IMG/VR virus record: IMGVR_UViG_3300045125_000158
Location: 62,001 to 126,000 of that record
Source of the DNA: a virus
Strand: one strand, 5' to 3'
DNA length: 64,000 nt
The translations under genes and the position numbers were made by a program. The stretch's first letter is position 1; the number at the start of each line of letters is the position of its first letter. This document shows, piece by piece, positions 1 through 64,000 of this stretch. Under the pieces are notes generated by a model. The model searched no databases. It was not told the DNA's origin and saw only the letters and a list, made by a program, of their open reading frames with translations.

Positions 1-222
1 TTCAACTGCGACTGTATCTATAGCCTTTGCTGCTGGAGCTGCCATTAGTTGAACAGGAGCCTGTACAGGCTTAATATCCTTTCTCTCTGTTCCTAATAAC
101 TTACCTACAGGCTCGGCTTGCTCTTCGGGTGTAATAGCTGGCTTTTTATAAGGTTCAAAACCTTCGTACTGTAATTTGATAAGTTTATTTTTAACCCAAT
201 TAAACAAATTTCTGTTTGTCAT
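1..222 (-). CDS. Hypothetical protein, C-terminus cut by window edge
   Basis: An open frame of 74 codons starts with ATG at 222 and runs off the left edge. A GGAG Shine-Dalgarno lies a few bases upstream, which favours this ATG over the in-frame one at 228. The protein begins MTNRNLFNWVKNKLIKL, a basic amphipathic start, then becomes rich in Pro, Ala, Glu and Gln. I do not recognise it. It follows phoH in the same direction, so it is probably co-transcribed with it. Confidence 0.6.
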   Translation of the reverse strand, partial: MTNRNLFNWVKNKLIKLQYEGFEPYKKPAITPEEQAEPVGKLLGTERKDIKPVQAPVQLMAAPAAKAIDTVAVE

Positions 223-251
223 AAACATCTCCAAATAGCATGCATATATAT

Positions 252-274
252 TATTTGATTTTATTAATCAAATA
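252..274 (-). terminator. Perfect AT-rich inverted repeat after phoH
   Basis: Nine-base arms TATTTGATT and AATCAAATA are separated by five bases, about 20 bases past the phoH stop. There is no run of T after the stem on the minus strand, so it may be only a weak terminator, an mRNA-stabilising hairpin or a binding site. Confidence 0.35.
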
Positions 275-292
275 CCTTTTTAATCATATTCT

Positions 293-1075
293 TCAGCCGC
301 GAAAGTTTCCATCATCAGTTTTTAAATCTTTTGCATCTTTAATATCTATCTTTTTGGCAGATTTTACAGCATATACGTTGTCTTTATATCGCTGATCTAT
401 ATCAGCAACAATCTTATCTCGTACGCAACTTGAATAATCGAGTTCAACAAACACAAGGTCCTGTATGTCCTGTAATCTATTCAAAGCGTCAGCAAGACCG
501 TTAAGCTTTGTACCAATGTCAGATTGCTCTACATCGCCTGTGCAAACAATCTTGCTACCTTCACCAATTCTTGTAAGCAACATTCGCATTTGCTGAGGAC
601 TCATATTCTGCACTTCATCCGCAATAACATAAGATTTACGGAATGTAATCCCACGCATGTAAGCTATTGGATAAACAATAATTTTCTTTTCATCCATTAA
701 TTCTTTCATGTCGTCGTTGCTCAAATAATCACTAACAACTTCATAGAGAGGCATAGTAAATGGAGCGAATTTATCGCTACTACCACCTGGAAGAAAACCT
801 AACTTTTCGCCAGCTTCAACATATGGCCGAGTAAATATTACCCTATCATATGTTCCTTTGATCAGCTCTTGAATTCCCCATCCAACGGCACAATGCGTTT
901 TTCCGCTACCACTCGCCCCATACACAAATGTAACTTTATTTTCTGAAATTGCTTTAAGAGCTTTTTTCTGGCCAGCATTTTTAGCAGTAACTGCAATTAC
1001 CAATTTTGTAGCAGAATCTTTAGCAGGATATGAAAAATCATTGGCATCCTTCTTGTTCTTTGTTTTTCTGGCCAT
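293..1075 (-). CDS. phoH: PhoH-family P-loop ATPase
   Basis: The 260-residue product has a Walker A motif, YGASGSGKTHCA, near residue 55 and a Walker B segment, YVIADEVQNM, near residue 150. It also has the PhoH-typical stretch around MRMLLTRIGEGSKIVCTGD. PhoH proteins are RNA-associated ATPases, common in T4-like and marine phages, whose role in infection is unsettled. The frame stays open 20 codons further upstream, but AGGAG sits six bases before the ATG at 1075, giving the start MARKTKNKK. The lysine-rich N-terminus could bind nucleic acid. It is followed by the partial gene at the window edge. Confidence 0.93.
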   Translation of the reverse strand: MARKTKNKKDANDFSYPAKDSATKLVIAVTAKNAGQKKALKAISENKVTFVYGASGSGKTHCAVGWGIQELIKGTYDRVIFTRPYVEAGEKLGFLPGGSSDKFAPFTMPLYEVVSDYLSNDDMKELMDEKKIIVYPIAYMRGITFRKSYVIADEVQNMSPQQMRMLLTRIGEGSKIVCTGDVEQSDIGTKLNGLADALNRLQDIQDLVFVELDYSSCVRDKIVADIDQRYKDNVYAVKSAKKIDIKDAKDLKTDDGNFRG

Positions 1076-1249
1076 ACAAGCTCCTAGTGTATAAAATAAA
1101 AATCTTCCAAACTTCTCTACATTGAGTGCAAACAAAACATCTAGTTTGCATTTTGGAAGATTAAAAAATATAAAATTTTACTATTAAGACGATACAACAC
1201 AATTCACTCTACAAAAAATGTAAATTGTAACCTGCAATAAATTAAAAAA

Positions 1250-1601
1250 TCATGCATTCATATTACGGATTTTTTGAGACTTATTCAAGGCTTTCAACAT
1301 AAGTTGACCTTCATTTTGCACACGTATCTCGCCCATATCAAATAAATAGGTATTGTTTGCATCTAAAGTGCCGTCTATATACTTTAATATCGTAGGCGTG
1401 TATATTGCCATGCCTTGACCGTCTTGAAGCTCTAAAATGCATTTACGGGCCAACGGAGGCAATTTATCAATTATTGGATCGCCACCTTGCACCACAAGTT
1501 GTTTTAGCCTTGTTGAAGGAACAAAATAAAATTCAACTTCATTTTCGATGCCAAGCTGTCTAAACTTAGCCAACATTTCCGATGATGTATATTTTTTCCA
1601 T
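1250..1601 (-). CDS. Hypothetical protein of about 115 residues
   Basis: The main open frame reads back to 1651 from a TTG, but that TTG lies in the loop of the hsp20 terminator, so the true start must be further in. An ATG at 1601 opens a neighbouring frame reading MEKIYIIGNVG, a plausible beta-strand/glycine start. It would join the main frame near KFRQLGIENEVEF by a one-base shift. The alternative is the in-frame ATG at 1576. The rest is a small mixed alpha/beta protein ending LNKSQKIRNMNA. I recognise no family. Confidence 0.5.
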
Positions 1602-1626
1602 AAGATTCTATCGACTATACAACAAA

Positions 1627-1660
1627 AGAAGCCAGAAAAGTTTTCACTCAACTGGCTTCT
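1627..1660 (-). terminator. Rho-independent terminator of hsp20
   Basis: Nine-base arms AGAAGCCAG and CTGGCTTCT surround a 16-base loop. The T-rich tail TTTTGTTG follows on the minus strand. It lies 13 bases past the corrected hsp20 stop. Confidence 0.75.
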
Positions 1661-1672
1661 AAGAATTAAATA

Positions 1673-2084
1673 TCAATTCTTTTTGATTTCTATCTTCTTC
1701 TTAATTTCAGCTTTGGCAGTCTTTGGAACAGCAATGTGCAAAACTCCATTTTCAAGTTCTGCAACAATATTATTTTCATCAATAGTATTTTTCAAACAAT
1801 ATAGATCGAGAAAAGTTATTGTACTGTCTCTCTCTTATTTTGAAACGACGATCTGTTTTTTCTTCTTCAAGATTGCCAGAAATAATCATCTTCTTATCTT
1901 GTACATCAATCTTAATGTCTTCAACATCATAATTGGGCACATCAACATCTACATAAATCATCTTGTCATCTTCTGATACGTCCATACTGCCAACTCTTAA
2001 ATTGAGAGCATTCGAATATTGCATTCTGTCAAACATATCATTGATAAAGTTATCAAGATTTCTCGCGCGTATTTTAGCTAACAT
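1673..2084 (-). CDS. hsp20: Small heat-shock protein (Hsp20/alpha-crystallin), one frameshift
   Basis: The first frame (2084 to 1779) carries the alpha-crystallin beta-strands YVDVDVPNYDVEDIKIDVQD and MIISGNLEEEK, and reaches FSRSI before stopping early. One base over, near 1794-1798, the expected continuation appears (CLKNTIDENN, then ENGVLHIAVPK, then a lysine-rich tail) and ends at 1673. Together this is about 136 residues, a normal phage Hsp20 length. These ATP-independent chaperones hold unfolded proteins; phage copies occur in T4-like cyanophages. AAAAAGGAG precedes the ATG. The extra base is probably a sequencing indel, because the downstream half is well conserved. Confidence 0.88.
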
Positions 2085-2149
2085 ATTTACTCCTTTTTGT
2101 TTGTATTATTATTTACTTGAATGAAATTACTAACAATAATAGTGTATGC

Positions 2150-3142
2150 TTAGGTCATATTGCGCCTCCTTTCTACATATGCTTCATAACTTATTTTATA
2201 CATCATACTCGGCAAAATATATGGTTTTATCAAATCAACAAATTTTTGATTACTATTGTGCTTAAAAATTAGTCTTTCCCAATTACTTGAAAATTAGCAT
2301 TCTTACGTTCTTTCAATCTGCATTCCAGCCCATATTTGCGAAGCAACCATCTATACATCATATCACAACTTACTTTTGAAAATGATTCAGTACAAATCAT
2401 AAAATCTGCAGTAGTATTTACGCCTCTATCTCTATGTCTTTGATACCACTCTGTATGTCCGTCATCCATATACCAAACAGCTAAAGAAAGCGGACTCAAA
2501 TTATCAAGAATATCTTGCGTGATTTGTTTATCCCCATTCGCATAAAATTCCTTATTTATTTTTTCAACATCTGAATTTGCCAAAGTATAAAATCTTCCAT
2601 CAATAAGTTTTGAACCACTTCTTTTATCAATATATTCTCTTTGCGTCAAAGCTTTTTCTGATACAATATTTCTCAATTCACTGTGCTTCCACAAAAGATA
2701 ATCTTGCTGATCTGTGCCGTGATTAAATCCAACGCTAGAATCTATAGAATGCCTTTTTGCATCGCCCATCAAAGAACCATAAATAATTTCTTTCTGCCGC
2801 TGCGTTAAATATACTTCATTTTTTTGCGAGCTATATATTTTGCACCTTTTCTTTTTATGCCAAAAAGTTCTCGCAAAAAGTAATATCCGCAAAGACAATA
2901 TTATGCAATTCAGCTATTTCTTTAAGACTTTTACCTTCTTCATATAGTTTTACAAATTCTTCTTTGCGTAAATAAATTCTATCATTCACAATAGAACTGA
3001 AAAAGTGTAACAAATGCTTTGACCATCCTATGGCAAGCATGTCAGCGTATTTTACCTTTTCTTTCGCTGCAATATACATACCAAGCGTTGGTCTATTGCG
3101 GCCAAGAAACGTATTCAAGTACTGATTCCAATATTCATTCAT
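2150..3142 (-). CDS. HTH plus LAGLIDADG homing endonuclease, frameshifted
   Basis: The gene starts at ATG 3142 after GGGAG. The first 53 or so residues (MNEYWNQYLNTFLGRNRP...) have no counterpart in the other two endonucleases here. Then comes a helix-turn-helix, EFVKLYEEGKSLKEIAELHN. After a shift near 2880 follows the first LAGLIDADG helix in QKEIIYGSLMGDA, and the second in LSLAVWYMDDG. A second shift near 2275 gives the C-terminal IKPYILPSMMYK, matching the equivalent region of the intron endonucleases. Homing endonucleases cut intron- or gene-free alleles to spread. I find no group I intron core around it, so it looks free-standing between a virion gene and hsp20. Confidence 0.8.
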
Positions 3143-3218
3143 CGTTTTTTACTCCCATAGTAATGTATCGGAGAAAAACGGAATTTCCTTAACAAACACA
3201 CTAAAAAATGAAAAACCC

Positions 3219-4470
3219 TTATACTCCGCTGCCAAACATGTATCTGAACCAACGGCTACGCCCGCCGGGTAGAGTGTATTCGGGCACGACAATCGCCTTG
3301 CTTCTTGGATATTTGCCATATTTCTTCTTATCTAAAAGATACTTAAATTCTTCTTCGTAGTTTTTCTTCAAAGTTTCAATGTTGCTAAATGCTTGACGTG
3401 CTGCCTCTGGTCCGCCAAAAACCTGTTGTGGTTGTTGGAAATTCAAACACATCAACAACTCACGCATGGCGTCTTTTAGCTGCGCCATAAAGAACAAGTG
3501 GTATTTGCGTATCAGGCAGAGTGTCTATAGAATAAGAACTCTGAGGTGGATTGTAATTAACAATTCCCAAAGCATTAAATATAAATCTGTCAAGCTGCTC
3601 ATCTGAGAACCATCTGAAATTATAGTCAGCATTTATCGTGTCATATGTTGAAAGCGGATTATCAAATATAACAGTTCCATTAAAATAATTTATTGTTAGA
3701 TTATCTTCAACTAATTTATTATTTCTGTAAACTCTTGTACCGTATGCCTGATTCCATTTACTAAAACTAAACTTGAATTTTTTGTTAGCTATATCAGGTA
3801 GGGCTTGTTCAAAAAATACAGGAATTTTTTGGGCGCAACATATCATTTCACCCAACGCAACTCTAAAATCACTAATTCGTGAGCCATACAACTGTATTTG
3901 TGCGTTTTCGGTATCACCTTGCGGTGTTATTACGATAGTCTGCAATTCAGTACCAGAATATCCGTCTGCTGTATACGACCATGTTACTAAATAATTTCCA
4001 GTATCAGCATTTGTAGGAACTGTCCAATCAAATGTATAAAAACCAGAGCGAACAAGATCTGGCTTAGCATTTGAAACTACAGTGGAACCATCTTTGCTTA
4101 TGGTAAGAGTTAATTGCTCTGCACGAATTGGATTGCCATGAATATCTGTAATGCTTAAAAACAGCGTACTGGTGCCACCTTGTATGAATGTTCCACGATA
4201 ATCAGGAACTACTTTTATTGGTGTTACAACACTACTGTAGAATGGTCCAAAAGTTTGTGTTGCAAAAACCGGCTTGTCATTTAGCTCTGGTATGACTTTC
4301 CAAGATGCAACATACGTTATTCCGTATTCAATATCAACATAATATTCATACAGCCCTGTTGAGGGGTTATCTACAGCTGTGCCGCTCGGTATTACTACCT
4401 GTCCGGTTTGCTTTTTGATTCCATATGATGCATCCGCTGCAGCTAATTCCACATGATAAGCTTGGGCCAT
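3219..4470 (-). CDS. Virion structural protein with Ig-like region, one frameshift
   Basis: The N-terminal part (MAQAYHVELAAADASYGIKK) is beta-rich with an Ig-like segment around residues 110-190 (FIQGGTSTLFLSITDIHGNP; TGNYLVTWSYT). The central part (FKFSFSKWNQAYGTRVYRNN...FRWFSDEQLDRFIFNALG) resembles phage tail or neck proteins. The frame breaks near 3490 after IPLVLYGAA. One base over it continues as LKDAMRELLMCLNFQQPQQ through a Lys-rich helix to the end, WFRYMFGSGV. Total length is about 416 residues. The start at ATG 4470 has CGGGTG upstream, preferable to the GTG at 4476. It is probably a baseplate, neck or fibre-attachment component; the exact role is unknown. Confidence 0.65.
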
Positions 4471-4536
4471 AAACACCCGACAATTTATATTCTATATAAA
4501 TTCTTTGACTACTCATAAAGCTTCACCTCGTTCAAA

Positions 4537-4956
4537 TTAGCATGGATTATTTTGAGATGTGTTACCAACAATTATTTCCACCGAAGATCCTTGAGAAGTA
4601 ATGTGAGGAACTTCGATAGTAATTTCTTTAGGCGGATTAGTGAGTTCATCAATAACAGCTTCTATGCTATTTACTTTATCTTCAATATTTTTAACCGTTT
4701 CTATTTCTTCTGGGTTCACTGCTGTTGCGGCTAAAACTATACTAAGAGCAGTGCTATCATAAAACTTTACACCGCCACGAAAACCATCAGGAAAGCCACT
4801 GTACGTCCAAATATAATTGCCTTGACCAATCTCTACAAAACCAACAGACACAAGAGATCCGACATTCGTGCCAGCAGTATCAAATAATTGTGCTCGCAGA
4901 GACAAACCAGTTTTACTACTTCCTAAAGTCAATGATATTGAATTTGTATATGCCAT
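4537..4956 (-). CDS. Small beta-domain virion protein
   Basis: 139 residues. Residues 6-70 form a beta-sandwich-like unit (SLTLGSSKTGLSLRAQLFD; GFVEIGQGNYIWTYSGFPD; FRGGVKFYD). A short predicted coiled helix follows (EEIETVKNIEDKVNSIEAVI), then a beta tail. The same unit occurs twice in the protein at 28685-29928, so it is a phage-specific module used in two places. It lies in a run of structural genes and is likely a virion component. No frameshift is visible. Confidence 0.6.
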   Translation of the reverse strand: MAYTNSISLTLGSSKTGLSLRAQLFDTAGTNVGSLVSVGFVEIGQGNYIWTYSGFPDGFRGGVKFYDSTALSIVLAATAVNPEEIETVKNIEDKVNSIEAVIDELTNPPKEITIEVPHITSQGSSVEIIVGNTSQNNPC

Positions 4957-5056
4957 AATAATGTTTACCGACTTTTTTGTAAAAAACCTTGTCAGTAAAT
5001 AATATGCGTAATATCCAATCTTAAAATAAAGATATAAAATATATTCTTACGCAAAT

Positions 5057-5512
5057 TTATACAGGAATTCTGAATATAATTTGCATACACAGTTTTTGGT
5101 TCATATCTTGCATTTGTTTGGTTGAATTCAAAAACATATTAGAAAGATCAAGCAATTTAGCGTATTCAACGGGATGTGGTGGGTCAATTTTCAAAACCAT
5201 ACAGTCAGCCTGATAATCAAGCGTATAATATAAAATATTTTCAGTATTATGCATAAGCCATAGGCTTGCAATATAATGATTATCTTCAACAGTCAAAGAG
5301 TTCACATAATCTTGAGTTATTGGTATGTGTATTTTATATAAAAATTCTGAATTATTTATATTTGTTGATGCAAAAATATTTTCTAATAAAAAATGCGGAC
5401 ATGGCAATTCAACAAAAATATCAAAAGTAGGCAATCCTTGTAATCCTGGTGGTAATTGCGTACTTATATAATTTTTACCACCTTGATTATATGAATAAAA
5501 TATAATATACAT
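5057..5512 (-). CDS. Hypothetical protein, structural neighbourhood
   Basis: 151 residues beginning MYIIFYSYNQGGKNYISTQL, with many aromatic and beta-prone residues and no recognisable motif. It sits between the kelch-like protein and the small beta-domain protein and reads in the same direction. It is probably a minor virion protein or an assembly factor, but nothing in the sequence shows its function. Confidence 0.55.
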   Translation of the reverse strand: MYIIFYSYNQGGKNYISTQLPPGLQGLPTFDIFVELPCPHFLLENIFASTNINNSEFLYKIHIPITQDYVNSLTVEDNHYIASLWLMHNTENILYYTLDYQADCMVLKIDPPHPVEYAKLLDLSNMFLNSTKQMQDMNQKLCMQIIFRIPV

Positions 5513-5528
5513 GTATTAATCCTTATTT

Positions 5529-8399
5529 TTACCAGAACTTTAATGTTCTCCACATTTCTTGACCAGTGTGCCTCATAACATATAAATACTCAAGGCCATC
5601 CGTAGTAGATACAACTTCCATACGATTTCCTAATGCTGCCGTGCCATGTGCGTAAGGCGTGGTTGTTGCGGCATTCCAAATAAACTTAGTCAGATCAAGT
5701 TCATATATACGACCTGTGGATTCTTTAGTTGCAAAATAACTATTAGCACCGTCATACGTGAACATGCTACCAGTCGTAAATGTTGTTGTAATAGGAGCTG
5801 TAAAAGTAGTCAACTCCCAAGCATTTTTGGGTATGTCATAGATATCAAGAACGTTGCTTGCGCCGCCACGAGGCGAAATAAGCCATCGCCCTTTCTTCGC
5901 TGTGTCAGTCAATCCCCATAGCCATGTCACGTCAATACCCGTGCTTCGTATTGGCACTTCATATATTTCATAAACGGTTGACGTATCAGTTGTCGTGCTT
6001 GTGACTGTAATTACTGTTGCAGTGTTGCTTACGACGCTGAATTCAGTTCCTACACCAGTGCCTGCAACTATACGAAGACGTTTACCCGCAAGGTAGTTAG
6101 TTGTAAAGTTTTTGTTTGCGTCAGTAATTGTGGCAACAGCAGTACCACCTGTTGTTACGATACCATAACTGTCTAAAATTTCATATTTACTAGTTGTATC
6201 GGGTGTTGCAACGTTCCATGACGCAACGGTCAAGGTGGTTGCTGTATTGCCTGTAATTACGACATCGTTTCCAGTGCCGGTACCTGCAATAACACGCACG
6301 CGACAGTTGATGTATTGGTTACGATCCCAACTCTTGGTAGAGTCAACAAGAGTGGTTGCGGTGCCGCTGGTTGGCCAACCGTAAGGTTCTTTACCGTCAA
6401 TTTTGCTTGTAACCATCGCTCCAAAACCACGAGTTTCTTGGATAACATAACGGCTTTGACCGTTGGTCATCGCAGTAATCGCGCTTTGCAAAGTAATGGT
6501 TGTTGCAGTATTAGCTGTAATACGGCGGCTGCCAAGAGCTGTGGGCGTTACACCAACAGTTTGTACATATACTAATTTGCCAACGAGTTCGTTGGTGTCC
6601 CAGTTTCGCGCAGCATCCACAATCAACGAAGTGGTCAAACTGTTGGCGGCTGTTGGCGATGCAGTTCCACTTGAGTTGGCAATGCTGAAAGTGGTGAGCG
6701 AACCAACGCCAATAATTCCAAATGTACCATTAAAAGTTGTATCGGTTGCACAACCGGCTATGGTTACGTTCTCACCGTGTCGGAAGTCATGGTTAGTAGC
6801 AGTTACAACGTTTCCTACTTTGCCAACTGTAATTGTGATGGTGAGCGACGTGCCTGCACCACCAGTTGTAGCACTTGAACCAGCCGAATAACCGCTACCG
6901 CTGGCTGCAAGTTGAAGACCTGTAACGCCACCCGTATCATTTATGCTGGTTACATATGCCTGACCACCCGTACCAGTGGTGCTAAGAGTAACCAAGTCAC
7001 CAACCGTATAACCGCTGCCCGCAGCATTAACTGCTACTGTCAAAACACCAGCAGCAGCATATGTAATACTCGTAACGCCATACGCCTCGTGTGGCGAACC
7101 ATAACCAGCACCACTTGATGAAGCAACGCTAATTTGTCGAGCAATACCATGGTCAAGCATGTGCCCATTCATCCAAATATCTTTTTCAATCGAATATCCC
7201 CACATGCACGCAGAACCGTTACCAACAGAGACGAACCTTGTCGGTATCACCATATATTTCGTAAGTGCTAGTGTTGTCAGGATTAACGTCCCACTTGCGT
7301 TCCACATAGAATGTGTCGGCAGTATGACCAACAATACGACGACGCTGACCAATACCCGTACCGCCTGTAATACGAATTTGATGGTTGGCATAGCGATCAA
7401 CTTCATATGTTTCGCCAGTGTCAACAAGCGTCTTGGCACCACCACTGCTTGCGGTCTTGCCGGTCACAAACACGCCGCCCGCTTCGCCGGTACGATCTAT
7501 ACTCATATCCGTACCAAATGCAGCCGTTAGATGCACAGGTCCTACTGGAGTTTTAGTCTGCCAAGTATCCATCAAAACGTCATAGTATTGCCAGGAACAG
7601 AATGGCGTGGCAGCAGCACTGCTAAACAACCATATACCACCGCTTATTATTTGAAAAATACTAGTTCCATCGGGCGTTACACTCCAACTGCTATCAACTG
7701 TTAAATCTGTACTTTCAATCACAAAATGCGTTTGTGAACCGGCTGTAGTTACGGGAATAGCATACGGAGTAACAGCAGCTGAAGCCTGTGTTGTTGAAAG
7801 AATCGATTGCTTGAAAGTTCGTGTCTGATACAGTGAGGGTTGTTGTATCGTTATAAAGAACTGTACGAACTTGCAACTGACCTGTATTGAACGTAAGACG
7901 AACGTTGTACCCGTCCCACTGATTTACACGCCATTTCTTTGTGCTATCACCAATTGCTAGAGCCGTGGCTGTTGTTGCAAGACCAAAATCATGAATAACA
8001 CCATCGCTCACGGCGTTGATAGTTCGCTCTTGCCCAGCTCCCTTACCTGCAATAATTCTAACTTTCAGACCTTGGCAAAGATTGCTATTCTTACCCAATC
8101 CACCAATCGTAAGCGAAGTACTAGTGGCACTTATAACAGGCCCACGATGGCCACTGTATGCATGCATATTTTGCGGCAACTGCAGTGACCGGAGCAATGT
8201 TTGGTGGAGCAACTTCTTGCCAAGAATCTGAGTAAGTATCATATCGCCACATTGCCTGAGCAATAATATAATACATGTATCGTGCGTTCAAGTCACTACT
8301 AACTAGGCAGCTTGTGGCTGACGTAGCTGTTGGTGCAAAACGCATCCATTCAAAAACTGGCTGGTCAACTTGAGTCTTAAGAAGATTTGTTACTGTCAT
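5529..8399 (-). CDS. Large kelch-like repeat virion protein, several frameshifts
   Basis: Four overlapping frames join into one protein of about 950 residues starting MTVTNLLKTQVDQPVFEW. Kelch-like strands (MWRYDTYSDSWQEVAPP; YDVLMDTWQTKTPVGP; LDIYDIPKNAWELTTF) suggest a beta-propeller. Between them lie at least six copies of a beta repeat of about 70 residues with the pattern DSTKSWDRNQYINCRVRVI-GTGTG-ITGNTATTLTV. Breaks fall near 8150-8260, 7720-7800 and 7220-7440. Such repeat proteins are usually surface-exposed tail or fibre parts. Ligand and position in the virion are unknown. Confidence 0.65.
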
Positions 8400-8411
8400 T
8401 TCGAAATCCTA

Positions 8412-8735
8412 TTATGAGAATGTTAATTTTGATCGTATCGCACTAGCGTAACAGTTGCGAGCATCGTCCACAATACGCCACATTTGATGAACTGGCCCTT
8501 CCATAATTAGTGCTGTAGTTGCTGATGCAACTGTGTATGGGTTGGCTGCAGAGTTGCTTACAATTTGCGTGGCAACTGCATTGCTGACGTTTGCTGTTGC
8601 GGTAACTGTGCCCGAAACTGGTACAGTGGCGTTGACTTCGGTTGGTGCCGCCAAGTTAGTTCCGATTGCTTCAATCACAACTTTTTGACGCAGACGGTTG
8701 TCAACAACAGCATTGCTTTCAAGTAATTTATTCAT
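8412..8735 (-). CDS. Small virion-like protein
   Basis: 107 residues, MNKLLESNAVVDNRLRQKVV to IRSKLTFS. The ATG overlaps the stop of the preceding gene as ATGA, a sign of translational coupling, which decides the start over one three codons upstream. The middle is Ala/Val/Thr-rich (VPVSGTVTATANVSNAVAT); the end, VHQMWRIVDDARNCYASAI, resembles short proteins found beside phage fibre genes. Function unknown. Confidence 0.6.
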   Translation of the reverse strand: MNKLLESNAVVDNRLRQKVVIEAIGTNLAAPTEVNATVPVSGTVTATANVSNAVATQIVSNSAANPYTVASATTALIMEGPVHQMWRIVDDARNCYASAIRSKLTFS

Positions 8736-9031
8736 TCTGCGCAAAGATCTTGCAAACTTTCTTCACCTGGTAGATCAAGGTATATCTGCAAAACATCACT
8801 TGAACTCATAAGAGTAGTATTATAGTCTAGCGTAAGCACATTGCTTGCAAAACTTACAGCACCTACAGATGAACTTGCAAAATTATAAATTATTGTATTT
8901 GCAGTTACATTTGTAATCAAAAGAATATTTGCCAAACTTATTGTTTGTGCTAAATTTGAAAAAGTAATAGTTTGCGCAGCTGGGTTAAAAGTATAGGTGC
9001 CAGTAACATCATAACCTAATAATTTTTTCAT
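8732..9031 (-). CDS. Small beta-rich virion-like protein
   Basis: 99 residues, MKKLLGYDVTGTYTFNPAAQ to GEESLQDLCAE, mostly alternating hydrophobic beta strands. It follows the fourth (Gly-X-Ser)n fibre gene by 16 bases and overlaps the next gene by four bases. Proteins of this size and type often accompany tail-fibre genes in large phages. No catalytic motif is seen. Confidence 0.6.
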   Translation of the reverse strand: MKKLLGYDVTGTYTFNPAAQTITFSNLAQTISLANILLITNVTANTIIYNFASSSVGAVSFASNVLTLDYNTTLMSSSDVLQIYLDLPGEESLQDLCAE

Positions 9032-9047
9032 AATACGATCTCCACTA

Positions 9048-12000
9048 TTATAAAGCTATCGACATTGCAATAACAAACGCCTCAGTAGCTCCACCTGCTA
9101 TTCCTGAGAATCCTGAAATACCAGAATATCCTGAATAACCACTGTTGCTTGAATAGCCACTAAGACCAGAATAACCAGAATAACCACTCGTGCTCGAATA
9201 TCCTGAATAACCAGAGATACCACTGTAACCAGAATAACCGCTAAAACCTGATATGCCTGAATATCCTGAATATCCACTTCTGCCCGAATATCCACTATAG
9301 CCACTTATGCCTGAATATCCGGAATAACCGCTATACGCCTGAATATCCAGAATACCCAGAAACACCTGAATATCCACTATAACCTGAAATTCCGCTGTAG
9401 CCAGAATATCCACTATCGCCAGCTCTTGTAAAACTTACTTCATAAACATCTGATACACTTGGCGATCCAGAGTTGACAACGTTTGTTACAGAAACAATAG
9501 CTCCATCAGTCTGCATCGTAATTGCAGTTATATTAAATATAGAAAACTGTGTTGGGTTAGTGTTTTTTACAAAAGTTAAACTGCCTTTTATTGCATTTGT
9601 ACTGTCATCCCAAGTATTAATCCAGCCTGAAATGTTTCTACTTAAATTATCTGTATAACTAAAATATATAGATGTACAGGTTGACAAGGTATCATTATTT
9701 GTATAAAAATATTTTTGGCGAATAGATGCCTGGAAGATATATAATATATTGGTATGTTGTAGTATTTGCTCCTAAGCCTTTGTATCCACTATATCCAGAG
9801 AATCCACTATAACCACTATAACCACTATAACCACTAATACCTGAGTATGCACTATAGCCACTAATGCCTGAATAACCAGAATATCCGCTTATTCCACTAT
9901 ATCCTGAATACCCACTTAAAGATATCAAGCTCCAATAAGTAGGACTTATATCTGGTTGATTTCCTAATTGGAAACTTAAACTTACGTAACTACTTCCATT
10001 ATAAGTTACAACATCATTCTTGTTATATGCAACACCAGAATCCCAGGTGCCTACATAATTAAATCCTAATCCACTATAGCCACTATAACCAGATATTCCA
10101 CTGTATGCAGAGTATCCGCTTCTACCTGAATATCCACTATATCCTGATATTCCGGAATATCCAGAGTAACCACTAACTCCAGAATATCCACTATAACCAC
10201 TTCTGCCAGAATATCCAGAAATACCACTGTATCCACTATAACCACTAATACCTGATATGCCTGAATATCCTGAATATCCACTCACGCCAGAATATGCACT
10301 ATACCCACTAATCCCCGAATATGCTGAATAACCTGACAAACCAGAATAACCAGAGTAACCACTTGGGCCAGAATATCCAGAATAACCGCTTGCTACTATA
10401 GCCCGAATAACCACTAGGTCCTATATACCCAGAATAACCAGATAATCCACTTGCGCCTTGTGAACCCTCGTAGATACCTGTAGACAACATGCTATAGTGA
10501 TCAGTGCCTTCATAATAGTAGTAGACAGTAATGTTACTTGAATGGGTTGTTTGCACATAGATTTTTAGAACCAAACGATCGGCTGCGTCAAGATAATAAA
10601 CACTTGTAAAAGCATAATTGCTTATAAATAATTCAGGGTTAGCAAGACTTGTATTTGTTAATTCATCAGAAGTTGTGCTAAAAATAAGCGTTTCGGTTCC
10701 ACCATTACTTCGTTTATAGAGCTTGTAAACAAAAGTTGTTACACCATTAGCACTATCAATTGCATAAAATGTATTGAACCGCCAAACGCCAACAGGTATA
10801 GAAGTAATCGCAGGTTGTCCATAATTAGTTATTAGAGATACTAATAATTTTTGCCCGTCACCCGATGCAACTGTTGTATTATAACTTGTTTCAGCATCAA
10901 AATCGGGCACCTTATCCCATTGATAATAACCACTGACACCATGCGTGGGATCATAAACTAAGTCATCATGATTTGTGGGATAAAATATAACACCAACCGC
11001 AGGTAATCCACTAAAGCCAGAAAAACCGCTTGCACCACTATAGGCGCTATATCCGCTTATACCACTATAAGCAGAATAACCAGATCTACCACTATAGCCA
11101 CTGTATCCGCTTGTTGATGAATAACCTGAATATCCAGAAATTCCTATATAACCGCTATATCCACTAATTCCACTACCGCTATAGCCCGAATATCCACTAG
11201 GACCGGTCATAGCAAAATTGAAGCCGCACAAGTCCGTATCATCAAGAGCATCAGCTGGTGTTGCCAAAACAGTTACTGATAATTCATAATAAGTTGTACG
11301 ATCCGTAATCGAATTTATTTGAAGATAAGATCTTTCAGTGGCAGCTGATCCTCTTATACTTATGTAGGCTCTACTGGCATACGCTGAATTAAGCATAGTG
11401 CTGACTAAGGTATACGCATTGTTGCCAGAATAGTCAGTGTAATCTAACCATAGCTTGGTTATTGCAGCCTGATTTGCTGGACTGTCACAGTGAAAACTTT
11501 GCGAATCGGGCGCAACATTTGTTGACTTTGCTGTATCAAATATATAGAAAAACAAACCACCAACAAGCGCCTACAGCACCAGACGCTCCTGAATAACCAC
11601 TATAACCAGATGCAGCTTGAATAACCAGAATAACCGCTAATACCAGAGTAGCCACTGTAACCAGATACTCCGCTATAGGCAGAGTAACCGCTACGACCAG
11701 AATATCCCGAATAGCCACTTAATCCAGAATACCCACTATAACCAGATGCTGAAGAATATCCACTATAACCACTAAAACTACTGAAACCAGAGTATCCACT
11801 TATTCCGGAATATGCAGAATACCCACTTATTCCGCTATAAGCACTATATCCGCTTACGCCAGAATATCCAGAGTATCCGCTGATTCCAGAATAAGCAGAA
11901 TATCCACTATTTCCTGAGTAACCGCTATAGCCACTAAAGCTACTATATCCAGAGAATCCACTTATTCCGGAATATGCAGAATATCCGCTTGTTCCTGAAT

Positions 12001-12670
12001 AACCACTGTAACCACTACCGCTAAATCCTGAAAAACCGCTCAGACCTTCAATGCCCGAATATCCCGACCTACCATTTCCTACTATGGTGAATGCAATTTT
12101 GTCATCTGTAGTAAAAGACGCATTAAAATAACGATTTATTACTGGCCATGAATAGATAGCATTTACATAGGTAAGTGGCCCTGTAATTTCAAAAATTGCG
12201 TTATTATTTTCATTTCCATATTTTCGCAAATCTATAAAATCACCAAATTTTATAGTTTGCAGCCAATTTTCGGTACTAATAAATCCAATATTATATGCGC
12301 TTACTTGCAACTCTGTTGCTGAAGAAATGTCAACATTATTCAAATTAACATATCTTTCTGGTGGCGGAGCGGAAACTGTAGAATCCCAATAATAAAGATT
12401 TACGTTGCCAACAATAATACCATCAACACCAGAATAGCCACTATAGCCTGAACGTCCACTATATCCAGAATAACCACTATAGGCACTATATCCACTATAG
12501 GCAGAATATCCGCTATACCCAGAAAAACCACTGCTGCCTACCGCTTGAGGCTGGTTTATCCATTTTTGTGTAGCATCATCATAAACAAGGATATCGCCAT
12601 CAACTGGTGATGACAAATTAACGTCGCCCTGTTCTTTAATACCATCAGGTATGCGAAATGCTGAACCCAA
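9048..12670 (-). CDS. Collagen-like (Gly-X-Ser)n fibre protein 4, many frameshifts
   Basis: About 1,200 residues after joining at least six frames. The N-terminal region (FRIPDGIKEQGDVNLSSPVD, then DILVYDDATQKWINQPQA) resembles phage fibre N-termini. Long (Gly-Tyr/Phe/Ile-Ser)n tracts follow, interrupted by globular modules. One module at about 12070-12420 contains YINPxx-like strands. One at about 10480-11000 is large and beta-rich. A carbohydrate-binding-like module at 9917-10065 reads VGTWDSGVAYNKNDVVTYNG. A last module at about 9420-9700 contains ISGWINTWDDSTN and VYEVSFTRAGDSG. It ends GGATEAFVIAMSIAL. The start is uncertain: TTG at 12670, or a frameshifted ATG about 15 bases upstream. 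Confidence 0.8.
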
Positions 12671-12721
12671 AGTAGATGCTCCATATCATAGTTGCTATGA
12701 CTATGAATTATTACAAAAAAT

Positions 12722-13218
12722 TTATACCATGTCCTTGTGCTGTGCCAACAATTTTTCAACTGCATCAACAACTATATTGGGCTCGACAAAATCTACCGTA
12801 TTGAATTCAACAGCTTCCCAAAATCCAAATTGATCAGGTCTCAAGTTCTTACGATCTTTCAACAGATTCACATTTTGATCATAACCAAAAATATTCGGAT
12901 CAGATTTACCGAATATAACAACGCCCCTCTTTTGGTAGTATGTAGCAAAGTGCTGAAAAAAGAATCTACAGAAATCCAACAATCTGCGTCATTCAATAAT
13001 TCACGTAATTCCACCAAGCTGAGATTAAATTTTAATTCATTAGCGCCAACGTTTGCTTCACCATTTACTCCAATCTGTATAATGTAATATCCTTTAAAAC
13101 GCAACATATTCACAACTTCTTTCCAATAAGGATAATTTTTAGGATTTATCTTTTCAGGATCAGTTGGATTTTTCTTTCGCAATTTTTGCGCATATGGGCT
13201 TATTATAATTTTTTTCAT
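12722..13218 (-). CDS. GT9-like glycosyltransferase half, frameshifted
   Basis: It starts MKKIIISPYAQKLRKKNP at ATG 13218 with AGGAG nine bases upstream. The frame changes near 12970-12985. The joined product, about 165 residues, has the pattern of the C-terminal Rossmann half of heptosyltransferase-type (GT9) enzymes: LRELLNDADCWISVDSFF, then QHFATYYQKRGVVIFGKSDP. The matching N-terminal half seems to lie at the C-terminus of the preceding gene, which it overlaps by four bases. The two products may act together or once have been one enzyme. Donor and acceptor are unknown. Confidence 0.65.
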
Positions 13219-14243
13219 AGCCACTTGCTCCTAAATGCATCTACAAGCTTGCCTTTCCAATTCTTTTCCGTCATAAATTTATAGATATTATGTTCTTCTA
13301 TTTTATTATCAATCTTTTGTGCATCGCCAATTGAGATAAGCGGGATATTATCATCAGCAAAAACTTCTGGATATGAAACTGCAAGTATCAAGTTTTTATC
13401 GTTATACTTTTCTTTAATTTCAGGCAAAATCATCTTAAATGCATAATGATCACCCATACCGCAGTCTAATACAATTATCTTATTTTCCTTGAAGTAGATA
13501 CCGTATTCTTTTAATTTACGTGCGAATATTTTTTCATCATGTTCCCAGAAAAATTCTGATTCATACGATCTGATACCACCGCTAGGTGATCGCAAATGCC
13601 AAATAACTGCACTTGAATCAACTAGCAACTTATAACCTGCGCGTTTCATTTCATACGTAAACATGGTTTCTTCACGATGACCAACAGGGCTCAACTCCAT
13701 GCAATAACCATGCTTTGCCGCCTCTTTACGAAATAAGAAACTATTATTCATGTGATCAACTTCTTGGACGCCACTGAATCTAAACCATTGCAAATTAGGT
13801 TTTGTGTAAATATCTTCTATTTTGCTTGAAGCAATTCCAGTATGTACATGATTTTCACCAGGAACGAGAACAAGGCCGCTAATTGCCCCAACATCATCAG
13901 CTATATGACTGACTAAAATCTCAAGAACATTTGCTTCTGGTGTATCATCATCATCAACTCGCCAAATCCATTCGGTATTAGCCACATGTATAGCCATCTG
14001 GTGATTATGAACTTGTCCTTTTCTTTTTCCAAAAATACATTCAAACTCTATATTTTTTGTGGCAAATAGAGCGAATATGCTTGCATAAACAGGATCGTTA
14101 CGCAGATCCTTCTGCTCGCCATCATCAAACATAAGAACTTTCTTTGGTTTATATGTTTGCTGTGCAATACTTAGCAGGCACATAGGCAGCGTTGTGTTAT
14201 ATCTATTTTTTGTAGAAATTTCTACGGTAACATCAATGTGCAT
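13215..14243 (-). CDS. GT2 glycosyltransferase fused to a GT9 N-terminal-like domain
   Basis: 342 residues, no frameshift. Residues 1-230 form a GT-A fold: VEISTKNRYNTTLPMCLLSI, a DXD-type WRVDDDDTPEAN for metal and nucleotide-sugar binding, and a later SPVGHREETMFTYEMK segment. Residues 255-342 start KIIVLDCGMGDHYAFKMILP and resemble the N-terminal half of GT9 enzymes. The next gene supplies a GT9 C-terminal half. The start overlaps the end of the FkbM methyltransferase gene. It belongs to the sugar island; the acceptor is not evident. Confidence 0.8.
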   Translation of the reverse strand: MHIDVTVEISTKNRYNTTLPMCLLSIAQQTYKPKKVLMFDDGEQKDLRNDPVYASIFALFATKNIEFECIFGKRKGQVHNHQMAIHVANTEWIWRVDDDDTPEANVLEILVSHIADDVGAISGLVLVPGENHVHTGIASSKIEDIYTKPNLQWFRFSGVQEVDHMNNSFLFRKEAAKHGYCMELSPVGHREETMFTYEMKRAGYKLLVDSSAVIWHLRSPSGGIRSYESEFFWEHDEKIFARKLKEYGIYFKENKIIVLDCGMGDHYAFKMILPEIKEKYNDKNLILAVSYPEVFADDNIPLISIGDAQKIDNKIEEHNIYKFMTEKNWKGKLVDAFRSKWL

Positions 14244-14919
14244 CTTTATTAGCCTCGTGTATAAATTCTATTGTTGCTAAATCACCCGAAACTGCATCGC
14301 CTTCATAAAATCTTTTACCAATCTTATAACCAATAAGATCCATCAACTCAAAAACCTTTTCGTCATTTGTTTCTATAAAAATTGGTGGCCTATATTTTAG
14401 TATCGTTCGCATGGCACCCAACAATACATTATACTCTGCTCCCTCTACATCTATTTTGATGAGAGTAACATTCTCAATGTTGAAATTATCTAGAGGCATG
14501 ATATCAACATCATTGCCGTCAACAACTTTGATCATGCCAGAATTATTTTCTTTTGGCTCTATAATCTTGCATTTACCTCTGATTGCTCCCAAGGCGCAGT
14601 TATATGCAATTACTTTTTGATCTGCGATATTTTTCTTGAGCAAATTGTAATTAGCTACATAAGGCTCAAAACAATAAATAAGTTCATGTTCGAGAAAGTT
14701 AGTAAAATATTTTGCATGATTACCTATATTTGCCCCAACATCAACTATTGTATTATGTTTTGGATACATTTTCTTTATATATCGCAAAACATAAAATTCA
14801 TAGAACTCTTTGTTTATTTGTAAGATATTAGAAATATATTCGGGTTGATCATAAATGTTTATTGCTATTGTTCTATTTTCTTCAAATATACTTATTTCTT
14901 TAGTTGCGGCAAGATTCAT
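14233..14919 (-). CDS. FkbM-family SAM methyltransferase
   Basis: 228 residues starting MNLAATKEISIF at ATG 14919, which follows GGAGG by five bases and overlaps the stop of the RmlA gene as ATGA. Motif I reads IVDVGANIGNHAKYFTNF (SAM binding), motif II CFEPYVANYNLLKK. The FkbM-typical IKIDVEGAEYNVLLGA is near residue 150. FkbM enzymes O-methylate sugars or other hydroxyls in surface glycans and natural products. In this operon it probably methylates a sugar made or transferred by its neighbours. Confidence 0.88.
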   Translation of the reverse strand: MNLAATKEISIFEENRTIAINIYDQPEYISNILQINKEFYEFYVLRYIKKMYPKHNTIVDVGANIGNHAKYFTNFLEHELIYCFEPYVANYNLLKKNIADQKVIAYNCALGAIRGKCKIIEPKENNSGMIKVVDGNDVDIMPLDNFNIENVTLIKIDVEGAEYNVLLGAMRTILKYRPPIFIETNDEKVFELMDLIGYKIGKRFYEGDAVSGDLATIEFIHEANKDAH

Positions 14920-15652
14920 TTTTCCTCCATCATGCAATTTCTTGCAATTTGATTTGCTTTAAATAAGCTCTCAAAAGTACCTGCGTCAGTCCATTCATCG
15001 GTCAAAAATTCGTAACTCATCAAAGATTCATCAATATAAAGATTATTCACATCTGTAATTTCTAGTTCATTTCTTTTACTCGGCTTGATTTGCTTGATAC
15101 GATCAAATACGCTATTGTCATACAAATACATACCAGTAACAGCAAAATTACTCTTGGGCTTTTTTAGGCTTTTCTTCAATTCCCACCAACTTTCCATCAA
15201 TTATATTAGCAACTCCAAATCTTTCTGGATTATCAGTTTTGCTAAGGAAAACTTTTGCACCCGAATTAAAATTTGCAACGGATGATGCATTGAATTTCTG
15301 CGCTAAAAATATTATCGCCCAAAATAACGTTAACATTTGAGCCACAAGAAAAATTTTCTGCTAGGCTTAACGCTTGAGCTATACCACCAGCCTCATCTTG
15401 TACTTTATATGAAAATTCCACATTATATTCTTTACCACTACCAAGCAATTGAGATATGTGTCCGCAGAAGTCAATACTAGTCACAATCAAAATTTCTTTA
15501 ATCCCTAAATCAATGAGTGTACTCAATGGATAGAATATCATTGGCTTATTATATATTGGCAACAGGTGCTTATTTGTAACACGAGTAAGTTGACCAAGAC
15601 GAGATCCAGTTCCACCAGCAAGCAAAACGCCTTTGATATAATTTTCTTTCAT
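14916..15652 (-). CDS. rmlA: Glucose-1-phosphate thymidylyltransferase (RmlA), two frameshifts
   Basis: It starts MKENYIKGVLLAGGTGSRLG; GVLLAGGTGSRL is the nucleotide-binding signature. The motif continues NKHLLPIYNKPMIFYPLSTL, VQDEAGGIAQAL and NVILGDNIF. Shifts near 15290-15340 and 15170-15200 lead to NPERFGVANIIDGK, VGIEEKPKK and FAVTGMYLYDN, then to LTDEWTDAGTFESLF. Joined length is about 244 residues, slightly short for RmlA. It makes dTDP-glucose from glucose-1-phosphate and dTTP, the first step of the dTDP-rhamnose route. GAGGTG precedes the ATG at 15652. Confidence 0.9.
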
Positions 15653-15676
15653 TAAATACACCTCAGATTAACTTTC

Positions 15677-16489
15677 TTATTGACAATAATTGAATACACA
15701 TCTTTCCATAGCATCAATTGCCGAAGGCATATAAATACCCATATTGTCTAATTTTTGCACACTCAGCACACAGTTTGATCTACGAACTAATGTCATTTTA
15801 TCGAGTTCATTTTCTTGTATAAGTTGATAATCCAACTTTTTGCCGGATATCTTTTCATAATGCTGCAGAATACGACCATGCGTTATGCCACCACGATTTA
15901 CTACGTTATAAATTCCTACAGCATTCTTCTGCAACAATGCCTCTGTAGCTACTAAAAGATCAGGTACATAAGTTATTGAATTGCTTGCTTCAACAATCTT
16001 GTTATAATTTAATAGTTTTGATAATAAATTTCGCGAATTTCTATTATGATGAAATGGCATACGAATTCTTAGTTGCAAAACAGGCAGAATCTTTTAAATA
16101 CCTTTCGGATACAATTTTTGTCCATGCATAATAATTACCATCCCAATTAGGAATATCTTCTTCAGAATAACCTTTTCCATCATTATCGCCTTGATATGTG
16201 CATCCACTACCAATATGCACCATTTTGGCATTATATTCTTTACATGAATTGTAGATGATAGTTGGTAATACTACATTAGCAAAAAAGTATCTTCTTTGTT
16301 GCTTTCGCACCAATCAATATTTGGTCTACCAGTTTTGCCTGCACAATTGATAACTACATCTGGTTGATAATAATTAAGTAAATCATCCATCTGCTCTTGC
16401 GTCATTATTTTATAAGTGTAACAATAACAATTAAAGTATTTGCTATACTCTTGACCTAAAAAACCGTTACCAACAATAAGATGCTTCAT
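15677..16489 (-). CDS. RmlD-like NAD-dependent sugar reductase/epimerase, two frameshifts
   Basis: Three frames join to about 270 residues. The Rossmann start is MKHLIVGNGFLGQEYSKYF. PDVVINCAGKTGRPNIDWCE follows. After a shift near 16280-16310 comes MVHIGSGCTYQGDNDG, then YYAWTKIVSERYL, the YxxxK catalytic pair. After a shift near 16060 come YVPDLLVATEALLQKNAVG and IYNVVNRGGITHGRI. The order resembles RmlD (dTDP-4-dehydrorhamnose reductase) and related short epimerases. It lies between RmlA and a methyltransferase. Exact substrate cannot be read from sequence. Confidence 0.78.
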
Positions 16490-16496
16490 TATTACC

Positions 16497-17170
16497 TCAT
16501 TTTTTCTTCACAATCGCTGTGATACTTCTGCTGTCTCCACGTACATCGAACACTTCTATTTTATCGGTATTGGTAGCAATATAATTCACGTTTTCCGGCG
16601 ATAGGTAGATTGTCTGTAAAAACTTTTGGTCTGCATATCTTTTTATTACGTTATATACGGTGAATTCGTAATCCGGAGTAATTTTATGATAAGCCATATG
16701 ATTAGGCCATAACTACCTAATGAGGCATGTAAGTCTTCTATGATGTAGTAACCACCTTTTTTAAGATACTTAAAAAATATACCCCAAGTTATTTGCGTAT
16801 GTATAGTATCATGTCCGCCATCATCTATGATAATATCAAAATTACCACCATACATTTCTACGAATAATTTGATTTTTTCCTCATCTATTTGGCTACAATT
16901 AAAGCTACTAATTCTATCTTCATGTACCAAAAATTCGGGTACATAATCTATTCCAAAAATTGCCGCATAAGGAAAATATTCTTTCCACATACGTAGGGAA
17001 GCACCTTTAAAAATTCCAATTTCAAGAACTCGCCGTACTTTGTGTCTAGATTCGTAGAATATATTATTATATATAGATGCAAAATTATGCGGCAAAAAAT
17101 TAGGGTCATGTTGATATATACTACCTTTGTCAGAGCCATATTTGTCAGCCAATTCCGTAAGAAGATCCAT
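16497..17170 (-). CDS. Class I SAM methyltransferase, frameshifted
   Basis: The start MDLLTELADKYGSDKGS at ATG 17170 overlaps the RmlB stop as TAATG. DKYGSDKG and VLEIGIFKGASLRMWKEYFP (motif I) are typical of sugar O-methyltransferases related to macrocin/mycinose enzymes. FDIIIDDGGHDTIHTQITW and GGYYIIEDLHAS complete the core. A shift near 16700 leads to MAYHKITPDYEFTVYN and the C-terminal end. Joined length is about 224 residues. It probably methylates a deoxysugar produced by the adjacent Rml-type enzymes. Confidence 0.8.
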
Positions 17171-18131
17171 TAGGGTCTGCTCCAACAATTTGAAACAATA
17201 TTACTGCAATACCACTCAACTGTTTTGGCAAGGCCATCTTTAAACTGATATGAAGGTTGCCAACCCAATTCTTTAAGTTTACGACTATTTATATCATATC
17301 GTAAATCATGCCCCAATCTATCAGGGACAAATTCTATAAAACTTGCATCTTTATTTAATAAATCTAAAAGCATACCTGTCAACATCAAATTTGTAACTTG
17401 ATTACCGCCACCAATATTGTATATCTGACCTGGCTGACCTTTATCTAATATTAATTTTATAGCACGGCAGTTATCTTCAACATGAATCCAATCTCTTATG
17501 TTTTGTCCATTTCCATAAATAGGAACCGTTTGATTGTCAAGTAATCTCTGAATAAAAAAAGGTATTATTTTTTCTGGATATTGAAATGGTCCGTAATTAT
17601 TAGAAGACCTTGTAATTATAATATTTTGATTGAAAGTCTTGTGTGCAGCGATACACAACATCTCAGCAGATGCCTTTGATGCACTATATGGGCTAGAGGG
17701 CCTAAGTACGTCATCTTCACGACTTGACCTGTCTGTTTTGTTTAGAGATCCATAAACTTCGTCAGTTGATATTTGCAAAAATTGTGCAACATTCTTTCTC
17801 TACAAATCTGCAGGAGATTGTTTACTCCAACAATGTTGGTTTGCACAAAAACGTCTTGGGAATCTATAGATCTATCTACGTGACTTTCTGCTGCAAAATT
17901 TACAACTATATCATCTGGCTGCACAATATTGTAAATTGATTCGTAATTACAAATATCAGCAATTACATATTCGTAATTTGTAAAAATAGAAAATTCATCA
18001 TGCACCAACTTATTTGCAGCATAAGTCATTTTATCAATGTTTAATATTGCTGTTTGCGAATCATCTTTTAAAAGACAGCGTATAAAATTTGATCCAATAA
18101 AACCAGCCCCACCAGTTATAACATATCGCAT
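17170..18131 (-). CDS. rmlB: dTDP-glucose 4,6-dehydratase (RmlB), one frameshift
   Basis: It starts MRYVITGGAGFIGSNFIRCL; GGAGFIGSN binds NAD. NFAAESHVDRSID follows. Near 17770 the frame shifts and continues as STDEVYGSLNKTD, with the catalytic YSASKASAEM and RSSNNYGPFQYPEKIIP, both typical of RmlB. The end overlaps the methyltransferase start. Joined length is about 320 residues, normal for the family. It converts dTDP-glucose to dTDP-4-keto-6-deoxyglucose. Its ATG at 18131 overlaps the stop of the upstream glycosyltransferase as TGATG. Confidence 0.92.
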
Positions 18132-18941
18132 CAAATATCTCCAGATTTAAATATTTCAAATGATTTTTCGTTGGGCATATCAACCGTGCCAGTCCAATTA
18201 CCTTGCAGAGCAAGAAACTGCATATTATTAGTATCGCTGAAATTCAGGGCCAAACTTTACACCGGTTTCTTCATAAGCTCCAGCATACTCCACATCATAA
18301 CGCAGCCATCCCAAATGTTCAGCATATATGTTAGTTCTACCATACATTAATCCCCGATATTCGCAGAAAGCGTTATAACCATGCATTCCAGGTCCATTCT
18401 GACCCATATTACAGGAAATGAATTCCATGAAATCTTTTGTTCTCACTGTATAAAACCATCCGTCAGTGTTAATATTCCAAAAATCAATATTTGGTAATTT
18501 TTCTTGCGGAATATTTTCTATAAAAACATCATTTTTATGGTCAATGTGCATTGTTCTTTGCAATTGCACGGACACGGCTCCAATAAAATTATTATTCTGC
18601 AAAAGCATAGAACATTTTTTCAACCAATTATTTTGCGGATCAATAATTTTTAAATCTAAATCAGTAAAACATAAATATTCATATTTCTTATAAATATCTA
18701 ATAAATATTTATTTATCAACCATACATTGCCAAAATAGTTTTTGTACATCTGTATATAAGCATAAATACTTTTATTTTTTAACAAATGCTTACAATAGCT
18801 TTGTATAAGATGTGAGCGTGTTGACTTATTATCTATAATAATAAAATCAACATGATCATTATAATTAATTACACTGTCTACTGATGGAATCAAAAAATCT
18901 AAAATTTTCCAACATCTACCAACAACTAGAGTGCTCTTCAT
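18131..18941 (-). CDS. Glycosyltransferase-like protein (GT-A type), one frameshift
   Basis: About 270 residues starting MKSTLVVGRCWKILDFLI. It has a GT-A-like core: VDFIIIDNKSTRSH, then YLCFTDLDLKIIDPQNN with a DLD metal-binding motif, then a C-terminal WFYTVRTKDFMEFIS region. Near 18240 the frame shifts and continues to EKSFEIFKSGDI, ending at the TGATG junction with rmlB. The family within GT-A is not certain. It probably adds one sugar of the same glycan as its neighbours. Confidence 0.68.
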
Positions 18942-18953
18942 CAAAAAGCCTTT

Positions 18954-21514
18954 TCAATTCGCATGTTTTGCCAAAAATTTTCTATCTATATCAGGAGTTC
19001 TTCTAGAACTCATGTTCGAATTAGTTTTTACTATATACGTTATGTTCACATTTTTGTTTTCTTAAACACAAAACCATGCTTAGCCATACGCATCCACATA
19101 TCCCAATCTTCGATACAATCCAATTCACTATCAAAATAACCAACTTCCAGACACTTCGCTTTATGTACAACCCCTGATATATAAATAAATGGGCTGCGGA
19201 ACATAAATTCAACACCTGGCCACTCTTCGGGATCTGGTATACCAAAAGTATACGCTTTATTACCATTATCAAAAAGGTTATCGGCAGAACAATACGACAA
19301 ATCACATGATTCAAGATTAGATAGCTGTTCAGTTAAATAATTTTTCGGCCACATATCGTCAGAATCACAATAAGCTACAAAATCATAGTTCTGTTCTTTT
19401 ATAATTTGTAATGCAAGATTTCTGGCTGAACTAGGACCTCCATTTTTCTTTTCAATAATTGTAATTCTTGCATCTTTATTTATAATTACATGTTTTGCCG
19501 CTTTATCACTTTCAGATCCGTCATCGATAACATACAAATGCCAATCAGTATAGGTTTGTGCAATAATTGAATTTATTGAGTTGTTTACAAACGCAGCATC
19601 ATTGTAATAAGGCATTACTATGCCAACTTTTTTGGTATTTGTTTTGATGAATCCCTTTTGTATAAACAAGTTTTTATTTTCAACTACATATTTCGGAAAA
19701 TGATTATCAATATTAACGTATGCAGTTATTTTATCATTAGATCTACCAAATGAATCTATATTTGCATCAACATTTTTTGTATCTCATTCAGGTTTTTGTA
19801 TTCATCTATGTTTATTTCACGATGTGCATATGATTCAAGTTTTTCAACTATCTTTTTCGCACCGCCTAGCCAGGTAAAATGCCAGCCACCATCAATTATT
19901 TTTTGCGCAGCAGTTATTGGTCTATATCTTATATCTGTTGCATTGAAGCCATTTCGCTTCATGACTTCATAAGTAGTTATTCTGCTGAAAATTCCAGGAC
20001 CTGGAACGAATTGCGGAGACTGATAATTCAAATAGTAGTTATATTGAGTTTGTTCAAAATACATCCATTCATGTTTTCTGTCAAATTTGCCTATGGATTC
20101 AGCCCTCGGTATTTCATCAACATCTGATATTATTATTATATCTTGATCATTGCAATTTGCAAGGCCTCTTTCAATGCAATTTCTTTGATGATGCTCACGC
20201 ACCCAAGGATCATCAGTTTGTGGAATATCATCAACAACTATATGTATTATTTTATCTAAAAATTTTGCATATCTCTGCTTATTTTCCGCAAAATACAACG
20301 GTTTTGTTTTGCCTTGATGCGTGACTCTCATCTCTGCTAAAACAAAATAATCAACATAATCATATAATTCATTGAGTCTAATTTCTAGAATATCCAATTC
20401 ATTAAAAAAACTGAAACAATCAAATACCTTAGGCTTATAAGAATTGACTTTTGCTACTTCATAAGTTGTTTTGTCATTTAGCCACGACATTCCTCGCATT
20501 TCAAATCCCGTTTTGGCAAACAATCCTTCAATATATGAACGATGTGAATTGGGTATTTGAATTCGCAGAATGCCTTGCTCTTTCAATACACGATGACATT
20601 CAGTAATAATTTGCTGTGCTCTTGCTGTAGTATATTGATCTTGCAAAATAATCGATTCGACACTATTGTCGTCTAATGCAATTTGTGACGGATCAATATT
20701 TACAGGCGCAAAAATATTCTTAGCACTACATGCAAAATAACCTGACTCAGCCTGCGTGTCAGTAAAATGCAATCTCCAGACGCTTTGTCTTAAATTTTTG
20801 CAACAACTTCAATGAGTTTATTTGCAACAATACAAAATCATCGCCTCTCGTTGTGCCAGGATTGTGAAATATAGGGAAACCACCTAAGCCATATTTTGTG
20901 CCAGTATGCAAGTTGCCTTCGTAAGGAACTTGCACTAAATTGTAACCAGCATCAGTCACTTTCCATGAAAATGCCGTATCCTCACCACCACCGGGCGTGA
21001 AATCTTCATCTAATAAACCAAGTTCGTCAAATATAGATTTACGCATCATACAACAGAAAAAGATTATAAATGGCTGACCAACCTGATCGCCGCAGTCATA
21101 ATATGGACACCATCCCTTAAGAGGTCCAGTAATTCCTGCTTTAGGATCTTCTAAGAAAGGATCGCGAAGCATATTTATCCATGTGTTCTTTTCTACATAA
21201 GGCAAAATCATCGTATCATTATTCAAAAGAATAATATACTCGCCACGAGCTGCTTTGATACCTGCATTTGTTGCTCTAGGATATCCAGCCGCCTCTTCAA
21301 TCCATATCAATTTGAATGGGTCACCTAAGCTTTGTACATACTCTTTTGTACCATCAACGCAGCCATTTGCAACTATTATAACTTCAATATTAGTCAAATC
21401 AGTATTAGAAATTATACTTTCAACGCACGGTCTTAAACAATCTTCTAAATGATTATACGTCGGAATTATTATAGAAATATCTATTTTCTTGTCACCATCC
21501 TCATCTCTAATCAT
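18954..21514 (-). CDS. Multidomain GT2-methyltransferase-GT17-GT2 protein, frameshifted
   Basis: The order from the start is as follows. GT2 at 21490-20770 (IDISIIIPTYNHLEDCLRP; GEYIILLNNDT; GLLDEDFTPGGGEDTAFSW). A short methyltransferase-like part at about 20770-20470 (VNIDPSQIALDDNSVESII; ECHRVLKEQGILRIQIPN). GT17 at about 20440-19800 (VFDCFSFFNELDILEIRLNE; WVREHHQRNCIERGL; IIIISDVDEIPRAE). A second GT2 at about 19640-18954 (VGIVMPYYNDAAFVNNSINS; VAYCDSDDMWPKNY). Breaks occur near 20765, 19790 and 19046. GT17 enzymes transfer N-acetylglucosamine in known cases. About 850 residues if joined. The stop and start around 20765 could be a true gene boundary, but RLEIAF followed by TDTQAESGYF looks like one interrupted methyltransferase start. 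Confidence 0.75.
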
Positions 21515-24500
21515 TTTTTTGCCGTAAGAAAGCCTTCACCAATGTGATTGTAATAATTCATTTCTATATCAACAAAATTATTATTAGCCAATAACCTTAT
21601 ATAATTATCTTTAGATCCATCATGTAAAGCGCTAACTATTATTTTTCCAGCATTAATAAGACATTTATTAAATTGCTTAAAAATATTGCTGTACAAATTG
21701 TAATCATTCACAATATCTAAATTCACATGCTGATCATTGAGTATGTCCCTGCAGTACAGCTCAGTTATAGAATTTTCTTGAATTTCAGGATCTATTCTGT
21801 TGTTCAATATATTTCTATATAAGGATTTATTATCAACTTTATTTATGGCACAAATTTGTACACTTTGCAATTCTTTATTAAATATATCTTGGATTTTTAT
21901 AAAATTATCTTTTGCTTTTGATTTTGCAGATAATTTTTGAATATTCCTATTACGTAATTTATATGTAGCAACAGGAGCGGGGTGGAATTTGCCATCGTAC
22001 GTATAAAAACCAAAAGGAGGAGCAGTGTGCACAACTTCAAAACCCAAATCATTTAGATATTTTAACAAGTATTTTTCTTGCTTCTTGTATTTTGGGTTAA
22101 GCTCATCATGTATCTCTAAGTAAAGGTAACTGAAAATTTTGATTGTTTCTGGATTTGAATTCAACACTATTTCAAATTCACTACCTTCACAATCCAATTT
22201 TAATATTTTCTCGCAATCCTGTTCTTTGATGTTTTTGACAGCATCAACAAACGAAATGAATTGTGCTGTCAAAACTCCATTATCATTATAAATTGTACTA
22301 CATACTGTTGCGTCACTAATTTTACACTCTGTTATAGACCCATCAAGCACACCAAGATTGAAGCACTCTACATCAAGAGACTCGTCAATCAGTTTGTTCA
22401 TTTTATTATAATTATTTATATTAGGTTCATAGAGGTATGATTTTTTTGCTCCCAATTCCAAACAACGAAGAGAAAATAATCCATTATGCACCAATATCTA
22501 ACACAATCTTATTTCGTACTTCCTCTTCTCTTAAGGCATACACATCTATATTATAAATTTCATCGTGAGAGCCGTGGTCGATTTCTTGCATTAATTTCTT
22601 TTGTTTTGCCAATAAGTAGAAGAATCACATGCAATCAGCTTTTTATTTCTATAATAATCAATATTATCTACGACAAACCTCGGTAAAGAATCGTATGTAT
22701 CACATATCTGCACATTTACATTTCTTCCTAACAAATCTTTGCCATGATTGATTGCTGCTAATAGATTTTCTTCACTTTTGATTGATTGCGTATTATATTC
22801 TACGTGAGCATAGCTTTCTAATTTTTGCTTGATATGAGCTTGATCGCCAAAATAACTAAAGTGCCAACCACCATCGTATATAGTGTTGTTATAATTATAA
22901 TCATCCTTTCCACGTATTCTTTGTATATCTCCATTTGCAATTTCAGAATAAGGCATAATACGCAACTTATACCACTTTGTGTTTGTTACAAGATAGTTAA
23001 GTTTGTAGTAATATAAATTTGTTTCAACACAAGTTAAGCCCATTTCCTTTTTATAAGATGCAACTACAGAAGCTTTTGGTATTTCATCTGCATCTGCAAC
23101 AATTATTATATCATTATTATGACATGATTTTAAGCCTCTTGCAATACAATTTCGTTGAAAATTTTCACGAATCCAAGGATCGTTAGTTTGCGGCATATCA
23201 TCTACAATAATATGTATTATTTTATGTAAAAACTTGCTGTATCTTTCTTTATTTTCACCAAAATATAGCGGCTTAGGCTTTCCTGATGCGTCATAATTGA
23301 TTCTACTAACACAAAGTAATCTACAACAGAATCGAGTTCATTCAATCTTATTTCAAGAATGTCTAGTTCATTAAAAAACATGAAACAATCATAAACTTTT
23401 GGAGTGCTCCACTTTTCAAAGAGTTTATTTCTATAGCGGTCGTAATTTCCCCACATTATATTATTATTCAACTTATATGTATATCCATGATGCATAAAAT
23501 AACTACGACTGAAATCCATAATATCAGAATTTTCGAATGCATAACTTGCATAAGGTAAAGTATAGCATTTCAATCCATGATTGTACTTGGCTTGCATGCA
23601 ATAATCTTCTACATAGCAGTGCAATTCATCAAATGTTTTACTATCAAAATCAATAGGATTTTCTTTGTTAATCAATAAACAACAAGCATCTACCCTGTCT
23701 ATTTCTTTCATAGATGTCGCATCAGACCAAACTGTATTGTTTCCGGAATCGAAACCAACCACGCCCATAGCTCCGAAGTTTTTATCCAACTTTATACTTT
23801 CCTCGATGCAATTTATAAAGTCTGGAGCAAAAGCAGTATCTTCGTGTACATACAAAATATATTTTGTTTTTGCTAAAGTTTTGATTTTATTGTAATTATC
23901 AGCTGCATGAGCTTTTTTCAACCGAAATGATATCAACTTTGTTTGCGTCTAATCTTTTGCAAACTTGGCCCTAGGAATCGATCAAACATTTCTGGATTGT
24001 GTTTGATAAAACCAATAGTCACTTTGTCTTCAAGTTCAATTCTGTTAGACTTTTTCTGAAACAAACCAACATAAATTCCGTTGCGCCAAGTTCCTACATA
24101 ATTTGTGTACCCATCTAACCATCCATCAGGCCAATATTCTTTGGGTGGCGTCTCTGAATCTAAAACAAAATCACACACCTTACTAATAGAACCAATTTTT
24201 TCTAAATCAGCTATAATTTTATATGTTGCTTTTCGAACAGTAGGCCACTGAAAATCATCTACAATAAATACAAATGTTTCGCTTAGACACGGCAAAGCAT
24301 ACTGAAGAGCTTTATAGTGATCGTCAAATCCATGCCTCCATCATAAAAAAATACATCTATTTTTGGCAGTGACTTAACATCAAAATTATAAAAATCTTCC
24401 TCAATAATTTTGTAGTTTTTAGTTGCGTATTGTTCAAGGTTTGAATGAAGGAGCTTTTTAGGGTGAACATCTGGAGTTGGCACTAACTCTTTATCAACAA

Positions 24501-27500
24501 ACTGAGAAAAATTCTCTATTATAAAAGCCTGTGTATTTTTATTATTAGACAACGCACTACAAACGGTGCTTCCCTTCCATGCACCGCATTCAAGATAATT
24601 TATTGACTGACCTTTGCATACATTATTTAGCAAGTGTCTAAAAGTTGGAGAAGACATGCCGTCTATACGCAATATTTCTTGATTTATATTTGACCTACCA
24701 GCCAAAGCATCATCTATGCATTTTTGTAACATTATTTTATCAAATTTTGTCATACTGTGTTTGTCCTGTAAATACTTAACATGCTTAGTAAGTCTTTCGT
24801 CACTATCTCCATAAATATGTCTAAATGTACCACCGCCCGCATGATAAATCGGAAAATTGCCAATCCTTTCTGCATTCCCCTTATTGTTCTCATCGTAATT
24901 TATATTTTCAGGTACCTCAACTAAAGAAAATCCGGCTTTTATTGTGCGTACACAAAAATCAACATCTTCATGATAGCCTATGCCAAAATTTTCATCTAGA
25001 TATCCTATTGCATCAAAAACTTTTTTCGCAATCATAACGCAAAAGAATAACATATATTCAGATTTTACCAACTCATTATAGGCTTTATTAGGACCAGTAA
25101 CTCCAACTTTGTCGTTCCTAAACCCCATCTGTAATAATTCAATCCAATTTGTATCCAAGACGCATGTATCATTATTCAAGAGAATTACATATTCGCCACA
25201 TGCAGCTTTTATGCCTAAGTTAGTTGCTTTAACGTAACCCAATTGCTGCTCTGACCAAATGAGTTTGAAATTAGAACCTAGACTGTTAACGTATTCTTTG
25301 GTTCTAATATCACAACCATTAGCTACAATAATAACTTCAATATTTGCAAGATTTGTATATTTTATGATACTTTCTACACATGGCTTCAAAAGATCATCTA
25401 AATGCTGATAAGAAGGTATGACTATTGAGTATTTGATTTTATTTTTTACTTCTTTTGTTTTTCCATAATCCATCAATAACAAATTTATATGCTTGCTTGC
25501 ATCAGGCTTATTGGCAATTTCTTCATCATTCAAAAATGTATATGCAAAACCAGGGAAATTAGCTTCTGTTAAGTTGTGCAGTTTATGATGATGCAGATAT
25601 TTTCCAGGATATTCATTATACGGTACGCTGATAAGCAGCCTGTGACAATGCTTCTTTAATTTTTGCAAGCTCTATTCCGTTATCCAAATGCTCTAGAATT
25701 TCAAAAGCAATAATTGTGTCATAAAAACCAAAATCCATATTATTTATGTCATCACAGATATATTTTATGTTTTGCGAACCATATTCATTTTGTGCGAAAT
25801 TAATTATATTTGCATCATAATCTACTCCTGTATAATCCAAATTATTTATATGTTTAAAAAATTGTACGCCATACCCGCTACCACATCCAATCTCCAAAAT
25901 TTTGTTACCGTATACCTTTTCTGCAGCCCAAGAATATCTAGCCGCTTCGGGCTTTCCAATCGCATCTCCAAATCCAAAAACCATGCGTTCAAAATTGTTA
26001 CTCAAAACAAAAGTACGTTCTTCGTATGAAGCAGCCAGATAATCTTGTATAACGTTAATCTTGTATCCATTTTGCAAAATTCTTTTGGTAAGAGCTTTAT
26101 CATAAGAGTGAAAACCGCCATCACACTCTGCGTGTTGTGGCAAAATTATATCATCAATTATTTTCTTTTAAGCATACAACAAGCATGCAGATAAACTTGA
26201 CTATTTGTTGTGCTGTCATAAAATGATGCAAAGGTGCTTGCTGCAACTTTTTCATCCGTAAATCCTAATCTAAGTTTGCTAGTCCATTCGTATACGTCTT
26301 GTTTGCCTAAAATGAAATTTTGCCGCATCAAAATAACGTATTCACCACTGGCCTTTTTATATCCATACTGCAGAGCATCAGCATATGTATAATTTTCAAC
26401 AAAATGTACCTGGAAATGGCGTCCTAGTGTAGCTAAATATGCCTTAGTTTTAGTGTCACAACTATTAGCAACAATAATTATTTCAGTATTCATTTCGCCA
26501 GTTGAGTTGAATAACCCATCTATACAAGCCCGCAAATACTGATCTAAATAATTATGAGCAACTAAAACAACTGAATACAGAATTTTTTTGTTAAAACCAT
26601 ATTTTTCAATTAAAATTTTCTCATTTCTATCAACTATAGAACTCCAACCATTGACGCCCTTAACTGTTGCATTTCCCCCATGATATATCGGGAACTCCAT
26701 AATGCGTTCATATAATTCTTTAGGCCTATCTAAATGCACATCAACTGGTACCTGTAAAATCTTGTAATTTTGAGCTAGCAGCCTAGCACAATAATCAATG
26801 TCTTCGCCATATCCTGGATTATATACTTCATCTAACAATCCAATTTTATTAATTATTGATTTTTTTGTCATTACACAGAAAAATACCAAAAATGGTAAAA
26901 ATGTGTTTGGATGTATTTCTTTAATTGCTCCAGTCATGCCTATGGAGTCGTCAGCAACAAAAGGCTTGGTAAGAATATCTATCCAAGTTTTATCTAATAA
27001 AACAACATCGTTATTGAGAAGGATCACATATTCGCCTTTAGCAATAGAAATCCCAGCATTAACTGCTTTTGTATACCCAAGCGGCTCAGCAAACGCATGC
27101 AATACAAAAGGCTTGCCCAGAGACACAACATACTCGTGAGTTCCATCATTGCAACCATTTGCTACAATTACGATTTCTACATTTTCTAAATTAGTATTTC
27201 TTATTATACTATCAACGCAAGGTTTCAGACAGTCTTCTAAATGGTTATATGTTGGAATTACAATTGAATATTCAATACTTTTTTTTCAGAAAAAGATTAG
27301 TCGTATCAATATCTTTCTTGGGTATATACCACATGTTAGCGTGTGATTGTAATTTTGCACCAAAAATAGCAACTACAGCCAATCGTACTGTGTCCCAAGA
27401 ATAATCATGTCCCAACATGATCCCGGTATCTTTCAATTTTGGATAATAATCACGTATGTCTTGCAGTACAGCATCAGTTGTATGATCTCCATCTATAAAT

Positions 27501-28633
27501 ATGAAATCTAAAGAATTATCTGGTATCATCGAAGCTGCAACACTCGACTTGGCTTGAATGCAAAGTTATATTTTTATCTATACCAAAATCAGATATATTT
27601 TTCAAAAATTTACTTTTAAAATCATAACCCGATGACATAATTTCCCTATGCAAATCTTCATTTAGCGTACCTTCAAATGTATCTATTGCAATTACATTCA
27701 AATTTTTTGTTCGAATAATATCCGCAACACTACAAAGAGATCGACCCTCCCAAACACCTATTTCCACAAACGTTGCGTTTGAAGGCAATTTAGACAAATG
27801 TGTTGCATATGTAAAAACATCTAAATAACTAAACCAACCATTTGGCAAAGAATCAGGATATTTTGCGGCTCTCTCAACCGTAGCATTTACCATATTCTGA
27901 AAAAATATTGCTTCGTTATATCTTTCGCGCAAAATTCTTTCATTTCTCTCTACTATTTCATTCCATTTCGGTACGCTATGAACTGTTTTGCTGCCCGGAT
28001 GATACAAAGGGAAATTTATTGTGTGATCACTCGCGTCTCTCACTCGTGTATAACTTGCATCATCTGGAACTTGAACGACTCTGTAACCGGCATTTCTTAC
28101 TTTGAAACAATAATCTATATCCTCTCCGTAGCCAGGATTGAAAATTTCGTCCAAGAAACCAATTTCTTCAATGACCTTTTTACTTATCATAACGCAAAAA
28201 ACAAAAGAAAATCATGATTTGTGTTGCAATGATAATCTTTTGCAGGACCAGTAATCCCAACCTTGTCTAAAATTTGAAATGGTCTAAGCAAAATTTCAAG
28301 CCAGAAATTTTTATAATTCACGTCAAATATAGTAACATCATTATTCAATAATACAATATAATCACCAGAAGCAGCTCTAATACCTGCATTAGTCGCACAT
28401 GTGTAGCCAGCTGGCTCATCAATCCAAATTGTTTTAATCTGATCGCCTAAAGAATTCAGGAAATCACGAGTACCATCAACGCATCCATTTGCAACAACTA
28501 TTATTTCAGCTGTTGACATATCAGTCGTTTTTAAAAGGCTTTCTATACATGGTCGCAAACAATCATCGAGATGATTGTAAGTTGGTACAATAATTGAAAA
28601 TTTTGGCTTTTGTTTTTGCGATGTAAACTGCAT
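21511..28633 (-). CDS. Giant multidomain glycosyltransferase/methyltransferase, about 2,370 residues
   Basis: It starts MQFTSQKQKPKFSIIVPTYN at ATG 28633, eight bases after GGAG. Domains in order: GT2 (28600-27950), SAM methyltransferase (27930-27280; FVEIGVWEGRSLCSVA, LDFIFIDGDH), GT2 (27270-26600), GT2 (26590-26060), methyltransferase (26050-25560; ILEIGCGSGYGVQFF), GT2 (25445-24760), methyltransferase-like (24640-23990; YLECGAWKGSTVCSA), GT2-like (23980-23420), GT17 (23405-22640; VYDCFMFFNELDILEIRLNE), FkbM methyltransferase (22600-21960; KIVLDIGA then NGLFSLRC, LKLDCEGSEFE) and a methyltransferase-like tail. About nine one-base breaks separate open frames; at each one the next frame completes the domain, for example FF/CVMISKKV in a T-run at 28190. 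No start codon with a ribosome site is visible inside. It ends in ATGA overlap with the next multidomain gene, or even runs into it through an A-run. Confidence 0.8.
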
Positions 28634-28684
28634 CAAATATCTCCTCTATTGGCTGATTTAAATATCGACCAATACAGAGACAGA

Positions 28685-29928
28685 TTATTTGAAGTTTATT
28701 TTTGAATTTGCAGTTCTAGTACCTAGTGCCGCTATTTGTGGTTTTGGTGTCACAGTTGTAACTGTCGGCGTACAGCACTCTTGCAGCAATTTAAATGTCT
28801 TATCAATACTTGCGCCAAGCTCGCTATTTACTGCAGCCAACTCATCAAGTGTTTTTCCAGTACTTGCTGCGATTGCGGCCAGCAAGGTCTTTTCTAAATC
28901 TGTGTAATCGCAACTTACTTGATCAGTAAGAGTTCTAGTTGCGTATTCCCAAATTTCCTTAGGCGTGATGCTTGGTTCAATATTCGTAAGAGTCCTTGTA
29001 TTGTATTCCCAAACTTTCTTAGCAATCTCAAGCCAAGTTCCCTGCTCCTTGCCCCAGCAAACTTTTAAATTACCAGTATTGGTATCAGTCAGCCTATTAG
29101 CAAATTGTCCTCGTTTCAACCATACCTCAATGAAATAATATTCATCACCAATTACGTTTGGTATATTTGTTAAATTAGATATATAATAGCTATACCAGCC
29201 TAGCCTGTTAGCATCTTCAGATAATGGAATAATAAATTCAGCATGATTATCTAAAGTATATAAAGCAAAATCATTTGTTGTTAATTTAAACGCCTTAGTC
29301 ATATCTGTTGCCGAAAACAATAAGGCATAAAAATACAAACCAGATTTGTCACTGTATGTTATATCAAATACTTCTCCGCCATTGTAAATGCAGTCATCAC
29401 AGGTATTTATTGTTGCAACAGTTTCTGTTGTGAAATCAATAAAAGCTAATAATTCATTTACGTTGCTTTGTGCGTAAAATTTTACTGCACCACGAAAATT
29501 CTGGGGCAAATTATTATATTCCCAAAGATAGTAACCATTACCAACTTCATAAAAACCAGTTGATATATAACCCGTAAAATTGGTTCCATCAGCACGACAT
29601 AGTTGCGCATATAAACTAACGCCAGTGTATCCAAGACCAAGATTTACCGTAGTAACAAATGATTTAGGCAAACAATCTGTGCTAGTGTTCACGTCAGCAA
29701 AGGCAAGTAATTCTGAAGGATTTGATGCGCGAAAATTTAACGCCACCACGAAAGTTTTCAGGAAAATTAGCATAATCCCATAAATAGTAACCCTGACCTA
29801 AATCAGCAAAACCAGTTGAAATGAGGCCAGTTACATTATAGCCATCAGATCGCATAATTCTGCGCATACAAATCTATGCCCTGATATCCAGTGCCTAAAC
29901 CTATTGAAACTGTGATTGCTTTTGGCAT
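28685..29928 (-). CDS. Virion protein with tandem beta domains, two frameshifts
   Basis: It begins MPKAITVSIGLGTGYQGIDL at ATG 29928. Two copies of the unit seen in the 4537-4956 protein follow. Copy one spans shifts near 29850 and 29760 (GYYLWDYANFPENFRGGVKF); copy two is intact (VNLGLGYTGVSLYAQLCRAD; GYYLWEYNNLPQNFRGAVKF). A third beta region (FDITYSDKSGLYFYALLFSA), a helical part (LEIAKKVWEYNTRTLT) and a Cys-containing C-terminus (LLQECCTPTVTTVTPKPQ) complete about 413 residues. It lies between a giant fibre gene and the sugar island, so it may be a fibre-associated virion protein. Confidence 0.65.
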
Positions 29929-29949
29929 AATTTTTTATCGACTGCAAAC

Positions 29950-32900
29950 TTATGTTACTATATCACTTACAATTGGCAAACTACCACGAGGAACGCCACC
30001 AAACGCAAATCCACCAAATAAACTTGCTCCGTTTGCCGAGTTTAATGGATTTGCTGCCGAGTATTGATCCGATCCAGCTGTTGGAGTTGCGTTGCCTGTA
30101 TAATCATACGCCTCTGGTCGCGGTATACGACGATATTCGTGGAATGTTGTGAGTTTAGTAAAATCTACATCAATTGACCAGGCAGTATTACCTCTATATT
30201 TAGTGATACCGATACAAACTGGATGCACGTTATACGTATATTCTGGTGTGCTAAATATAATCTCAGTGCCTAAATATTTGTTGTTTACAAAAAATCAACA
30301 TCAAATGCAGTATCAGCTCTCGATTTGACTATCATTTTGAGATGCATCCATTCACCCGCTGTAATTGCAGATGTACCACGATTCGAAAATGGTTCAACGG
30401 TAACGGATGCTATTCGACCACCAGAACCAGCCTGCCAATAATGGTAACTTCCATTGCTAATACCGCCATAACCTTGATATAAAAATCCTACAGCAAACTC
30501 ACTTGAATCAGCCCCATTTGTAAATTCTAGGCCATTGAGAGTTGCAAGATTTCCTTTAGATACTAAAGCTATGGCCCTATATGAAATGCCACAAAAAATT
30601 CTAAATCCATCCGGTGAATTAGAAGTTGGAGCCAAAACTGGAACACGAACCATGCACTCCCATATTGTACCAGGCTTGAGTTTTATTTGCCCCGTGGCTA
30701 GAGTACCGTCAGGCTGTCCATAAAATATGTAATTATTATCACTTATGCCGGCTCCCGTAGTTATACGAATATATCCTTGAGCCTCGCCGCCATTAGGATC
30801 ATTTGCTTTTATTGAACCACTTGAAACAGAAGTTCGTAGCGTAGCAAAACCAGTGTTACCTATCATTCCAGAGTTATAACTATTTACTGAATTTGCTCCA
30901 CCTAGGAAATCATCATAAACGATTGAGACACATGTGGGATCATCGATAACTGCATCATATCCATCAACCAATATCCAACGACCATATTGGTACGCATCTC
31001 CATCATAAGCTCCCCTCACCAACTTTTGCAGCCCATTGATCATACATAAATGTGAAATAATCCCTAGGCCTCATAAGCATATCAACTCCGTATGGCGTAT
31101 AAATACGTAAACGCTTATCAGTGCATGTAGACGAATTATGCTTAATCAAAACATCATAATTACCAGCATTTTTGATATACACTCTACGACCAGGATAAGC
31201 ATCATCAAGACCGTGCAGAATGAATGGTTTTTGATAATTCGAGGCATTCCGTACCGATGGATTTATTTGTATAAAATTATGCTCTGAGCCGCCACTTGAC
31301 AATCCGAATGCAGGGATTGTTGTTGCGTTATCCAATGCAGTTGTACTGACAAATTGTCCATTTGCTATTTGCAAACATGCAGAACCTCTAGCAAATACTT
31401 GTCGGAATGCAATATCTGGTCCGTTAGGAGTATCACAGTTAAGGCTCACTGATGTTGCGGAATCTGGATTTACTGGTGCTGCTCCATTTTTGAAAATTGC
31501 CGTATTTTGATAAAACATCATCTGTGCAGGGCTGCTTACTTTCATTTGCGCAGAATTATTTAATCCTGTATCAGGCTGATTTTGTGTTGCAACTCCAGTT
31601 ATATCTTTGAACGCAACCGATCCACCGCCACCGCCGCCTGCGCCCCATCCAAACCAACCCGAGAATCCTGAAACAGCAGAAAGAAGAAGGGCTGCGCCGC
31701 TATAGCCTGAAGTGGATGGCAACGCATATGTATATGAATTTGTGAGTGCTGGAGCTTTAAATGCAACGTAATTTGTACTATTATTAGATGGATGGAATCT
31801 TACTTCTGCGTTAGCTCCATTACTGCCGATTCTTAAAAACCTTGGATCTGCAGTATTATCATAGCTAAGGCCAGCCACGTCTTGGACTACAAAAGTATTA
31901 CTTGCGTTTCCACTTACAAACAGTATGCCAGTATTACTAGCGTTGCTTATCAATGCACCAACACGTAGAACTCCACTGGCACCAGAATAACCACTAAATC
32001 CTGAATAACCGCTACGGCCACTATAACCACTAAATCCTGAATAACCGCTAAAACCAGAATAACCACTAAATCCTGAATAACCGCTACGGCCACTATAACC
32101 ACTAAATCCTGAATAACCGCTAAAACCAGAATAACCACTGAATGATGAATACCCACTGAATCCTGAATAACCGCTGAATCCTGAGTAACCTGAATATCCA
32201 CTAAATCCAGAATAGCCGCTAAATCCACTATAACCTGAGTAACCACTGAATCCACTATAACCAGAATATCCACTATATCCAGAGTAACCAGAGAAACTAC
32301 TATATCCTGAGAAACCACTATAACCAGAATAACCACTAAATGATGAATATCCACTGAATCCACTATAACCCGAGTATCCACTGAATCCACTATAACCCGA
32401 GTATCCACTGAATCCACTATAACCTGAATATCCGCTAAACCCAGAATAACCGCTGAAACCGGAATAACCAGAATAACCACTGAATCCACTATAGCCAGAA
32501 TAGCCACTAAATCCACTATAACCACTATAGGCAGAATAACCACTATATCCACTGAATCCTGAATAGCCACTATAACCGCTTGTGCCACTATTCGCAAAAT
32601 AACCCAATAAGTTTCAGTACCTTGACCGCCTGGGAAACTGCTTGTACCGCTTACTGCTGTAAGAGCAATCCATGCTACACCCTGATACACAACTATATCA
32701 TTTTTGTAATATTGCGTAGAATCACTCCACACTCCACGTATAGATATACTGTAACCAGAATAACCACTGAAACCAGAATAACCGCTGAAGCCAGAGTAAC
32801 CGCTATAGCCTGAATATCCACTAAAAGACGAGTAACCACTAAAGCCAGAATACCCACTGAAACTTGAATAACCGCTGAATCCAGAGTATCCACTGAATCC

Positions 32901-35900
32901 GCTATACCCAGAGTATCCACTAAATCCACTATAACCGCTATATCCACTAAATCCAGAGTATCCACTAAATCCACTATAACCACTATACCCACTAAATCCA
33001 CTATAACCGCTATATCCACTAAATCCACTATAACCGCTATATCCACTAAATCCGCTATAACCGCTATATCCACTAAATCCGCTATAACCACTATATCCAC
33101 TGAATGAAGAATAGCCGCTAAATCCAGAATATCCACTATAACCAGAAAAACCACTATATCCAGACTGACCCTAGCGCCAGTTGCTCCCAGTTGCGCCTTG
33201 TTCCGAGAATATTAACCATAAAGATTCATTACCAACTGCACCTGGTTCTTTATTTGTGCTTGAAGAAAGTGCTAACCATGCTTTGCCTGTATAAACTACA
33301 AGATCGTTAGCGACATAAGCTGTAACTGAATTCCATGCGCCTTTTGCAGTTAAGCCTGTACCAGGCAGACCACTGTAACCACTGAATCCGCTATAACCGC
33401 TCGCACCAATACCTGAATAACCACTGAAGCCAGAGTAGCCACTAAATCCACTATAACCGCTGAAGCCACTATAACCACTGAACCCGCTATAGCCGCTAAA
33501 TGAAGAATAGCCACTGTATCCGCTGAAACCACTGTATCCACTGAACCCTGAATAACCTGAATAGCCACTAAATCCACTATATCCACTATATCCACTGAAA
33601 CCAGAATATCCGCTAAACCCCGAGTAGCCACTGTGACCAGAATAGCCGCTAAAACCACTATAGCCACTAAAGCCAGAATATCCGCTAAAGCTACTGTAAC
33701 CGCTAAATCCAGAATATCCACTGTATCCTGAATAACCACTAAATCCAGAATATCCACTATATGCGGAATATCCACTGTATCCAGAATATCCGCTATTGCC
33801 AGAGTCGCCCGCTCTGCTGAATGAAACAACAACAGCTTGATCCGTTAAGAAGTTGCCACCAGCACTCAGTATAGCCGTTACACTAATTCTTATTGAACCA
33901 CTAGAAGAAACAACATTTGCACTTGTAATTCTTAATAGCACAAATTGCGATGCTAAGTACGGATTAAACACACGCAAAGTACCTAGATTACCAAGATTAG
34001 TTGAAGAAACTAGCGTATTAATCCAAGATGATACATCAATAGAATTACTATTAAGAACGTTAATGTAAATATATGCTATATTTGCATATATACTTGTATC
34101 AAATGCAATCTTTGTAGCATCGGCTTTGCTTGTATTAGCTGTGTCAAATAAATATGCTTGGCTATCACCGCCAAACATGCCACCGTAACCACTGTATCCG
34201 CTGTAGCCACTAAAGGCACTATAACCTGAATATCCGCTAAATCCTGAATAGCCACTATATCCGCTATATCCTGAATATGCACTATATCCAGAGTATCCAC
34301 TATATCCACTATATCCACTGAAACCACATCACATATCCACTATATCCACTATAGCTTGAATAACCAGAATATCCACTGAATCCGCTATATCCTGAATAAG
34401 CACTGCGACCACTATAACCACTATAAGCAGAATAACCACTATAGCCAGAGAATCCAGAATAACCAGAATCCCCATTTATACCTGAATATCCTGAGAAACC
34501 ACTATATCCCGATTCTCCAGCATATCCGCTATAACCACTAAATCCAGAATATCCACTAAACCCACTATAACCACTGTATCCAGAGAACCCACTATATCCA
34601 GAATAAGCACTGCGGCCACTATATCCACTAAATCCCGAATAACCACTAAATCCCGAATAACCACTGAATCCGGAATAACCACTAAATGATGAATATCCAC
34701 TAAATCCTGAATATCCGCTGAAACTCGAATATCCACTAAATCCAGAATATCCACTAAATCCAGAGTAACCACTGAATCCTGAGTAACCACTAAATCCAGA
34801 ATATCCTGAATATGCAGAATAGCCACTAAATCCCGAGTAGCCACTAAATGCTGAGTAACCACTAAACCCGCTATATCCACTGAATGAAGAATAACCCGAA
34901 AAACCACTAGTACCAGAGTCTCCAGCGATTCCCTGAGCACCATCTATGCCAGAATATCCACTAAATCCAGAATAGCCACTAAATCCGCTGTAACCACTGT
35001 AGCCGCTGAAACTACTGTATCCACTAAATCCAGAATATCCACTATAACCAGAAAAACCACTATATCCAGACTGACCTTAGCACTCAGTTGCTCCGGCTGC
35101 GCCTTGTTCTGAAAATATTAACCAGAAAGACTCATTACCAACTGCACCTGGTTCTTTATTCGTGCTTGAAGAAAGTGCTAACCATGCTTTGCCTGTATAA
35201 ACTACAAGATCGTTAGCGACATAAGCTGTGGCTGAATTCCATGCGCCTTTTGCAGTTAAGCCTGTACCAGGCAGACCACTGTAACCACTGAATCCGCTAT
35301 AACCGCTTTCGCCAATACCTGAATAACCACTGAAGCCAGAGTAGCCACTAAATCCACTATAACCGCTGAAGCCACTGTAACCAGAATATGCACTGTAACC
35401 AGAATAGGCACTATAGCCAGAATATCCACTAAAGGACGAGTATCCGCTAAATCCGCTGTATCCACTGTATCCTGAATAACCACTAAAGCCACTGTATCCA
35501 CTGTAGCTGGAATAACCACTGTAACCTGAATATCCTGAGTAACCCGAAAACCACTATACCCAGAATATCCAGAAAAACCACTATATCCAGAATATGCTGA
35601 GTATCCACTTCTACCACTGTAACCAGAATCGCCCGTTCTTACAAAACTAACTTCATATAGATCATATGTATGAGTGCCAGCATTTGCGATATTTGTAACA
35701 AATATTGCAAAGTGATTTGCATATCCCGAAACATCATTAACATTAAAATATGAGAATACTTTATCATCAGCACGTCTTACAAAATGCAAAGTGCCTTTAA
35801 CAATATTTGTACTCGCATTCCAGGTAGCAAGCCAACCAGACACATCTCTAGTCAAGTAATCAGTTCTACTAAGCGTTATTATTGAGGCGGTTAAAAAAGG

Positions 35901-38669
35901 ACCATTCAGTGAAAAATTACCATTTCCAGGATCATTAGAGGGAATAGTAACGCCAGTATCATTGTACGAATACAAACTTGAATTTGCGGCAAAACCTTTA
36001 TAGCCACTGTAGCCACTGTAGCCACTGTAGCCACTATATCCACTATAGCCACTGTAGCCACTATAGCCACTATAGCCACTATAGCCAGAATAACCACTAT
36101 AACCGCTAAATCCAGAATAACCACTATAACCGCTAAATCCAGAATAACCACTATAACCACTAAATCCGGAGTAGCCACTATAGCCGCTAAATCCTGAATA
36201 ACCACTATAACCGCTAAATCCGGAGTAGCCGCTAAACCCTGAGTAGCCACTGAATCCTGAATATCCACTGAATCCTGAATATCCACTATAACCTGAATAT
36301 CCACTATAACCTGAATATCCACTATAACTTGAATATCCACTGAACCCAGAGTAACCGCTAAATCCAGAATATCCAGTATAACCCGAGAAGCCACTATATC
36401 CGCTAAATCCTGAATATCCACTATATCCACTATATCCACTATATCCACTAAAGGCACTATATCCACTAAAGGCACTATATCCACTATATCCACTAAAGGC
36501 ACTATATCCAGAATATCCGCTGAATCCGGAATATCCGCTTGCTCCACTTTCGCCAAGGTATCCTGAATAGCCGCTAAATCCTGAATAGCCGCTAAATCCT
36601 GAATAGCCGCTAAATCCTGAATAGCCACTAATACCAGTAGCTCCAGTAGCTCCTTGTTCACTAAATACTAACCAAGGAGTGTCTAGTGCTGGGTTAGGCT
36701 CAAAACCGGAACTTGAAGTTACAGCTAGATACGCTTTGCCCTGCCATACTACAAGATCATTTGCAACATATATTTCACTAGAATTCCACTGCCCTTTAGG
36801 ATCCAAACCAGTTCCAGGCAAACCGCTGTACCCGCTAAATCCTGAATAACCACTTGTACCAAAACCAGAATACCCGCTATAACCACTACGACCACTGTAA
36901 CCTGAATAGCCACTCGATCCGATATTACCAGTTCGAGAGAAGCTTACAACTACTTGTTGATCAGTCAAAAGTTGCCACCACTATTCATAACATACGTAAC
37001 AGACAAACCAATTGACCCATTAAGCGGACCTACGCTTGTGTTAGAGCTCTTAATTTTTAATAAGACAAAATGCAGCTGAATTATTTTCCGCAAAAATTCT
37101 AATCGTTCCAAGGTCATTTAGATTTGTTGATCCAAGAAGTGATGTAATCCAGTTAGTAATGTTAACAGAGTTACGATTTATTGGATTGATGTAAAAAGTT
37201 GATATAGCAGAATAAAGAGAACTATCAAAAGATATTCTACCAGAACCACCATCTTTTGTTATTGAAGGCTCGAATAGGAATGGCTGACTATCACCACCAA
37301 ACAATCCTTGATAACCCGAATACCCGCTCCTTCCAGAATAACCAGAGTAGCCTGTTCGACCACTATATCCGCTATATCCAGAATAGCCACTGTATGCTGA
37401 GTATCCAGAATAACTGCTATATCCAGAATATCCACTAAATCCGGAATAGCCAGAATAACCGCTAATTCCGCTGTAACCACTTAATCCAGAGCTTCCACTT
37501 ATGCCTCGCTGCACAAATACTGCCCATTTTGCAGGATATGAATTAGGATATTCATCCTGTGTTTCTTGCTTCGCCACGTAAGTTTCTGTACCAAAAGTAA
37601 CTACATCGTTGGGTTGGTACATAATACCAAAATCCCATTCATCACGAAAAGTAAAACCAAAGCCCGAATATCCACTAAATCCTGAATATCCACTCCTGCC
37701 ACTATATCCACTGTATGCTGAATATCCACTAAAACTAGAGTATCCAGATCTGCCAGAGTAGCCACTGAAGGCACTATAACCACTATAAGCGCTGCGACCT
37801 GAATATCCACTATATCCAGACGATCCAGGACTACCTATAGTTCCTACAAGATTTATTTGCCAACTATAAAAAGTTGGTACAGTGTTACCGTAAAACTGTC
37901 CGGGCGATATATATACTTGTAAAAATCCACTATCTCTGTCATAGGACAATACCTGTCCAATCATGTAATCATTTGCATTAGCAGCAATAATTACCTGTTG
38001 ACCTACTGAGAAACCAAGATTGGGATCAACCCAAAATATTTTTGGATTTATGTCGCCATTTACTTCGCCAGGGCTGGTTGATGTTGTAAAGTATCTTTCG
38101 CCACCAAAGCCAGAATATCCACTCACACCAGAATAACCGCTAGTTCCTCCGCCACCAGCACCACCACCTGTAGACAATACAGCCCAGTCTGATGCGCTAG
38201 TATCTCCATTTACATATAATATAACGCTACCGTATGCCTCTGTTATCAAAAATTCAACTTCGTTATCTATTAAATTAGCATTCTGCGGTATCATCCTATA
38301 AGATGTTGTTCTAATTCTTATAGGCACAGCCTCGCTAGCTATACCTCTTTCATCTTTGATGATAATGATTTGACCTTGCGATACTTTTTTATAGAAATCT
38401 TCTTTTGTACGTCCATCTTGATTGAAAGCTCTCCAGTTACCTGAGTCTGGGCTTTCACCAGGAGCATTTGTGTCTATAGAATAAAACAATTGATTGTTAT
38501 AAAGAACCAAATCCCAATCTAAATAAGTATTTGCAGAATTATAAACTGGTGGATAATTTTGACCCAATAAATTTGGCAAATAAACAACGTACGAGTCTAT
38601 ACTCGGAATAGCGTTAGGTAAAGCAAAAATAGTATCATTCGCAAAAAGCCAATAAGTCTGTGTAGGCAT
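29950..38669 (-). CDS. Collagen-like (Gly-X-Ser)n fibre protein 3, about 2,900 residues
   Basis: It starts MPTQTYWLFANDTIFALPNA at ATG 38669, six bases after the stop of fibre gene 2. The N-terminal globular part (residues 1-170) is followed by (Gly-Tyr/Phe-Ser)n tracts in GYS-GFS pattern with periodic AYS or SFS triplets. Interposed modules are carbohydrate-binding-like (near 38400-38560, 37500-37655, 36655-36815, 35085-35275, 33190-33360, 32580-32735) and beta modules with INxxNxNSVxxxxWI-type strands (37050-37300, 33850-34180) or SGWLATWNASTN (35640-35980). The C-terminus (31950-29950) is globular, rich in Gly and aromatics (FWGWGAGGGG-like linker; YHYWQAGSGGRIASVTVEP), plausibly the receptor-binding tip. 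Many one-base breaks occur; an internal gene boundary cannot be excluded, but none has a start with a ribosome site. Confidence 0.75.
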
Positions 38670-38674
38670 ATATA

Positions 38675-41600
38675 CTAAGAACCCTTATAAATTAATCTCC
38701 AGCGCCTCAAAACCTGTCTATACTGCAATGCAAAACCAGCGTTTACCTTTAACTGTGTTGGAGTAGTAACTCTCAACAAACCAGAAAATCCACTTATGAA
38801 ACCTGAATCTCCTGTAATCCCAAAATCAATGGTATTCATTGAATCGCTAGTACTTAATCTTAACTTACCATTATTAATTTTTACTAAGTATCCTCCTGCA
38901 ATATCTTCTTCACTTATAACACTATCGCCCAAAGATGATGAAGTGATAAATTTAGCTATGTAACTTGCTGTGCCCGTTCCCGCAATACCAGCAGGTCCAG
39001 CAGGGCCTGTTGGTCCAGCAGGCCCTGTTGGACCCGTAGCACCAATTCTGCCACTATATCCGCTGAATCCTGAATATCCACTATAAGCAGAACGTCCTGA
39101 ATACCCACTATAGCCACTAAATCCAGAATAACCACTAAATCCGGAATAACCTGAATATGCAGAATAACCACTAAATCCACTGTAACCACTAAACCCACTG
39201 TAACCACTAAAAGATGAATAGCCGCTAAAACCACTGTATCCACTGTATCCACTGAAAGAAGAATATCCACTAAATCCAGAATAACCACTATAACCACTAA
39301 AAGACGAGTATCCACTAAAACCTGAATATCCACTATAGCCTGAATAGCCAGAAAAAGCTGAATAACCACTAAAGCCGGAATATCCGGAATATCCACTATA
39401 ACCTGAATATCCAGACCGACCTGAAACTCCTTGTTCAGAAAATATCTGCCAAAATGCTTCATTTCCAGGAACTCCAGGCTCTTTATTGGTATTTGCATCT
39501 GTTGCCAACCACGCATTACCAACGTGCACCACAAGATCATTAACCAAATAATTAGTAACACTATTCCAAGACCCTCTAGCCGTAAGACCCGTTCCAGGTG
39601 CACCACTGTACCCACTAAATCCAGAATACCCACTAAATCCAGAATACCCACTAAATCCAGAATACCCACTAAATCCAGAATAGCCTGATCTTCCTGAATA
39701 ACCAGAGAATCCAGAATAACCGCTAAATCCGCTATATCCTGAGAATGCCGAATATCCACTATATCCACTATATCCACTATATCCACTATAACCGCTAAAT
39801 CCTGAATAACCACTATATCCACTAAATGCAGAATAGCCACTAAATCCTGAATATCCACTGAATCCAGAATAGCCACTAAAACCTGAATATCCGCTTCTTC
39901 CTGAATATCCACTAAATCCAGAATAGCCACTAAATCCAGAATAGCCACTAAATCCAGAATAGCCACTAAATCCTGAATATCCACTGAATCCAGAATAGCC
40001 ACTAAATCCTGAGTAGCCAGAAAGACCACTTGTGCCATTAGCTCCATTTTGACCATCTTTGCCAGAAAATCCGCTTATACCACTAGCGCCTGTATTTCCC
40101 TGAGCACCTACAGCTCCCAACAAATTTATTGTCCAACTAGCATAAGGTCCTGAGCCAGATATACCGCTAACTATAGCTGTGATGTTTATCTGCAAACTAG
40201 TAGAAGAGTAACTTACAACAACACCAGCCATTCTATTTGATATATCATATACGGCTATAACATCTTGGCCCGTTGTGTAACCTAAATTAGCATCAACTAT
40301 AAATGTTTTATTTCCTGCTGTAAGGGTAGCAGAGCTACTAGATGTAGTGTTATATCTAGCGCTGCCAATCCCGAATATCCACTATAGCCAGAAAAACTAC
40401 TATAACCCGAAAAACCAGAAGCACCAAATCCACTATAGCCACTATACCCACTGAATCCACTAAAACCCGAATAGCCACTAAAACCTGAATATCCGCTTCT
40501 TCCTGAATATCCACTATAACCTGAAAAACTACTATAACCTGAAAAACCTGAAATACCAGAATATGCAGAATATCCAGAAATCCCTATATATCCGCTGTAG
40601 CCCGAGCTACCCGATGTTCCACTTAAGCCACTTGCGCATAGCTGCACACTAGGTCCAGAATATCCGCTAAATCCAGACGCCCCAGTAGGCCCACTGTAGC
40701 CAGAGTATCCGCTTCTACCACTATATCCTGAATATCCTGAACGACCTGATACACCCTGAGCGCCTGTAGAGCCAGTTTTTCCACTAAAACCACTGGCTCC
40801 GCTATTTCCTGTCTTCGAATAAGTTACCCATAATTTTTGGCTGCTCGTAAATAAACTACCGTTTGATGCTAAGTGACTAACTATTATAGATGAGTCATTA
40901 TAATTTTCACCTATAACCGTCAAATTACTTACAACTGAAAATGTAACATATTGATTATTATTTTCTTGAGCAAAAATTCTTATTGTACCAGGATTTGTGG
41001 TATTTGTTGATGACAACAAATCAGTAACCCATGCAGATACATCAGCGCCTTGTTCGTTATACTGATTTATGTAAATTGTTGTAGTAGACGTAAAACTAGC
41101 AGCGTTGAAAGCAATTGAATAATCTTTTGCTTCATTTAACTCAGTTGCAAATAAATATTTCTGACTGTTCGCGCCAGCCTCGCCCTTATAACCACTGTAA
41201 CCAGATCTTCCGCTATACGCACTGTAGCCTGATGTTCCTATATAACCTGAGTAACCACTAATTCCTGAATAAGCAGAATATCCACTATTCCCTGAATATC
41301 CGCTATAACCAGAAACGCCTTCTGGACCAGGAGCTCCATTTAAATTTATATACCACTCAGAATATGTGCCTGAACCGACAATGGTAGTTGCGTTTATAGT
41401 CAATACGCCGTTTACAACATCGTAATTAGTCACCCCACCAATCATCTTATTCGAATTATTGAAAGCAGCAACGACTTCTTGTCCTATTGAGAAGCCCAAA
41501 TTTATTGGCACATCATTGAATGTTTTAGATCCAGCAGACAGAGTTAGGTTTTCTGTTGATTTAGTATAGTAGTTTAAAGCTGGCGCTCCGGAATATCCGC

Positions 41601-41985
41601 TTCTACCACTATATCCTGAATACGCACTATATCCGGATATTCCTGAATATGCAGAATAACCTGAAAGCCCTGAATATCCACTATAGCCGCTGAAGCCTGA
41701 TATACCTGAATAACCACTATATCCAGAATATCCACTTCTACCAGAATAACCTGAATAACCACTTAGAACTCCGCCTATCGTGTCCCAGTATAAATTAGCA
41801 CCATCTGTCTTAAGAAAATATCCAGAAAAACCACTTTGTGATGGTAAAACTATTGTTGCAAGATTTACATTGATCCATTTTTTAGATGCAAAATCATAAA
41901 CAATACCTTGCTTATCTTGCAAGCTTACAAAGTTGGTATCAAGAAGCTGTGATAAATAAGATGTTACCCTAATTGCTTGAGGCAT
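38675..41985 (-). CDS. Collagen-like (Gly-X-Ser)n fibre protein 2, about 1,100 residues
   Basis: It starts MPQAIRVTSYLSQLLDTNF. DKQGIVYDFASKKWINVNL shares the fibre N-terminal pattern with fibre 4. After GVLSGYSGYSG come repeat tracts split by beta modules at about 41320-41570 (GFSIGQEVVAAFNNSNKMIG) and 40790-41170 (KYLFATELNEAKDYSIAF; SAWVTDLLSSTNTTNPGTIR). A carbohydrate-binding-like module (GSWNSVTNYLVNDLVVHVG) lies at 39425-39600. A short true collagen-like stretch near 39030 reads GPTGPAGPTGPAGPAG with proline. The C-terminus (GFISGFSGLLRVTTPTQLK; YRQVLRRWRLIYKGS) is compact. One clear break falls near 40240-40360. Two TATAAATA boxes lie 90-150 bases upstream. Confidence 0.8.
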
Positions 41986-42070
41986 TTTTGTTTACTCATA
42001 TACTAGCACGAATTGCAGTTACAGTTAAATATATTACTAAAAATTCTAACAAATCTTTTTTCTGTTCGTT

Positions 42071-42078
42071 TATTTATA
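42071..42078 (-). promoter_or_regulatory. T4-type late promoter-like box
   Basis: The minus strand reads TATAAATA, the consensus of T4-type late promoters, in a non-coding stretch about 85 bases upstream of fibre gene 2. The whole gap 41986-42190 is AT-rich, so chance occurrence is possible, but two exact copies occur within 63 bases. Confidence 0.45.
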
Positions 42079-42125
42079 ATCTTATATTTTAGCTTTTTTT
42101 ACAAAATCAACATTTACAAGAATCG

Positions 42126-42133
42126 TATTTATA
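42126..42133 (-). promoter_or_regulatory. Second T4-type late promoter-like box
   Basis: A second exact TATAAATA on the minus strand in the same gap upstream of fibre gene 2, followed downstream by the first copy. No other gene or RNA is visible in the gap. Confidence 0.4.
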
Positions 42134-42190
42134 CTTTATACTATAGAAGAAATAAAACATTATTTACAAGAAAAAATAATAAAATAATTA

Positions 42191-42490
42191 TTAAGGCCTC
42201 GTTTCGTGTTCCATAAGCATGAACATATAATCTTTGATATCCGTATTTACATGCTTGTTGTAAAGAACGGGAAATGTGTCAGCATAATAATTTGGAATGC
42301 TGTAGTTGAGAACAAATACTTGATATTCGTCGCAAAGACGATGCTCGTCAATTACTTGGCTACGCTCAACCATCGTGGTGTAATCAATACATTCAACGGT
42401 TGCATCATCTACGACTACCAATGCTGGAACTTGACCACCGTGCGTGGCTCGATACGTTGCGATACTATTCAATATAGTTTGACTGTTCAT
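42191..42490 (-). CDS. Small hypothetical protein
   Basis: 99 residues, MNSQTILNSIATYRATHGGQ to FMLMEHETRP. GAGGG lies upstream of the ATG at 42490, which overlaps the preceding stop as ATGA. This start is preferred to one 28 codons earlier that lies inside the previous gene. It has a mixed composition with an acidic middle (TVECIDYTTMVERSQVIDEH). It is the last gene before the promoter-like gap. No known family seen. Confidence 0.6.
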   Translation of the reverse strand: MNSQTILNSIATYRATHGGQVPALVVVDDATVECIDYTTMVERSQVIDEHRLCDEYQVFVLNYSIPNYYADTFPVLYNKHVNTDIKDYMFMLMEHETRP

Positions 42491-43615
42491 AATACCCTCG
42501 GGTCGATGATGCGATTTCCCAACAACACCATGCTGTAATGACTGATGGCTACTGCTCGACTTCCGGTAGACCATCCATTGGTTGTGGTATTTTCAAGTGT
42601 TGGTTGACATCTTCCACCTTGAATACCTTCAAATAAATTACCCCATTCGTTTGGGATTGTGGTTGCTGCAAGATTTTGCTGTCCCGGTGACGACGAGTTG
42701 GCACTGTAAGTCAACACAACTCGATAACTTTTGCCAGCCTTGAGAACAAATGGTCTCGGGAACCAAACCGCCGATTGATTTCGATTGTCGGTACTGCAAC
42801 TCACTTGATACAGCGGAGTGCCACGAGGACCTTGACTACTATCAAAGATTTCTACGCCACTCCATGCTGATGTACTGCCAACGCCCACTCCTCGCACTTC
42901 AACATCCGTTTCAAGTTCGGTGATATACATGCCACGTTTTTGAGTGGTGCTACCCGGTGTACCACCCGAACAATTCACCATACCACGAAATGTTCCGTCG
43001 CTAAAACCCAACACGCCAACAGTACCAGCGACTGTGAGAGTGCCTGCTGTTGCGAAACCGTTAGCAGTTGTGACTTGTCCCCACCATCGGTTTTCTGCTC
43101 CACCCAACGTACCCATATATCCACCGTTTGTTTGAAACACACGATAATAGTTGGTAGCATTACCTGCTGCATCGCCAACAACAATGTAATAGACTGTGTT
43201 GGCAGTCATTGAAACTGAAGATGTAAATGTCACTCGGTTCCAACTGTTTGCTGTAGGAGTATGAGATTGACTGGTGATGAGCGTACCCGGAAGATTGTTT
43301 GTTACTGTTGAATTGCGAACTTCAATCGTAAGTGCTCCAGTCGGACTTCCAGTATTTGCTCCGGTGCAATACCAGAAATCGGTAAGAACACAATCTTTTT
43401 GCGGCATGAACTTTATGGCTGCGACAGAGCCACTAACTCCGAAACTATAAGCAGTTGTAAGAGTTGCTGGTGACGCTCCGCCCGTACTATAACCGCCAAA
43501 TACAACGCCATTGTGTGGCATGTCGTTGAAGTTCATCGTACGAGGCAATCTACCTCGTCGCAGAAACAGTCCGCTATTTACTTTTACCGAACCCGTCGTA
43601 ATAACCTCGGTTCAT
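42487..43615 (-). CDS. Beta-rich virion or fibre protein, one frameshift at the start
   Basis: AAGGAG precedes ATG 43615. The reading MNRGYYDG breaks after a few codons, and one base over continues SVKVNSGLFLRRGRLPRTMN into the long frame. The 375-residue product is beta-rich. It has a jelly-roll-like segment, FWYCTGANTGSPTGALTIEV then TANTVYYIVVGDAAGNATNY, found in extracellular and fibre proteins. A second such region reads SAWSGVEIFDSSQGPRGTPL then FVLKAGKSYRVVLTYSANSS. Codon use is more GC-rich than the flanking fibre genes. It is likely a virion or receptor-binding protein. Confidence 0.65.
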
Positions 43616-43624
43616 GGCGGCTCC

Positions 43625-44043
43625 TTAGAAGTTCATGGCGATGCTTGTCACGTTCCAGACTTCGCTATTATGAGTATTGACTTCAACAACGTCACCGCTT
43701 GCCAAAGGAAGACCTTCGAGGCCATTCACTAGCGTCATGAGAGGTGCGAGATATTGAATTTCAGCACTTGCAAGCGTGCCCGATGGGGTGACAGCGGCTG
43801 TAGTCACCTCACCCATCAAACGACGAGTACCACCCGATGGAGTAAGCCAAAAACGAACCATTCCTGCGGTTGTGGTTCCGGTGGCTTTGCATTTGCTCCA
43901 ACAAAAATTCCGCCGTCTGTGCCTGCCGTATAGAGCGTCGTGAGTTGGCTTGGGGCTGTAAGAGACGTACTGCCAGTGCCAGTTGTAGCAACAGCATTTG
44001 TTTTTGGTGTAAGACCGAATATTGGACTTGTATTTGCTGCCAT
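43625..44043 (-). CDS. Small virion-like protein, one frameshift
   Basis: It starts MAANTSPIFGLTPKTNAVAT at ATG 44043, 16 bases past the end of fibre gene 1. A break near 43850 after AKPPEPQPQ leads to MVRFWLTPSGGTRRLMGEVT in the next frame and an end at NVTSIAMNF. Joined length is about 139 residues. The composition (Thr, Gly, Ala; beta-prone) suits a decoration or fibre-associated protein. Homologues of this type often sit near phage fibre genes; the function is not established here. Confidence 0.6.
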
Positions 44044-44058
44044 GTTTGTTTTCCTTTA

Positions 44059-47000
44059 TTATCTGAAACCACGATATGCGTAAATTTTGGCTGCCGCAGC
44101 AATGACAGGAGACGAAGAAGCTGCAGTACCGCTAAAGCCTGAAGTGCCTGAATAGCCACTATATCCTGATATGCCTGAATATCCGCTATAACCGCTGTTT
44201 CCTGAATAACCAGAGTAACCTGACATGCCAGAATAACCAGAATAACCAGAATAACCTGAAGTACCTCCTCCTCCACCGCCCGTACCACTGTAACCGCTGT
44301 ACCCGCTATCTCCAGCTCGGGTAAAACTAACTTCATAAATATCATATGTAGGCGACCCTCCATTAGATACGTTAGTGACAAAAGAATGCAAAGTGATTTG
44401 TGTATCCAGAGGCGTTAGTTATATTAAAGAATGAAAATTTTGTTTGATCAAATCTATTTACAAAATTTAAACTACCTTTACTGAATTAGTGCTATCATCC
44501 CAAGTTGATAGCCAGCCTGATAGGTTTCTATTCAAATAATCAGTCTTATTTATAACTATCCAAGTTGGTGTCGTGAGATTTCCAGTACTAGTAGTGAAAA
44601 ATGTACTGCCGGGATCGTCTGATGGATTCAAAACAAGGCTATCGCTAAATTCATAAAGTGTGGTATTAGCACCTAAGCCTTTATATCCACTGTAACCAGA
44701 ATTTCCTGAATATCCACTGTACCCGCTGCGTCCGGAATAACCAGAATAACCACTGAAACCCGAAATTCCACTATAACCCGAATATCCGCTAAAGCCTGAA
44801 ACACCACTATAACCTGAGTAACCACTAAATCCACTTATTCCTGAATAACCACTATATCCGCTAAATCCTGAAATTCCTGAATATCCAGAATATCCACTGA
44901 ATCCTGACGGCCCACTATAGCCCGAATAGCCACTTCTGCCACTATAACCCGAATATCCACTAAATCCTGATATGCCTGAATATCCTGAATACCCACTAAA
45001 GCCTGAAATACCAGAATATCCTGAATAACCACTAAACCCACTTATTCCTGAATAACCACTATATCCGCTAAAGCCAGAAATACCTGAATAACCACTATAG
45101 CCACTGAATCCTGAAGAGCCACTGTATCCAGAATAACCACTAAAACCTGATACGCCACTATAAGCTGAATAACCACTAAAATCCGCTTATACCTGAATAG
45201 CCACTATATCCACTAAATCCAGATATACCTGAGTAGCCACTATAACCGCTAAACCCTGATATTCCTGAGTAACCAGAATATCCACTAAAACTCACTTATG
45301 CCACTATAACCAGAGTAACCAGCTAAATCCACTAATTCCTGAATAACCAGAGTATCCACTAAAACCCGAAATGCCTGAATATCCTGAATAACCACTGAAT
45401 CTGAAGGTCCACTAACCAGAATATCCACTGAAACCTGATAGGCCTGAATATCCAGAATAACCACTGAATCCACTGATGCCTGAATATCCAGAATAACCGG
45501 ATCTGCCTGAATATCCACTATATCCGCTGAAGCCTGATATTCCAGAATAACCCGAATAACCACTAAACCCTGAGATTCCTGAATATCCACTGTAACCACT
45601 GAATCCTGAAATTCCTGAATATGCAGAGTACCCACTAAGTCCTGAAACACCGCTGTAGGCGGAATAACTTCACTTAATCCCAGATGTTCCTAGAATAGCC
45701 TGGACTAGCCACTAGAGCCCTGAAATTCCTGAATAGCCCAGAATCATCCTTTGAGGCCTGATGGCCAAGAATAACCCGAATAACTTTCACTGAGCCTGAC
45801 AAGGTTCACTGAATACTCCACCGTAACCACTAAATCCCTTGAAATTCCTGAATATGCGATGGTACCACCAAATCCTGACAGCACCGCTGTAAGCGGAATA
45901 TTCCCACCAATCAGATGTTACCTGAATAACACTGAACCAGCCACTAAAGCCTGAAATTCCTGAATAACCAGAATATCCGCTGAATCCATGATATTCCAGA
46001 ATAGCCTGAATATCCACTGAATCCAGAAATACCACTATAACCTGAATATCCGCTGAATCCTGATATTCCAGAATAGCCTGAATATCCACTGAATCCAGAA
46101 ATACCACTATAACCTGAATATCCGCTGAAGCCTGATATTCCAGAATAACCCGAATAACCACTTCTTCCACTATAACCAGAATACCCGCTATCTCCAGCTC
46201 TTGTAAAGCTTACTTCATAAATACCATACGTTCCTGTTGATACGTTTGCATTTGCAGTATTAGTGACCCATACAGTTGAAGTGATTTGTATAACCAGACA
46301 CTGCTGTTATATTGAAGAAGAGAACTTAGTTTGATCATCACGATAAACAACATTAAGACTACCTTCAATTGGATTGGTACTAGATCCCCAAGTAGCTAAC
46401 CAACCTGATAAATTTCTATTCAAATAATCAGTATTGCTTATAGAAATCCATGTTGGATTCGAAAACAAACCTGTGTTTGGGTTAATTAAAGTACTTCCTG
46501 GATTTTGACTGGGATCTACAAAAATAATATCAGTAAATTCATATAAAGTTGTATTTGCACCTAAGCCTTTATATCCACTATAGCCGGAAACGCCAGAATA
46601 TCCACTATAACCACTTCTACCACTATATCCTGAATAGCCGCTGAAGCCTGAAATTCCAGAATATCCTGAATAACCACTGAGGCCGCTTATACCCGAATAT
46701 CCGCTATATCCGCTAAAACCAGAAATACCTGAATAACCACTATAACCACTAAATCCCGAAGAACCCTGTATCCAGAATAACCACTAAAACCTGATACTCC
46801 ACTATAAGCCGAATATCCACTAAATCCGCTTATACCTGAATAGCCACTGTAGCCACTAAATCCGCTTATACCTGAATAGCCACTGTAGCCACTAAATCCG
46901 CTTATACCTGAATAGCCACTGTAGCCACTAAATCCAGATATACCTGAATAGCCACTGTAACCGCTAAACCCTGATATTCCTGAATATCCACTGTATCCAC

Positions 47001-50000
47001 TAAATCCTGAAATTCCTGAGTATGCAGAATATCCACTAAATCCTGAAATTCCAGAATAGCCACTATACCCGCTGAAACCTGATATGCCTGAGTAACCGCT
47101 ATAACCGCTAAAGCCCGATATACCTGAATATCCTGAATATCCACTAAATCCAGAAATTCCTGAATAGCCAGAATAACCGCTATAACCTGAAATACCACTA
47201 TATCCAGAGTAACCGCTTATTCCGCTGTATCCTGAATATCCGCTAAAGCCAGAAATTCCACTATAGCCTGAATAGCCACTAAATCCCGATACACCAGAAT
47301 AACCACTATAACCACTACGACCACTATAGCCCGAATATCCGCTATCGCCAGCTCTTGTGAAACTTACTTCGTAGACATCATAATTAGCTGTTCCAACATT
47401 AGCATTTGCTGTGTTAGTAACCCATACAGTGAAGTGATTTGTATACCCTGAAACTGCTGTTATATTAAAGAATGAGAATGTGGTTTGATCACTACGTAAT
47501 ACAAAATTAAGACTACCTTCAACTGAATTTGTACTTGCACCCCAAGTTGCTAGCCAGCCAGAAAGGTTTCTATTTAGATAGTCAGTTTTACTTATAGAGA
47601 TCCATGTTGGATTCGAGAGAAGACCTGTACTTGGGACAAAAAGTTGACTACCAGGATCGGTTGTTGGATCAAATGAGAGAGTGTCTGAAAGATACCATAA
47701 GCTTGTATTAGCACCAAGACCTTTATAGCCACTATAACCAGAAAATCCAGAATACCCACTAAATCCAGAGACACCAGAATAAGCAGAGTATCCTGATCTG
47801 CCAGAATATCCTGAATACCCGCTGAATCCAGACAGTCCTGAATAGCCACTATAACCACCTAAATCCTGAAATTCCTGAATATCCAGAGTATCCACTAAAT
47901 CCACTTATACCTGAATAGCCACTATACCCACTCAATCCTGATATTCCACTATATGCTGAATAACCACTAATTCCACTTATGCCTGAATAACCACTATATC
48001 CACTAAATCCAGATATACCTGAATAGCCACTATAACCGCTAAACCCTGATATTCCTGAGTAACCAGAATATCCACTAAAACCACTTATGCCAGAATAGCC
48101 ACTATATCCGCTAAATCCACTCGGTCCTGAATAGCCTGAATAACCACTGAATCCTGAAGGTCCACTGTAACCAGAATATCCACTGAAACCTGATAGGCCT
48201 GAATATCCACTATAACCACTAAATCCTGATATTCCAGAATAACCTGAATAACCACTGAATCCACTGATGCCTGAATATCCAGAATAACCGGATCTGCCTG
48301 AATATCCACTATATCCGCTGAAGCCTGATATTCCAGAATATCCTGAATAACCACTAGATCCAGCAACGCCAGAGTACCCAGAATAGCCGCTAGTACCGCT
48401 ATAACCAGAATATCCGCTATCGCCAGCTCTTGTATAACTTACTTCATAAATACCATATGTCGGTGTTCCAACATTAGCATTTGCAGTATTAGTAACCCAT
48501 ACAGTAAAGTGATTTGCATACCCAGACACTGCTGTTATATTAAAGAAAGAGAACTTAGTTTGATCATCACGATAAACAACATTAAGACTACCTTCAATTG
48601 GATTTGTACTAGATCCCCAAGTAGCTAACCAACCTGACAAATTCCTATTTAAATAGTCAGTTTTGCTTATAGAAATCCATGTTGGATTCGAAAACAAACC
48701 TGTGTTTGGGTTGATAAAAGTACTTCCTGGATCAGTGCTTGGATCTACAAAGAAATTATCAGTAAATTCATATAATGTTGTATTAGCACCTAAACCTTTG
48801 TAACCGCTATATCCACTAAATCCGCTATAGCCACTTCTTCCTGAATATCCTGAATATGCACTGTAACCGGAAATGCCTGAATATCCAGAATAGCCACTAA
48901 CGCCTGAAATTCCTGAATAGCCACTATAACCGCTAAATCCAGATATTCCACTATATCCTGAATAGCCGCTAAATCCAGATATACCAGAATAGCCACTATA
49001 TCCGCTAAATCCACTCGGTCCTGAATAGCCTGAATACCCGCTAAAACCTGATAATCCCGAGTATCCACTATATCCACTTCTACCTGAATAGCCTGAATAT
49101 CCAGATGTACCAGATTCCCCATATGCAACTAATTCTGCACAAAAGTAGGTGCCTGTTGAATCAGATGTACCGCCATATTGAGCTTTTTGTGTTGAATCCG
49201 TATAGGCAGTAAAATCTATATAATCTGTAGAACCATTCATGTAAATGAGCCTAGACGCATTTACGCTGTTTCCCGTAGATGTAAATAGTGGGCTTTGACT
49301 AATAGAAATTGTATTATTATTTTTTCTTATCTGTATATTATTTTGACCAACAGTAGTAGCTGCAGCATCCCACCATATATTTAATAGCACCTGATAATAA
49401 CCGGCGACAGTTGGAGTGAACTTATAATTAACCCCATCCCACCAATTCAGCGGATCAACAAAGTCAACAAATTGTAAAACCCTATCGGCACTTGCTGTTA
49501 TTGTTTGATCCGCAGTAAGCTTGCCAACCACTACATAATTACTTGGAGCTAAAGTTGAAGCTGCACCTGAATAACCACTTATTCCTGAATAGCCACTGTA
49601 ACCAGAAATGCCGCTGTAACCACTGTAACCTGATATCCCTGAATAACCACTATAACCAGAAATGCCGCTATAACCAGAATATCCCGACAACCCTAAGCCA
49701 CTATAACCGCTATATCCACTAAACCCACTTATACCACTATATCCAGAATAACCACTAGATCCTGATATGCCAGAGTATCCGGAATAGCCGCTAGTACCGC
49801 TATAGCCAGAATATCCACTATCTCCAGCTCTTGTATAACTTACTTCATATATATCATAAGTTGGTGAACCACCGTTCGCCGTGTTTGTAACCAAACAGCA
49901 AAATGATTCGTATAACCTGAAACTGCTGTAATATTAAAGAACGAAAACTTTGTCTGATCAAAACGATTTACAAAATTAAGGCTGCCTTCAATTGGATTTG

Positions 50001-52570
50001 TACTCGCACCCCAAGTTGCTAGCCAGCCAGAAAGGTTTCGATTTAAATAATCGGTCTTGTTTATAACTATCCAGCTTGGAGATGTTAGATTTCCAGTACT
50101 AGTAGTGAAAAATGTACCGCCGGGATCGTCTGATGGATTTAAAACAAGGCTATCAGTGAATTCATAAAGTGTGGTATTAGCACCTAAACCTTTATATCCA
50201 CTAAATCCACTAAATCCACTATAACCACTTCTACCAGAGTATGCGGAATAACCAGACAGCCCACTATATGCTGAGTAGCCAGATAAACCTGAAAATCCAG
50301 AATAACCACTCGATCCAGAAACGCCTGAGTATGCAGAATATCCGCTTAATCCTGAAAAACCAGAATAGCCACTTAAACCTGAATATGCAGAATATCCACT
50401 TAGCCCTATATAACCACTATAACCACTTAATCCTATGTAACCGCTATATCCTGAAACTCCAGAGCCACTAAATCCCGAATATCCACTAAATCCGCTAGTA
50501 CCGCTATAACCAGAATATCCACTATCTCCAGTTCTTGTGAAACTTACTTCATAAATACCATATGTCGGTGTTCCAACATTAGCATTTGCAGTATTAGTAA
50601 CCCATACAGTAAAGTGATTTGCATACCCAGACACTGCTGTTATATTAAAGAAAGAGAACTTAGTTTGATCATCACGATAAACAACATTAAGACTACCTTC
50701 AATTGGATTTGTACTAGATCCCCAAGTAGCTAACCAACCTGACAAATTCCTATTTAAATAGTCAGTTTTGCTTATAGAAATCCATGTTGGATTCGAAAAC
50801 AAACCTGTGTTTGGGTTGATAAAAGTACTTCCTGGATCAGTGCTTGGATCTACAAAGAAATATATCAGTAAATTCATATAATGTTGTATTAACACCTGAA
50901 GCCTTCTGTAACCGCTATAGCCGGAAACGCCAGAATAACCACTATAGCCACTAATCCTATGTAACCGCTATATCCTGAAACTCCAGAGCCACTAAATCCA
51001 GAATAACCACTATAACCACTACGACCACTATAGCCAGAATATCCACTATCGCCAGCTCTTGTGTATAACTTACTTCATATATATCATATGTTGGCGAACC
51101 ACCGTTTGCTATGTTTGTAACCCAAACAGCAAAGTGATTCGTATAACCTGAAACTGCTGTAATATTGAAGAACGAAAATTTTGTTTGATCAAAACGATTT
51201 ACAAAATTAAGGCTGCCTTCAATTGGATTTGTACTGGCTCCCCATGTAGCTAACCAACCTGACAAATTCCTATTCAAATAATCAATCTTGTTTAGAACTA
51301 TCCAAGATGGATTTGTGAAGTGTCGAATTATTGGTGGTTAAATAGGTACTACCAGGATCATCTGATGGATTTAAAACACTTACGTCAGTAAATTCGTATA
51401 GTGTTGTATTCGCACCGATACCTTTATATCCACTATATCCAGAAGTACCAAAATAACCACTATAACCGCTTAAATCCATATAACCGCTATATCCTGAAAC
51501 TCCAGAACCACTAAATCCTGAATATCCACTCTATGCAGAATAGCCACTAGGACCAGAATAACCGCTATATCCACTAGCAGAAGAATAACCACTATACCCA
51601 CTAAATGAGGAAAAACCAGAATATCCACTCAATCCCAAACCACTATAACCAGAATAACCACTGAATGACCAAAACCAGAATATCCTGAATATCCACTGGC
51701 TCCATTTGATCCAATAACTCCATTTATACCAGAAAATCCACTAAATCCTGAATATCCACTATATCCGCTCTGTGTGTACATTACTTGCTGTGCAGTAACA
51801 ATTACTGAAGGAATATCTGGTCTTACGGGATTTGTTTTTACCAGTTTCAGCAAGCAACTGCATAGCAGAGTCAGGACTCGACCATGCTAATTCAATATAA
51901 TCACCTGCATTCAACTCCAGCATCAAATTAAGAGCTGCTAGCACCTTTTCCATTATTGGCATGTACCATGATAATTGGTGTTGCTATTTGATATGTCACT
52001 ATTCATTCAAACGAAACCAAATATCAAAATCATCATCACCAGCGTCTGTTTTGTACAGCTGCATCGAAAATTGAATATTATAAACGCCTGGATATTGAAA
52101 AGTTAATTTAGTATCTATCAACAATACTGACACCATGACTATCTGGATCAGTAGAACCAATATGAATAATATTTCTATATTGAGTTGCCTTCAGAATATC
52201 CACTATTCGTTTGTGTATTTGTATCGTAGAAACGACTCCCCAATACCCTAAAACGCCACCAGTACCAGATGGCTCCACTATAGCCACTATAACCACTAAA
52301 CCAGAATATCCACCGTCCACTATGGCTACTATAACCACTCAATCCTGAATAACCAGACACACCAGTGTAGCCACTGTAACCGGAATATCCACTAACTGAG
52401 CTGCCGCCCGAAGTTCCATTTGCCTCTATGTAAGTTACTCTACTGGCTAATTCATCAAGAGCTAACTGTACGGTACCAGGAAGTGTTGTCCAATTAATAA
52501 CCGTCGTAGGCAGAAATGTAATTTCACTTGCCTTTAGATATCTGAGCAAATTACGCGGTACATATGGCAT
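44059..52570 (-). CDS. Collagen-like (Gly-X-Ser)n fibre protein 1, about 2,830 residues
   Basis: It starts MPYVPRNLLRYLKASEITFL at ATG 52570. The region LPGTVQLALDELASRVTYIE is a common phage fibre N-terminal pattern. A C1q-like part (51750-52230) follows. Then come (Gly-X-Ser)n tracts in a 12-residue superrepeat, GYS-GYS-GIS-GFS, separating at least six copies of a beta module: LNRNLSGWLATWGASTNPIE, FSFFNITAVSGYTNHFAVWV, YDIYEVSFTRAGDSG. A second C1q-like domain lies at 49118-49566. The last residues are VIAAAAKIYAYRGFR. Many breaks are present, densest at 45650-46150, where the sequence itself looks unreliable. Confidence 0.78.
45650..46150 (-). other. Unusually disrupted stretch of fibre gene 1
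   Basis: The (Gly-X-Ser)n coding pattern is recognisable but broken every few tens of bases, with inserted bases and non-repeat words. Flanking tracts keep one frame for hundreds of bases. It looks like poor consensus in a repeat, or decay. Confidence 0.6.
48436..48755 (-). repeat. 320-base module copy A in fibre gene 1
   Basis: This stretch is identical by eye to 50541-50860. It encodes one beta module between (Gly-X-Ser)n tracts, including DDQTKFSFFNITAVSGYANH. Confidence 0.85.
49118..49566 (-). other. C1q/TNF-like globular domain inside fibre 1
   Basis: About 145 residues between two (Gly-X-Ser)n tracts. The pattern is YVVVGKLTADQTITASADRV, FTPTVAGYYQVLLNIWWDAA, IQIRKNNNTISISQSP and IYMNGSTDYIDFTAYTDST, ending YFCAELVAYG. 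This strand order and the GYYQV and FCAELVAYG strands match C1q-like jelly rolls. In animals such domains cap collagen stalks and trimerise; here it is internal, with further repeats after it. Confidence 0.65.
50541..50860 (-). repeat. 320-base module copy B in fibre gene 1
   Basis: Identical by eye to 48436-48755, spaced 2,105 bases apart, while other copies of the module (about 44310-44690, 46190-46580, 47340-47740, 49850-50200, 51050-51480) have diverged. Confidence 0.85.
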
Positions 52571-52589
52571 TTAAACTATTAATTCCATT

Positions 52590-53419
52590 TCATTTTTTTA
52601 TTGCAAATTTACCTATTTCGTTATATAATATTTGTGGATTTTTAACATCAATTCCTTTACGACGCAGACTTTGGTATAACAAAATTCCAACCCCAGCAAC
52701 TATTGCTGCATTGATACTGCTTCCAGACATTTCAACAAATTGCGAATTTATATAAGTAGTTTCAAAATTTTGTTTTGGCAAAATAAGGCCTTTAAATTTA
52801 TTATTATTTTTAATTGTTTGTATACCACTAAATTTTGTAGAATAACCAATTGAGAAAACTTCATCATATCTTGCTGGATACTGGACATCTCGGGTTTTAA
52901 TCTCACAATTACCTGCTGCTGCAAACATTGCATATTCCAGCACGATGGGCCTTTTTATTACATCATGTAATCCATCATGCTCAGTTTGACACCAAACGAC
53001 ATTAATATCATATCAACATCTCTTACAATAGACCATAATATTGCTTCTATAACTGATTCTATCGTATTTACAGAATAATTGTCTTGTATTATTTTTGCAA
53101 AATAAAGATCAGTTTCAGTCGCCAATCCTGTAATTGCACTTTTATTATTTGCTGCAATGATTCCAGTTACTGCAGTAGAATGACCAAATGTGTCATAGAC
53201 ATTTTCAGTATCTGTAAAATTTTTACATTTATCTTCGTTGCATCGAATATCAATGTGTGACGGAAAGCCACTGTCAATTACGCATAGGCGAACGTGCTTG
53301 CCATCACCTTGTATGTTTTCAAATCCAAAATAGCTTGCCGAATACTGCGTTCTACGCAATACTTTACTTCGCACTTTGCTGATATCTATCTTGCTCTGTT
53401 TTATTTGGCCATAGTCCAT
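52590..53419 (-). CDS. Subtilisin-like serine protease (S8), one frameshift
   Basis: All three catalytic motifs are visible: Asp in VRLCVIDSGFPSHID, His in TFGHSTAVTGIIAANNKS, Ser in EMSGSSINAAIVAG. The oxyanion Asn is in FAAAGN. The two halves are joined by a shift near 52950-52970, between LMSFGVKLS and GLHDVIKRPIVLEYAMF. About 276 residues from ATG 53419 (AGGA upstream); a TTG at 53449 is also possible. No signal peptide is seen, so it would act in the host cytoplasm or be packaged in the virion. It lies directly before fibre gene 1, so it may process fibres or other virion proteins; that is inference. Confidence 0.87.
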
Positions 53420-54155
53420 TGATGATCCTGTAGTGATTTCCCTTGCCAAAAAATTCTATATTATAATTCAAATTTTTAATATCCAAAAACTCTACATTTT
53501 TTCGCAAACAAATACCTGCATGCAAAGTAAACAAATCATCTGTTAGAATATTTAGAACATCTATTTATTTCATCAATTTTTTTACATAAATCATTTTTAT
53601 TCGGCAAATAATAAACTTGCGACATATTTAATATAAGATTATCTTTTATATATTGTCGCAAATTTTTATCAACTATAGAAACGCCAGTATTTGTTTTGAC
53701 TGTTTTGTTTTTAGGATAATAACCAAGACTGTATATCCTTCTCCACGCCAGGTTTGATTTGCTAGTTTAAATAATATTTGAAAATAGGCACTTATCTGAT
53801 TAAGGCCTTGTTATAGAATATTTCATAAAATTCATTTGCATTTTGATCTAACGCAACAAACATCACCGTTTTTTTCAATAAACCCATATTTAAGGCTTGC
53901 TTTGTAAATTACTGCAAAAATTAGATGCTTGTATTGTTGGCGTAAAATTAATTACAATATCGAAATCATGCACCGCACTCGTATAGCCACTTATCACGTT
54001 AATATTCTTATTAAATCTTAACAAAAGATAACTTTGCTCTTCAACAAAAAGATTAATATCACAGCTCTGGATATAATCTTTTGTAAACACTTAATTAGAC
54101 TAGTGGACGCTAGGACAAACCACGGTTGCTCAAAATTTAGAATAGCAATTTTCAT
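53364..54155 (-). CDS. GT9-like glycosyltransferase, heavily frameshifted
   Basis: The start MKIAILNFEQPWFVLASTSL at ATG 54155 overlaps the preceding stop as ATGA. Pieces in different frames read DINLFVEEQSYLLLRFNKNI, VHDFDIVINFTPTIQ, LAWRRIYSLGYYPKNKTV, VSIVDKNLRQYIKDN and ILTDDLFTLHAGICLRKNVE. The order matches heptosyltransferase-like (GT9) proteins. At least four breaks occur, more than in neighbours of this size, so it could be a real pseudogene. The end is uncertain and may overlap the protease start. Confidence 0.5.
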
Positions 54156-54709
54156 GATCTATTTCTCTTAAAATTTGAAGCCTTACCAATGTCAATTTCT
54201 ATAGGATCATCACCTAGAGTCTTCTCTACTGATTTATTGTGCCTTTTTGACTTTGCTATGTTTTCAACGTCTTTTCTGGCTTCAAGTTGCGATTTCTGAT
54301 ATTCATTGATTATTTCCATATCACCACTTTTAATCGCGTCTTTGACCGATCTGCAATTATTAACGAAATTTTCTGGCAAATCGTCAATACATTTGAAATC
54401 ATAAATACCTGAAAACAAATAATCTTTGCCCATGTAGTTAATATACATTTTTGTTTTCTTCGTATTATGCAAATACAAAATTCCATTTTCTATTTCAGTC
54501 TGGTCTCCAAGATAATTTTGCGTCAAAAAATTATCTTCAATCAATTGCACAATTTCATCGCCACCTGCTTCTATGTACTCGGTAACATATATGACTTCTT
54601 TGTTTGAAATCTCATCATGTATGCTCTGTAAATCATTGATATCATATATTTTGACATCTTGATCGCATATTGTTACTGTTTTTTGTTTTGGATTTATCAA
54701 AACAATCAC
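54152..54709 (-). CDS. Hypothetical protein
   Basis: 185 residues with no break. The GTG start overlaps the preceding glycosyltransferase stop as GTGA. It begins MIVLINPKQKTVTICDQDVK. A GDEIVQLIEDNFLTQNYLGD segment and a charged C-terminal helix (KSGDMEIINEYQKSQLEARK, KSVEKTLGDDPIEIDIGKA) follow. I do not recognise it. It sits between two glycosyltransferases in a coupled operon, so a role in the same process is possible. Confidence 0.6.
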   Translation of the reverse strand: MIVLINPKQKTVTICDQDVKIYDINDLQSIHDEISNKEVIYVTEYIEAGGDEIVQLIEDNFLTQNYLGDQTEIENGILYLHNTKKTKMYINYMGKDYLFSGIYDFKCIDDLPENFVNNCRSVKDAIKSGDMEIINEYQKSQLEARKDVENIAKSKRHNKSVEKTLGDDPIEIDIGKASNFKRNRS

Positions 54710-55869
54710 TGTGCAACTCCTGTTTTATATACATTATCTAGTTCTCTCTTTGCCCAAGCACCAACCACGTCACCCTGCAAATTATTTATTATAAACTTTT
54801 GTAAATGTATGTTTTTATTTTGTTGCATTTTATAGTTATTCACAAAATCACGTAATGCATCCGCAAAATTATCTGTAAAATTTTCACCTAATTTTGGGAA
54901 TTGATACTGATCCCAATAATAAACATCTGTAAAATTTTCTGAAATTTCTAACTCATCAATATCAACTAAATAGCTATTGTTTTCATCAAGAAAATCTCGC
55001 GGACCCCCATAATTTATTGTAATAACAGGCAAATCACACAAGAAGCCTCGCATAAAGGTAATCCGAAACCTTCACCACGACTTGTTAAAACAAATGCATC
55101 AAAAGCTGAGTAAAAACTTGGCATCATATATTCTGGTATATTTTTGTAAGTAATGTAAATGTGCGGATGTTCAGGATATCTTTTCAATATATCGTCTATT
55201 TGTTTTCTTATTTTATTTTGTTGCTTGATAGATTTTTCCGCAATAAGTACTACTAAACTGACATCATCTTTTTTATTAAAAGCTTTACAAAAACTATGCA
55301 ATAAAGCATCTGTTCCTTTTCTGTACCCAAAAGTTTGTACGCTAAGAAATTTAAAGCTTTTCAAAGCTGGCCTAGAAACCTACTGTATTTACAGTTTTCT
55401 TGTATAAATTACAATTTATAATTGGATGTACTACATCAATTGTTTTTTTGTAACCGCTATCTATAAATGATTGTTTGCAAAAATTACTAGTAACCCACAA
55501 TTTATCATAGGAATTTGCTATATCAATAAAATTCTGCGGCACTCTGTTTGTTTCTGCCGTCGTGTATAAAATATTATATGCCTTTTTTGTTTTTGCACTT
55601 TGCGTTGCGACTACACTATCTATCAATATCGCATCACTGCCCAAAGGTTTTCGCAATAGAGACAAAATTCTAGTTTCAACTTCGTTCAATGTATTTTGAT
55701 TGTTTACAGGCTCAATTGCTGTTACAGATTTATGACGATGTAGACAAAATGCTAAATTTCTATTAACCTTAGCGTAGCCCGTATTATCATAAAAATGTCC
55801 ACGCACTATGACTTCAGTATTTTTACCACTTTCAATTGGCGTAACTTCTTCTTGTTTTTCCATCTGCAT
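54706..55869 (-). CDS. GT4-family glycosyltransferase (GT-B), two frameshifts
   Basis: About 385 residues in three frames. The N-terminal domain (VIVRGHFYDNTGYAKVNRNL) has the pattern of GT4 phage and bacterial enzymes. After a shift near 55370 come FLSVQTFGYRKGTDALLHSF and the donor-binding FVLTSRGEGFGLPLCEA, the EX7E-type motif. After a shift near 55050 come DLPVITINYGGPRDFLD and a helical end. GT4 enzymes are retaining transferases using nucleotide sugars. The stop overlaps the next gene by four bases. Confidence 0.85.
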
Positions 55870-55874
55870 GTTGC

Positions 55875-56074
55875 TTATTTTAAACAGATTTTTTCAAGCC
55901 TATGATCGCCTATTTCTGTTATTTTAAATCCACCTAAGTGCACCATTTTTTGAAATGATCGACTTTTTGCACATAACAAAAATCAATATATTGCACAATA
56001 TCACCAAGATATGGAATTGATAAATCTATATCCTCAAGTTGTACAGAATTTCGGGTTTTGTTTATAAATTTCAT
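55875..56074 (-). CDS. Small hypothetical protein, frameshifted
   Basis: About 66 residues, MKFINKTRNSVQLEDIDLSI to the end HRLEKICLK, joined by one base near 55955 in an A-run (HFKK then MVHLGGFKITEIGD). The start follows the terminator of the previous gene; an upstream in-frame ATG at about 56092 abuts the T-run and is less likely. A compact alpha/beta protein of unknown role. Confidence 0.5.
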
Positions 56075-56092
56075 ATTCTTATATCGGCGCAT

Positions 56093-56140
56093 CAAAAAAC
56101 TCGCCAAAAATAACATCATACACAGATGTTTATGGCGAGT
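56093..56140 (-). terminator. Two-part hairpin terminator
   Basis: Outer arms ACTCGCCA and TGGCGAGT enclose inner arms AACATC and GATGTT. Six T follow on the minus strand. It lies 23 bases after the stop of the 55-residue gene. Confidence 0.8.
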
Positions 56141-56162
56141 ATTTTATTTATTGCCTAAATAA

Positions 56163-56333
56163 TTAAGATTGCTTCTCTTTAACATCCATCACGCATCTCT
56201 CAAATTTGTCAGTCTTCTTTGGACCTAATTTTGCATGGCAAACAGCCCATGGATTTGGATTCCATTCCTTTTTCTTGCCTTTCTTGCCTTTTTTCTTTGC
56301 TTCTTTATACGCTGCTGTAATTATTCTTTTCAT
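56163..56333 (-). CDS. Small basic phage protein
   Basis: 56 codons from ATG 56333 with AAGGGGAG upstream, which rules out an ATG 11 codons earlier. A lysine-rich N-terminus (YKEAKKKGKKGKKKEWNPNP) leads into WAVCHAKLGPKKTDKFERCV, a Cys-containing pattern seen in small uncharacterised phage proteins. It probably binds nucleic acid or acts as a virion-associated peptide; the function is unknown. Confidence 0.65.
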   Translation of the reverse strand: MKRIITAAYKEAKKKGKKGKKKEWNPNPWAVCHAKLGPKKTDKFERCVMDVKEKQS

Positions 56334-56343
56334 ATAGCTCCCC

Positions 56344-56706
56344 TTATGCCTTAAAAAATGGTGCAAGTATAGCCATATCTTTTGCAGTCATCTTGTTGTC
56401 GCCAAGAGAATCTACCGAAATAGGCTCTACCATCAATTCTACAGTCTGCGACAAGAGTCCTTCAAGCTCATTTTGAAATGTAGCCATATTTTCTGGCTTC
56501 ACTCTTATCACATTTTCTGTTTGTAGCAGGTCGCCATATTTCTTAACAAGATTCTGTCTGTCTATCTCATATGCATCAAATTTTTGACGCAATTTCCCCG
56601 CTGCCAACGATAGCATATATGCGTCTTTTGCTTGCAACTTAATACTCAACAAGATATCTATACTGTCAACCATAGGAACTAATTCTTTAAGCGTAAATTT
56701 AATCAT
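56344..56706 (-). CDS. Hypothetical helical phage protein
   Basis: 120 residues, MIKFTLKELVPMVDSIDILL to TAKDMAILAPFFKA, almost entirely helical with Lys/Glu/Asp heptad-like spacing (LSLAAGKLRQKFDAYEIDRQ). It is the first gene after the capsid terminator and has no frameshift. Possibly a structural or chaperone-like protein; no family recognised. Confidence 0.65.
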   Translation of the reverse strand: MIKFTLKELVPMVDSIDILLSIKLQAKDAYMLSLAAGKLRQKFDAYEIDRQNLVKKYGDLLQTENVIRVKPENMATFQNELEGLLSQTVELMVEPISVDSLGDNKMTAKDMAILAPFFKA

Positions 56707-56741
56707 GTTTTACTCCATTTATTTATCTTTATCGACATCTT

Positions 56742-56780
56742 TTATCTAAAAATAGAAGGGTTGCCCTTTCGAGCAACCCT
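56742..56780 (-). terminator. Rho-independent terminator after the capsid gene
   Basis: Eight-base arms AGGGTTGC and GCAACCCT with an eight-base loop. TCTATTTTTAG follows on the minus strand. It begins 34 bases past the capsid stop. Confidence 0.85.
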
Positions 56781-56813
56781 CTATTCAATCCATATTTTAA
56801 CCAAATCCTAAGA

Positions 56814-59777
56814 TTAGGTTACTGAACCAGTCAACTGTACGGCAGAGATGGCGTAATCGTTGATGATTGCAACGCCAACCTCTTCGTAGATGACCCAACC
56901 AAGACGAAGCTTCTTTGGATCATCAGCAGGAAGAACTGTGATGTCCTGACGAATTGGGAATGCGCCCAACCGTGTCAGGAGATGCCAAGCAAAGAACATA
57001 GTTCGATGGCATCTTGCTTGATACGTGAAGGTCAGCAGTCCACAAGTGTCCGTAGAGACCAGTCGTGAGAATTTCACGAGTAGTAGCCTCATCGAAGAAG
57101 CGATACGAAGCAGTTGTTCCACCCGAACCGTTGAACAAACGAACATCCGAATAACGGAAGGCGTTCATTACAACCTTGGTGCAAACCAAGTCGTGCTGCT
57201 CGATCTCGCGATAAGCATAGTTGAGGCTCTGTGGAGTAAGAGGAGCCGCGCTAGATGTAGTCTGATCACCACGAAGTGCGTTGATGCAGGCTGTGAAAAT
57301 CTGCTCGTCCTCTTCCTTCTGAATGGCCTCCTTGGCTTTTATTTGCATGTGTTAATAACATTTTATTGTTATGTCCCTTCAGGGAACTCTATATATCGCT
57401 ATATAGTTCAGACTTTATCTTCCGTATGGCATATCAATTCAGTGGACAGAAACGGGACCGCATAAAGTCGTTGAGGATCATTGGTAAAAAGCCCTTCAAA
57501 TTTGTAGCGCATACTAGGATGCACCCAAGGGAGTATAATTTGTGCAAATTTTTTACTCGTTTTGTTACTGAAAAAAACTACATACTGATTTTCTGCTCTT
57601 TTTTGTGGCTTGCAATAAATTGCTAGGTTTTGATAAAACCATTCACAAATTGATGCAACTTCATCATATCTAAAACAATTCGTATGTAGTGCTAATCCTT
57701 CATTTTTACATCTGCTACCATCATCTGAAACCAAAATGCCAAACTTATTGGAGTAAGTTTATCAAGATGTTTTCTTGTAATTGTCTTTTGTTTAGCTACA
57801 TAAACAAGCTTGTAAACTTCGTCAAAATCAGGATGTCCTCCTGTAGAAAATATGTACCTCTGTCCATCTTTTCTATTTGTAGAAGTAATCTGATCACTGT
57901 AGCAGAAGTTTTTCCATATGTTGTATTTTAGTTCTATATATTCTTTTTGCGAAGTACTGTGACAGCACATGAGTCTAGCGTGCCTTGCAGTCTCAAATAA
58001 ATATAAGCAATCATCACCTAAAATACTTCCATACAATATTTCTTTCTGCACCTGCGAAATATGGGTTGGATATCTACGTTCATAATCGAGATAATACAAC
58101 TAATCCATATTTTTTTTGTAGACGCTGTATACACGATCTTGATACCTTATATATTTTTGCTATTTCTTTTGCGTCAATTTTTTCTTCAAACATTAGACGA
58201 GATAAAGCATCTCTGCTCAAATTATCTTTTGCCTTCATTTTACCAATTCTTTCCTGCTGATTGTCTTGTTTCAACCGACTTGTTTTTATCCTTATCGGCC
58301 TATCTTGGTCGTTGCCAAGTTCAAGATGTTCCAGCATATGGCGGTCTTACGTACCCAAATATTTATCCAGCACGGTCCACAATGTAGAAACGACGAGCTT
58401 TGATCTCGCTAAGACGGATGGTTGGGTTAGCTGCGATCTCCCAAGTTGGGACGAGGATTTCCTCACCCTCTTGGATTTGATCGGGTACTGCACCACGACG
58501 AGAAACGACGAATGCAATAGCTGCAACGTCACGCTCGTAGCGAGCGAGAGCGCCTTGTGGCAATTCCTTGCGTGGTCATCCCTTTCGGGAGCCGTGGGCT
58601 ATACCATCATCTCTCAATGAACGAGAGAGTCGGACATATTAGCATCAAAACATTTCAGATTTGACGCTCCGCTCATTTTTGAGCAAGTCTCTACGGGGTT
58701 ATCAAAAAGTTTATTTTTATAAGCCATGCATGGAACTGTATGTGGTTTTATAATTTCGCACACTTTCATGTACTCTTTATTATTAACTCGTATGATTTGC
58801 TTATTACTTGCCGCATTTATGGCGTATGTATCAATTTTAAATGAATCGAAAAGCATCGACCTTAAAACTTGTACATCAGAAGCCGTAAATCCTTCAGTAT
58901 GAAAAGATGCAAACCAAGAATTTCTACCATTTCTACACACACTGCCATCATCATAAAACCATGCTGCTAAACTTAGAGGAGATAAATTAAAATATGGTGC
59001 AATTTTTTTCCCATTTGGATAAAAGGTTTCACGTATATCATCAAAATCTTTATGTAATACCGAAGTTAAAACGCACGTTGGTTTAGTGCCATACGTTTTT
59101 GTTTTTGTATTATCAATAATCTTGATGTCTTGATATACCAAATTATCTAATATAGACTTCCTTCCATTGCAGATATTCAATTTGATCTATGGAATGTGTT
59201 TCAGAAAATCTGCATCCGTTCTTGCCTTCGTGATGACGATAGACTCCACCATCACCGAGCAAAGATCCGAATATCAAATCCTTCTGTTGCGCATCAAGAG
59301 ACTGCTCGTAGTAATACGAATACTCTCTTTTATGTCTTTTAATCTCAATTCCATTTCGTTTAAGAATCCTACCTATAACACTCTTGTCACATCCGTAAAT
59401 AGATGCAATTTGACGCAAAGTACGATTCATTTCTTTGTATAAAGAAATTACTTCGCTAGTGTTAATGTTAAGTTTCTTACTCATTACGATCCTCAAGAAC
59501 TTTTCTTAAACTTCCCTCGGGATTGCCTTGATAACACAAGTTATTTTAGGGTTCCCCGATATGAGTCCGATTTTTATTAAGACTCTCACGAGTCTAGGTG
59601 GACAAATTGCGTTAATCCACCATCAAAAGCTTACGACCTACTGCTTGATATTCAAGCGAACGACGGATTGGCTCGACCATCGCCTGCGCTAAAGCTGTAC
59701 GACCCTCGTCGGTCTCAAGCTGCCTGAGCGATGATCATTTCCTTCTGTTCATCAGTATATGATTTAGTTAGACTCAT
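56814..59777 (-). CDS. Major capsid protein gene, three exons with two group I introns
   Basis: Exon 1 is 59615-59777, exon 2 58369-58566, exon 3 56814-57345. Spliced, it reads MSLTKSYTDEQKEMIIAQ, then VEPIRRSLEYQAVGRKLLMV, D|ELPQGALARYERD, NPTIRLSEIKARRFYIVDRA|QIKAKEAIQKEEDEQ and RLGWVIYEEVGVAIINDYAI. This matches a well-known major capsid family of contractile-tailed phages (HK97 fold). About 296 residues. Both junctions fall between codons. Exon 1 (near 59715) and exon 3 (near 56935) each carry one extra base; exon 2 is intact. AAGGAG precedes the ATG. The coat assembles into hexamers and pentamers around the genome. Confidence 0.9.
57346..58368 (-). ncRNA. Group I self-splicing intron 2 of the capsid gene
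   Basis: The exon end CGUGCU (58369-58374) pairs with GGUACG (58350-58355), with U.G at the splice site (P1). P3 is GACCGC (58341-58346) with GCGGUC (57457-57462). P7 is GACUUU (57465-57470) with AAAGUC (57411-57416); CAACGACUUUAUGCGG and AAGAUAAAGUC match the classic R and S elements. A P9-like hairpin lies at 57374-57385. The last intron base is G. Removal restores the frame. Confidence 0.9.
57408..58238 (-). CDS. LAGLIDADG homing endonuclease in capsid intron 2, frameshifted
   Basis: It starts MKAKDNLSRDALSRLMFEEK at ATG 58238. A helix-turn-helix (DAKEIAKIYKVSRSCIQRLQ) is followed, after a shift near 58090, by QVQKEILYGSILGDD (first LAGLIDADG helix). ISLAFWFQ then, after a shift near 57720, DDGSRCKNEG form the second. 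The end FAQIILPWVHPSMRYKFEGL matches the other two endonucleases here. About 275 residues. It would cut an intron-less capsid gene and so spread the intron. The reading frame overlaps the intron's P7 and P8 region, so its translation and intron folding compete. Confidence 0.88.
58567..59614 (-). ncRNA. Group I self-splicing intron 1 of the capsid gene
   Basis: The exon end GGUGGAU (59615-59621) pairs with GUCCACC (59597-59603), with U.G at the splice site. A P2 hairpin AGACUC-GUGA-GAGUCU lies at 59580-59595. P3 is UCGGAC (59565-59570) with GUCCGA (58630-58635). P7 is GCU(A)AUA with UAUAGC, with the usual bulged base. P9 is UCCC-GAAA-GGGA (58579-58590). The last base is G. Removal joins VD to ELPQG in frame. 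Confidence 0.9.
58614..59484 (-). CDS. LAGLIDADG homing endonuclease in capsid intron 1, frameshifted
   Basis: It starts MSKKLNINTSEVISLYKEMN at ATG 59484 after GAGG, with its own ribosome site inside the intron. A helix-turn-helix (TLRQIASIYGCDKSVIGRIL) precedes QQKDLIFGSLLGDGG. After a shift near 59160 come LSPLSLAAWFYDDGSV and the terminal IIKPHTVPCMAYKNKLF. About 290 residues. Same architecture as the intron 2 and the 2150-3142 enzymes but well diverged from both, so the introns were probably acquired separately. The last codons overlap the intron's 3' core. Confidence 0.88.
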
Positions 59778-59859
59778 TTTAAAACTCCTTAATTTTGTAT
59801 GTTACGGTTTTTATTTCCGTGACAATTATTTCCTAGATGAAATCTAAGACAATGCAGAA

Positions 59860-60490
59860 TTACAGCTGCATGATTAAGCTAATGAAGCCCGAACCATTGA
59901 AGGACTTCAAAGCCATCGAGTAATCCGAAGAAGAGCCACCGTCAACGCCGGGGACGCCGCTTGGATACTGAGTAATACCACTGGTAAGAATACCAATTTG
60001 TGATGCGTTAGAGGTTGTTGAGCAGGTGATCAAACCAGCGTTAGCCGTAGTATAGGCTGCGGTTGGGTTGGCATACACCTTAGCACCAACCGTGAAAGTA
60101 TCGGTGCTGAGGAACATGTCGGTATAGAATTCACCACCCGTGATGTAAACAGTCAACAAACCAGAACCAAGAGTTTCGTTGAAATAATCTGAAACTCTGT
60201 TCTGCGTTGACTTCTTGCTTCCGCCTGAGCTTATAAGAACGCTGTCTTGATAAGCGGTGTGACCAGCAGAAAGCTGCAAGCGAATCGCCAGCAAGTCCTA
60301 TTGGGAGGATTGTTGGTGATGCGTTGCTTGCCGTAGCATGCTTAACGTAGCCTGCGCTTGTCAAGCCTACGACTTCGCCGGCGTAAACACCGTAGGTTGC
60401 ATCTGAGCTACCTGCGTTGATCAAAGCAACATCGGCTGGATCAACTGGGAACATTGCGACTGCTGTGTGATACTTGGGAATAAGTGCCAT
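59860..60490 (-). CDS. Head decoration-like or virion protein, one frameshift
   Basis: It starts MALIPKYHTAVAMFPVDPAD. Near 60285 the frame changes and continues AIRLQLSAGHTAYQDSVLIS through FTVGAKVYANPTAAYTTANA to FNGSGFISLIMQL. About 209 residues, Gly/Ser/Thr-rich and beta-prone. It lies directly upstream of the capsid gene, where many phages have a decoration or head-fibre protein, and its pattern (GEVVGLTSAGYVK; GAKVYANPTAAY) fits such proteins. An exact role cannot be proven from sequence. Confidence 0.7.
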
Positions 60491-60517
60491 AATAAATCTC
60501 CTTAAAATTACCTAAAA

Positions 60518-62761
60518 TTACTTGAACCTAACATTGTTATTCTTCAACTCAAAATTTGGATCGTCCTGAGCGAGTTCGTTGCTCTTATTCAACGTGAATA
60601 AGCTTTGTATTGAATCTTTCAATTCTTGTGCAACTTTTCTCTGATTACTACGCTCAGATATAACTAAAGGCTTTTCTGTGCCCTTCGCAACAGTATCGAA
60701 TCCTTTCTTGGAAGCACCAAAGAGTGTTGTCTCCAAATCTTTCAAATCACTAGCCTCATAGCGTGATAACTTTTCGATTTCTGATGCAAGCTTATCTAAA
60801 GTTATCAATCCCGCCTTGAGCTTACGACCTGCAAGCTTTGTAGCAGCCTCTTTTTTGCCGCCAAGGATTCAGCATCGCCACTAGCAATGACTGTTCCTTT
60901 AATGTCTGTTTGCTTTTCTGGAGCATTCTTCTCATTCTTGTCAAACTTAGAATTCATTCCGCCGCCAACTGGAATGCTTGGAGCATCCTTGCCAGCCTTG
61001 GGTACATCCTTGATTGTATCCTCTCGTGCCCCATCAATTTGCTATCCTCTGTCTTGCCTATATCGCAGGATTCAGAAGGCTTTATTGGGTTTCCGCTATC
61101 AGGAAGATCTTTGTCTGCTGAATGCTTACCAATATCACCATGCTCGGAAACTGGCTTGGCATCGTTAATCTTCTTGTCTGATGCTGTCTTGATATTCTTC
61201 ATAATCTGTTCGGCAAGAACGGTCGTGCGGGCTTTGCTGGAAGCAGCATGATTTCCTGCACCTCTGTTTCCTCCTGTCATCTCGTGAGTTTTCTCACTTG
61301 TATAACCAAGCTCTTTTTCATGACCCATTTCGCCACCGCCAGCATCAAAAGCAGGTTTATTAGTTACAACCTCAAGACCCGCATCTGCTTTCGCCACCCA
61401 TCAGCGCCTTTTTACCTGCCTCAGGCACTTTGGGCTTATTCATTTCGAACTTTCTTCATGACCCATAGTCTTGTGATCCTGCACCTTACCAGCAGCTGTC
61501 TTGCACGTTCTTGAGAGTTACTTCTTTGCTTGCTTGATTTGTTTGCCCTGATTAGCAAGAACTTGAAGTACATTACTGAGATCCAAATTTATTTCTCCGG
61601 TACTAGAAATCTTGCCTTTTCTGAAAACTTGTGCCACAGAAGCCTCCTTTTTAGCTTGCTCTGTATCCTCTCCCTCATCTTCATCTCCCGTTTTCTTGAG
61701 GAAATCGGGTTTTGAATCATGAGCGTGATCATGATCTGCTGGCTCGTCTTTCTTATCATCATGCTCATGTTCATCATGCTCATGTTCCTCGCTCTCATGC
61801 TCTTCGTGCTCTTCTTCCTTGTCATGATCTTTATTGGTGTGACCTTTTGGCTTGTCACCATCATCATCGCCATCGTCCTCACCACACTCCTCGCATTCCT
61901 CATCCTCTGCATCTTCACTACTCATAGCAATTTCTTTCTCAGTTGTTGCAGAAGGAGGCATCCCAACATCAGTTGCTGCAGTTTCGGCTTCTGCAGATTC
62001 AAGTGCTGCTTCGCCCGATGGCAAATTGCCTACAGCCTCTTCAATTCCTTCAGTTGCTTCTGCTGGCGTTTCAATTGCCTCGCCAACTGGCATTTCTTCA
62101 CTCATAGGCTCGTGATGAGCTTCCTCTGATGGCTTCTCGCCCATAGCCTTACCCCCATAGCCTTATCCAATGCTGCATCGAGATTCTCAAGAACATTTTG
62201 TGGCAACTCAATTGTTACCATATCGCCCTCTGGTAAACCCTCAGGCTTGGCAAATGGATCTACTTCTTTCATATCCATTACGTCGGCTTCATCAGAAGCC
62301 TCTGGCATGGGAACCTCACCAACTGGGGCTTCTGGCTCTTCTTTGATTGGAGACATTTCCTCAATTGCATCAGCAGCGCGATCCTGAACTTCAGCGTATT
62401 TATTCTTCAACTGATCACAAACTATGCACGCTTCTTTCATGCTGAACTGTGCAGTCTTAACAAAATCTTCTACACAGTTAACCATCTGATCTTCAACAGA
62501 CCAAATCGAAGCTATCTTGATTGCAAGATCGTTGGCGTAAACTCCAGCTGTCGCAAGCTTCTTGCAAGCACATTCAGCAAGTGGCTTGCCCTCGCAAGGA
62601 CCACTCATCGCAAGTGCATTCTCTCCAAATTTACGTGCAATCTTTTCGATGCATGTTTCGATTGGGAACTTGCTACCAAAACCAGCAGTCTTCTGCAATC
62701 CGGCTATAACATTATCTCTAGATGCGGTCTTAACCGTCTTGAACAAGCCTTTCTCGTTCAT
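60518..62761 (-). CDS. Acidic scaffold-like protein, several frameshifts
   Basis: About 745 residues if joined. Regions in order are as follows. A Cys-rich helical part (ETCIEKIARKFGENALAMSG; CEGKPLAECACKKLATAG). A Pro/Glu-rich acidic part (PEAPVGEVPMPEASDEADVM). A stretch near 61740-61830 where His and Asp/Glu alternate (EHEHDEHEHDDKKDEPADHD). A Lys-rich part (RTTVLAEQIMKNIKTASDKK). A helical end (ELKDSIQSLFTLNKSNELAQ). Breaks fall near 62150, 61510, 61390 and 60850-61030. Position before the head genes, acidity and low complexity suggest an assembly scaffold or core protein. Confidence 0.55.
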
Positions 62762-64000
62762 GGCAAGAATTGTTTGCCCTTCTCAGTTAAAAGCATGCCA
62801 TCAAAATCTTGTTCCGCAATTCCATGAGCTGAAAGTGCAGCGTTAAAAGATGCTTTTCTGCGATTGCATGTATCACACTCTCTTGTAAGAGGTATGGCAT
62901 CATAACGCCATTCAGCAAATACAGCCTTCTTGCCACCCTTATCAACGCCAGCTACATGCACCTCAAACTTTCTACCAGTATCTAGGCACATGAACGCATT
63001 ACCCGCAAGCTTCATAGTGCTGTTATTGCCTGTGTAAGGGCTAACTGCGCCAAGGCTCCAAGTTTTACCCTCAGCCTTAGCAGCCTCTTGCGCAACCTTA
63101 ATCATAGTGCTGTTGAGACGCGTCATAGCTGCAACAGGCATACTCTCTGGCTCCTTAGACTCTGGCATTGCAAAGCCTTCGCCCTTATCTCCCTCTTCTT
63201 CTTCTTCTCACCGGAATCTAGAACGCTTGGATACTTAGTTATTGAAATATTTACCTTAACATCAAACTCAGCCTTGCAATTATTGCAGCGGCACTTACCT
63301 TCAAGCACATCAACGTCGCTAGATCCGCATACTACGCAAACAGTTCCGGGTGGCTTGGGCTGCATATCGGTATCAGTTGCCTCATCTGCACCCTCCATTC
63401 CACCCATACCAGCTGCACCACCAGCGGCTGGAGCAGTAGACAAGGCCTCGGCCCCACCCATACCACCCGCACCCGCGTTCATATCAGCGCCGCCCATCAT
63501 GCCACCAGCTGCACCACCAGGAGCTGGAGTACCCATACCGCCAGCAGGACCGCCAAATTGTGCTTGCTTTAACATATTTTTCCTATTTTCTGAACGTGCT
63601 TTACGATTCATGCCAAACCTGTTCTCATAAGCTTCACCAAACTCTTCATCCATAGATTTCTCTTCCTCATCTGAAGAAACCGACATTTGTGCAACCTTGA
63701 ATTGCGATTTGATTGCACTTGCAAATGCTCGCTTCTCGCTATCGGAGCAAATCGCCGTTTCCTTGCAATCCATTTCGAATGTGCCATTCTCAGCATTAAT
63801 ATCAACATTAGCAATCACAAATGGCTTGTTAATATGAGACTTAGCGAAACGATAGAGAGCCTTCATAAAAGCGTTACGGTCAGATGGATCTACTGTGACA
63901 TCATCAGTCAAAGTTCCGCATACCTTGTAAAGACCATCATCTTCTTGTGAAGCTTCTACAACATCAGAATCTTCAACATTCTGCGATGCAGTCTTAAATT
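62758..64000 (-). CDS. Zinc-ribbon protein with Gly/Ala/Met-rich linker, N-terminus beyond window
   Basis: The frame enters from the right edge and continues past a shift near 63170. SQFKVAQMSVSSDEEEKSMD is followed by a Gly/Ala/Met/Pro-rich linker (63360-63560), then a zinc ribbon (VCVVCGSSDVDVLEGKCRCN followed by NCKAEF, two CxxC pairs). A Lys/Glu tract and a second domain (NSTMKLAGNAFMCLDTGRKF; ECDTCNRRKASFNAALSAHG with a further CxxC) follow. The stop overlaps the next gene's ATG, or the two are one protein. Probably involved in head assembly; function unknown. Confidence 0.55.

Follow-up and report, generated by a model that had tools for sequence, protein, structure and literature searches.

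The window, by which we mean the whole 64,000-nucleotide stretch of DNA that was analysed, encodes long collagen-like fibres of the (Gly-X-Ser)n type together with many sugar enzymes, and the explanation that fits this combination best, and is probably right, is that the phage encodes enzymes to glycosylate its own tail fibres. Since a pair of genes, GT2 and GT9-like, tends to occur with this fibre type in many phages, the enzymes probably sugar-coat the fibres. Most likely, the arrangement is a module that can be transferred between phages and serves the glycosylation of collagen-like fibres.

Results

Collagen-like fibres

The megaphage record that contains the window is 187 kb long and has numerous frameshifts; the capsid gene is among those broken. 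The source phage is a very large, uncultured bacteriophage. The motif SGxSG[YFWI]SG occurs 736 times on the minus strand and 0 times on the plus strand of the window, in three blocks that cover 21.4 kb by motif span (Table 1). Three repeat ORFs matched the Pfam family Collagen, which places their Gly-X-Y repeat where that of a collagen-like phage tail fibre belongs, and the repeat also matched PHROG 1806 and 30509 (tail fibre; collagen-like minor tail). Over 1,012 triplets, Ser occupies 90.7% of the third positions and Tyr 54% of the second; Tyr or Phe is found at most second positions, Pro amounts to about 1% and Lys is rare. Motif count, collagen matches and triplet composition thus bear out the Tyr/Ser-rich (Gly-X-Ser)n repeat that had been described from the sequence. 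The four fibre genes of the original prediction are plausible, with starts near 52.6, 42.0, 38.7 and 12.7 kb, but the frameshifts prevent an exact count.

In block 1, collagen stretches are separated by related non-repeat domains of about 128 aa, and 11 of the record's 15 interspersed-domain matches fall there; the number of genes in this block is uncertain because of the frameshifts. Block 2 is probably two genes, starting near 41985 and 38669. The position of the fibres among structural genes predicts that they are part of the virion, as tail fibres. A model of the interspersed domain (pLDDT 68.5) gave no meaningful match in the PDB, and for a structural protein of 353 aa encoded at 42.5-43.5 kb no relatives were found in phage records or IMG/VR.

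Table 1 Features of the fibre and sugar-gene region, in order along the minus strand.
Feature	Position	Strand	Evidence
GT4-type glycosyltransferase, frameshifted	54706..55869	-	PF00534 1.9e-8
GT9-like gene (named by eye), frameshifted	53364..54090	-	position and sequence as G003 418215-419024
S8 subtilisin-like protease, frameshifted	52590..53449	-	PF00082 7.5e-13 and 1.1e-4
Fibre block 1, (Gly-X-Ser)n collagen-like	44059..52570	-	314 motifs at 44151-52393; PF01391 7e-55
Fibre block 2, (Gly-X-Ser)n collagen-like	31003..41985	-	345 motifs at 32004-41763; PF01391 1.8e-29 and 9e-42
Conserved protein, encoded between a fibre block and the giant enzyme	28685..29773	-	relatives in G003, G001, G004 (by eye); no Pfam match
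Giant enzyme of fused domains (GT2, GT17, FkbM and other methyltransferases), in pieces here	19046..28636	-	Pfam; G003 match
Candidate further glycosyltransferase	18228..18944	-	0 Pfam families; GT-A-like 'TDLDL' stretch by eye
RmlB-like dTDP-glucose 4,6-dehydratase, frameshifted	17170..18134	-	Pfam
Probable methyltransferase (named by eye)	16646..17188	-	no Pfam match; between RmlB and epimerase/reductase, as in L154
3,5-epimerase/4-reductase, frameshifted	15677..16489	-	Pfam Epimerase; start set by eye
RmlA-like glucose-1-phosphate thymidylyltransferase, frameshifted	14916..15661	-	NTP_transferase 2e-23 and 7e-16
FkbM-family methyltransferase	14233..14937	-	PF05050 1.4e-13
Core GT2 gene: GT-A domain and apparent N-terminal half of GT9-like domain	13215..14243	-	PF00535 6e-12; AlphaFold; PDB
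GT9-like C-terminal half, apparently shortened here by frameshift	12868..13224	-	alignment with A2; G028 fusion
Fibre block 3, (Gly-X-Ser)n collagen-like, after GT9-like gene	8732..12670	-	77 motifs at 9125-12532; N-terminus like fibre at G003 442642 (by eye)

The sugar genes

The glycosyltransferase genes expected of a system for virion-protein glycosylation are encoded by the phage itself. About 20 sugar domains had been predicted; Pfam recognises about 18, all on the same strand, and the figure rises to about 20 when those recognised via relatives are counted. The Pfam tally comprises seven GT2 stretches, GT17 at two places, one further GT2-like stretch, two FkbM domains, one GT4-type domain, RmlA, RmlB, an epimerase and two methyltransferases, one above the cut-off and one slightly under it. 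Comparison with relatives shows that most of this island is one giant open frame of fused glycosyltransferase and methyltransferase domains, 2,500 codons long in record G003: taken together, the three frames of window positions 19052-28645 matched 2457 of the 2500 residues of that single frame. Such giant fused glycosyltransferases span 1,479-2,500 codons in phages. Hydropathy was high over one segment of the S8 protease and over one of the giant enzyme, which speaks against the proposed fibre decoration.

The overlapping start-stop arrangement ascribed to many of these genes is mostly an artefact. The pieces at 19.05-28.65 kb correspond to the one frame of G003, and the RmlB, epimerase/reductase and RmlA frames that are broken in the window are unbroken in L154, a 4.6-kb contig that carries the GT2 nearest to the window's (86% identical). 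In L154 the methyltransferase, epimerase/reductase, RmlA, GT2 and GT9-like genes are each one intact open frame, as is RmlB up to where the contig end cuts it. An alternative genetic code was rejected as the cause of the broken frames, as reading through TAG or TGA gives no systematic repair.

RmlA, RmlB and the 3,5-epimerase/4-reductase likely constitute a dTDP-rhamnose route. The G003 copy of RmlB scored 439 bits against TIGR01181 (cut-off 365), and the best NCBIfam model for the RmlA copy was rmlA (5e-69, under that model's cut-off). The G003 epimerase/reductase matched the PDB entry 4qqr best ('3,5-epimerase/4-reductase', 1.4e-44) and also 7jid ('UDP-L-Rhamnose Synthase', 1.5e-30), which we take to be the mimivirus enzyme. 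The protein is presumably of the UER1 or mimivirus UDP-rhamnose synthase type and would stand in for both RmlC and RmlD.

What is constant in the system is the GT2/GT9 pair, rather than the large island with its giant enzyme and Rml genes. The C-terminus of the GT2 protein and the product of the next gene would together form a GT9-like enzyme; in G028 the GT9-like part is fused to GT2 and matches PF01075 at 3e-5, above the cut-off. The AlphaFold model of GT2 has a pLDDT of 91.8 and its PDB matches are of the general GT-A kind. A PDB profile search with GT2 also gave a marginal match to a 'GalT1' glycosyltransferase (E 0.19), which was discarded. The cultured Methylophilaceae phage P19250A, a small freshwater phage whose host is IMCC19250, has the pair in a compact module of four adjacent genes, gp23 to gp26, for a fibre of 1,201 aa (gp23), a methyltransferase, the GT2 and a GT9-like protein. 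The marine phage Venkman has been described as a relative of P19250A (PMC8163748); it was not reached in the phage collection with two P19250A proteins as queries and is for this reason unusable as a natural control.

The GT4-type, GT9-like and S8 genes upstream of fibre block 1 were considered as part of the same system and rejected. In phages that do not have the repeat, this cassette likewise comes after the capsid gene, and it is therefore set apart as older and capsid-linked. The G003 copy of the GT4-type gene was matched in 22 of 80 capsid-linked loci.

Co-occurrence of the pair with the repeat

Among 54 records of at least 60 kb, the repeat was found in 7 of 9 with GT2 (E<=1e-50) and in 0 of 45 without it (Fisher 2e-7, kinship ignored). 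When the discovery records G000, G003 and G004 are left out, the counts are 4 of 6 and 0 of 45 (6e-5, again ignoring kinship); the other 51, picked by size and with the repeat content of some known beforehand, are all the records of at least 60 kb from the capsid search (the 50 largest of 80 loci, plus G001) and the GT17 search. At least three repeat motifs lay within 10 kb in 21 of 54 GT2 clusters, compared with 3 of 74 capsid clusters and 4 of 44 GT17 clusters, and GT2 was present in all 3 repeat-positive capsid-cluster genomes and in at least 3 of the 4 repeat-positive GT17-cluster records. Repeat loci were also gathered by DNA pattern alone, giving 119 loci, 69 with a real repeat ORF. A GT2 and/or GT9-like protein was encoded at 32 of these 69 (27 of 62 clusters), on the strand of the fibre in 32 of 32 and within 1.5 kb in 28, and at 0 of the 50 pattern loci that lack a repeat ORF. 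Whether related phages keep both together had been proposed as a check, and the outcome is positive: the GT2/GT9 pair and (Gly-X-Ser)n fibres, enzyme and presumed acceptor, co-occur across different phages, though not at every repeat locus. In the close relative G001, the fibres are without the repeat and the island is missing there; other GT2 genes lie elsewhere in G001.

Near GT2, the repeat is often directly adjacent and on the same strand, as in a mobile cassette, and fibre and glycosyltransferase genes might travel together without acting on one another. We consider this improbable, since 6 of 18 GT2 records scanned whole (from 55 loci without a motif in the flank examined) have the repeat elsewhere, both being retained without being neighbours, and the GT2 frame has stayed open in copies that share 43-86% identity with the one in the window. 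The association with the repeat is dispersed across the GT2 tree, with 10 changes.

Enzymes of the GT9 and Rml families typically serve in LPS synthesis, which would suit a role in changing the O-antigen or LPS core of the host against superinfection, with the genes lying near fibre genes as part of a shared host-range region. Glycosyltransferases among the tail-fibre genes of pelagimyophages have been interpreted in this way (PMC7029224). For the genes described here such a role is unlikely: GT2 is tied to one repeat type rather than to fibres generally, and its family is nearly missing from the bacteria and archaea searched, where a peptide pattern run against the genomes of 84,980 species returned 3 relatives, two of them near a repeat fibre. 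In addition, the pair and the Rml proteins have no clear membrane helix, reading the gene regions by eye revealed neither a flippase nor a polymerase, and the sugar genes sit among structural genes on the same strand.

Exceptions to the association

The proposal that the enzymes decorate the fibres gains from the tie between pair and repeat across phages and is weakened by 37 of the 69 repeat loci, G003 among them, where neither GT2 nor a GT9-like gene lies in the stretch examined (flank of at least 1.5 kb at 27). Many relatives with one component and not the other had been named as the finding that would speak against it; they were not seen among the 54 large records, and these 37 loci, each viewed over a short stretch, are the observations that point that way. 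Of the 107 ORFs that neighbour the repeat at 15 such loci, 83 were compared with Pfam, and PF00535 was assigned to only 2 of these, as counted over the first 25 of 53 families. Around the second repeat fibre of G003 (192.5-195.3 kb), no sugar genes were recognised by eye within 188-200 kb.

G028 has the pair and a giant enzyme, but the repeat pattern was unmatched in its 62.5 kb, and in G038 a GT2 part lies next to a Gly-Val-Gln/Gly-Asn-Thr collagen rather than Gly-X-Ser. The Gly-Ser-Ser/Gly-Thr-Ser collagens of G008, G009 and L090 carry Ser at the same position; G008 has only two GT2 matches, weak and short, and PF00535 is absent from G009, where the fibre ORF reaches the contig end. The fibre ORF of L090 likewise reaches the contig end. 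Gly-Ser-Ser fibres without a clear GT2 in G008 and G009 therefore suggest that Ser by itself does not demand the enzyme, bearing in mind the two end-cut fibre ORFs.

One GT2 clade lies among structural genes with no repeat nearby, and its pair stands beside what look by eye like T4-type head/neck genes. Phage glycosyltransferases that act on DNA and on capsid or tail proteins are known (PMC12619734), and the substrate of these enzymes might be phage DNA or some other protein of the virion, in the capsid, the neck or other fibres. This seems very unlikely to us, as it leaves the tie to the Gly-X-Ser repeat unexplained.

Discussion

We propose that the structural region encodes long (Gly-X-Ser)n fibres and adjoining enzymes that are probably soluble. 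RmlA, RmlB and the epimerase/reductase would supply dTDP-L-rhamnose or a close 6-deoxysugar, and the GT2/GT9 pair, as the constant core, would place a sugar on the third-position Ser, or possibly on Tyr instead, and begin its extension. In megaphages, the giant GT2/GT17/methyltransferase enzyme may then lengthen the glycan and O-methylate it. The resulting coat could protect the collagen helices, which are poor in proline, or make them stiffer; it could also hide the virion or adjust its binding. These purposes, like the acceptor residue, the sugar and the order of steps, are what we infer from the genes, domains and co-occurrence observed. A more specific version is plausible, although we hold it tentatively: a dedicated transferable module in which a largely phage-specific GT2-GT9 enzyme recognises and densely sugars collagen of the (Gly-X-Ser)n type. 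Megaphages would add to it one giant glycosyltransferase/methyltransferase that works as an assembly line, along with a plant/mimivirus-type rhamnose supply, and the sugar-coated layer of fibres would be convergent with the one in mimivirus.

If fibre glycosylation is correct, phage glycosyltransferases, often taken as modifiers of the host surface or DNA, gain a concrete virion substrate, and the large sugar gene sets of megaphages are explained. The analysis also brings to light the giant fused glycosyltransferases of phages and suggests a phage counterpart to the glycosylated fibrils of mimivirus. The question is testable now because the small cultured phage P19250A has the module in four adjacent genes. 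In the portions of the open-licence literature consulted, a pairing of Gly-X-Ser collagen-like phage fibres with glycosyltransferases was not found reported.

Mimivirus has collagen-like proteins and glycosylated fibrils, with L230 and the R141/L780 rhamnose route (PMC9614988), and the likeness extends to virus-encoded glycosyltransferases and sugar methylation, the latter predicted here from the genes. It is a eukaryotic virus whose L230 hydroxylates and glucosylates Lys (PMC9614988), whereas a tailed phage with a Lys-poor Gly-X-Ser repeat and GT2/GT9/GT17 enzymes, among which no lysyl hydroxylase came to notice, is described here. The match of the epimerase/reductase to 7jid, a UDP-L-rhamnose synthase, adds to the resemblance. 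BclA of Bacillus anthracis is also collagen-like, and its acceptor is Thr in Gly-Pro-Thr. This exosporium protein carries rhamnose and an O-methylated deoxysugar (PMC6222408), which is the likeness; the bacterial spore is an unrelated setting. Virion proteins of mycobacteriophages are glycosylated (Freeman et al. 2023, as cited in PMC12619734), with the glycans at the C-termini of capsid and tail-tube proteins, whereas here they are proposed on the collagen repeat. The variable tail-fibre region of pelagimyophages likewise has sugar genes among fibre genes, GT8 being the commonest, interpreted as modifying the host O-chain; the part of that text consulted contains no tie to a repeat (PMC7029224). 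Collagen-like phage tail fibres (PHROG 1806 and 30509; PF01391) belong to the same families that the window repeat matches, but those families are generic, whereas the fibres described here combine a Pro content of about 1% and Tyr/Phe second positions with an accompanying enzyme pair.

Sequence context and frame breaks

The source virus record is 187,259 bp long, with bases 62001-126000 making up the window, where most long coding stretches lie on the minus strand. Since its relatives identified through a terminase piece (79-82% identity) sit in contigs of 333, 371, 494 and 170 kb, the record probably represents part of a megaphage genome; a further terminase relative (51% identity) is on a 34-kb fragment. 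The capsid gene is in pieces, which are 70-93% identical to the capsid of the related record G003. Because frameshifts are abundant throughout the window, the capsid gene included, and the relatives are intact, most of the frame breaks appear to be errors of the sequence and not signs of gene decay. ORFs resembling homing endonucleases by eye separate the capsid pieces. A GT4-type gene follows the capsid gene, as in 22 of 80 capsid-linked loci; a GT9-like gene and an S8 protease often accompany it, and many phages with this arrangement lack the collagen repeat.

Features of the fibre and sugar gene regions
Feature	Record	Position (strand)	Detail
Gly-X-Ser fibre blocks	window	8732-12670, 31003-41985, 44059-52570 (-)	
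GT9-like gene	window	12868-13224 (-)	
GT2 gene	window	13215-14243 (-)	
Giant enzyme	window	19046-28636 (-)	in pieces
Giant frame	G035		2,024 codons
Giant frame	G024		1,630 codons
Giant frame	G028		1,479 codons
GT4-type gene	window	54706-55869 (-)	after capsid gene; with GT9-like gene and S8 protease the cassette spans 52590 to 55869
Capsid gene	window	56344-59505	in pieces, separated by homing endonuclease-like ORFs (by eye) at 57692-58099 and 58614-59505
Second Gly-X-Ser fibre (L058)	G003	192540-195335	931-aa frame
GT2 gene with intein-like insert (L053)	G004	52886-55069	insert inside conserved IWR-DDD region
gp23 fibre (L411)	KX815270.1	15750-19355	

The fibre repeat

The motif SGxSG[YFWI]SG occurs 736 times (overlaps counted) in the three fibre blocks, always on the minus strand, and a three-triplet DNA pattern hit the whole record 316 times, its reversed form not once. 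By similarity the repeat belongs with Pfam Collagen and with PHROG tail fibres. Among 1,012 triplets, Ser occupies 90.7% of third positions, Thr 13 of them, and Cys and Trp none; Pro accounts for about 1% of second positions. The third-position Ser codons are AGY (475) and TCN (443) in near-equal use, and this mixing of both codon families suggests selection for Ser itself. The same preference for Ser was seen in the Gly-Ser-Ser/Gly-Thr-Ser collagens of three capsid-clade phages (L065 of G008, L066 of G009, and L090), with runs of up to 71 triplets. G008 has two GT2 matches, both weak and short; PF00535 was not found in 41 kb of G009, and 17.7 kb of L090 showed no match to the island proteins. 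The absence of sugar genes in the latter two says little because their fibre ORFs hit the contig end. Glycosylation does not follow from Ser conservation alone.

The sugar genes

The stretch of the window from 12.9 to 28.6 kb encodes domains of the GT2, GT17, FkbM and further methyltransferase, RmlA, RmlB and epimerase/reductase types. G003 has, in this order, fibres, a 331-aa protein, a 2,500-codon frame, RmlB, the epimerase/reductase, an ORF of homing type (by eye), RmlA, GT2, GT9-like and the next fibre. The 2,500-codon frame has five matches to GT2, three to GT17 and two or three to methyltransferases; window pieces at 19.05-28.65 kb, in three frames, account for 2,457 of the 2,500 residues. 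The G003 epimerase/reductase best matches 4qqr (1.4e-44), a plant enzyme, and also 7jid, a UDP-L-rhamnose synthase (1.5e-30). On the strength of these two matches, RmlA, RmlB and the epimerase/reductase could make dTDP-L-rhamnose with no need for RmlC; the G003 RmlA copy scored under the curated cut-off. The giant frame of G035 includes a rhamnosyl O-methyltransferase-type domain (PF04989, 2.4e-13).

The end of the GT2 gene and the next gene together form a GT9-like enzyme, a reading based on G028, where GT2 and GT9-like are one protein with both PF00535 and PF01075 over cut-off; separately encoded GT9-like proteins fall below the PF01075 cut-off. This pair forms the constant core of the sugar gene set. 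In 71 of 80 loci (the best 80 of 121 relatives) the GT9-like gene overlaps GT2 or is separated from it by no more than about 150 bp. The confident GT2 model (pLDDT 91.8) resembles GT-A enzymes at a TM of about 0.5, among them peptide GalNAc-transferases, chondroitin polymerase and TarS; such matches to a predicted structure inform on fold only, not on substrate. Among the same best 80 of 121, the closest GT2 (86%) is on L154 (IMGVR_UViG_3300034198_030605), a 4.6-kb contig with the window's Rml-GT2-GT9 order that is probably from a close relative of the window phage.

Co-occurrence of fibre and enzymes

The original prediction proposed that the sugar genes may decorate the fibres, and as a check suggested seeing whether related phages keep both. 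Both are kept in G003, which has 98 pattern sites, and in G004, which has 34, the fibre region of the latter having as its only sugar genes an FkbM-like gene (by eye), the insert-bearing GT2 and a GT9-like gene. In G035 a repeat fibre stands at the contig end in one row with the giant enzyme, GT2 and GT9-like; G024 has a repeat fibre near the capsid gene, about 84 kb from its giant enzyme. G001 (capsid 93%) is without repeat and island and keeps GT4, GT9 and S8 protease genes behind the capsid gene. Two records count against fibre decoration: G028 has the enzymes and 0 pattern matches in 62.5 kb, and G038 has part of GT2 and a different collagen. The second G003 fibre is about 230 kb off the island, and no sugar gene was recognised by eye around it (188-200 kb). 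Seven contigs, L242-L248, probably one phage, carry the same GT17 match and, about 6 kb from it, a Gly-Asn-Thr collagen, perhaps a parallel pairing.

The strict three-triplet pattern was found in one record, G024, among the 50 largest of 80 capsid-search loci. A two-triplet pattern was then scanned over 54 records with a length of at least 60 kb (30 from the capsid clade, 18 via GT17, and G000, G003, G004, G024, G028 and G035; G002, a near-copy of G003, was excluded). G008, G085 and G089, with weak short GT2 matches, were scored as without GT2, and the pattern was absent from them. The repeat is present in 7 of the 54 and GT2 (E<=1e-50) in 9, including all 7 with the repeat; 45 have neither. 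With records taken as independent despite shared ancestry, Fisher p is 2e-7, or 6e-5 without the discovery records G000, G003 and G004.

Starting from the best 80 of 121 GT2 relatives in IMG/VR, at least three motifs lay within 10 kb in 21 of 54 GT2 clusters, versus 3 of 74 capsid clusters (p 9e-7) and 4 of 44 GT17 clusters (p 9e-4). A whole-record scan of 25 GT2 records covered 18 of the 55 loci that are repeat-free near GT2, and 6 of these 18 have the repeat elsewhere. The repeat label changes 10 times on a 63-row GT2 tree versus a shuffled mean of 21, and is spread across it; one 18-row clade is locally without repeat (14 without, 4 too short).

The DNA pattern gave at least 119 loci. Among the matches listed, 69 of 119 have a real repeat ORF, and 32 of these (27 of 62 clusters) encode GT2 and/or GT9-like, on the fibre strand in all 32 and at a distance of <200 bp in 13 and <1.5 kb in 28; none of the 50 loci lacking a repeat ORF has the pair. 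The other 37 show neither gene in the stretch covered, which for 10 of them is a flank of <1.5 kb, and in four (L312, L327, L352, L371) the contig carries GT2 in another stretch.

Methylophilaceae phage P19250A was the sole match among 50,697 phage records (GT2 E<=1e-5, GT9-like E<=1e-3). Its gp23 is a Gly-X-Ser fibre of 1,201 aa, followed by gp24 (methyltransferase), gp25 (GT2) and gp26 (GT9-like). The collagen-like gp23 was deposited (KX815270.1) as a tail length tape-measure protein, probably wrongly. Three GT2 relatives came from a peptide-pattern search across 84,980 species genomes. Two are on contigs that look phage-like by eye and were assigned to Nitrospirae and Nitrosotalea bins, where a repeat fibre adjoins GT2 or lies within about 1.3 kb; the third, on a Verrucomicrobiales contig, is without repeat fibre.

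Discussion

We consider it likely that the fibre is the substrate of these enzymes. Action on the fibre best explains why probably soluble enzymes, rare in bacteria, are encoded on the structural-gene strand and are tied to one repeat type. Solubility was judged by a crude hydropathy scan, in which a single scan interval exceeded 1.8 in the giant enzyme, and likewise one in the S8 protease. We propose that the acceptor would be Ser at the third position of the repeat. In glycosylated collagens the acceptor can be the third position, as for Thr in BclA and in Riftia cuticle collagen. Alternatively, Tyr may be the acceptor; it is frequent in these repeats, and the three Gly-Ser-Ser fibres examined have none in their runs. 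The megaphage sugar may be rhamnose-like, and small phages with the pair alone would use host sugar nucleotides as donors. Phage virion glycosylation and viral collagen glycosylation are kinds already known; the genetic module itself looks new.

Follow-up and report, generated by a model that had tools for sequence, protein, structure and literature searches.

How did the capsid gene of a giant-phage-like virus come to be interrupted twice within a distance of 198 bases? The window analysed here, a stretch of 64,000 nucleotides, comprises bases 62001-126000 of the 187,259-base IMG/VR virus record IMGVR_UViG_3300045125_000158, which represents a phage-G-like genome. Its major capsid protein (MCP) gene lies on the minus strand at 59777-56814, as do both insertions and the endonuclease genes that they contain. 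We considered that two independent mobile group I introns have entered this gene, that they would splice out and home by means of their own LAGLIDADG_2 endonucleases, and that the gene is a hotspot for such elements throughout the clade; comparative analysis makes this explanation highly probable.

The capsid gene and its empty sites

Exon 1 (59615..59777) encodes codons 1-54 and ends in ...GGTGGAT, exon 2 (58369..58566) is exactly 198 nt long, in frame, and encodes residues 55-120, and exon 3 (56814..57345) encodes residues 121-296 and the stop codon. An alignment of the spliced protein to capsid families had been proposed in the initial annotation, and the product indeed matches phrog_2522, a phage major head protein family (E 8.9e-43), and is 48.9% identical to gp27 of Bacillus phage G. 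An IMG/VR search with exons 2 and 3 joined retrieved relatives at 86% identity without gaps. Four of the loci found, L009-L012, carry an uninterrupted MCP gene that has neither intron and is 85-86% identical over residues 1-242, across both junctions. When the spliced exons are aligned with L009-L015 and phage G, the empty sites are exact to the base: the junctions GAT|GAA and GCT|CAA fall on unbroken codons, and both insertions are in phase 0. The earlier reading that the capsid protein resumes at codon boundaries once each intron is removed is thus borne out, because the junctions match the uninterrupted genes to the base.

Structure of the two introns

Intron 1 (58567..59614, minus strand; 1048 nt) is inserted after MCP residue 54, at site B, and is a group I intron of IA-like type, with P7.1 and P7.2 present. 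Its P1 (59597..59621) pairs exon GGUGGAU (59621-59615) with guide GUCCACC (59603-59597) and places U.G at the splice site, and its P10 pairs GCAAUUU (59610-59604) with exon 2 GAAUUGC (58566-58560). P3 is formed by UCGGAC (5′ strand, 59565..59570) and GUCCGA (3′ strand, 58630-58635), and occurs as five sequence variants in five homologues, all of them paired. P7 is formed by G[A]GACU (5′ strand, 58686..58691) and AGCCC (3′ strand, 58596-58600), with an A.C mismatch at 58598, where the window has C and four relatives have U, giving A-U. This helix was first read as GCUA/UAGC, which was replaced by GACU/AGUC after the relatives had been aligned. The intron also has P4, P8, P9 and a terminal G, its upstream exon ends in U, and its endonuclease gene sits between P6 and P7. 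With that gene removed, the unconstrained fold has a z of -3.73 and recovers P1, P2, P3, P4, P7.1, P7.2 and P8.

Intron 2 (57346..58368, minus strand; 1023 nt) is inserted after residue 120, at site C2, and is a group I intron without P7.1/P7.2, therefore not of type IA. P1 (58350..58374) pairs exon CGUGCU (58374-58369) with guide GGUACG (58355-58350), again with U.G at the splice site, and P10 pairs UAUUUG (58361-58356) with exon 3 CAAAUA (57345-57340). P3 consists of GACCGC (5′ strand, 58341..58346) and GCGGUC (3′ strand, 57456-57461), P7 of GACUUU (5′ strand, 57464..57469) and AAAGUC (3′ strand, 57411-57416), and the P9 hairpin (57389..57406) of CUAUAU/AUAUAG; P4, P8 and a terminal G are present, and the upstream exon ends in U. 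The fold without the endonuclease gene gains modestly over shuffled sequences (z -1.76), and recovers P1, P3, P4, P5 and P9. Therefore, of the elements described in the initial annotation (P1 with U.G, P3, P7, P9 and the terminal G in both introns), all are present, but P7 of intron 1 has one mismatched pair.

Covariation and covariance models

By splitting the MCP matches across all fetched loci, we found homologues of each intron at its own insertion site: L033, L049, L053 and L128 have an intron at site B, and L153 has one at site C2. In the site B helices P2-P9, 210 of 211 pairs are kept, compared with 79% when strands are swapped between sequences, the sole broken pair being the window's own A.C in P7; P2, P3, P7.1 and P8 each occur in four or five sequence variants. 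At site C2, all 127 pairs are formed in both intron 2 and the L153 intron; both sides have changed in 12 of them, including two in P7 (GACCAU/AUGGUC in L153). These helices were annotated by hand and chosen by eye, which biases the pair counts towards the model, and the independent check comes from covariance models built without the window. Model R1, made from the four site B 3′ domains, matches 58566-58707 (E 1.4e-35), its only significant match in the 187-kb record. Model R2, made from the C2 and A introns of L153 and the A intron of L038, matches 57389-57479 (E 2.6e-9; runner-up E 0.23), so that intron 2 is likewise the only significant match in the record.

The search with group I covariance models that the initial annotation had called for thus gave a divided result: the relatives-only models find both introns, but neither reaches the gathering score of Rfam RF00028, whether in the window or in the whole record, where the scan was empty. 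This score is a detection threshold rather than a biological defining feature. When RF00028 is applied to the 3′ domains alone, intron 2 scores 17.8 bits (E 0.0097 for 141 nt searched) and intron 1 has no match. By comparison, the L217 MCP gene contains, towards its 3′ end (5625-6350), two group I introns that lack an endonuclease gene, and these score 61.4 and 104.7 bits, above the cut-off of 50. The low scores in the window are therefore attributable, at least in part, to the internal endonuclease genes that interrupt the cores; P7.1/P7.2 and the P7 mismatch probably also contribute to the failure of intron 1. Scans for the P7/P3 patterns of both intron families matched no contigs beyond those that the MCP searches had already retrieved, so that these exact cores were found in no other IMG/VR contig, and a DNA-level search with the L049 intron gave only a weak 59-bp match in a named phage.

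The endonucleases

The endonuclease gene of intron 1 (58614..59484, minus strand), the end of which overlaps the intron core, encodes a helix-turn-helix-like N terminus and a LAGLIDADG_2 domain (GSLLGDGG, AAWFYDDGS), and has a frameshift near 59160. That of intron 2 (57408..58238, minus strand) encodes a LAGLIDADG_2 protein of a distinct lineage and appears to be frameshifted twice, near 57730 and 58090, so that its second LAGLIDADG motif is frameshifted in this record. Both enzymes score above the curated cut-off of PF03161 and have two LAGLIDADG-type motifs. Identity is 46-62% among enzymes of one site and about 23-33% between sites; because each enzyme is nearest to the same-site enzymes of relatives and far from those of other sites, the pair did not arise by a recent duplication of one intron. 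The earlier statement that two different LAGLIDADG enzymes inhabit the introns can accordingly be sharpened to two separate site-specific LAGLIDADG_2 lineages, with both genes frameshifted here. The related enzymes that are intact measure 277-306 aa. In L053 and L128, only 388 and 415 nt remain of the site B introns and most of the enzyme gene is gone, which is what the homing cycle predicts. When viral contigs were searched with the individual endonuclease fragments, one protein at a time, no relatives were returned; these were reached via the MCP. As both endonuclease genes and the MCP gene are frameshifted as sequenced, we make no claim of activity in this phage.

A third LAGLIDADG_2 protein, intact and 209 aa long (E 1.3e-31), is encoded on the minus strand at 2269-2898 of the window, near an HSP20-like gene. 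Its relatives occur in crAss-like Bacteroides and Acinetobacter phages; RF00028 and both intron models are without a match nearby, and the gene is probably free-standing. On the same strand, at 31003-50895, many large collagen-like tail-fibre genes lie together.

Insertion sites across relatives

We found seven distinct interruption points in the MCP, after residues 32 (A), 42, 54 (B), about 115 (C1), 120 (C2), 225 (D) and 273 (E). Several genes are interrupted more than once: L128 has three introns (at 42, B and C1), L153 two (A and C2) and L217 two (D and E). When the insertion at C1 is excised from L128, that at C2 from L153, or those at D and E from L217, a continuous exon 2-3 product of 235 aa results. 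The MCP is interrupted in about 9 of 97 distinct contigs, probably a lower bound, since the searches favour uninterrupted genes. Within five residues of the sites (A and C1 being placed only approximately, to a codon), mean conservation is 0.975, as against 0.839 at random positions (p 1.5e-4). The 66-residue stretch encoded by exon 2 ranks only 45th of 231 windows of 66 residues. The proposal that the middle exon is conserved, and so fits homing into essential sequence, should therefore be restated: exon 2 is moderately conserved, but the insertion points are near-invariant.

On an MCP tree (FastTree, Fitch count), the five carriers of the site B intron require five changes, the same number as with shuffled labels. 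Such scattered carriers are consistent with homing plus loss, although repeated loss alone might also produce this distribution. The MCP gene of this clade is apparently a homing-intron hotspot, and apparently an unreported one; the literature search, which covered open-licence papers and is no proof of novelty, found no report of a hotspot for this clade.

Some loci deserve mention in their own right. In L128 (2080-5030; IMG/VR phage 3300009514_000888), one of the three group I-type introns of the MCP gene has lost most of its enzyme gene. The site A introns (L153 2430-3700 and L038 3765-4935) encode enzymes of another family, which in L153 is LAGLIDADG_3-like, and the usual U is absent at their exon boundary, the position of which is approximate. 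In L090 (1-2196; LR745208.1 near 395-396 kb, from a 485-kb phage), an open frame of 1230 codons lies a short way downstream of the MCP gene and encodes two tandem units of helix-turn-helix plus LAGLIDADG_2 in one protein.

Proposed mechanism and alternative explanations

We propose that each intron folds on the transcript, where its guide forms P1 with the last bases of the upstream exon and P10 with the first bases of the downstream exon, and that guanosine-initiated splicing would then remove it and restore the MCP frame; the ends and the frame are given by the empty sites. When a relative with an intronless MCP gene co-infects, the LAGLIDADG_2 endonuclease of each intron is predicted to cut that gene at the near-invariant codons of insertion, and repair of the break would copy the intron in, as the empty sites, the site-specific enzyme lineages and the scattered distribution suggest. 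The central claim of the initial annotation, that the capsid gene carries two group I introns with homing endonucleases 198 bases apart, is upheld by the empty sites, the covariation, the covariance models and the homologous introns with intact enzymes.

Might these be real introns that have decayed, so that both the P7 mismatch and the frameshifts are genuine mutations and the elements, or even the whole gene, are dead? Such decay would fit the A.C pair in intron 1 and the frameshifts, which affect two exons as well as each endonuclease gene, and enzyme genes have been lost naturally from the site B introns of L053 and L128. However, the frame changes are not confined to the introns. Compared with all relatives, exons 1 and 3 each have one surplus base (near 59720, and in a GGG run near 56972), the enzyme genes have about three shifts together, and several further genes in window positions 50-64 kb are affected: 12 frame changes occur over 2654 residues aligned with L009 and 11 over 2401 residues aligned with L011, whereas the comparisons of L009 with L011 and of L009 with L010 show none. 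Frame changes in several genes of the window, and none between relatives, most likely represent sequencing indels, the simplest account; apart from them, conservation of the MCP protein is strong. We therefore regard decay as improbable and do not claim it. Independently of this question, the pervasive 1-nt frameshifts at 50000-64000 suggest an indel-rich, perhaps long-read, assembly, in which readings based on open reading frames need care. A chimeric assembly of unrelated intron-bearing fragments, conceivable in a metagenomic record with many indels, is very improbable, because other samples have yielded independent contigs with the same introns, inserted at identical bases, and the exon sequence fits one lineage.

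LAGLIDADG enzymes also occur in inteins, and relatives in this clade have PF03161 in long open frames, so that inteins or other in-frame protein insertions have to be weighed. Between the exons, however, stops occur in every frame, so no open frame runs through either element, and the enzymes have starts of their own; insertions at other sites in the clade are in phase 1, and the exon U, the terminal G, the P1 and P10 pairings and the covariation of the catalytic core are features of introns. This explanation can practically be set aside. Alternatively, the intron pair might also serve alternative splicing, in which the 198-nt exon, a multiple of three in length, is skipped, which would yield a shell protein still in frame but 66 residues shorter. 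Such skipping of an exon that lies between two phage introns has been documented in the terminase transcript of SIOphi (PMC11878797) and, as cited there, in Twort. The product would, however, lose a conserved 66-aa block and is encoded by none of the relatives examined, and we think such a role unlikely. The preferred explanation remains that of two mobile introns. More tentatively, the MCP gene may be a battlefield, in which enzymes that cut the capsid gene break the shell gene of co-infecting relatives to the gain of the carrier, a contest that might drive the accumulation of up to three introns per gene and the turnover between the seven sites.

A capsid gene needs very high expression late in infection, so two or three serial ribozymes would have to splice efficiently. 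Because the clade includes MCP genes with no intron, one, two or three, and introns with or without an enzyme gene, spread over seven mapped sites, the cycle of homing-intron gain and loss and intron-based competition between phages are directly testable. Annotation may also miss or truncate the capsid genes of this clade.

Comparison with known systems

The view that paired intron invasion of a capsid gene is rarely reported is fair, but has precedents in mycobacteriophage LittleE (PMC3706429) and in crAss-like phages (PMC7886860). In LittleE, a probable group I intron lies in the major capsid gene, and RT-PCR confirmed its splicing; as here, the enzyme is LAGLIDADG-related and the intron was recognised via an intronless relative, but the intron is single, the enzyme is on the opposite strand, and the phage is a siphovirus of an unrelated clade (PMC3706429). 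In the zeta-group crAss-like phage OLRF01000054, the MCP is in five fragments, and three of the four intervening segments encode group I-type intron domains; this phage belongs to another order, and the accessible sections of the source give no covariation or empty-site comparison (PMC7886860). The major capsid gene of Faustovirus E12 likewise contains group I introns, five in number, but this is a giant virus of amoebae that has spliceosome-like introns as well (PMC6247863).

Twort and the Bastillevirinae have genes that each contain two or three group I introns (PMC11878797 and its reference 34). These interrupt genes for DNA polymerase, terminase, reductase and others, and mostly encode HNH enzymes; one Bastillevirinae intron has a LAGLIDADG_2 enzyme, as here, and the word capsid is absent from that paper (PMC11878797). 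For PhiPA3, function has been tested: the endonuclease of the gp210 intron cuts the intronless allele of a co-infecting phage, which results in competition (PMC11620839). That enzyme is of the HNH family and the interrupted gene encodes RNA polymerase, unlike here, but in both cases a group I intron of a jumbo phage occupies an essential, conserved gene (PMC11620839).
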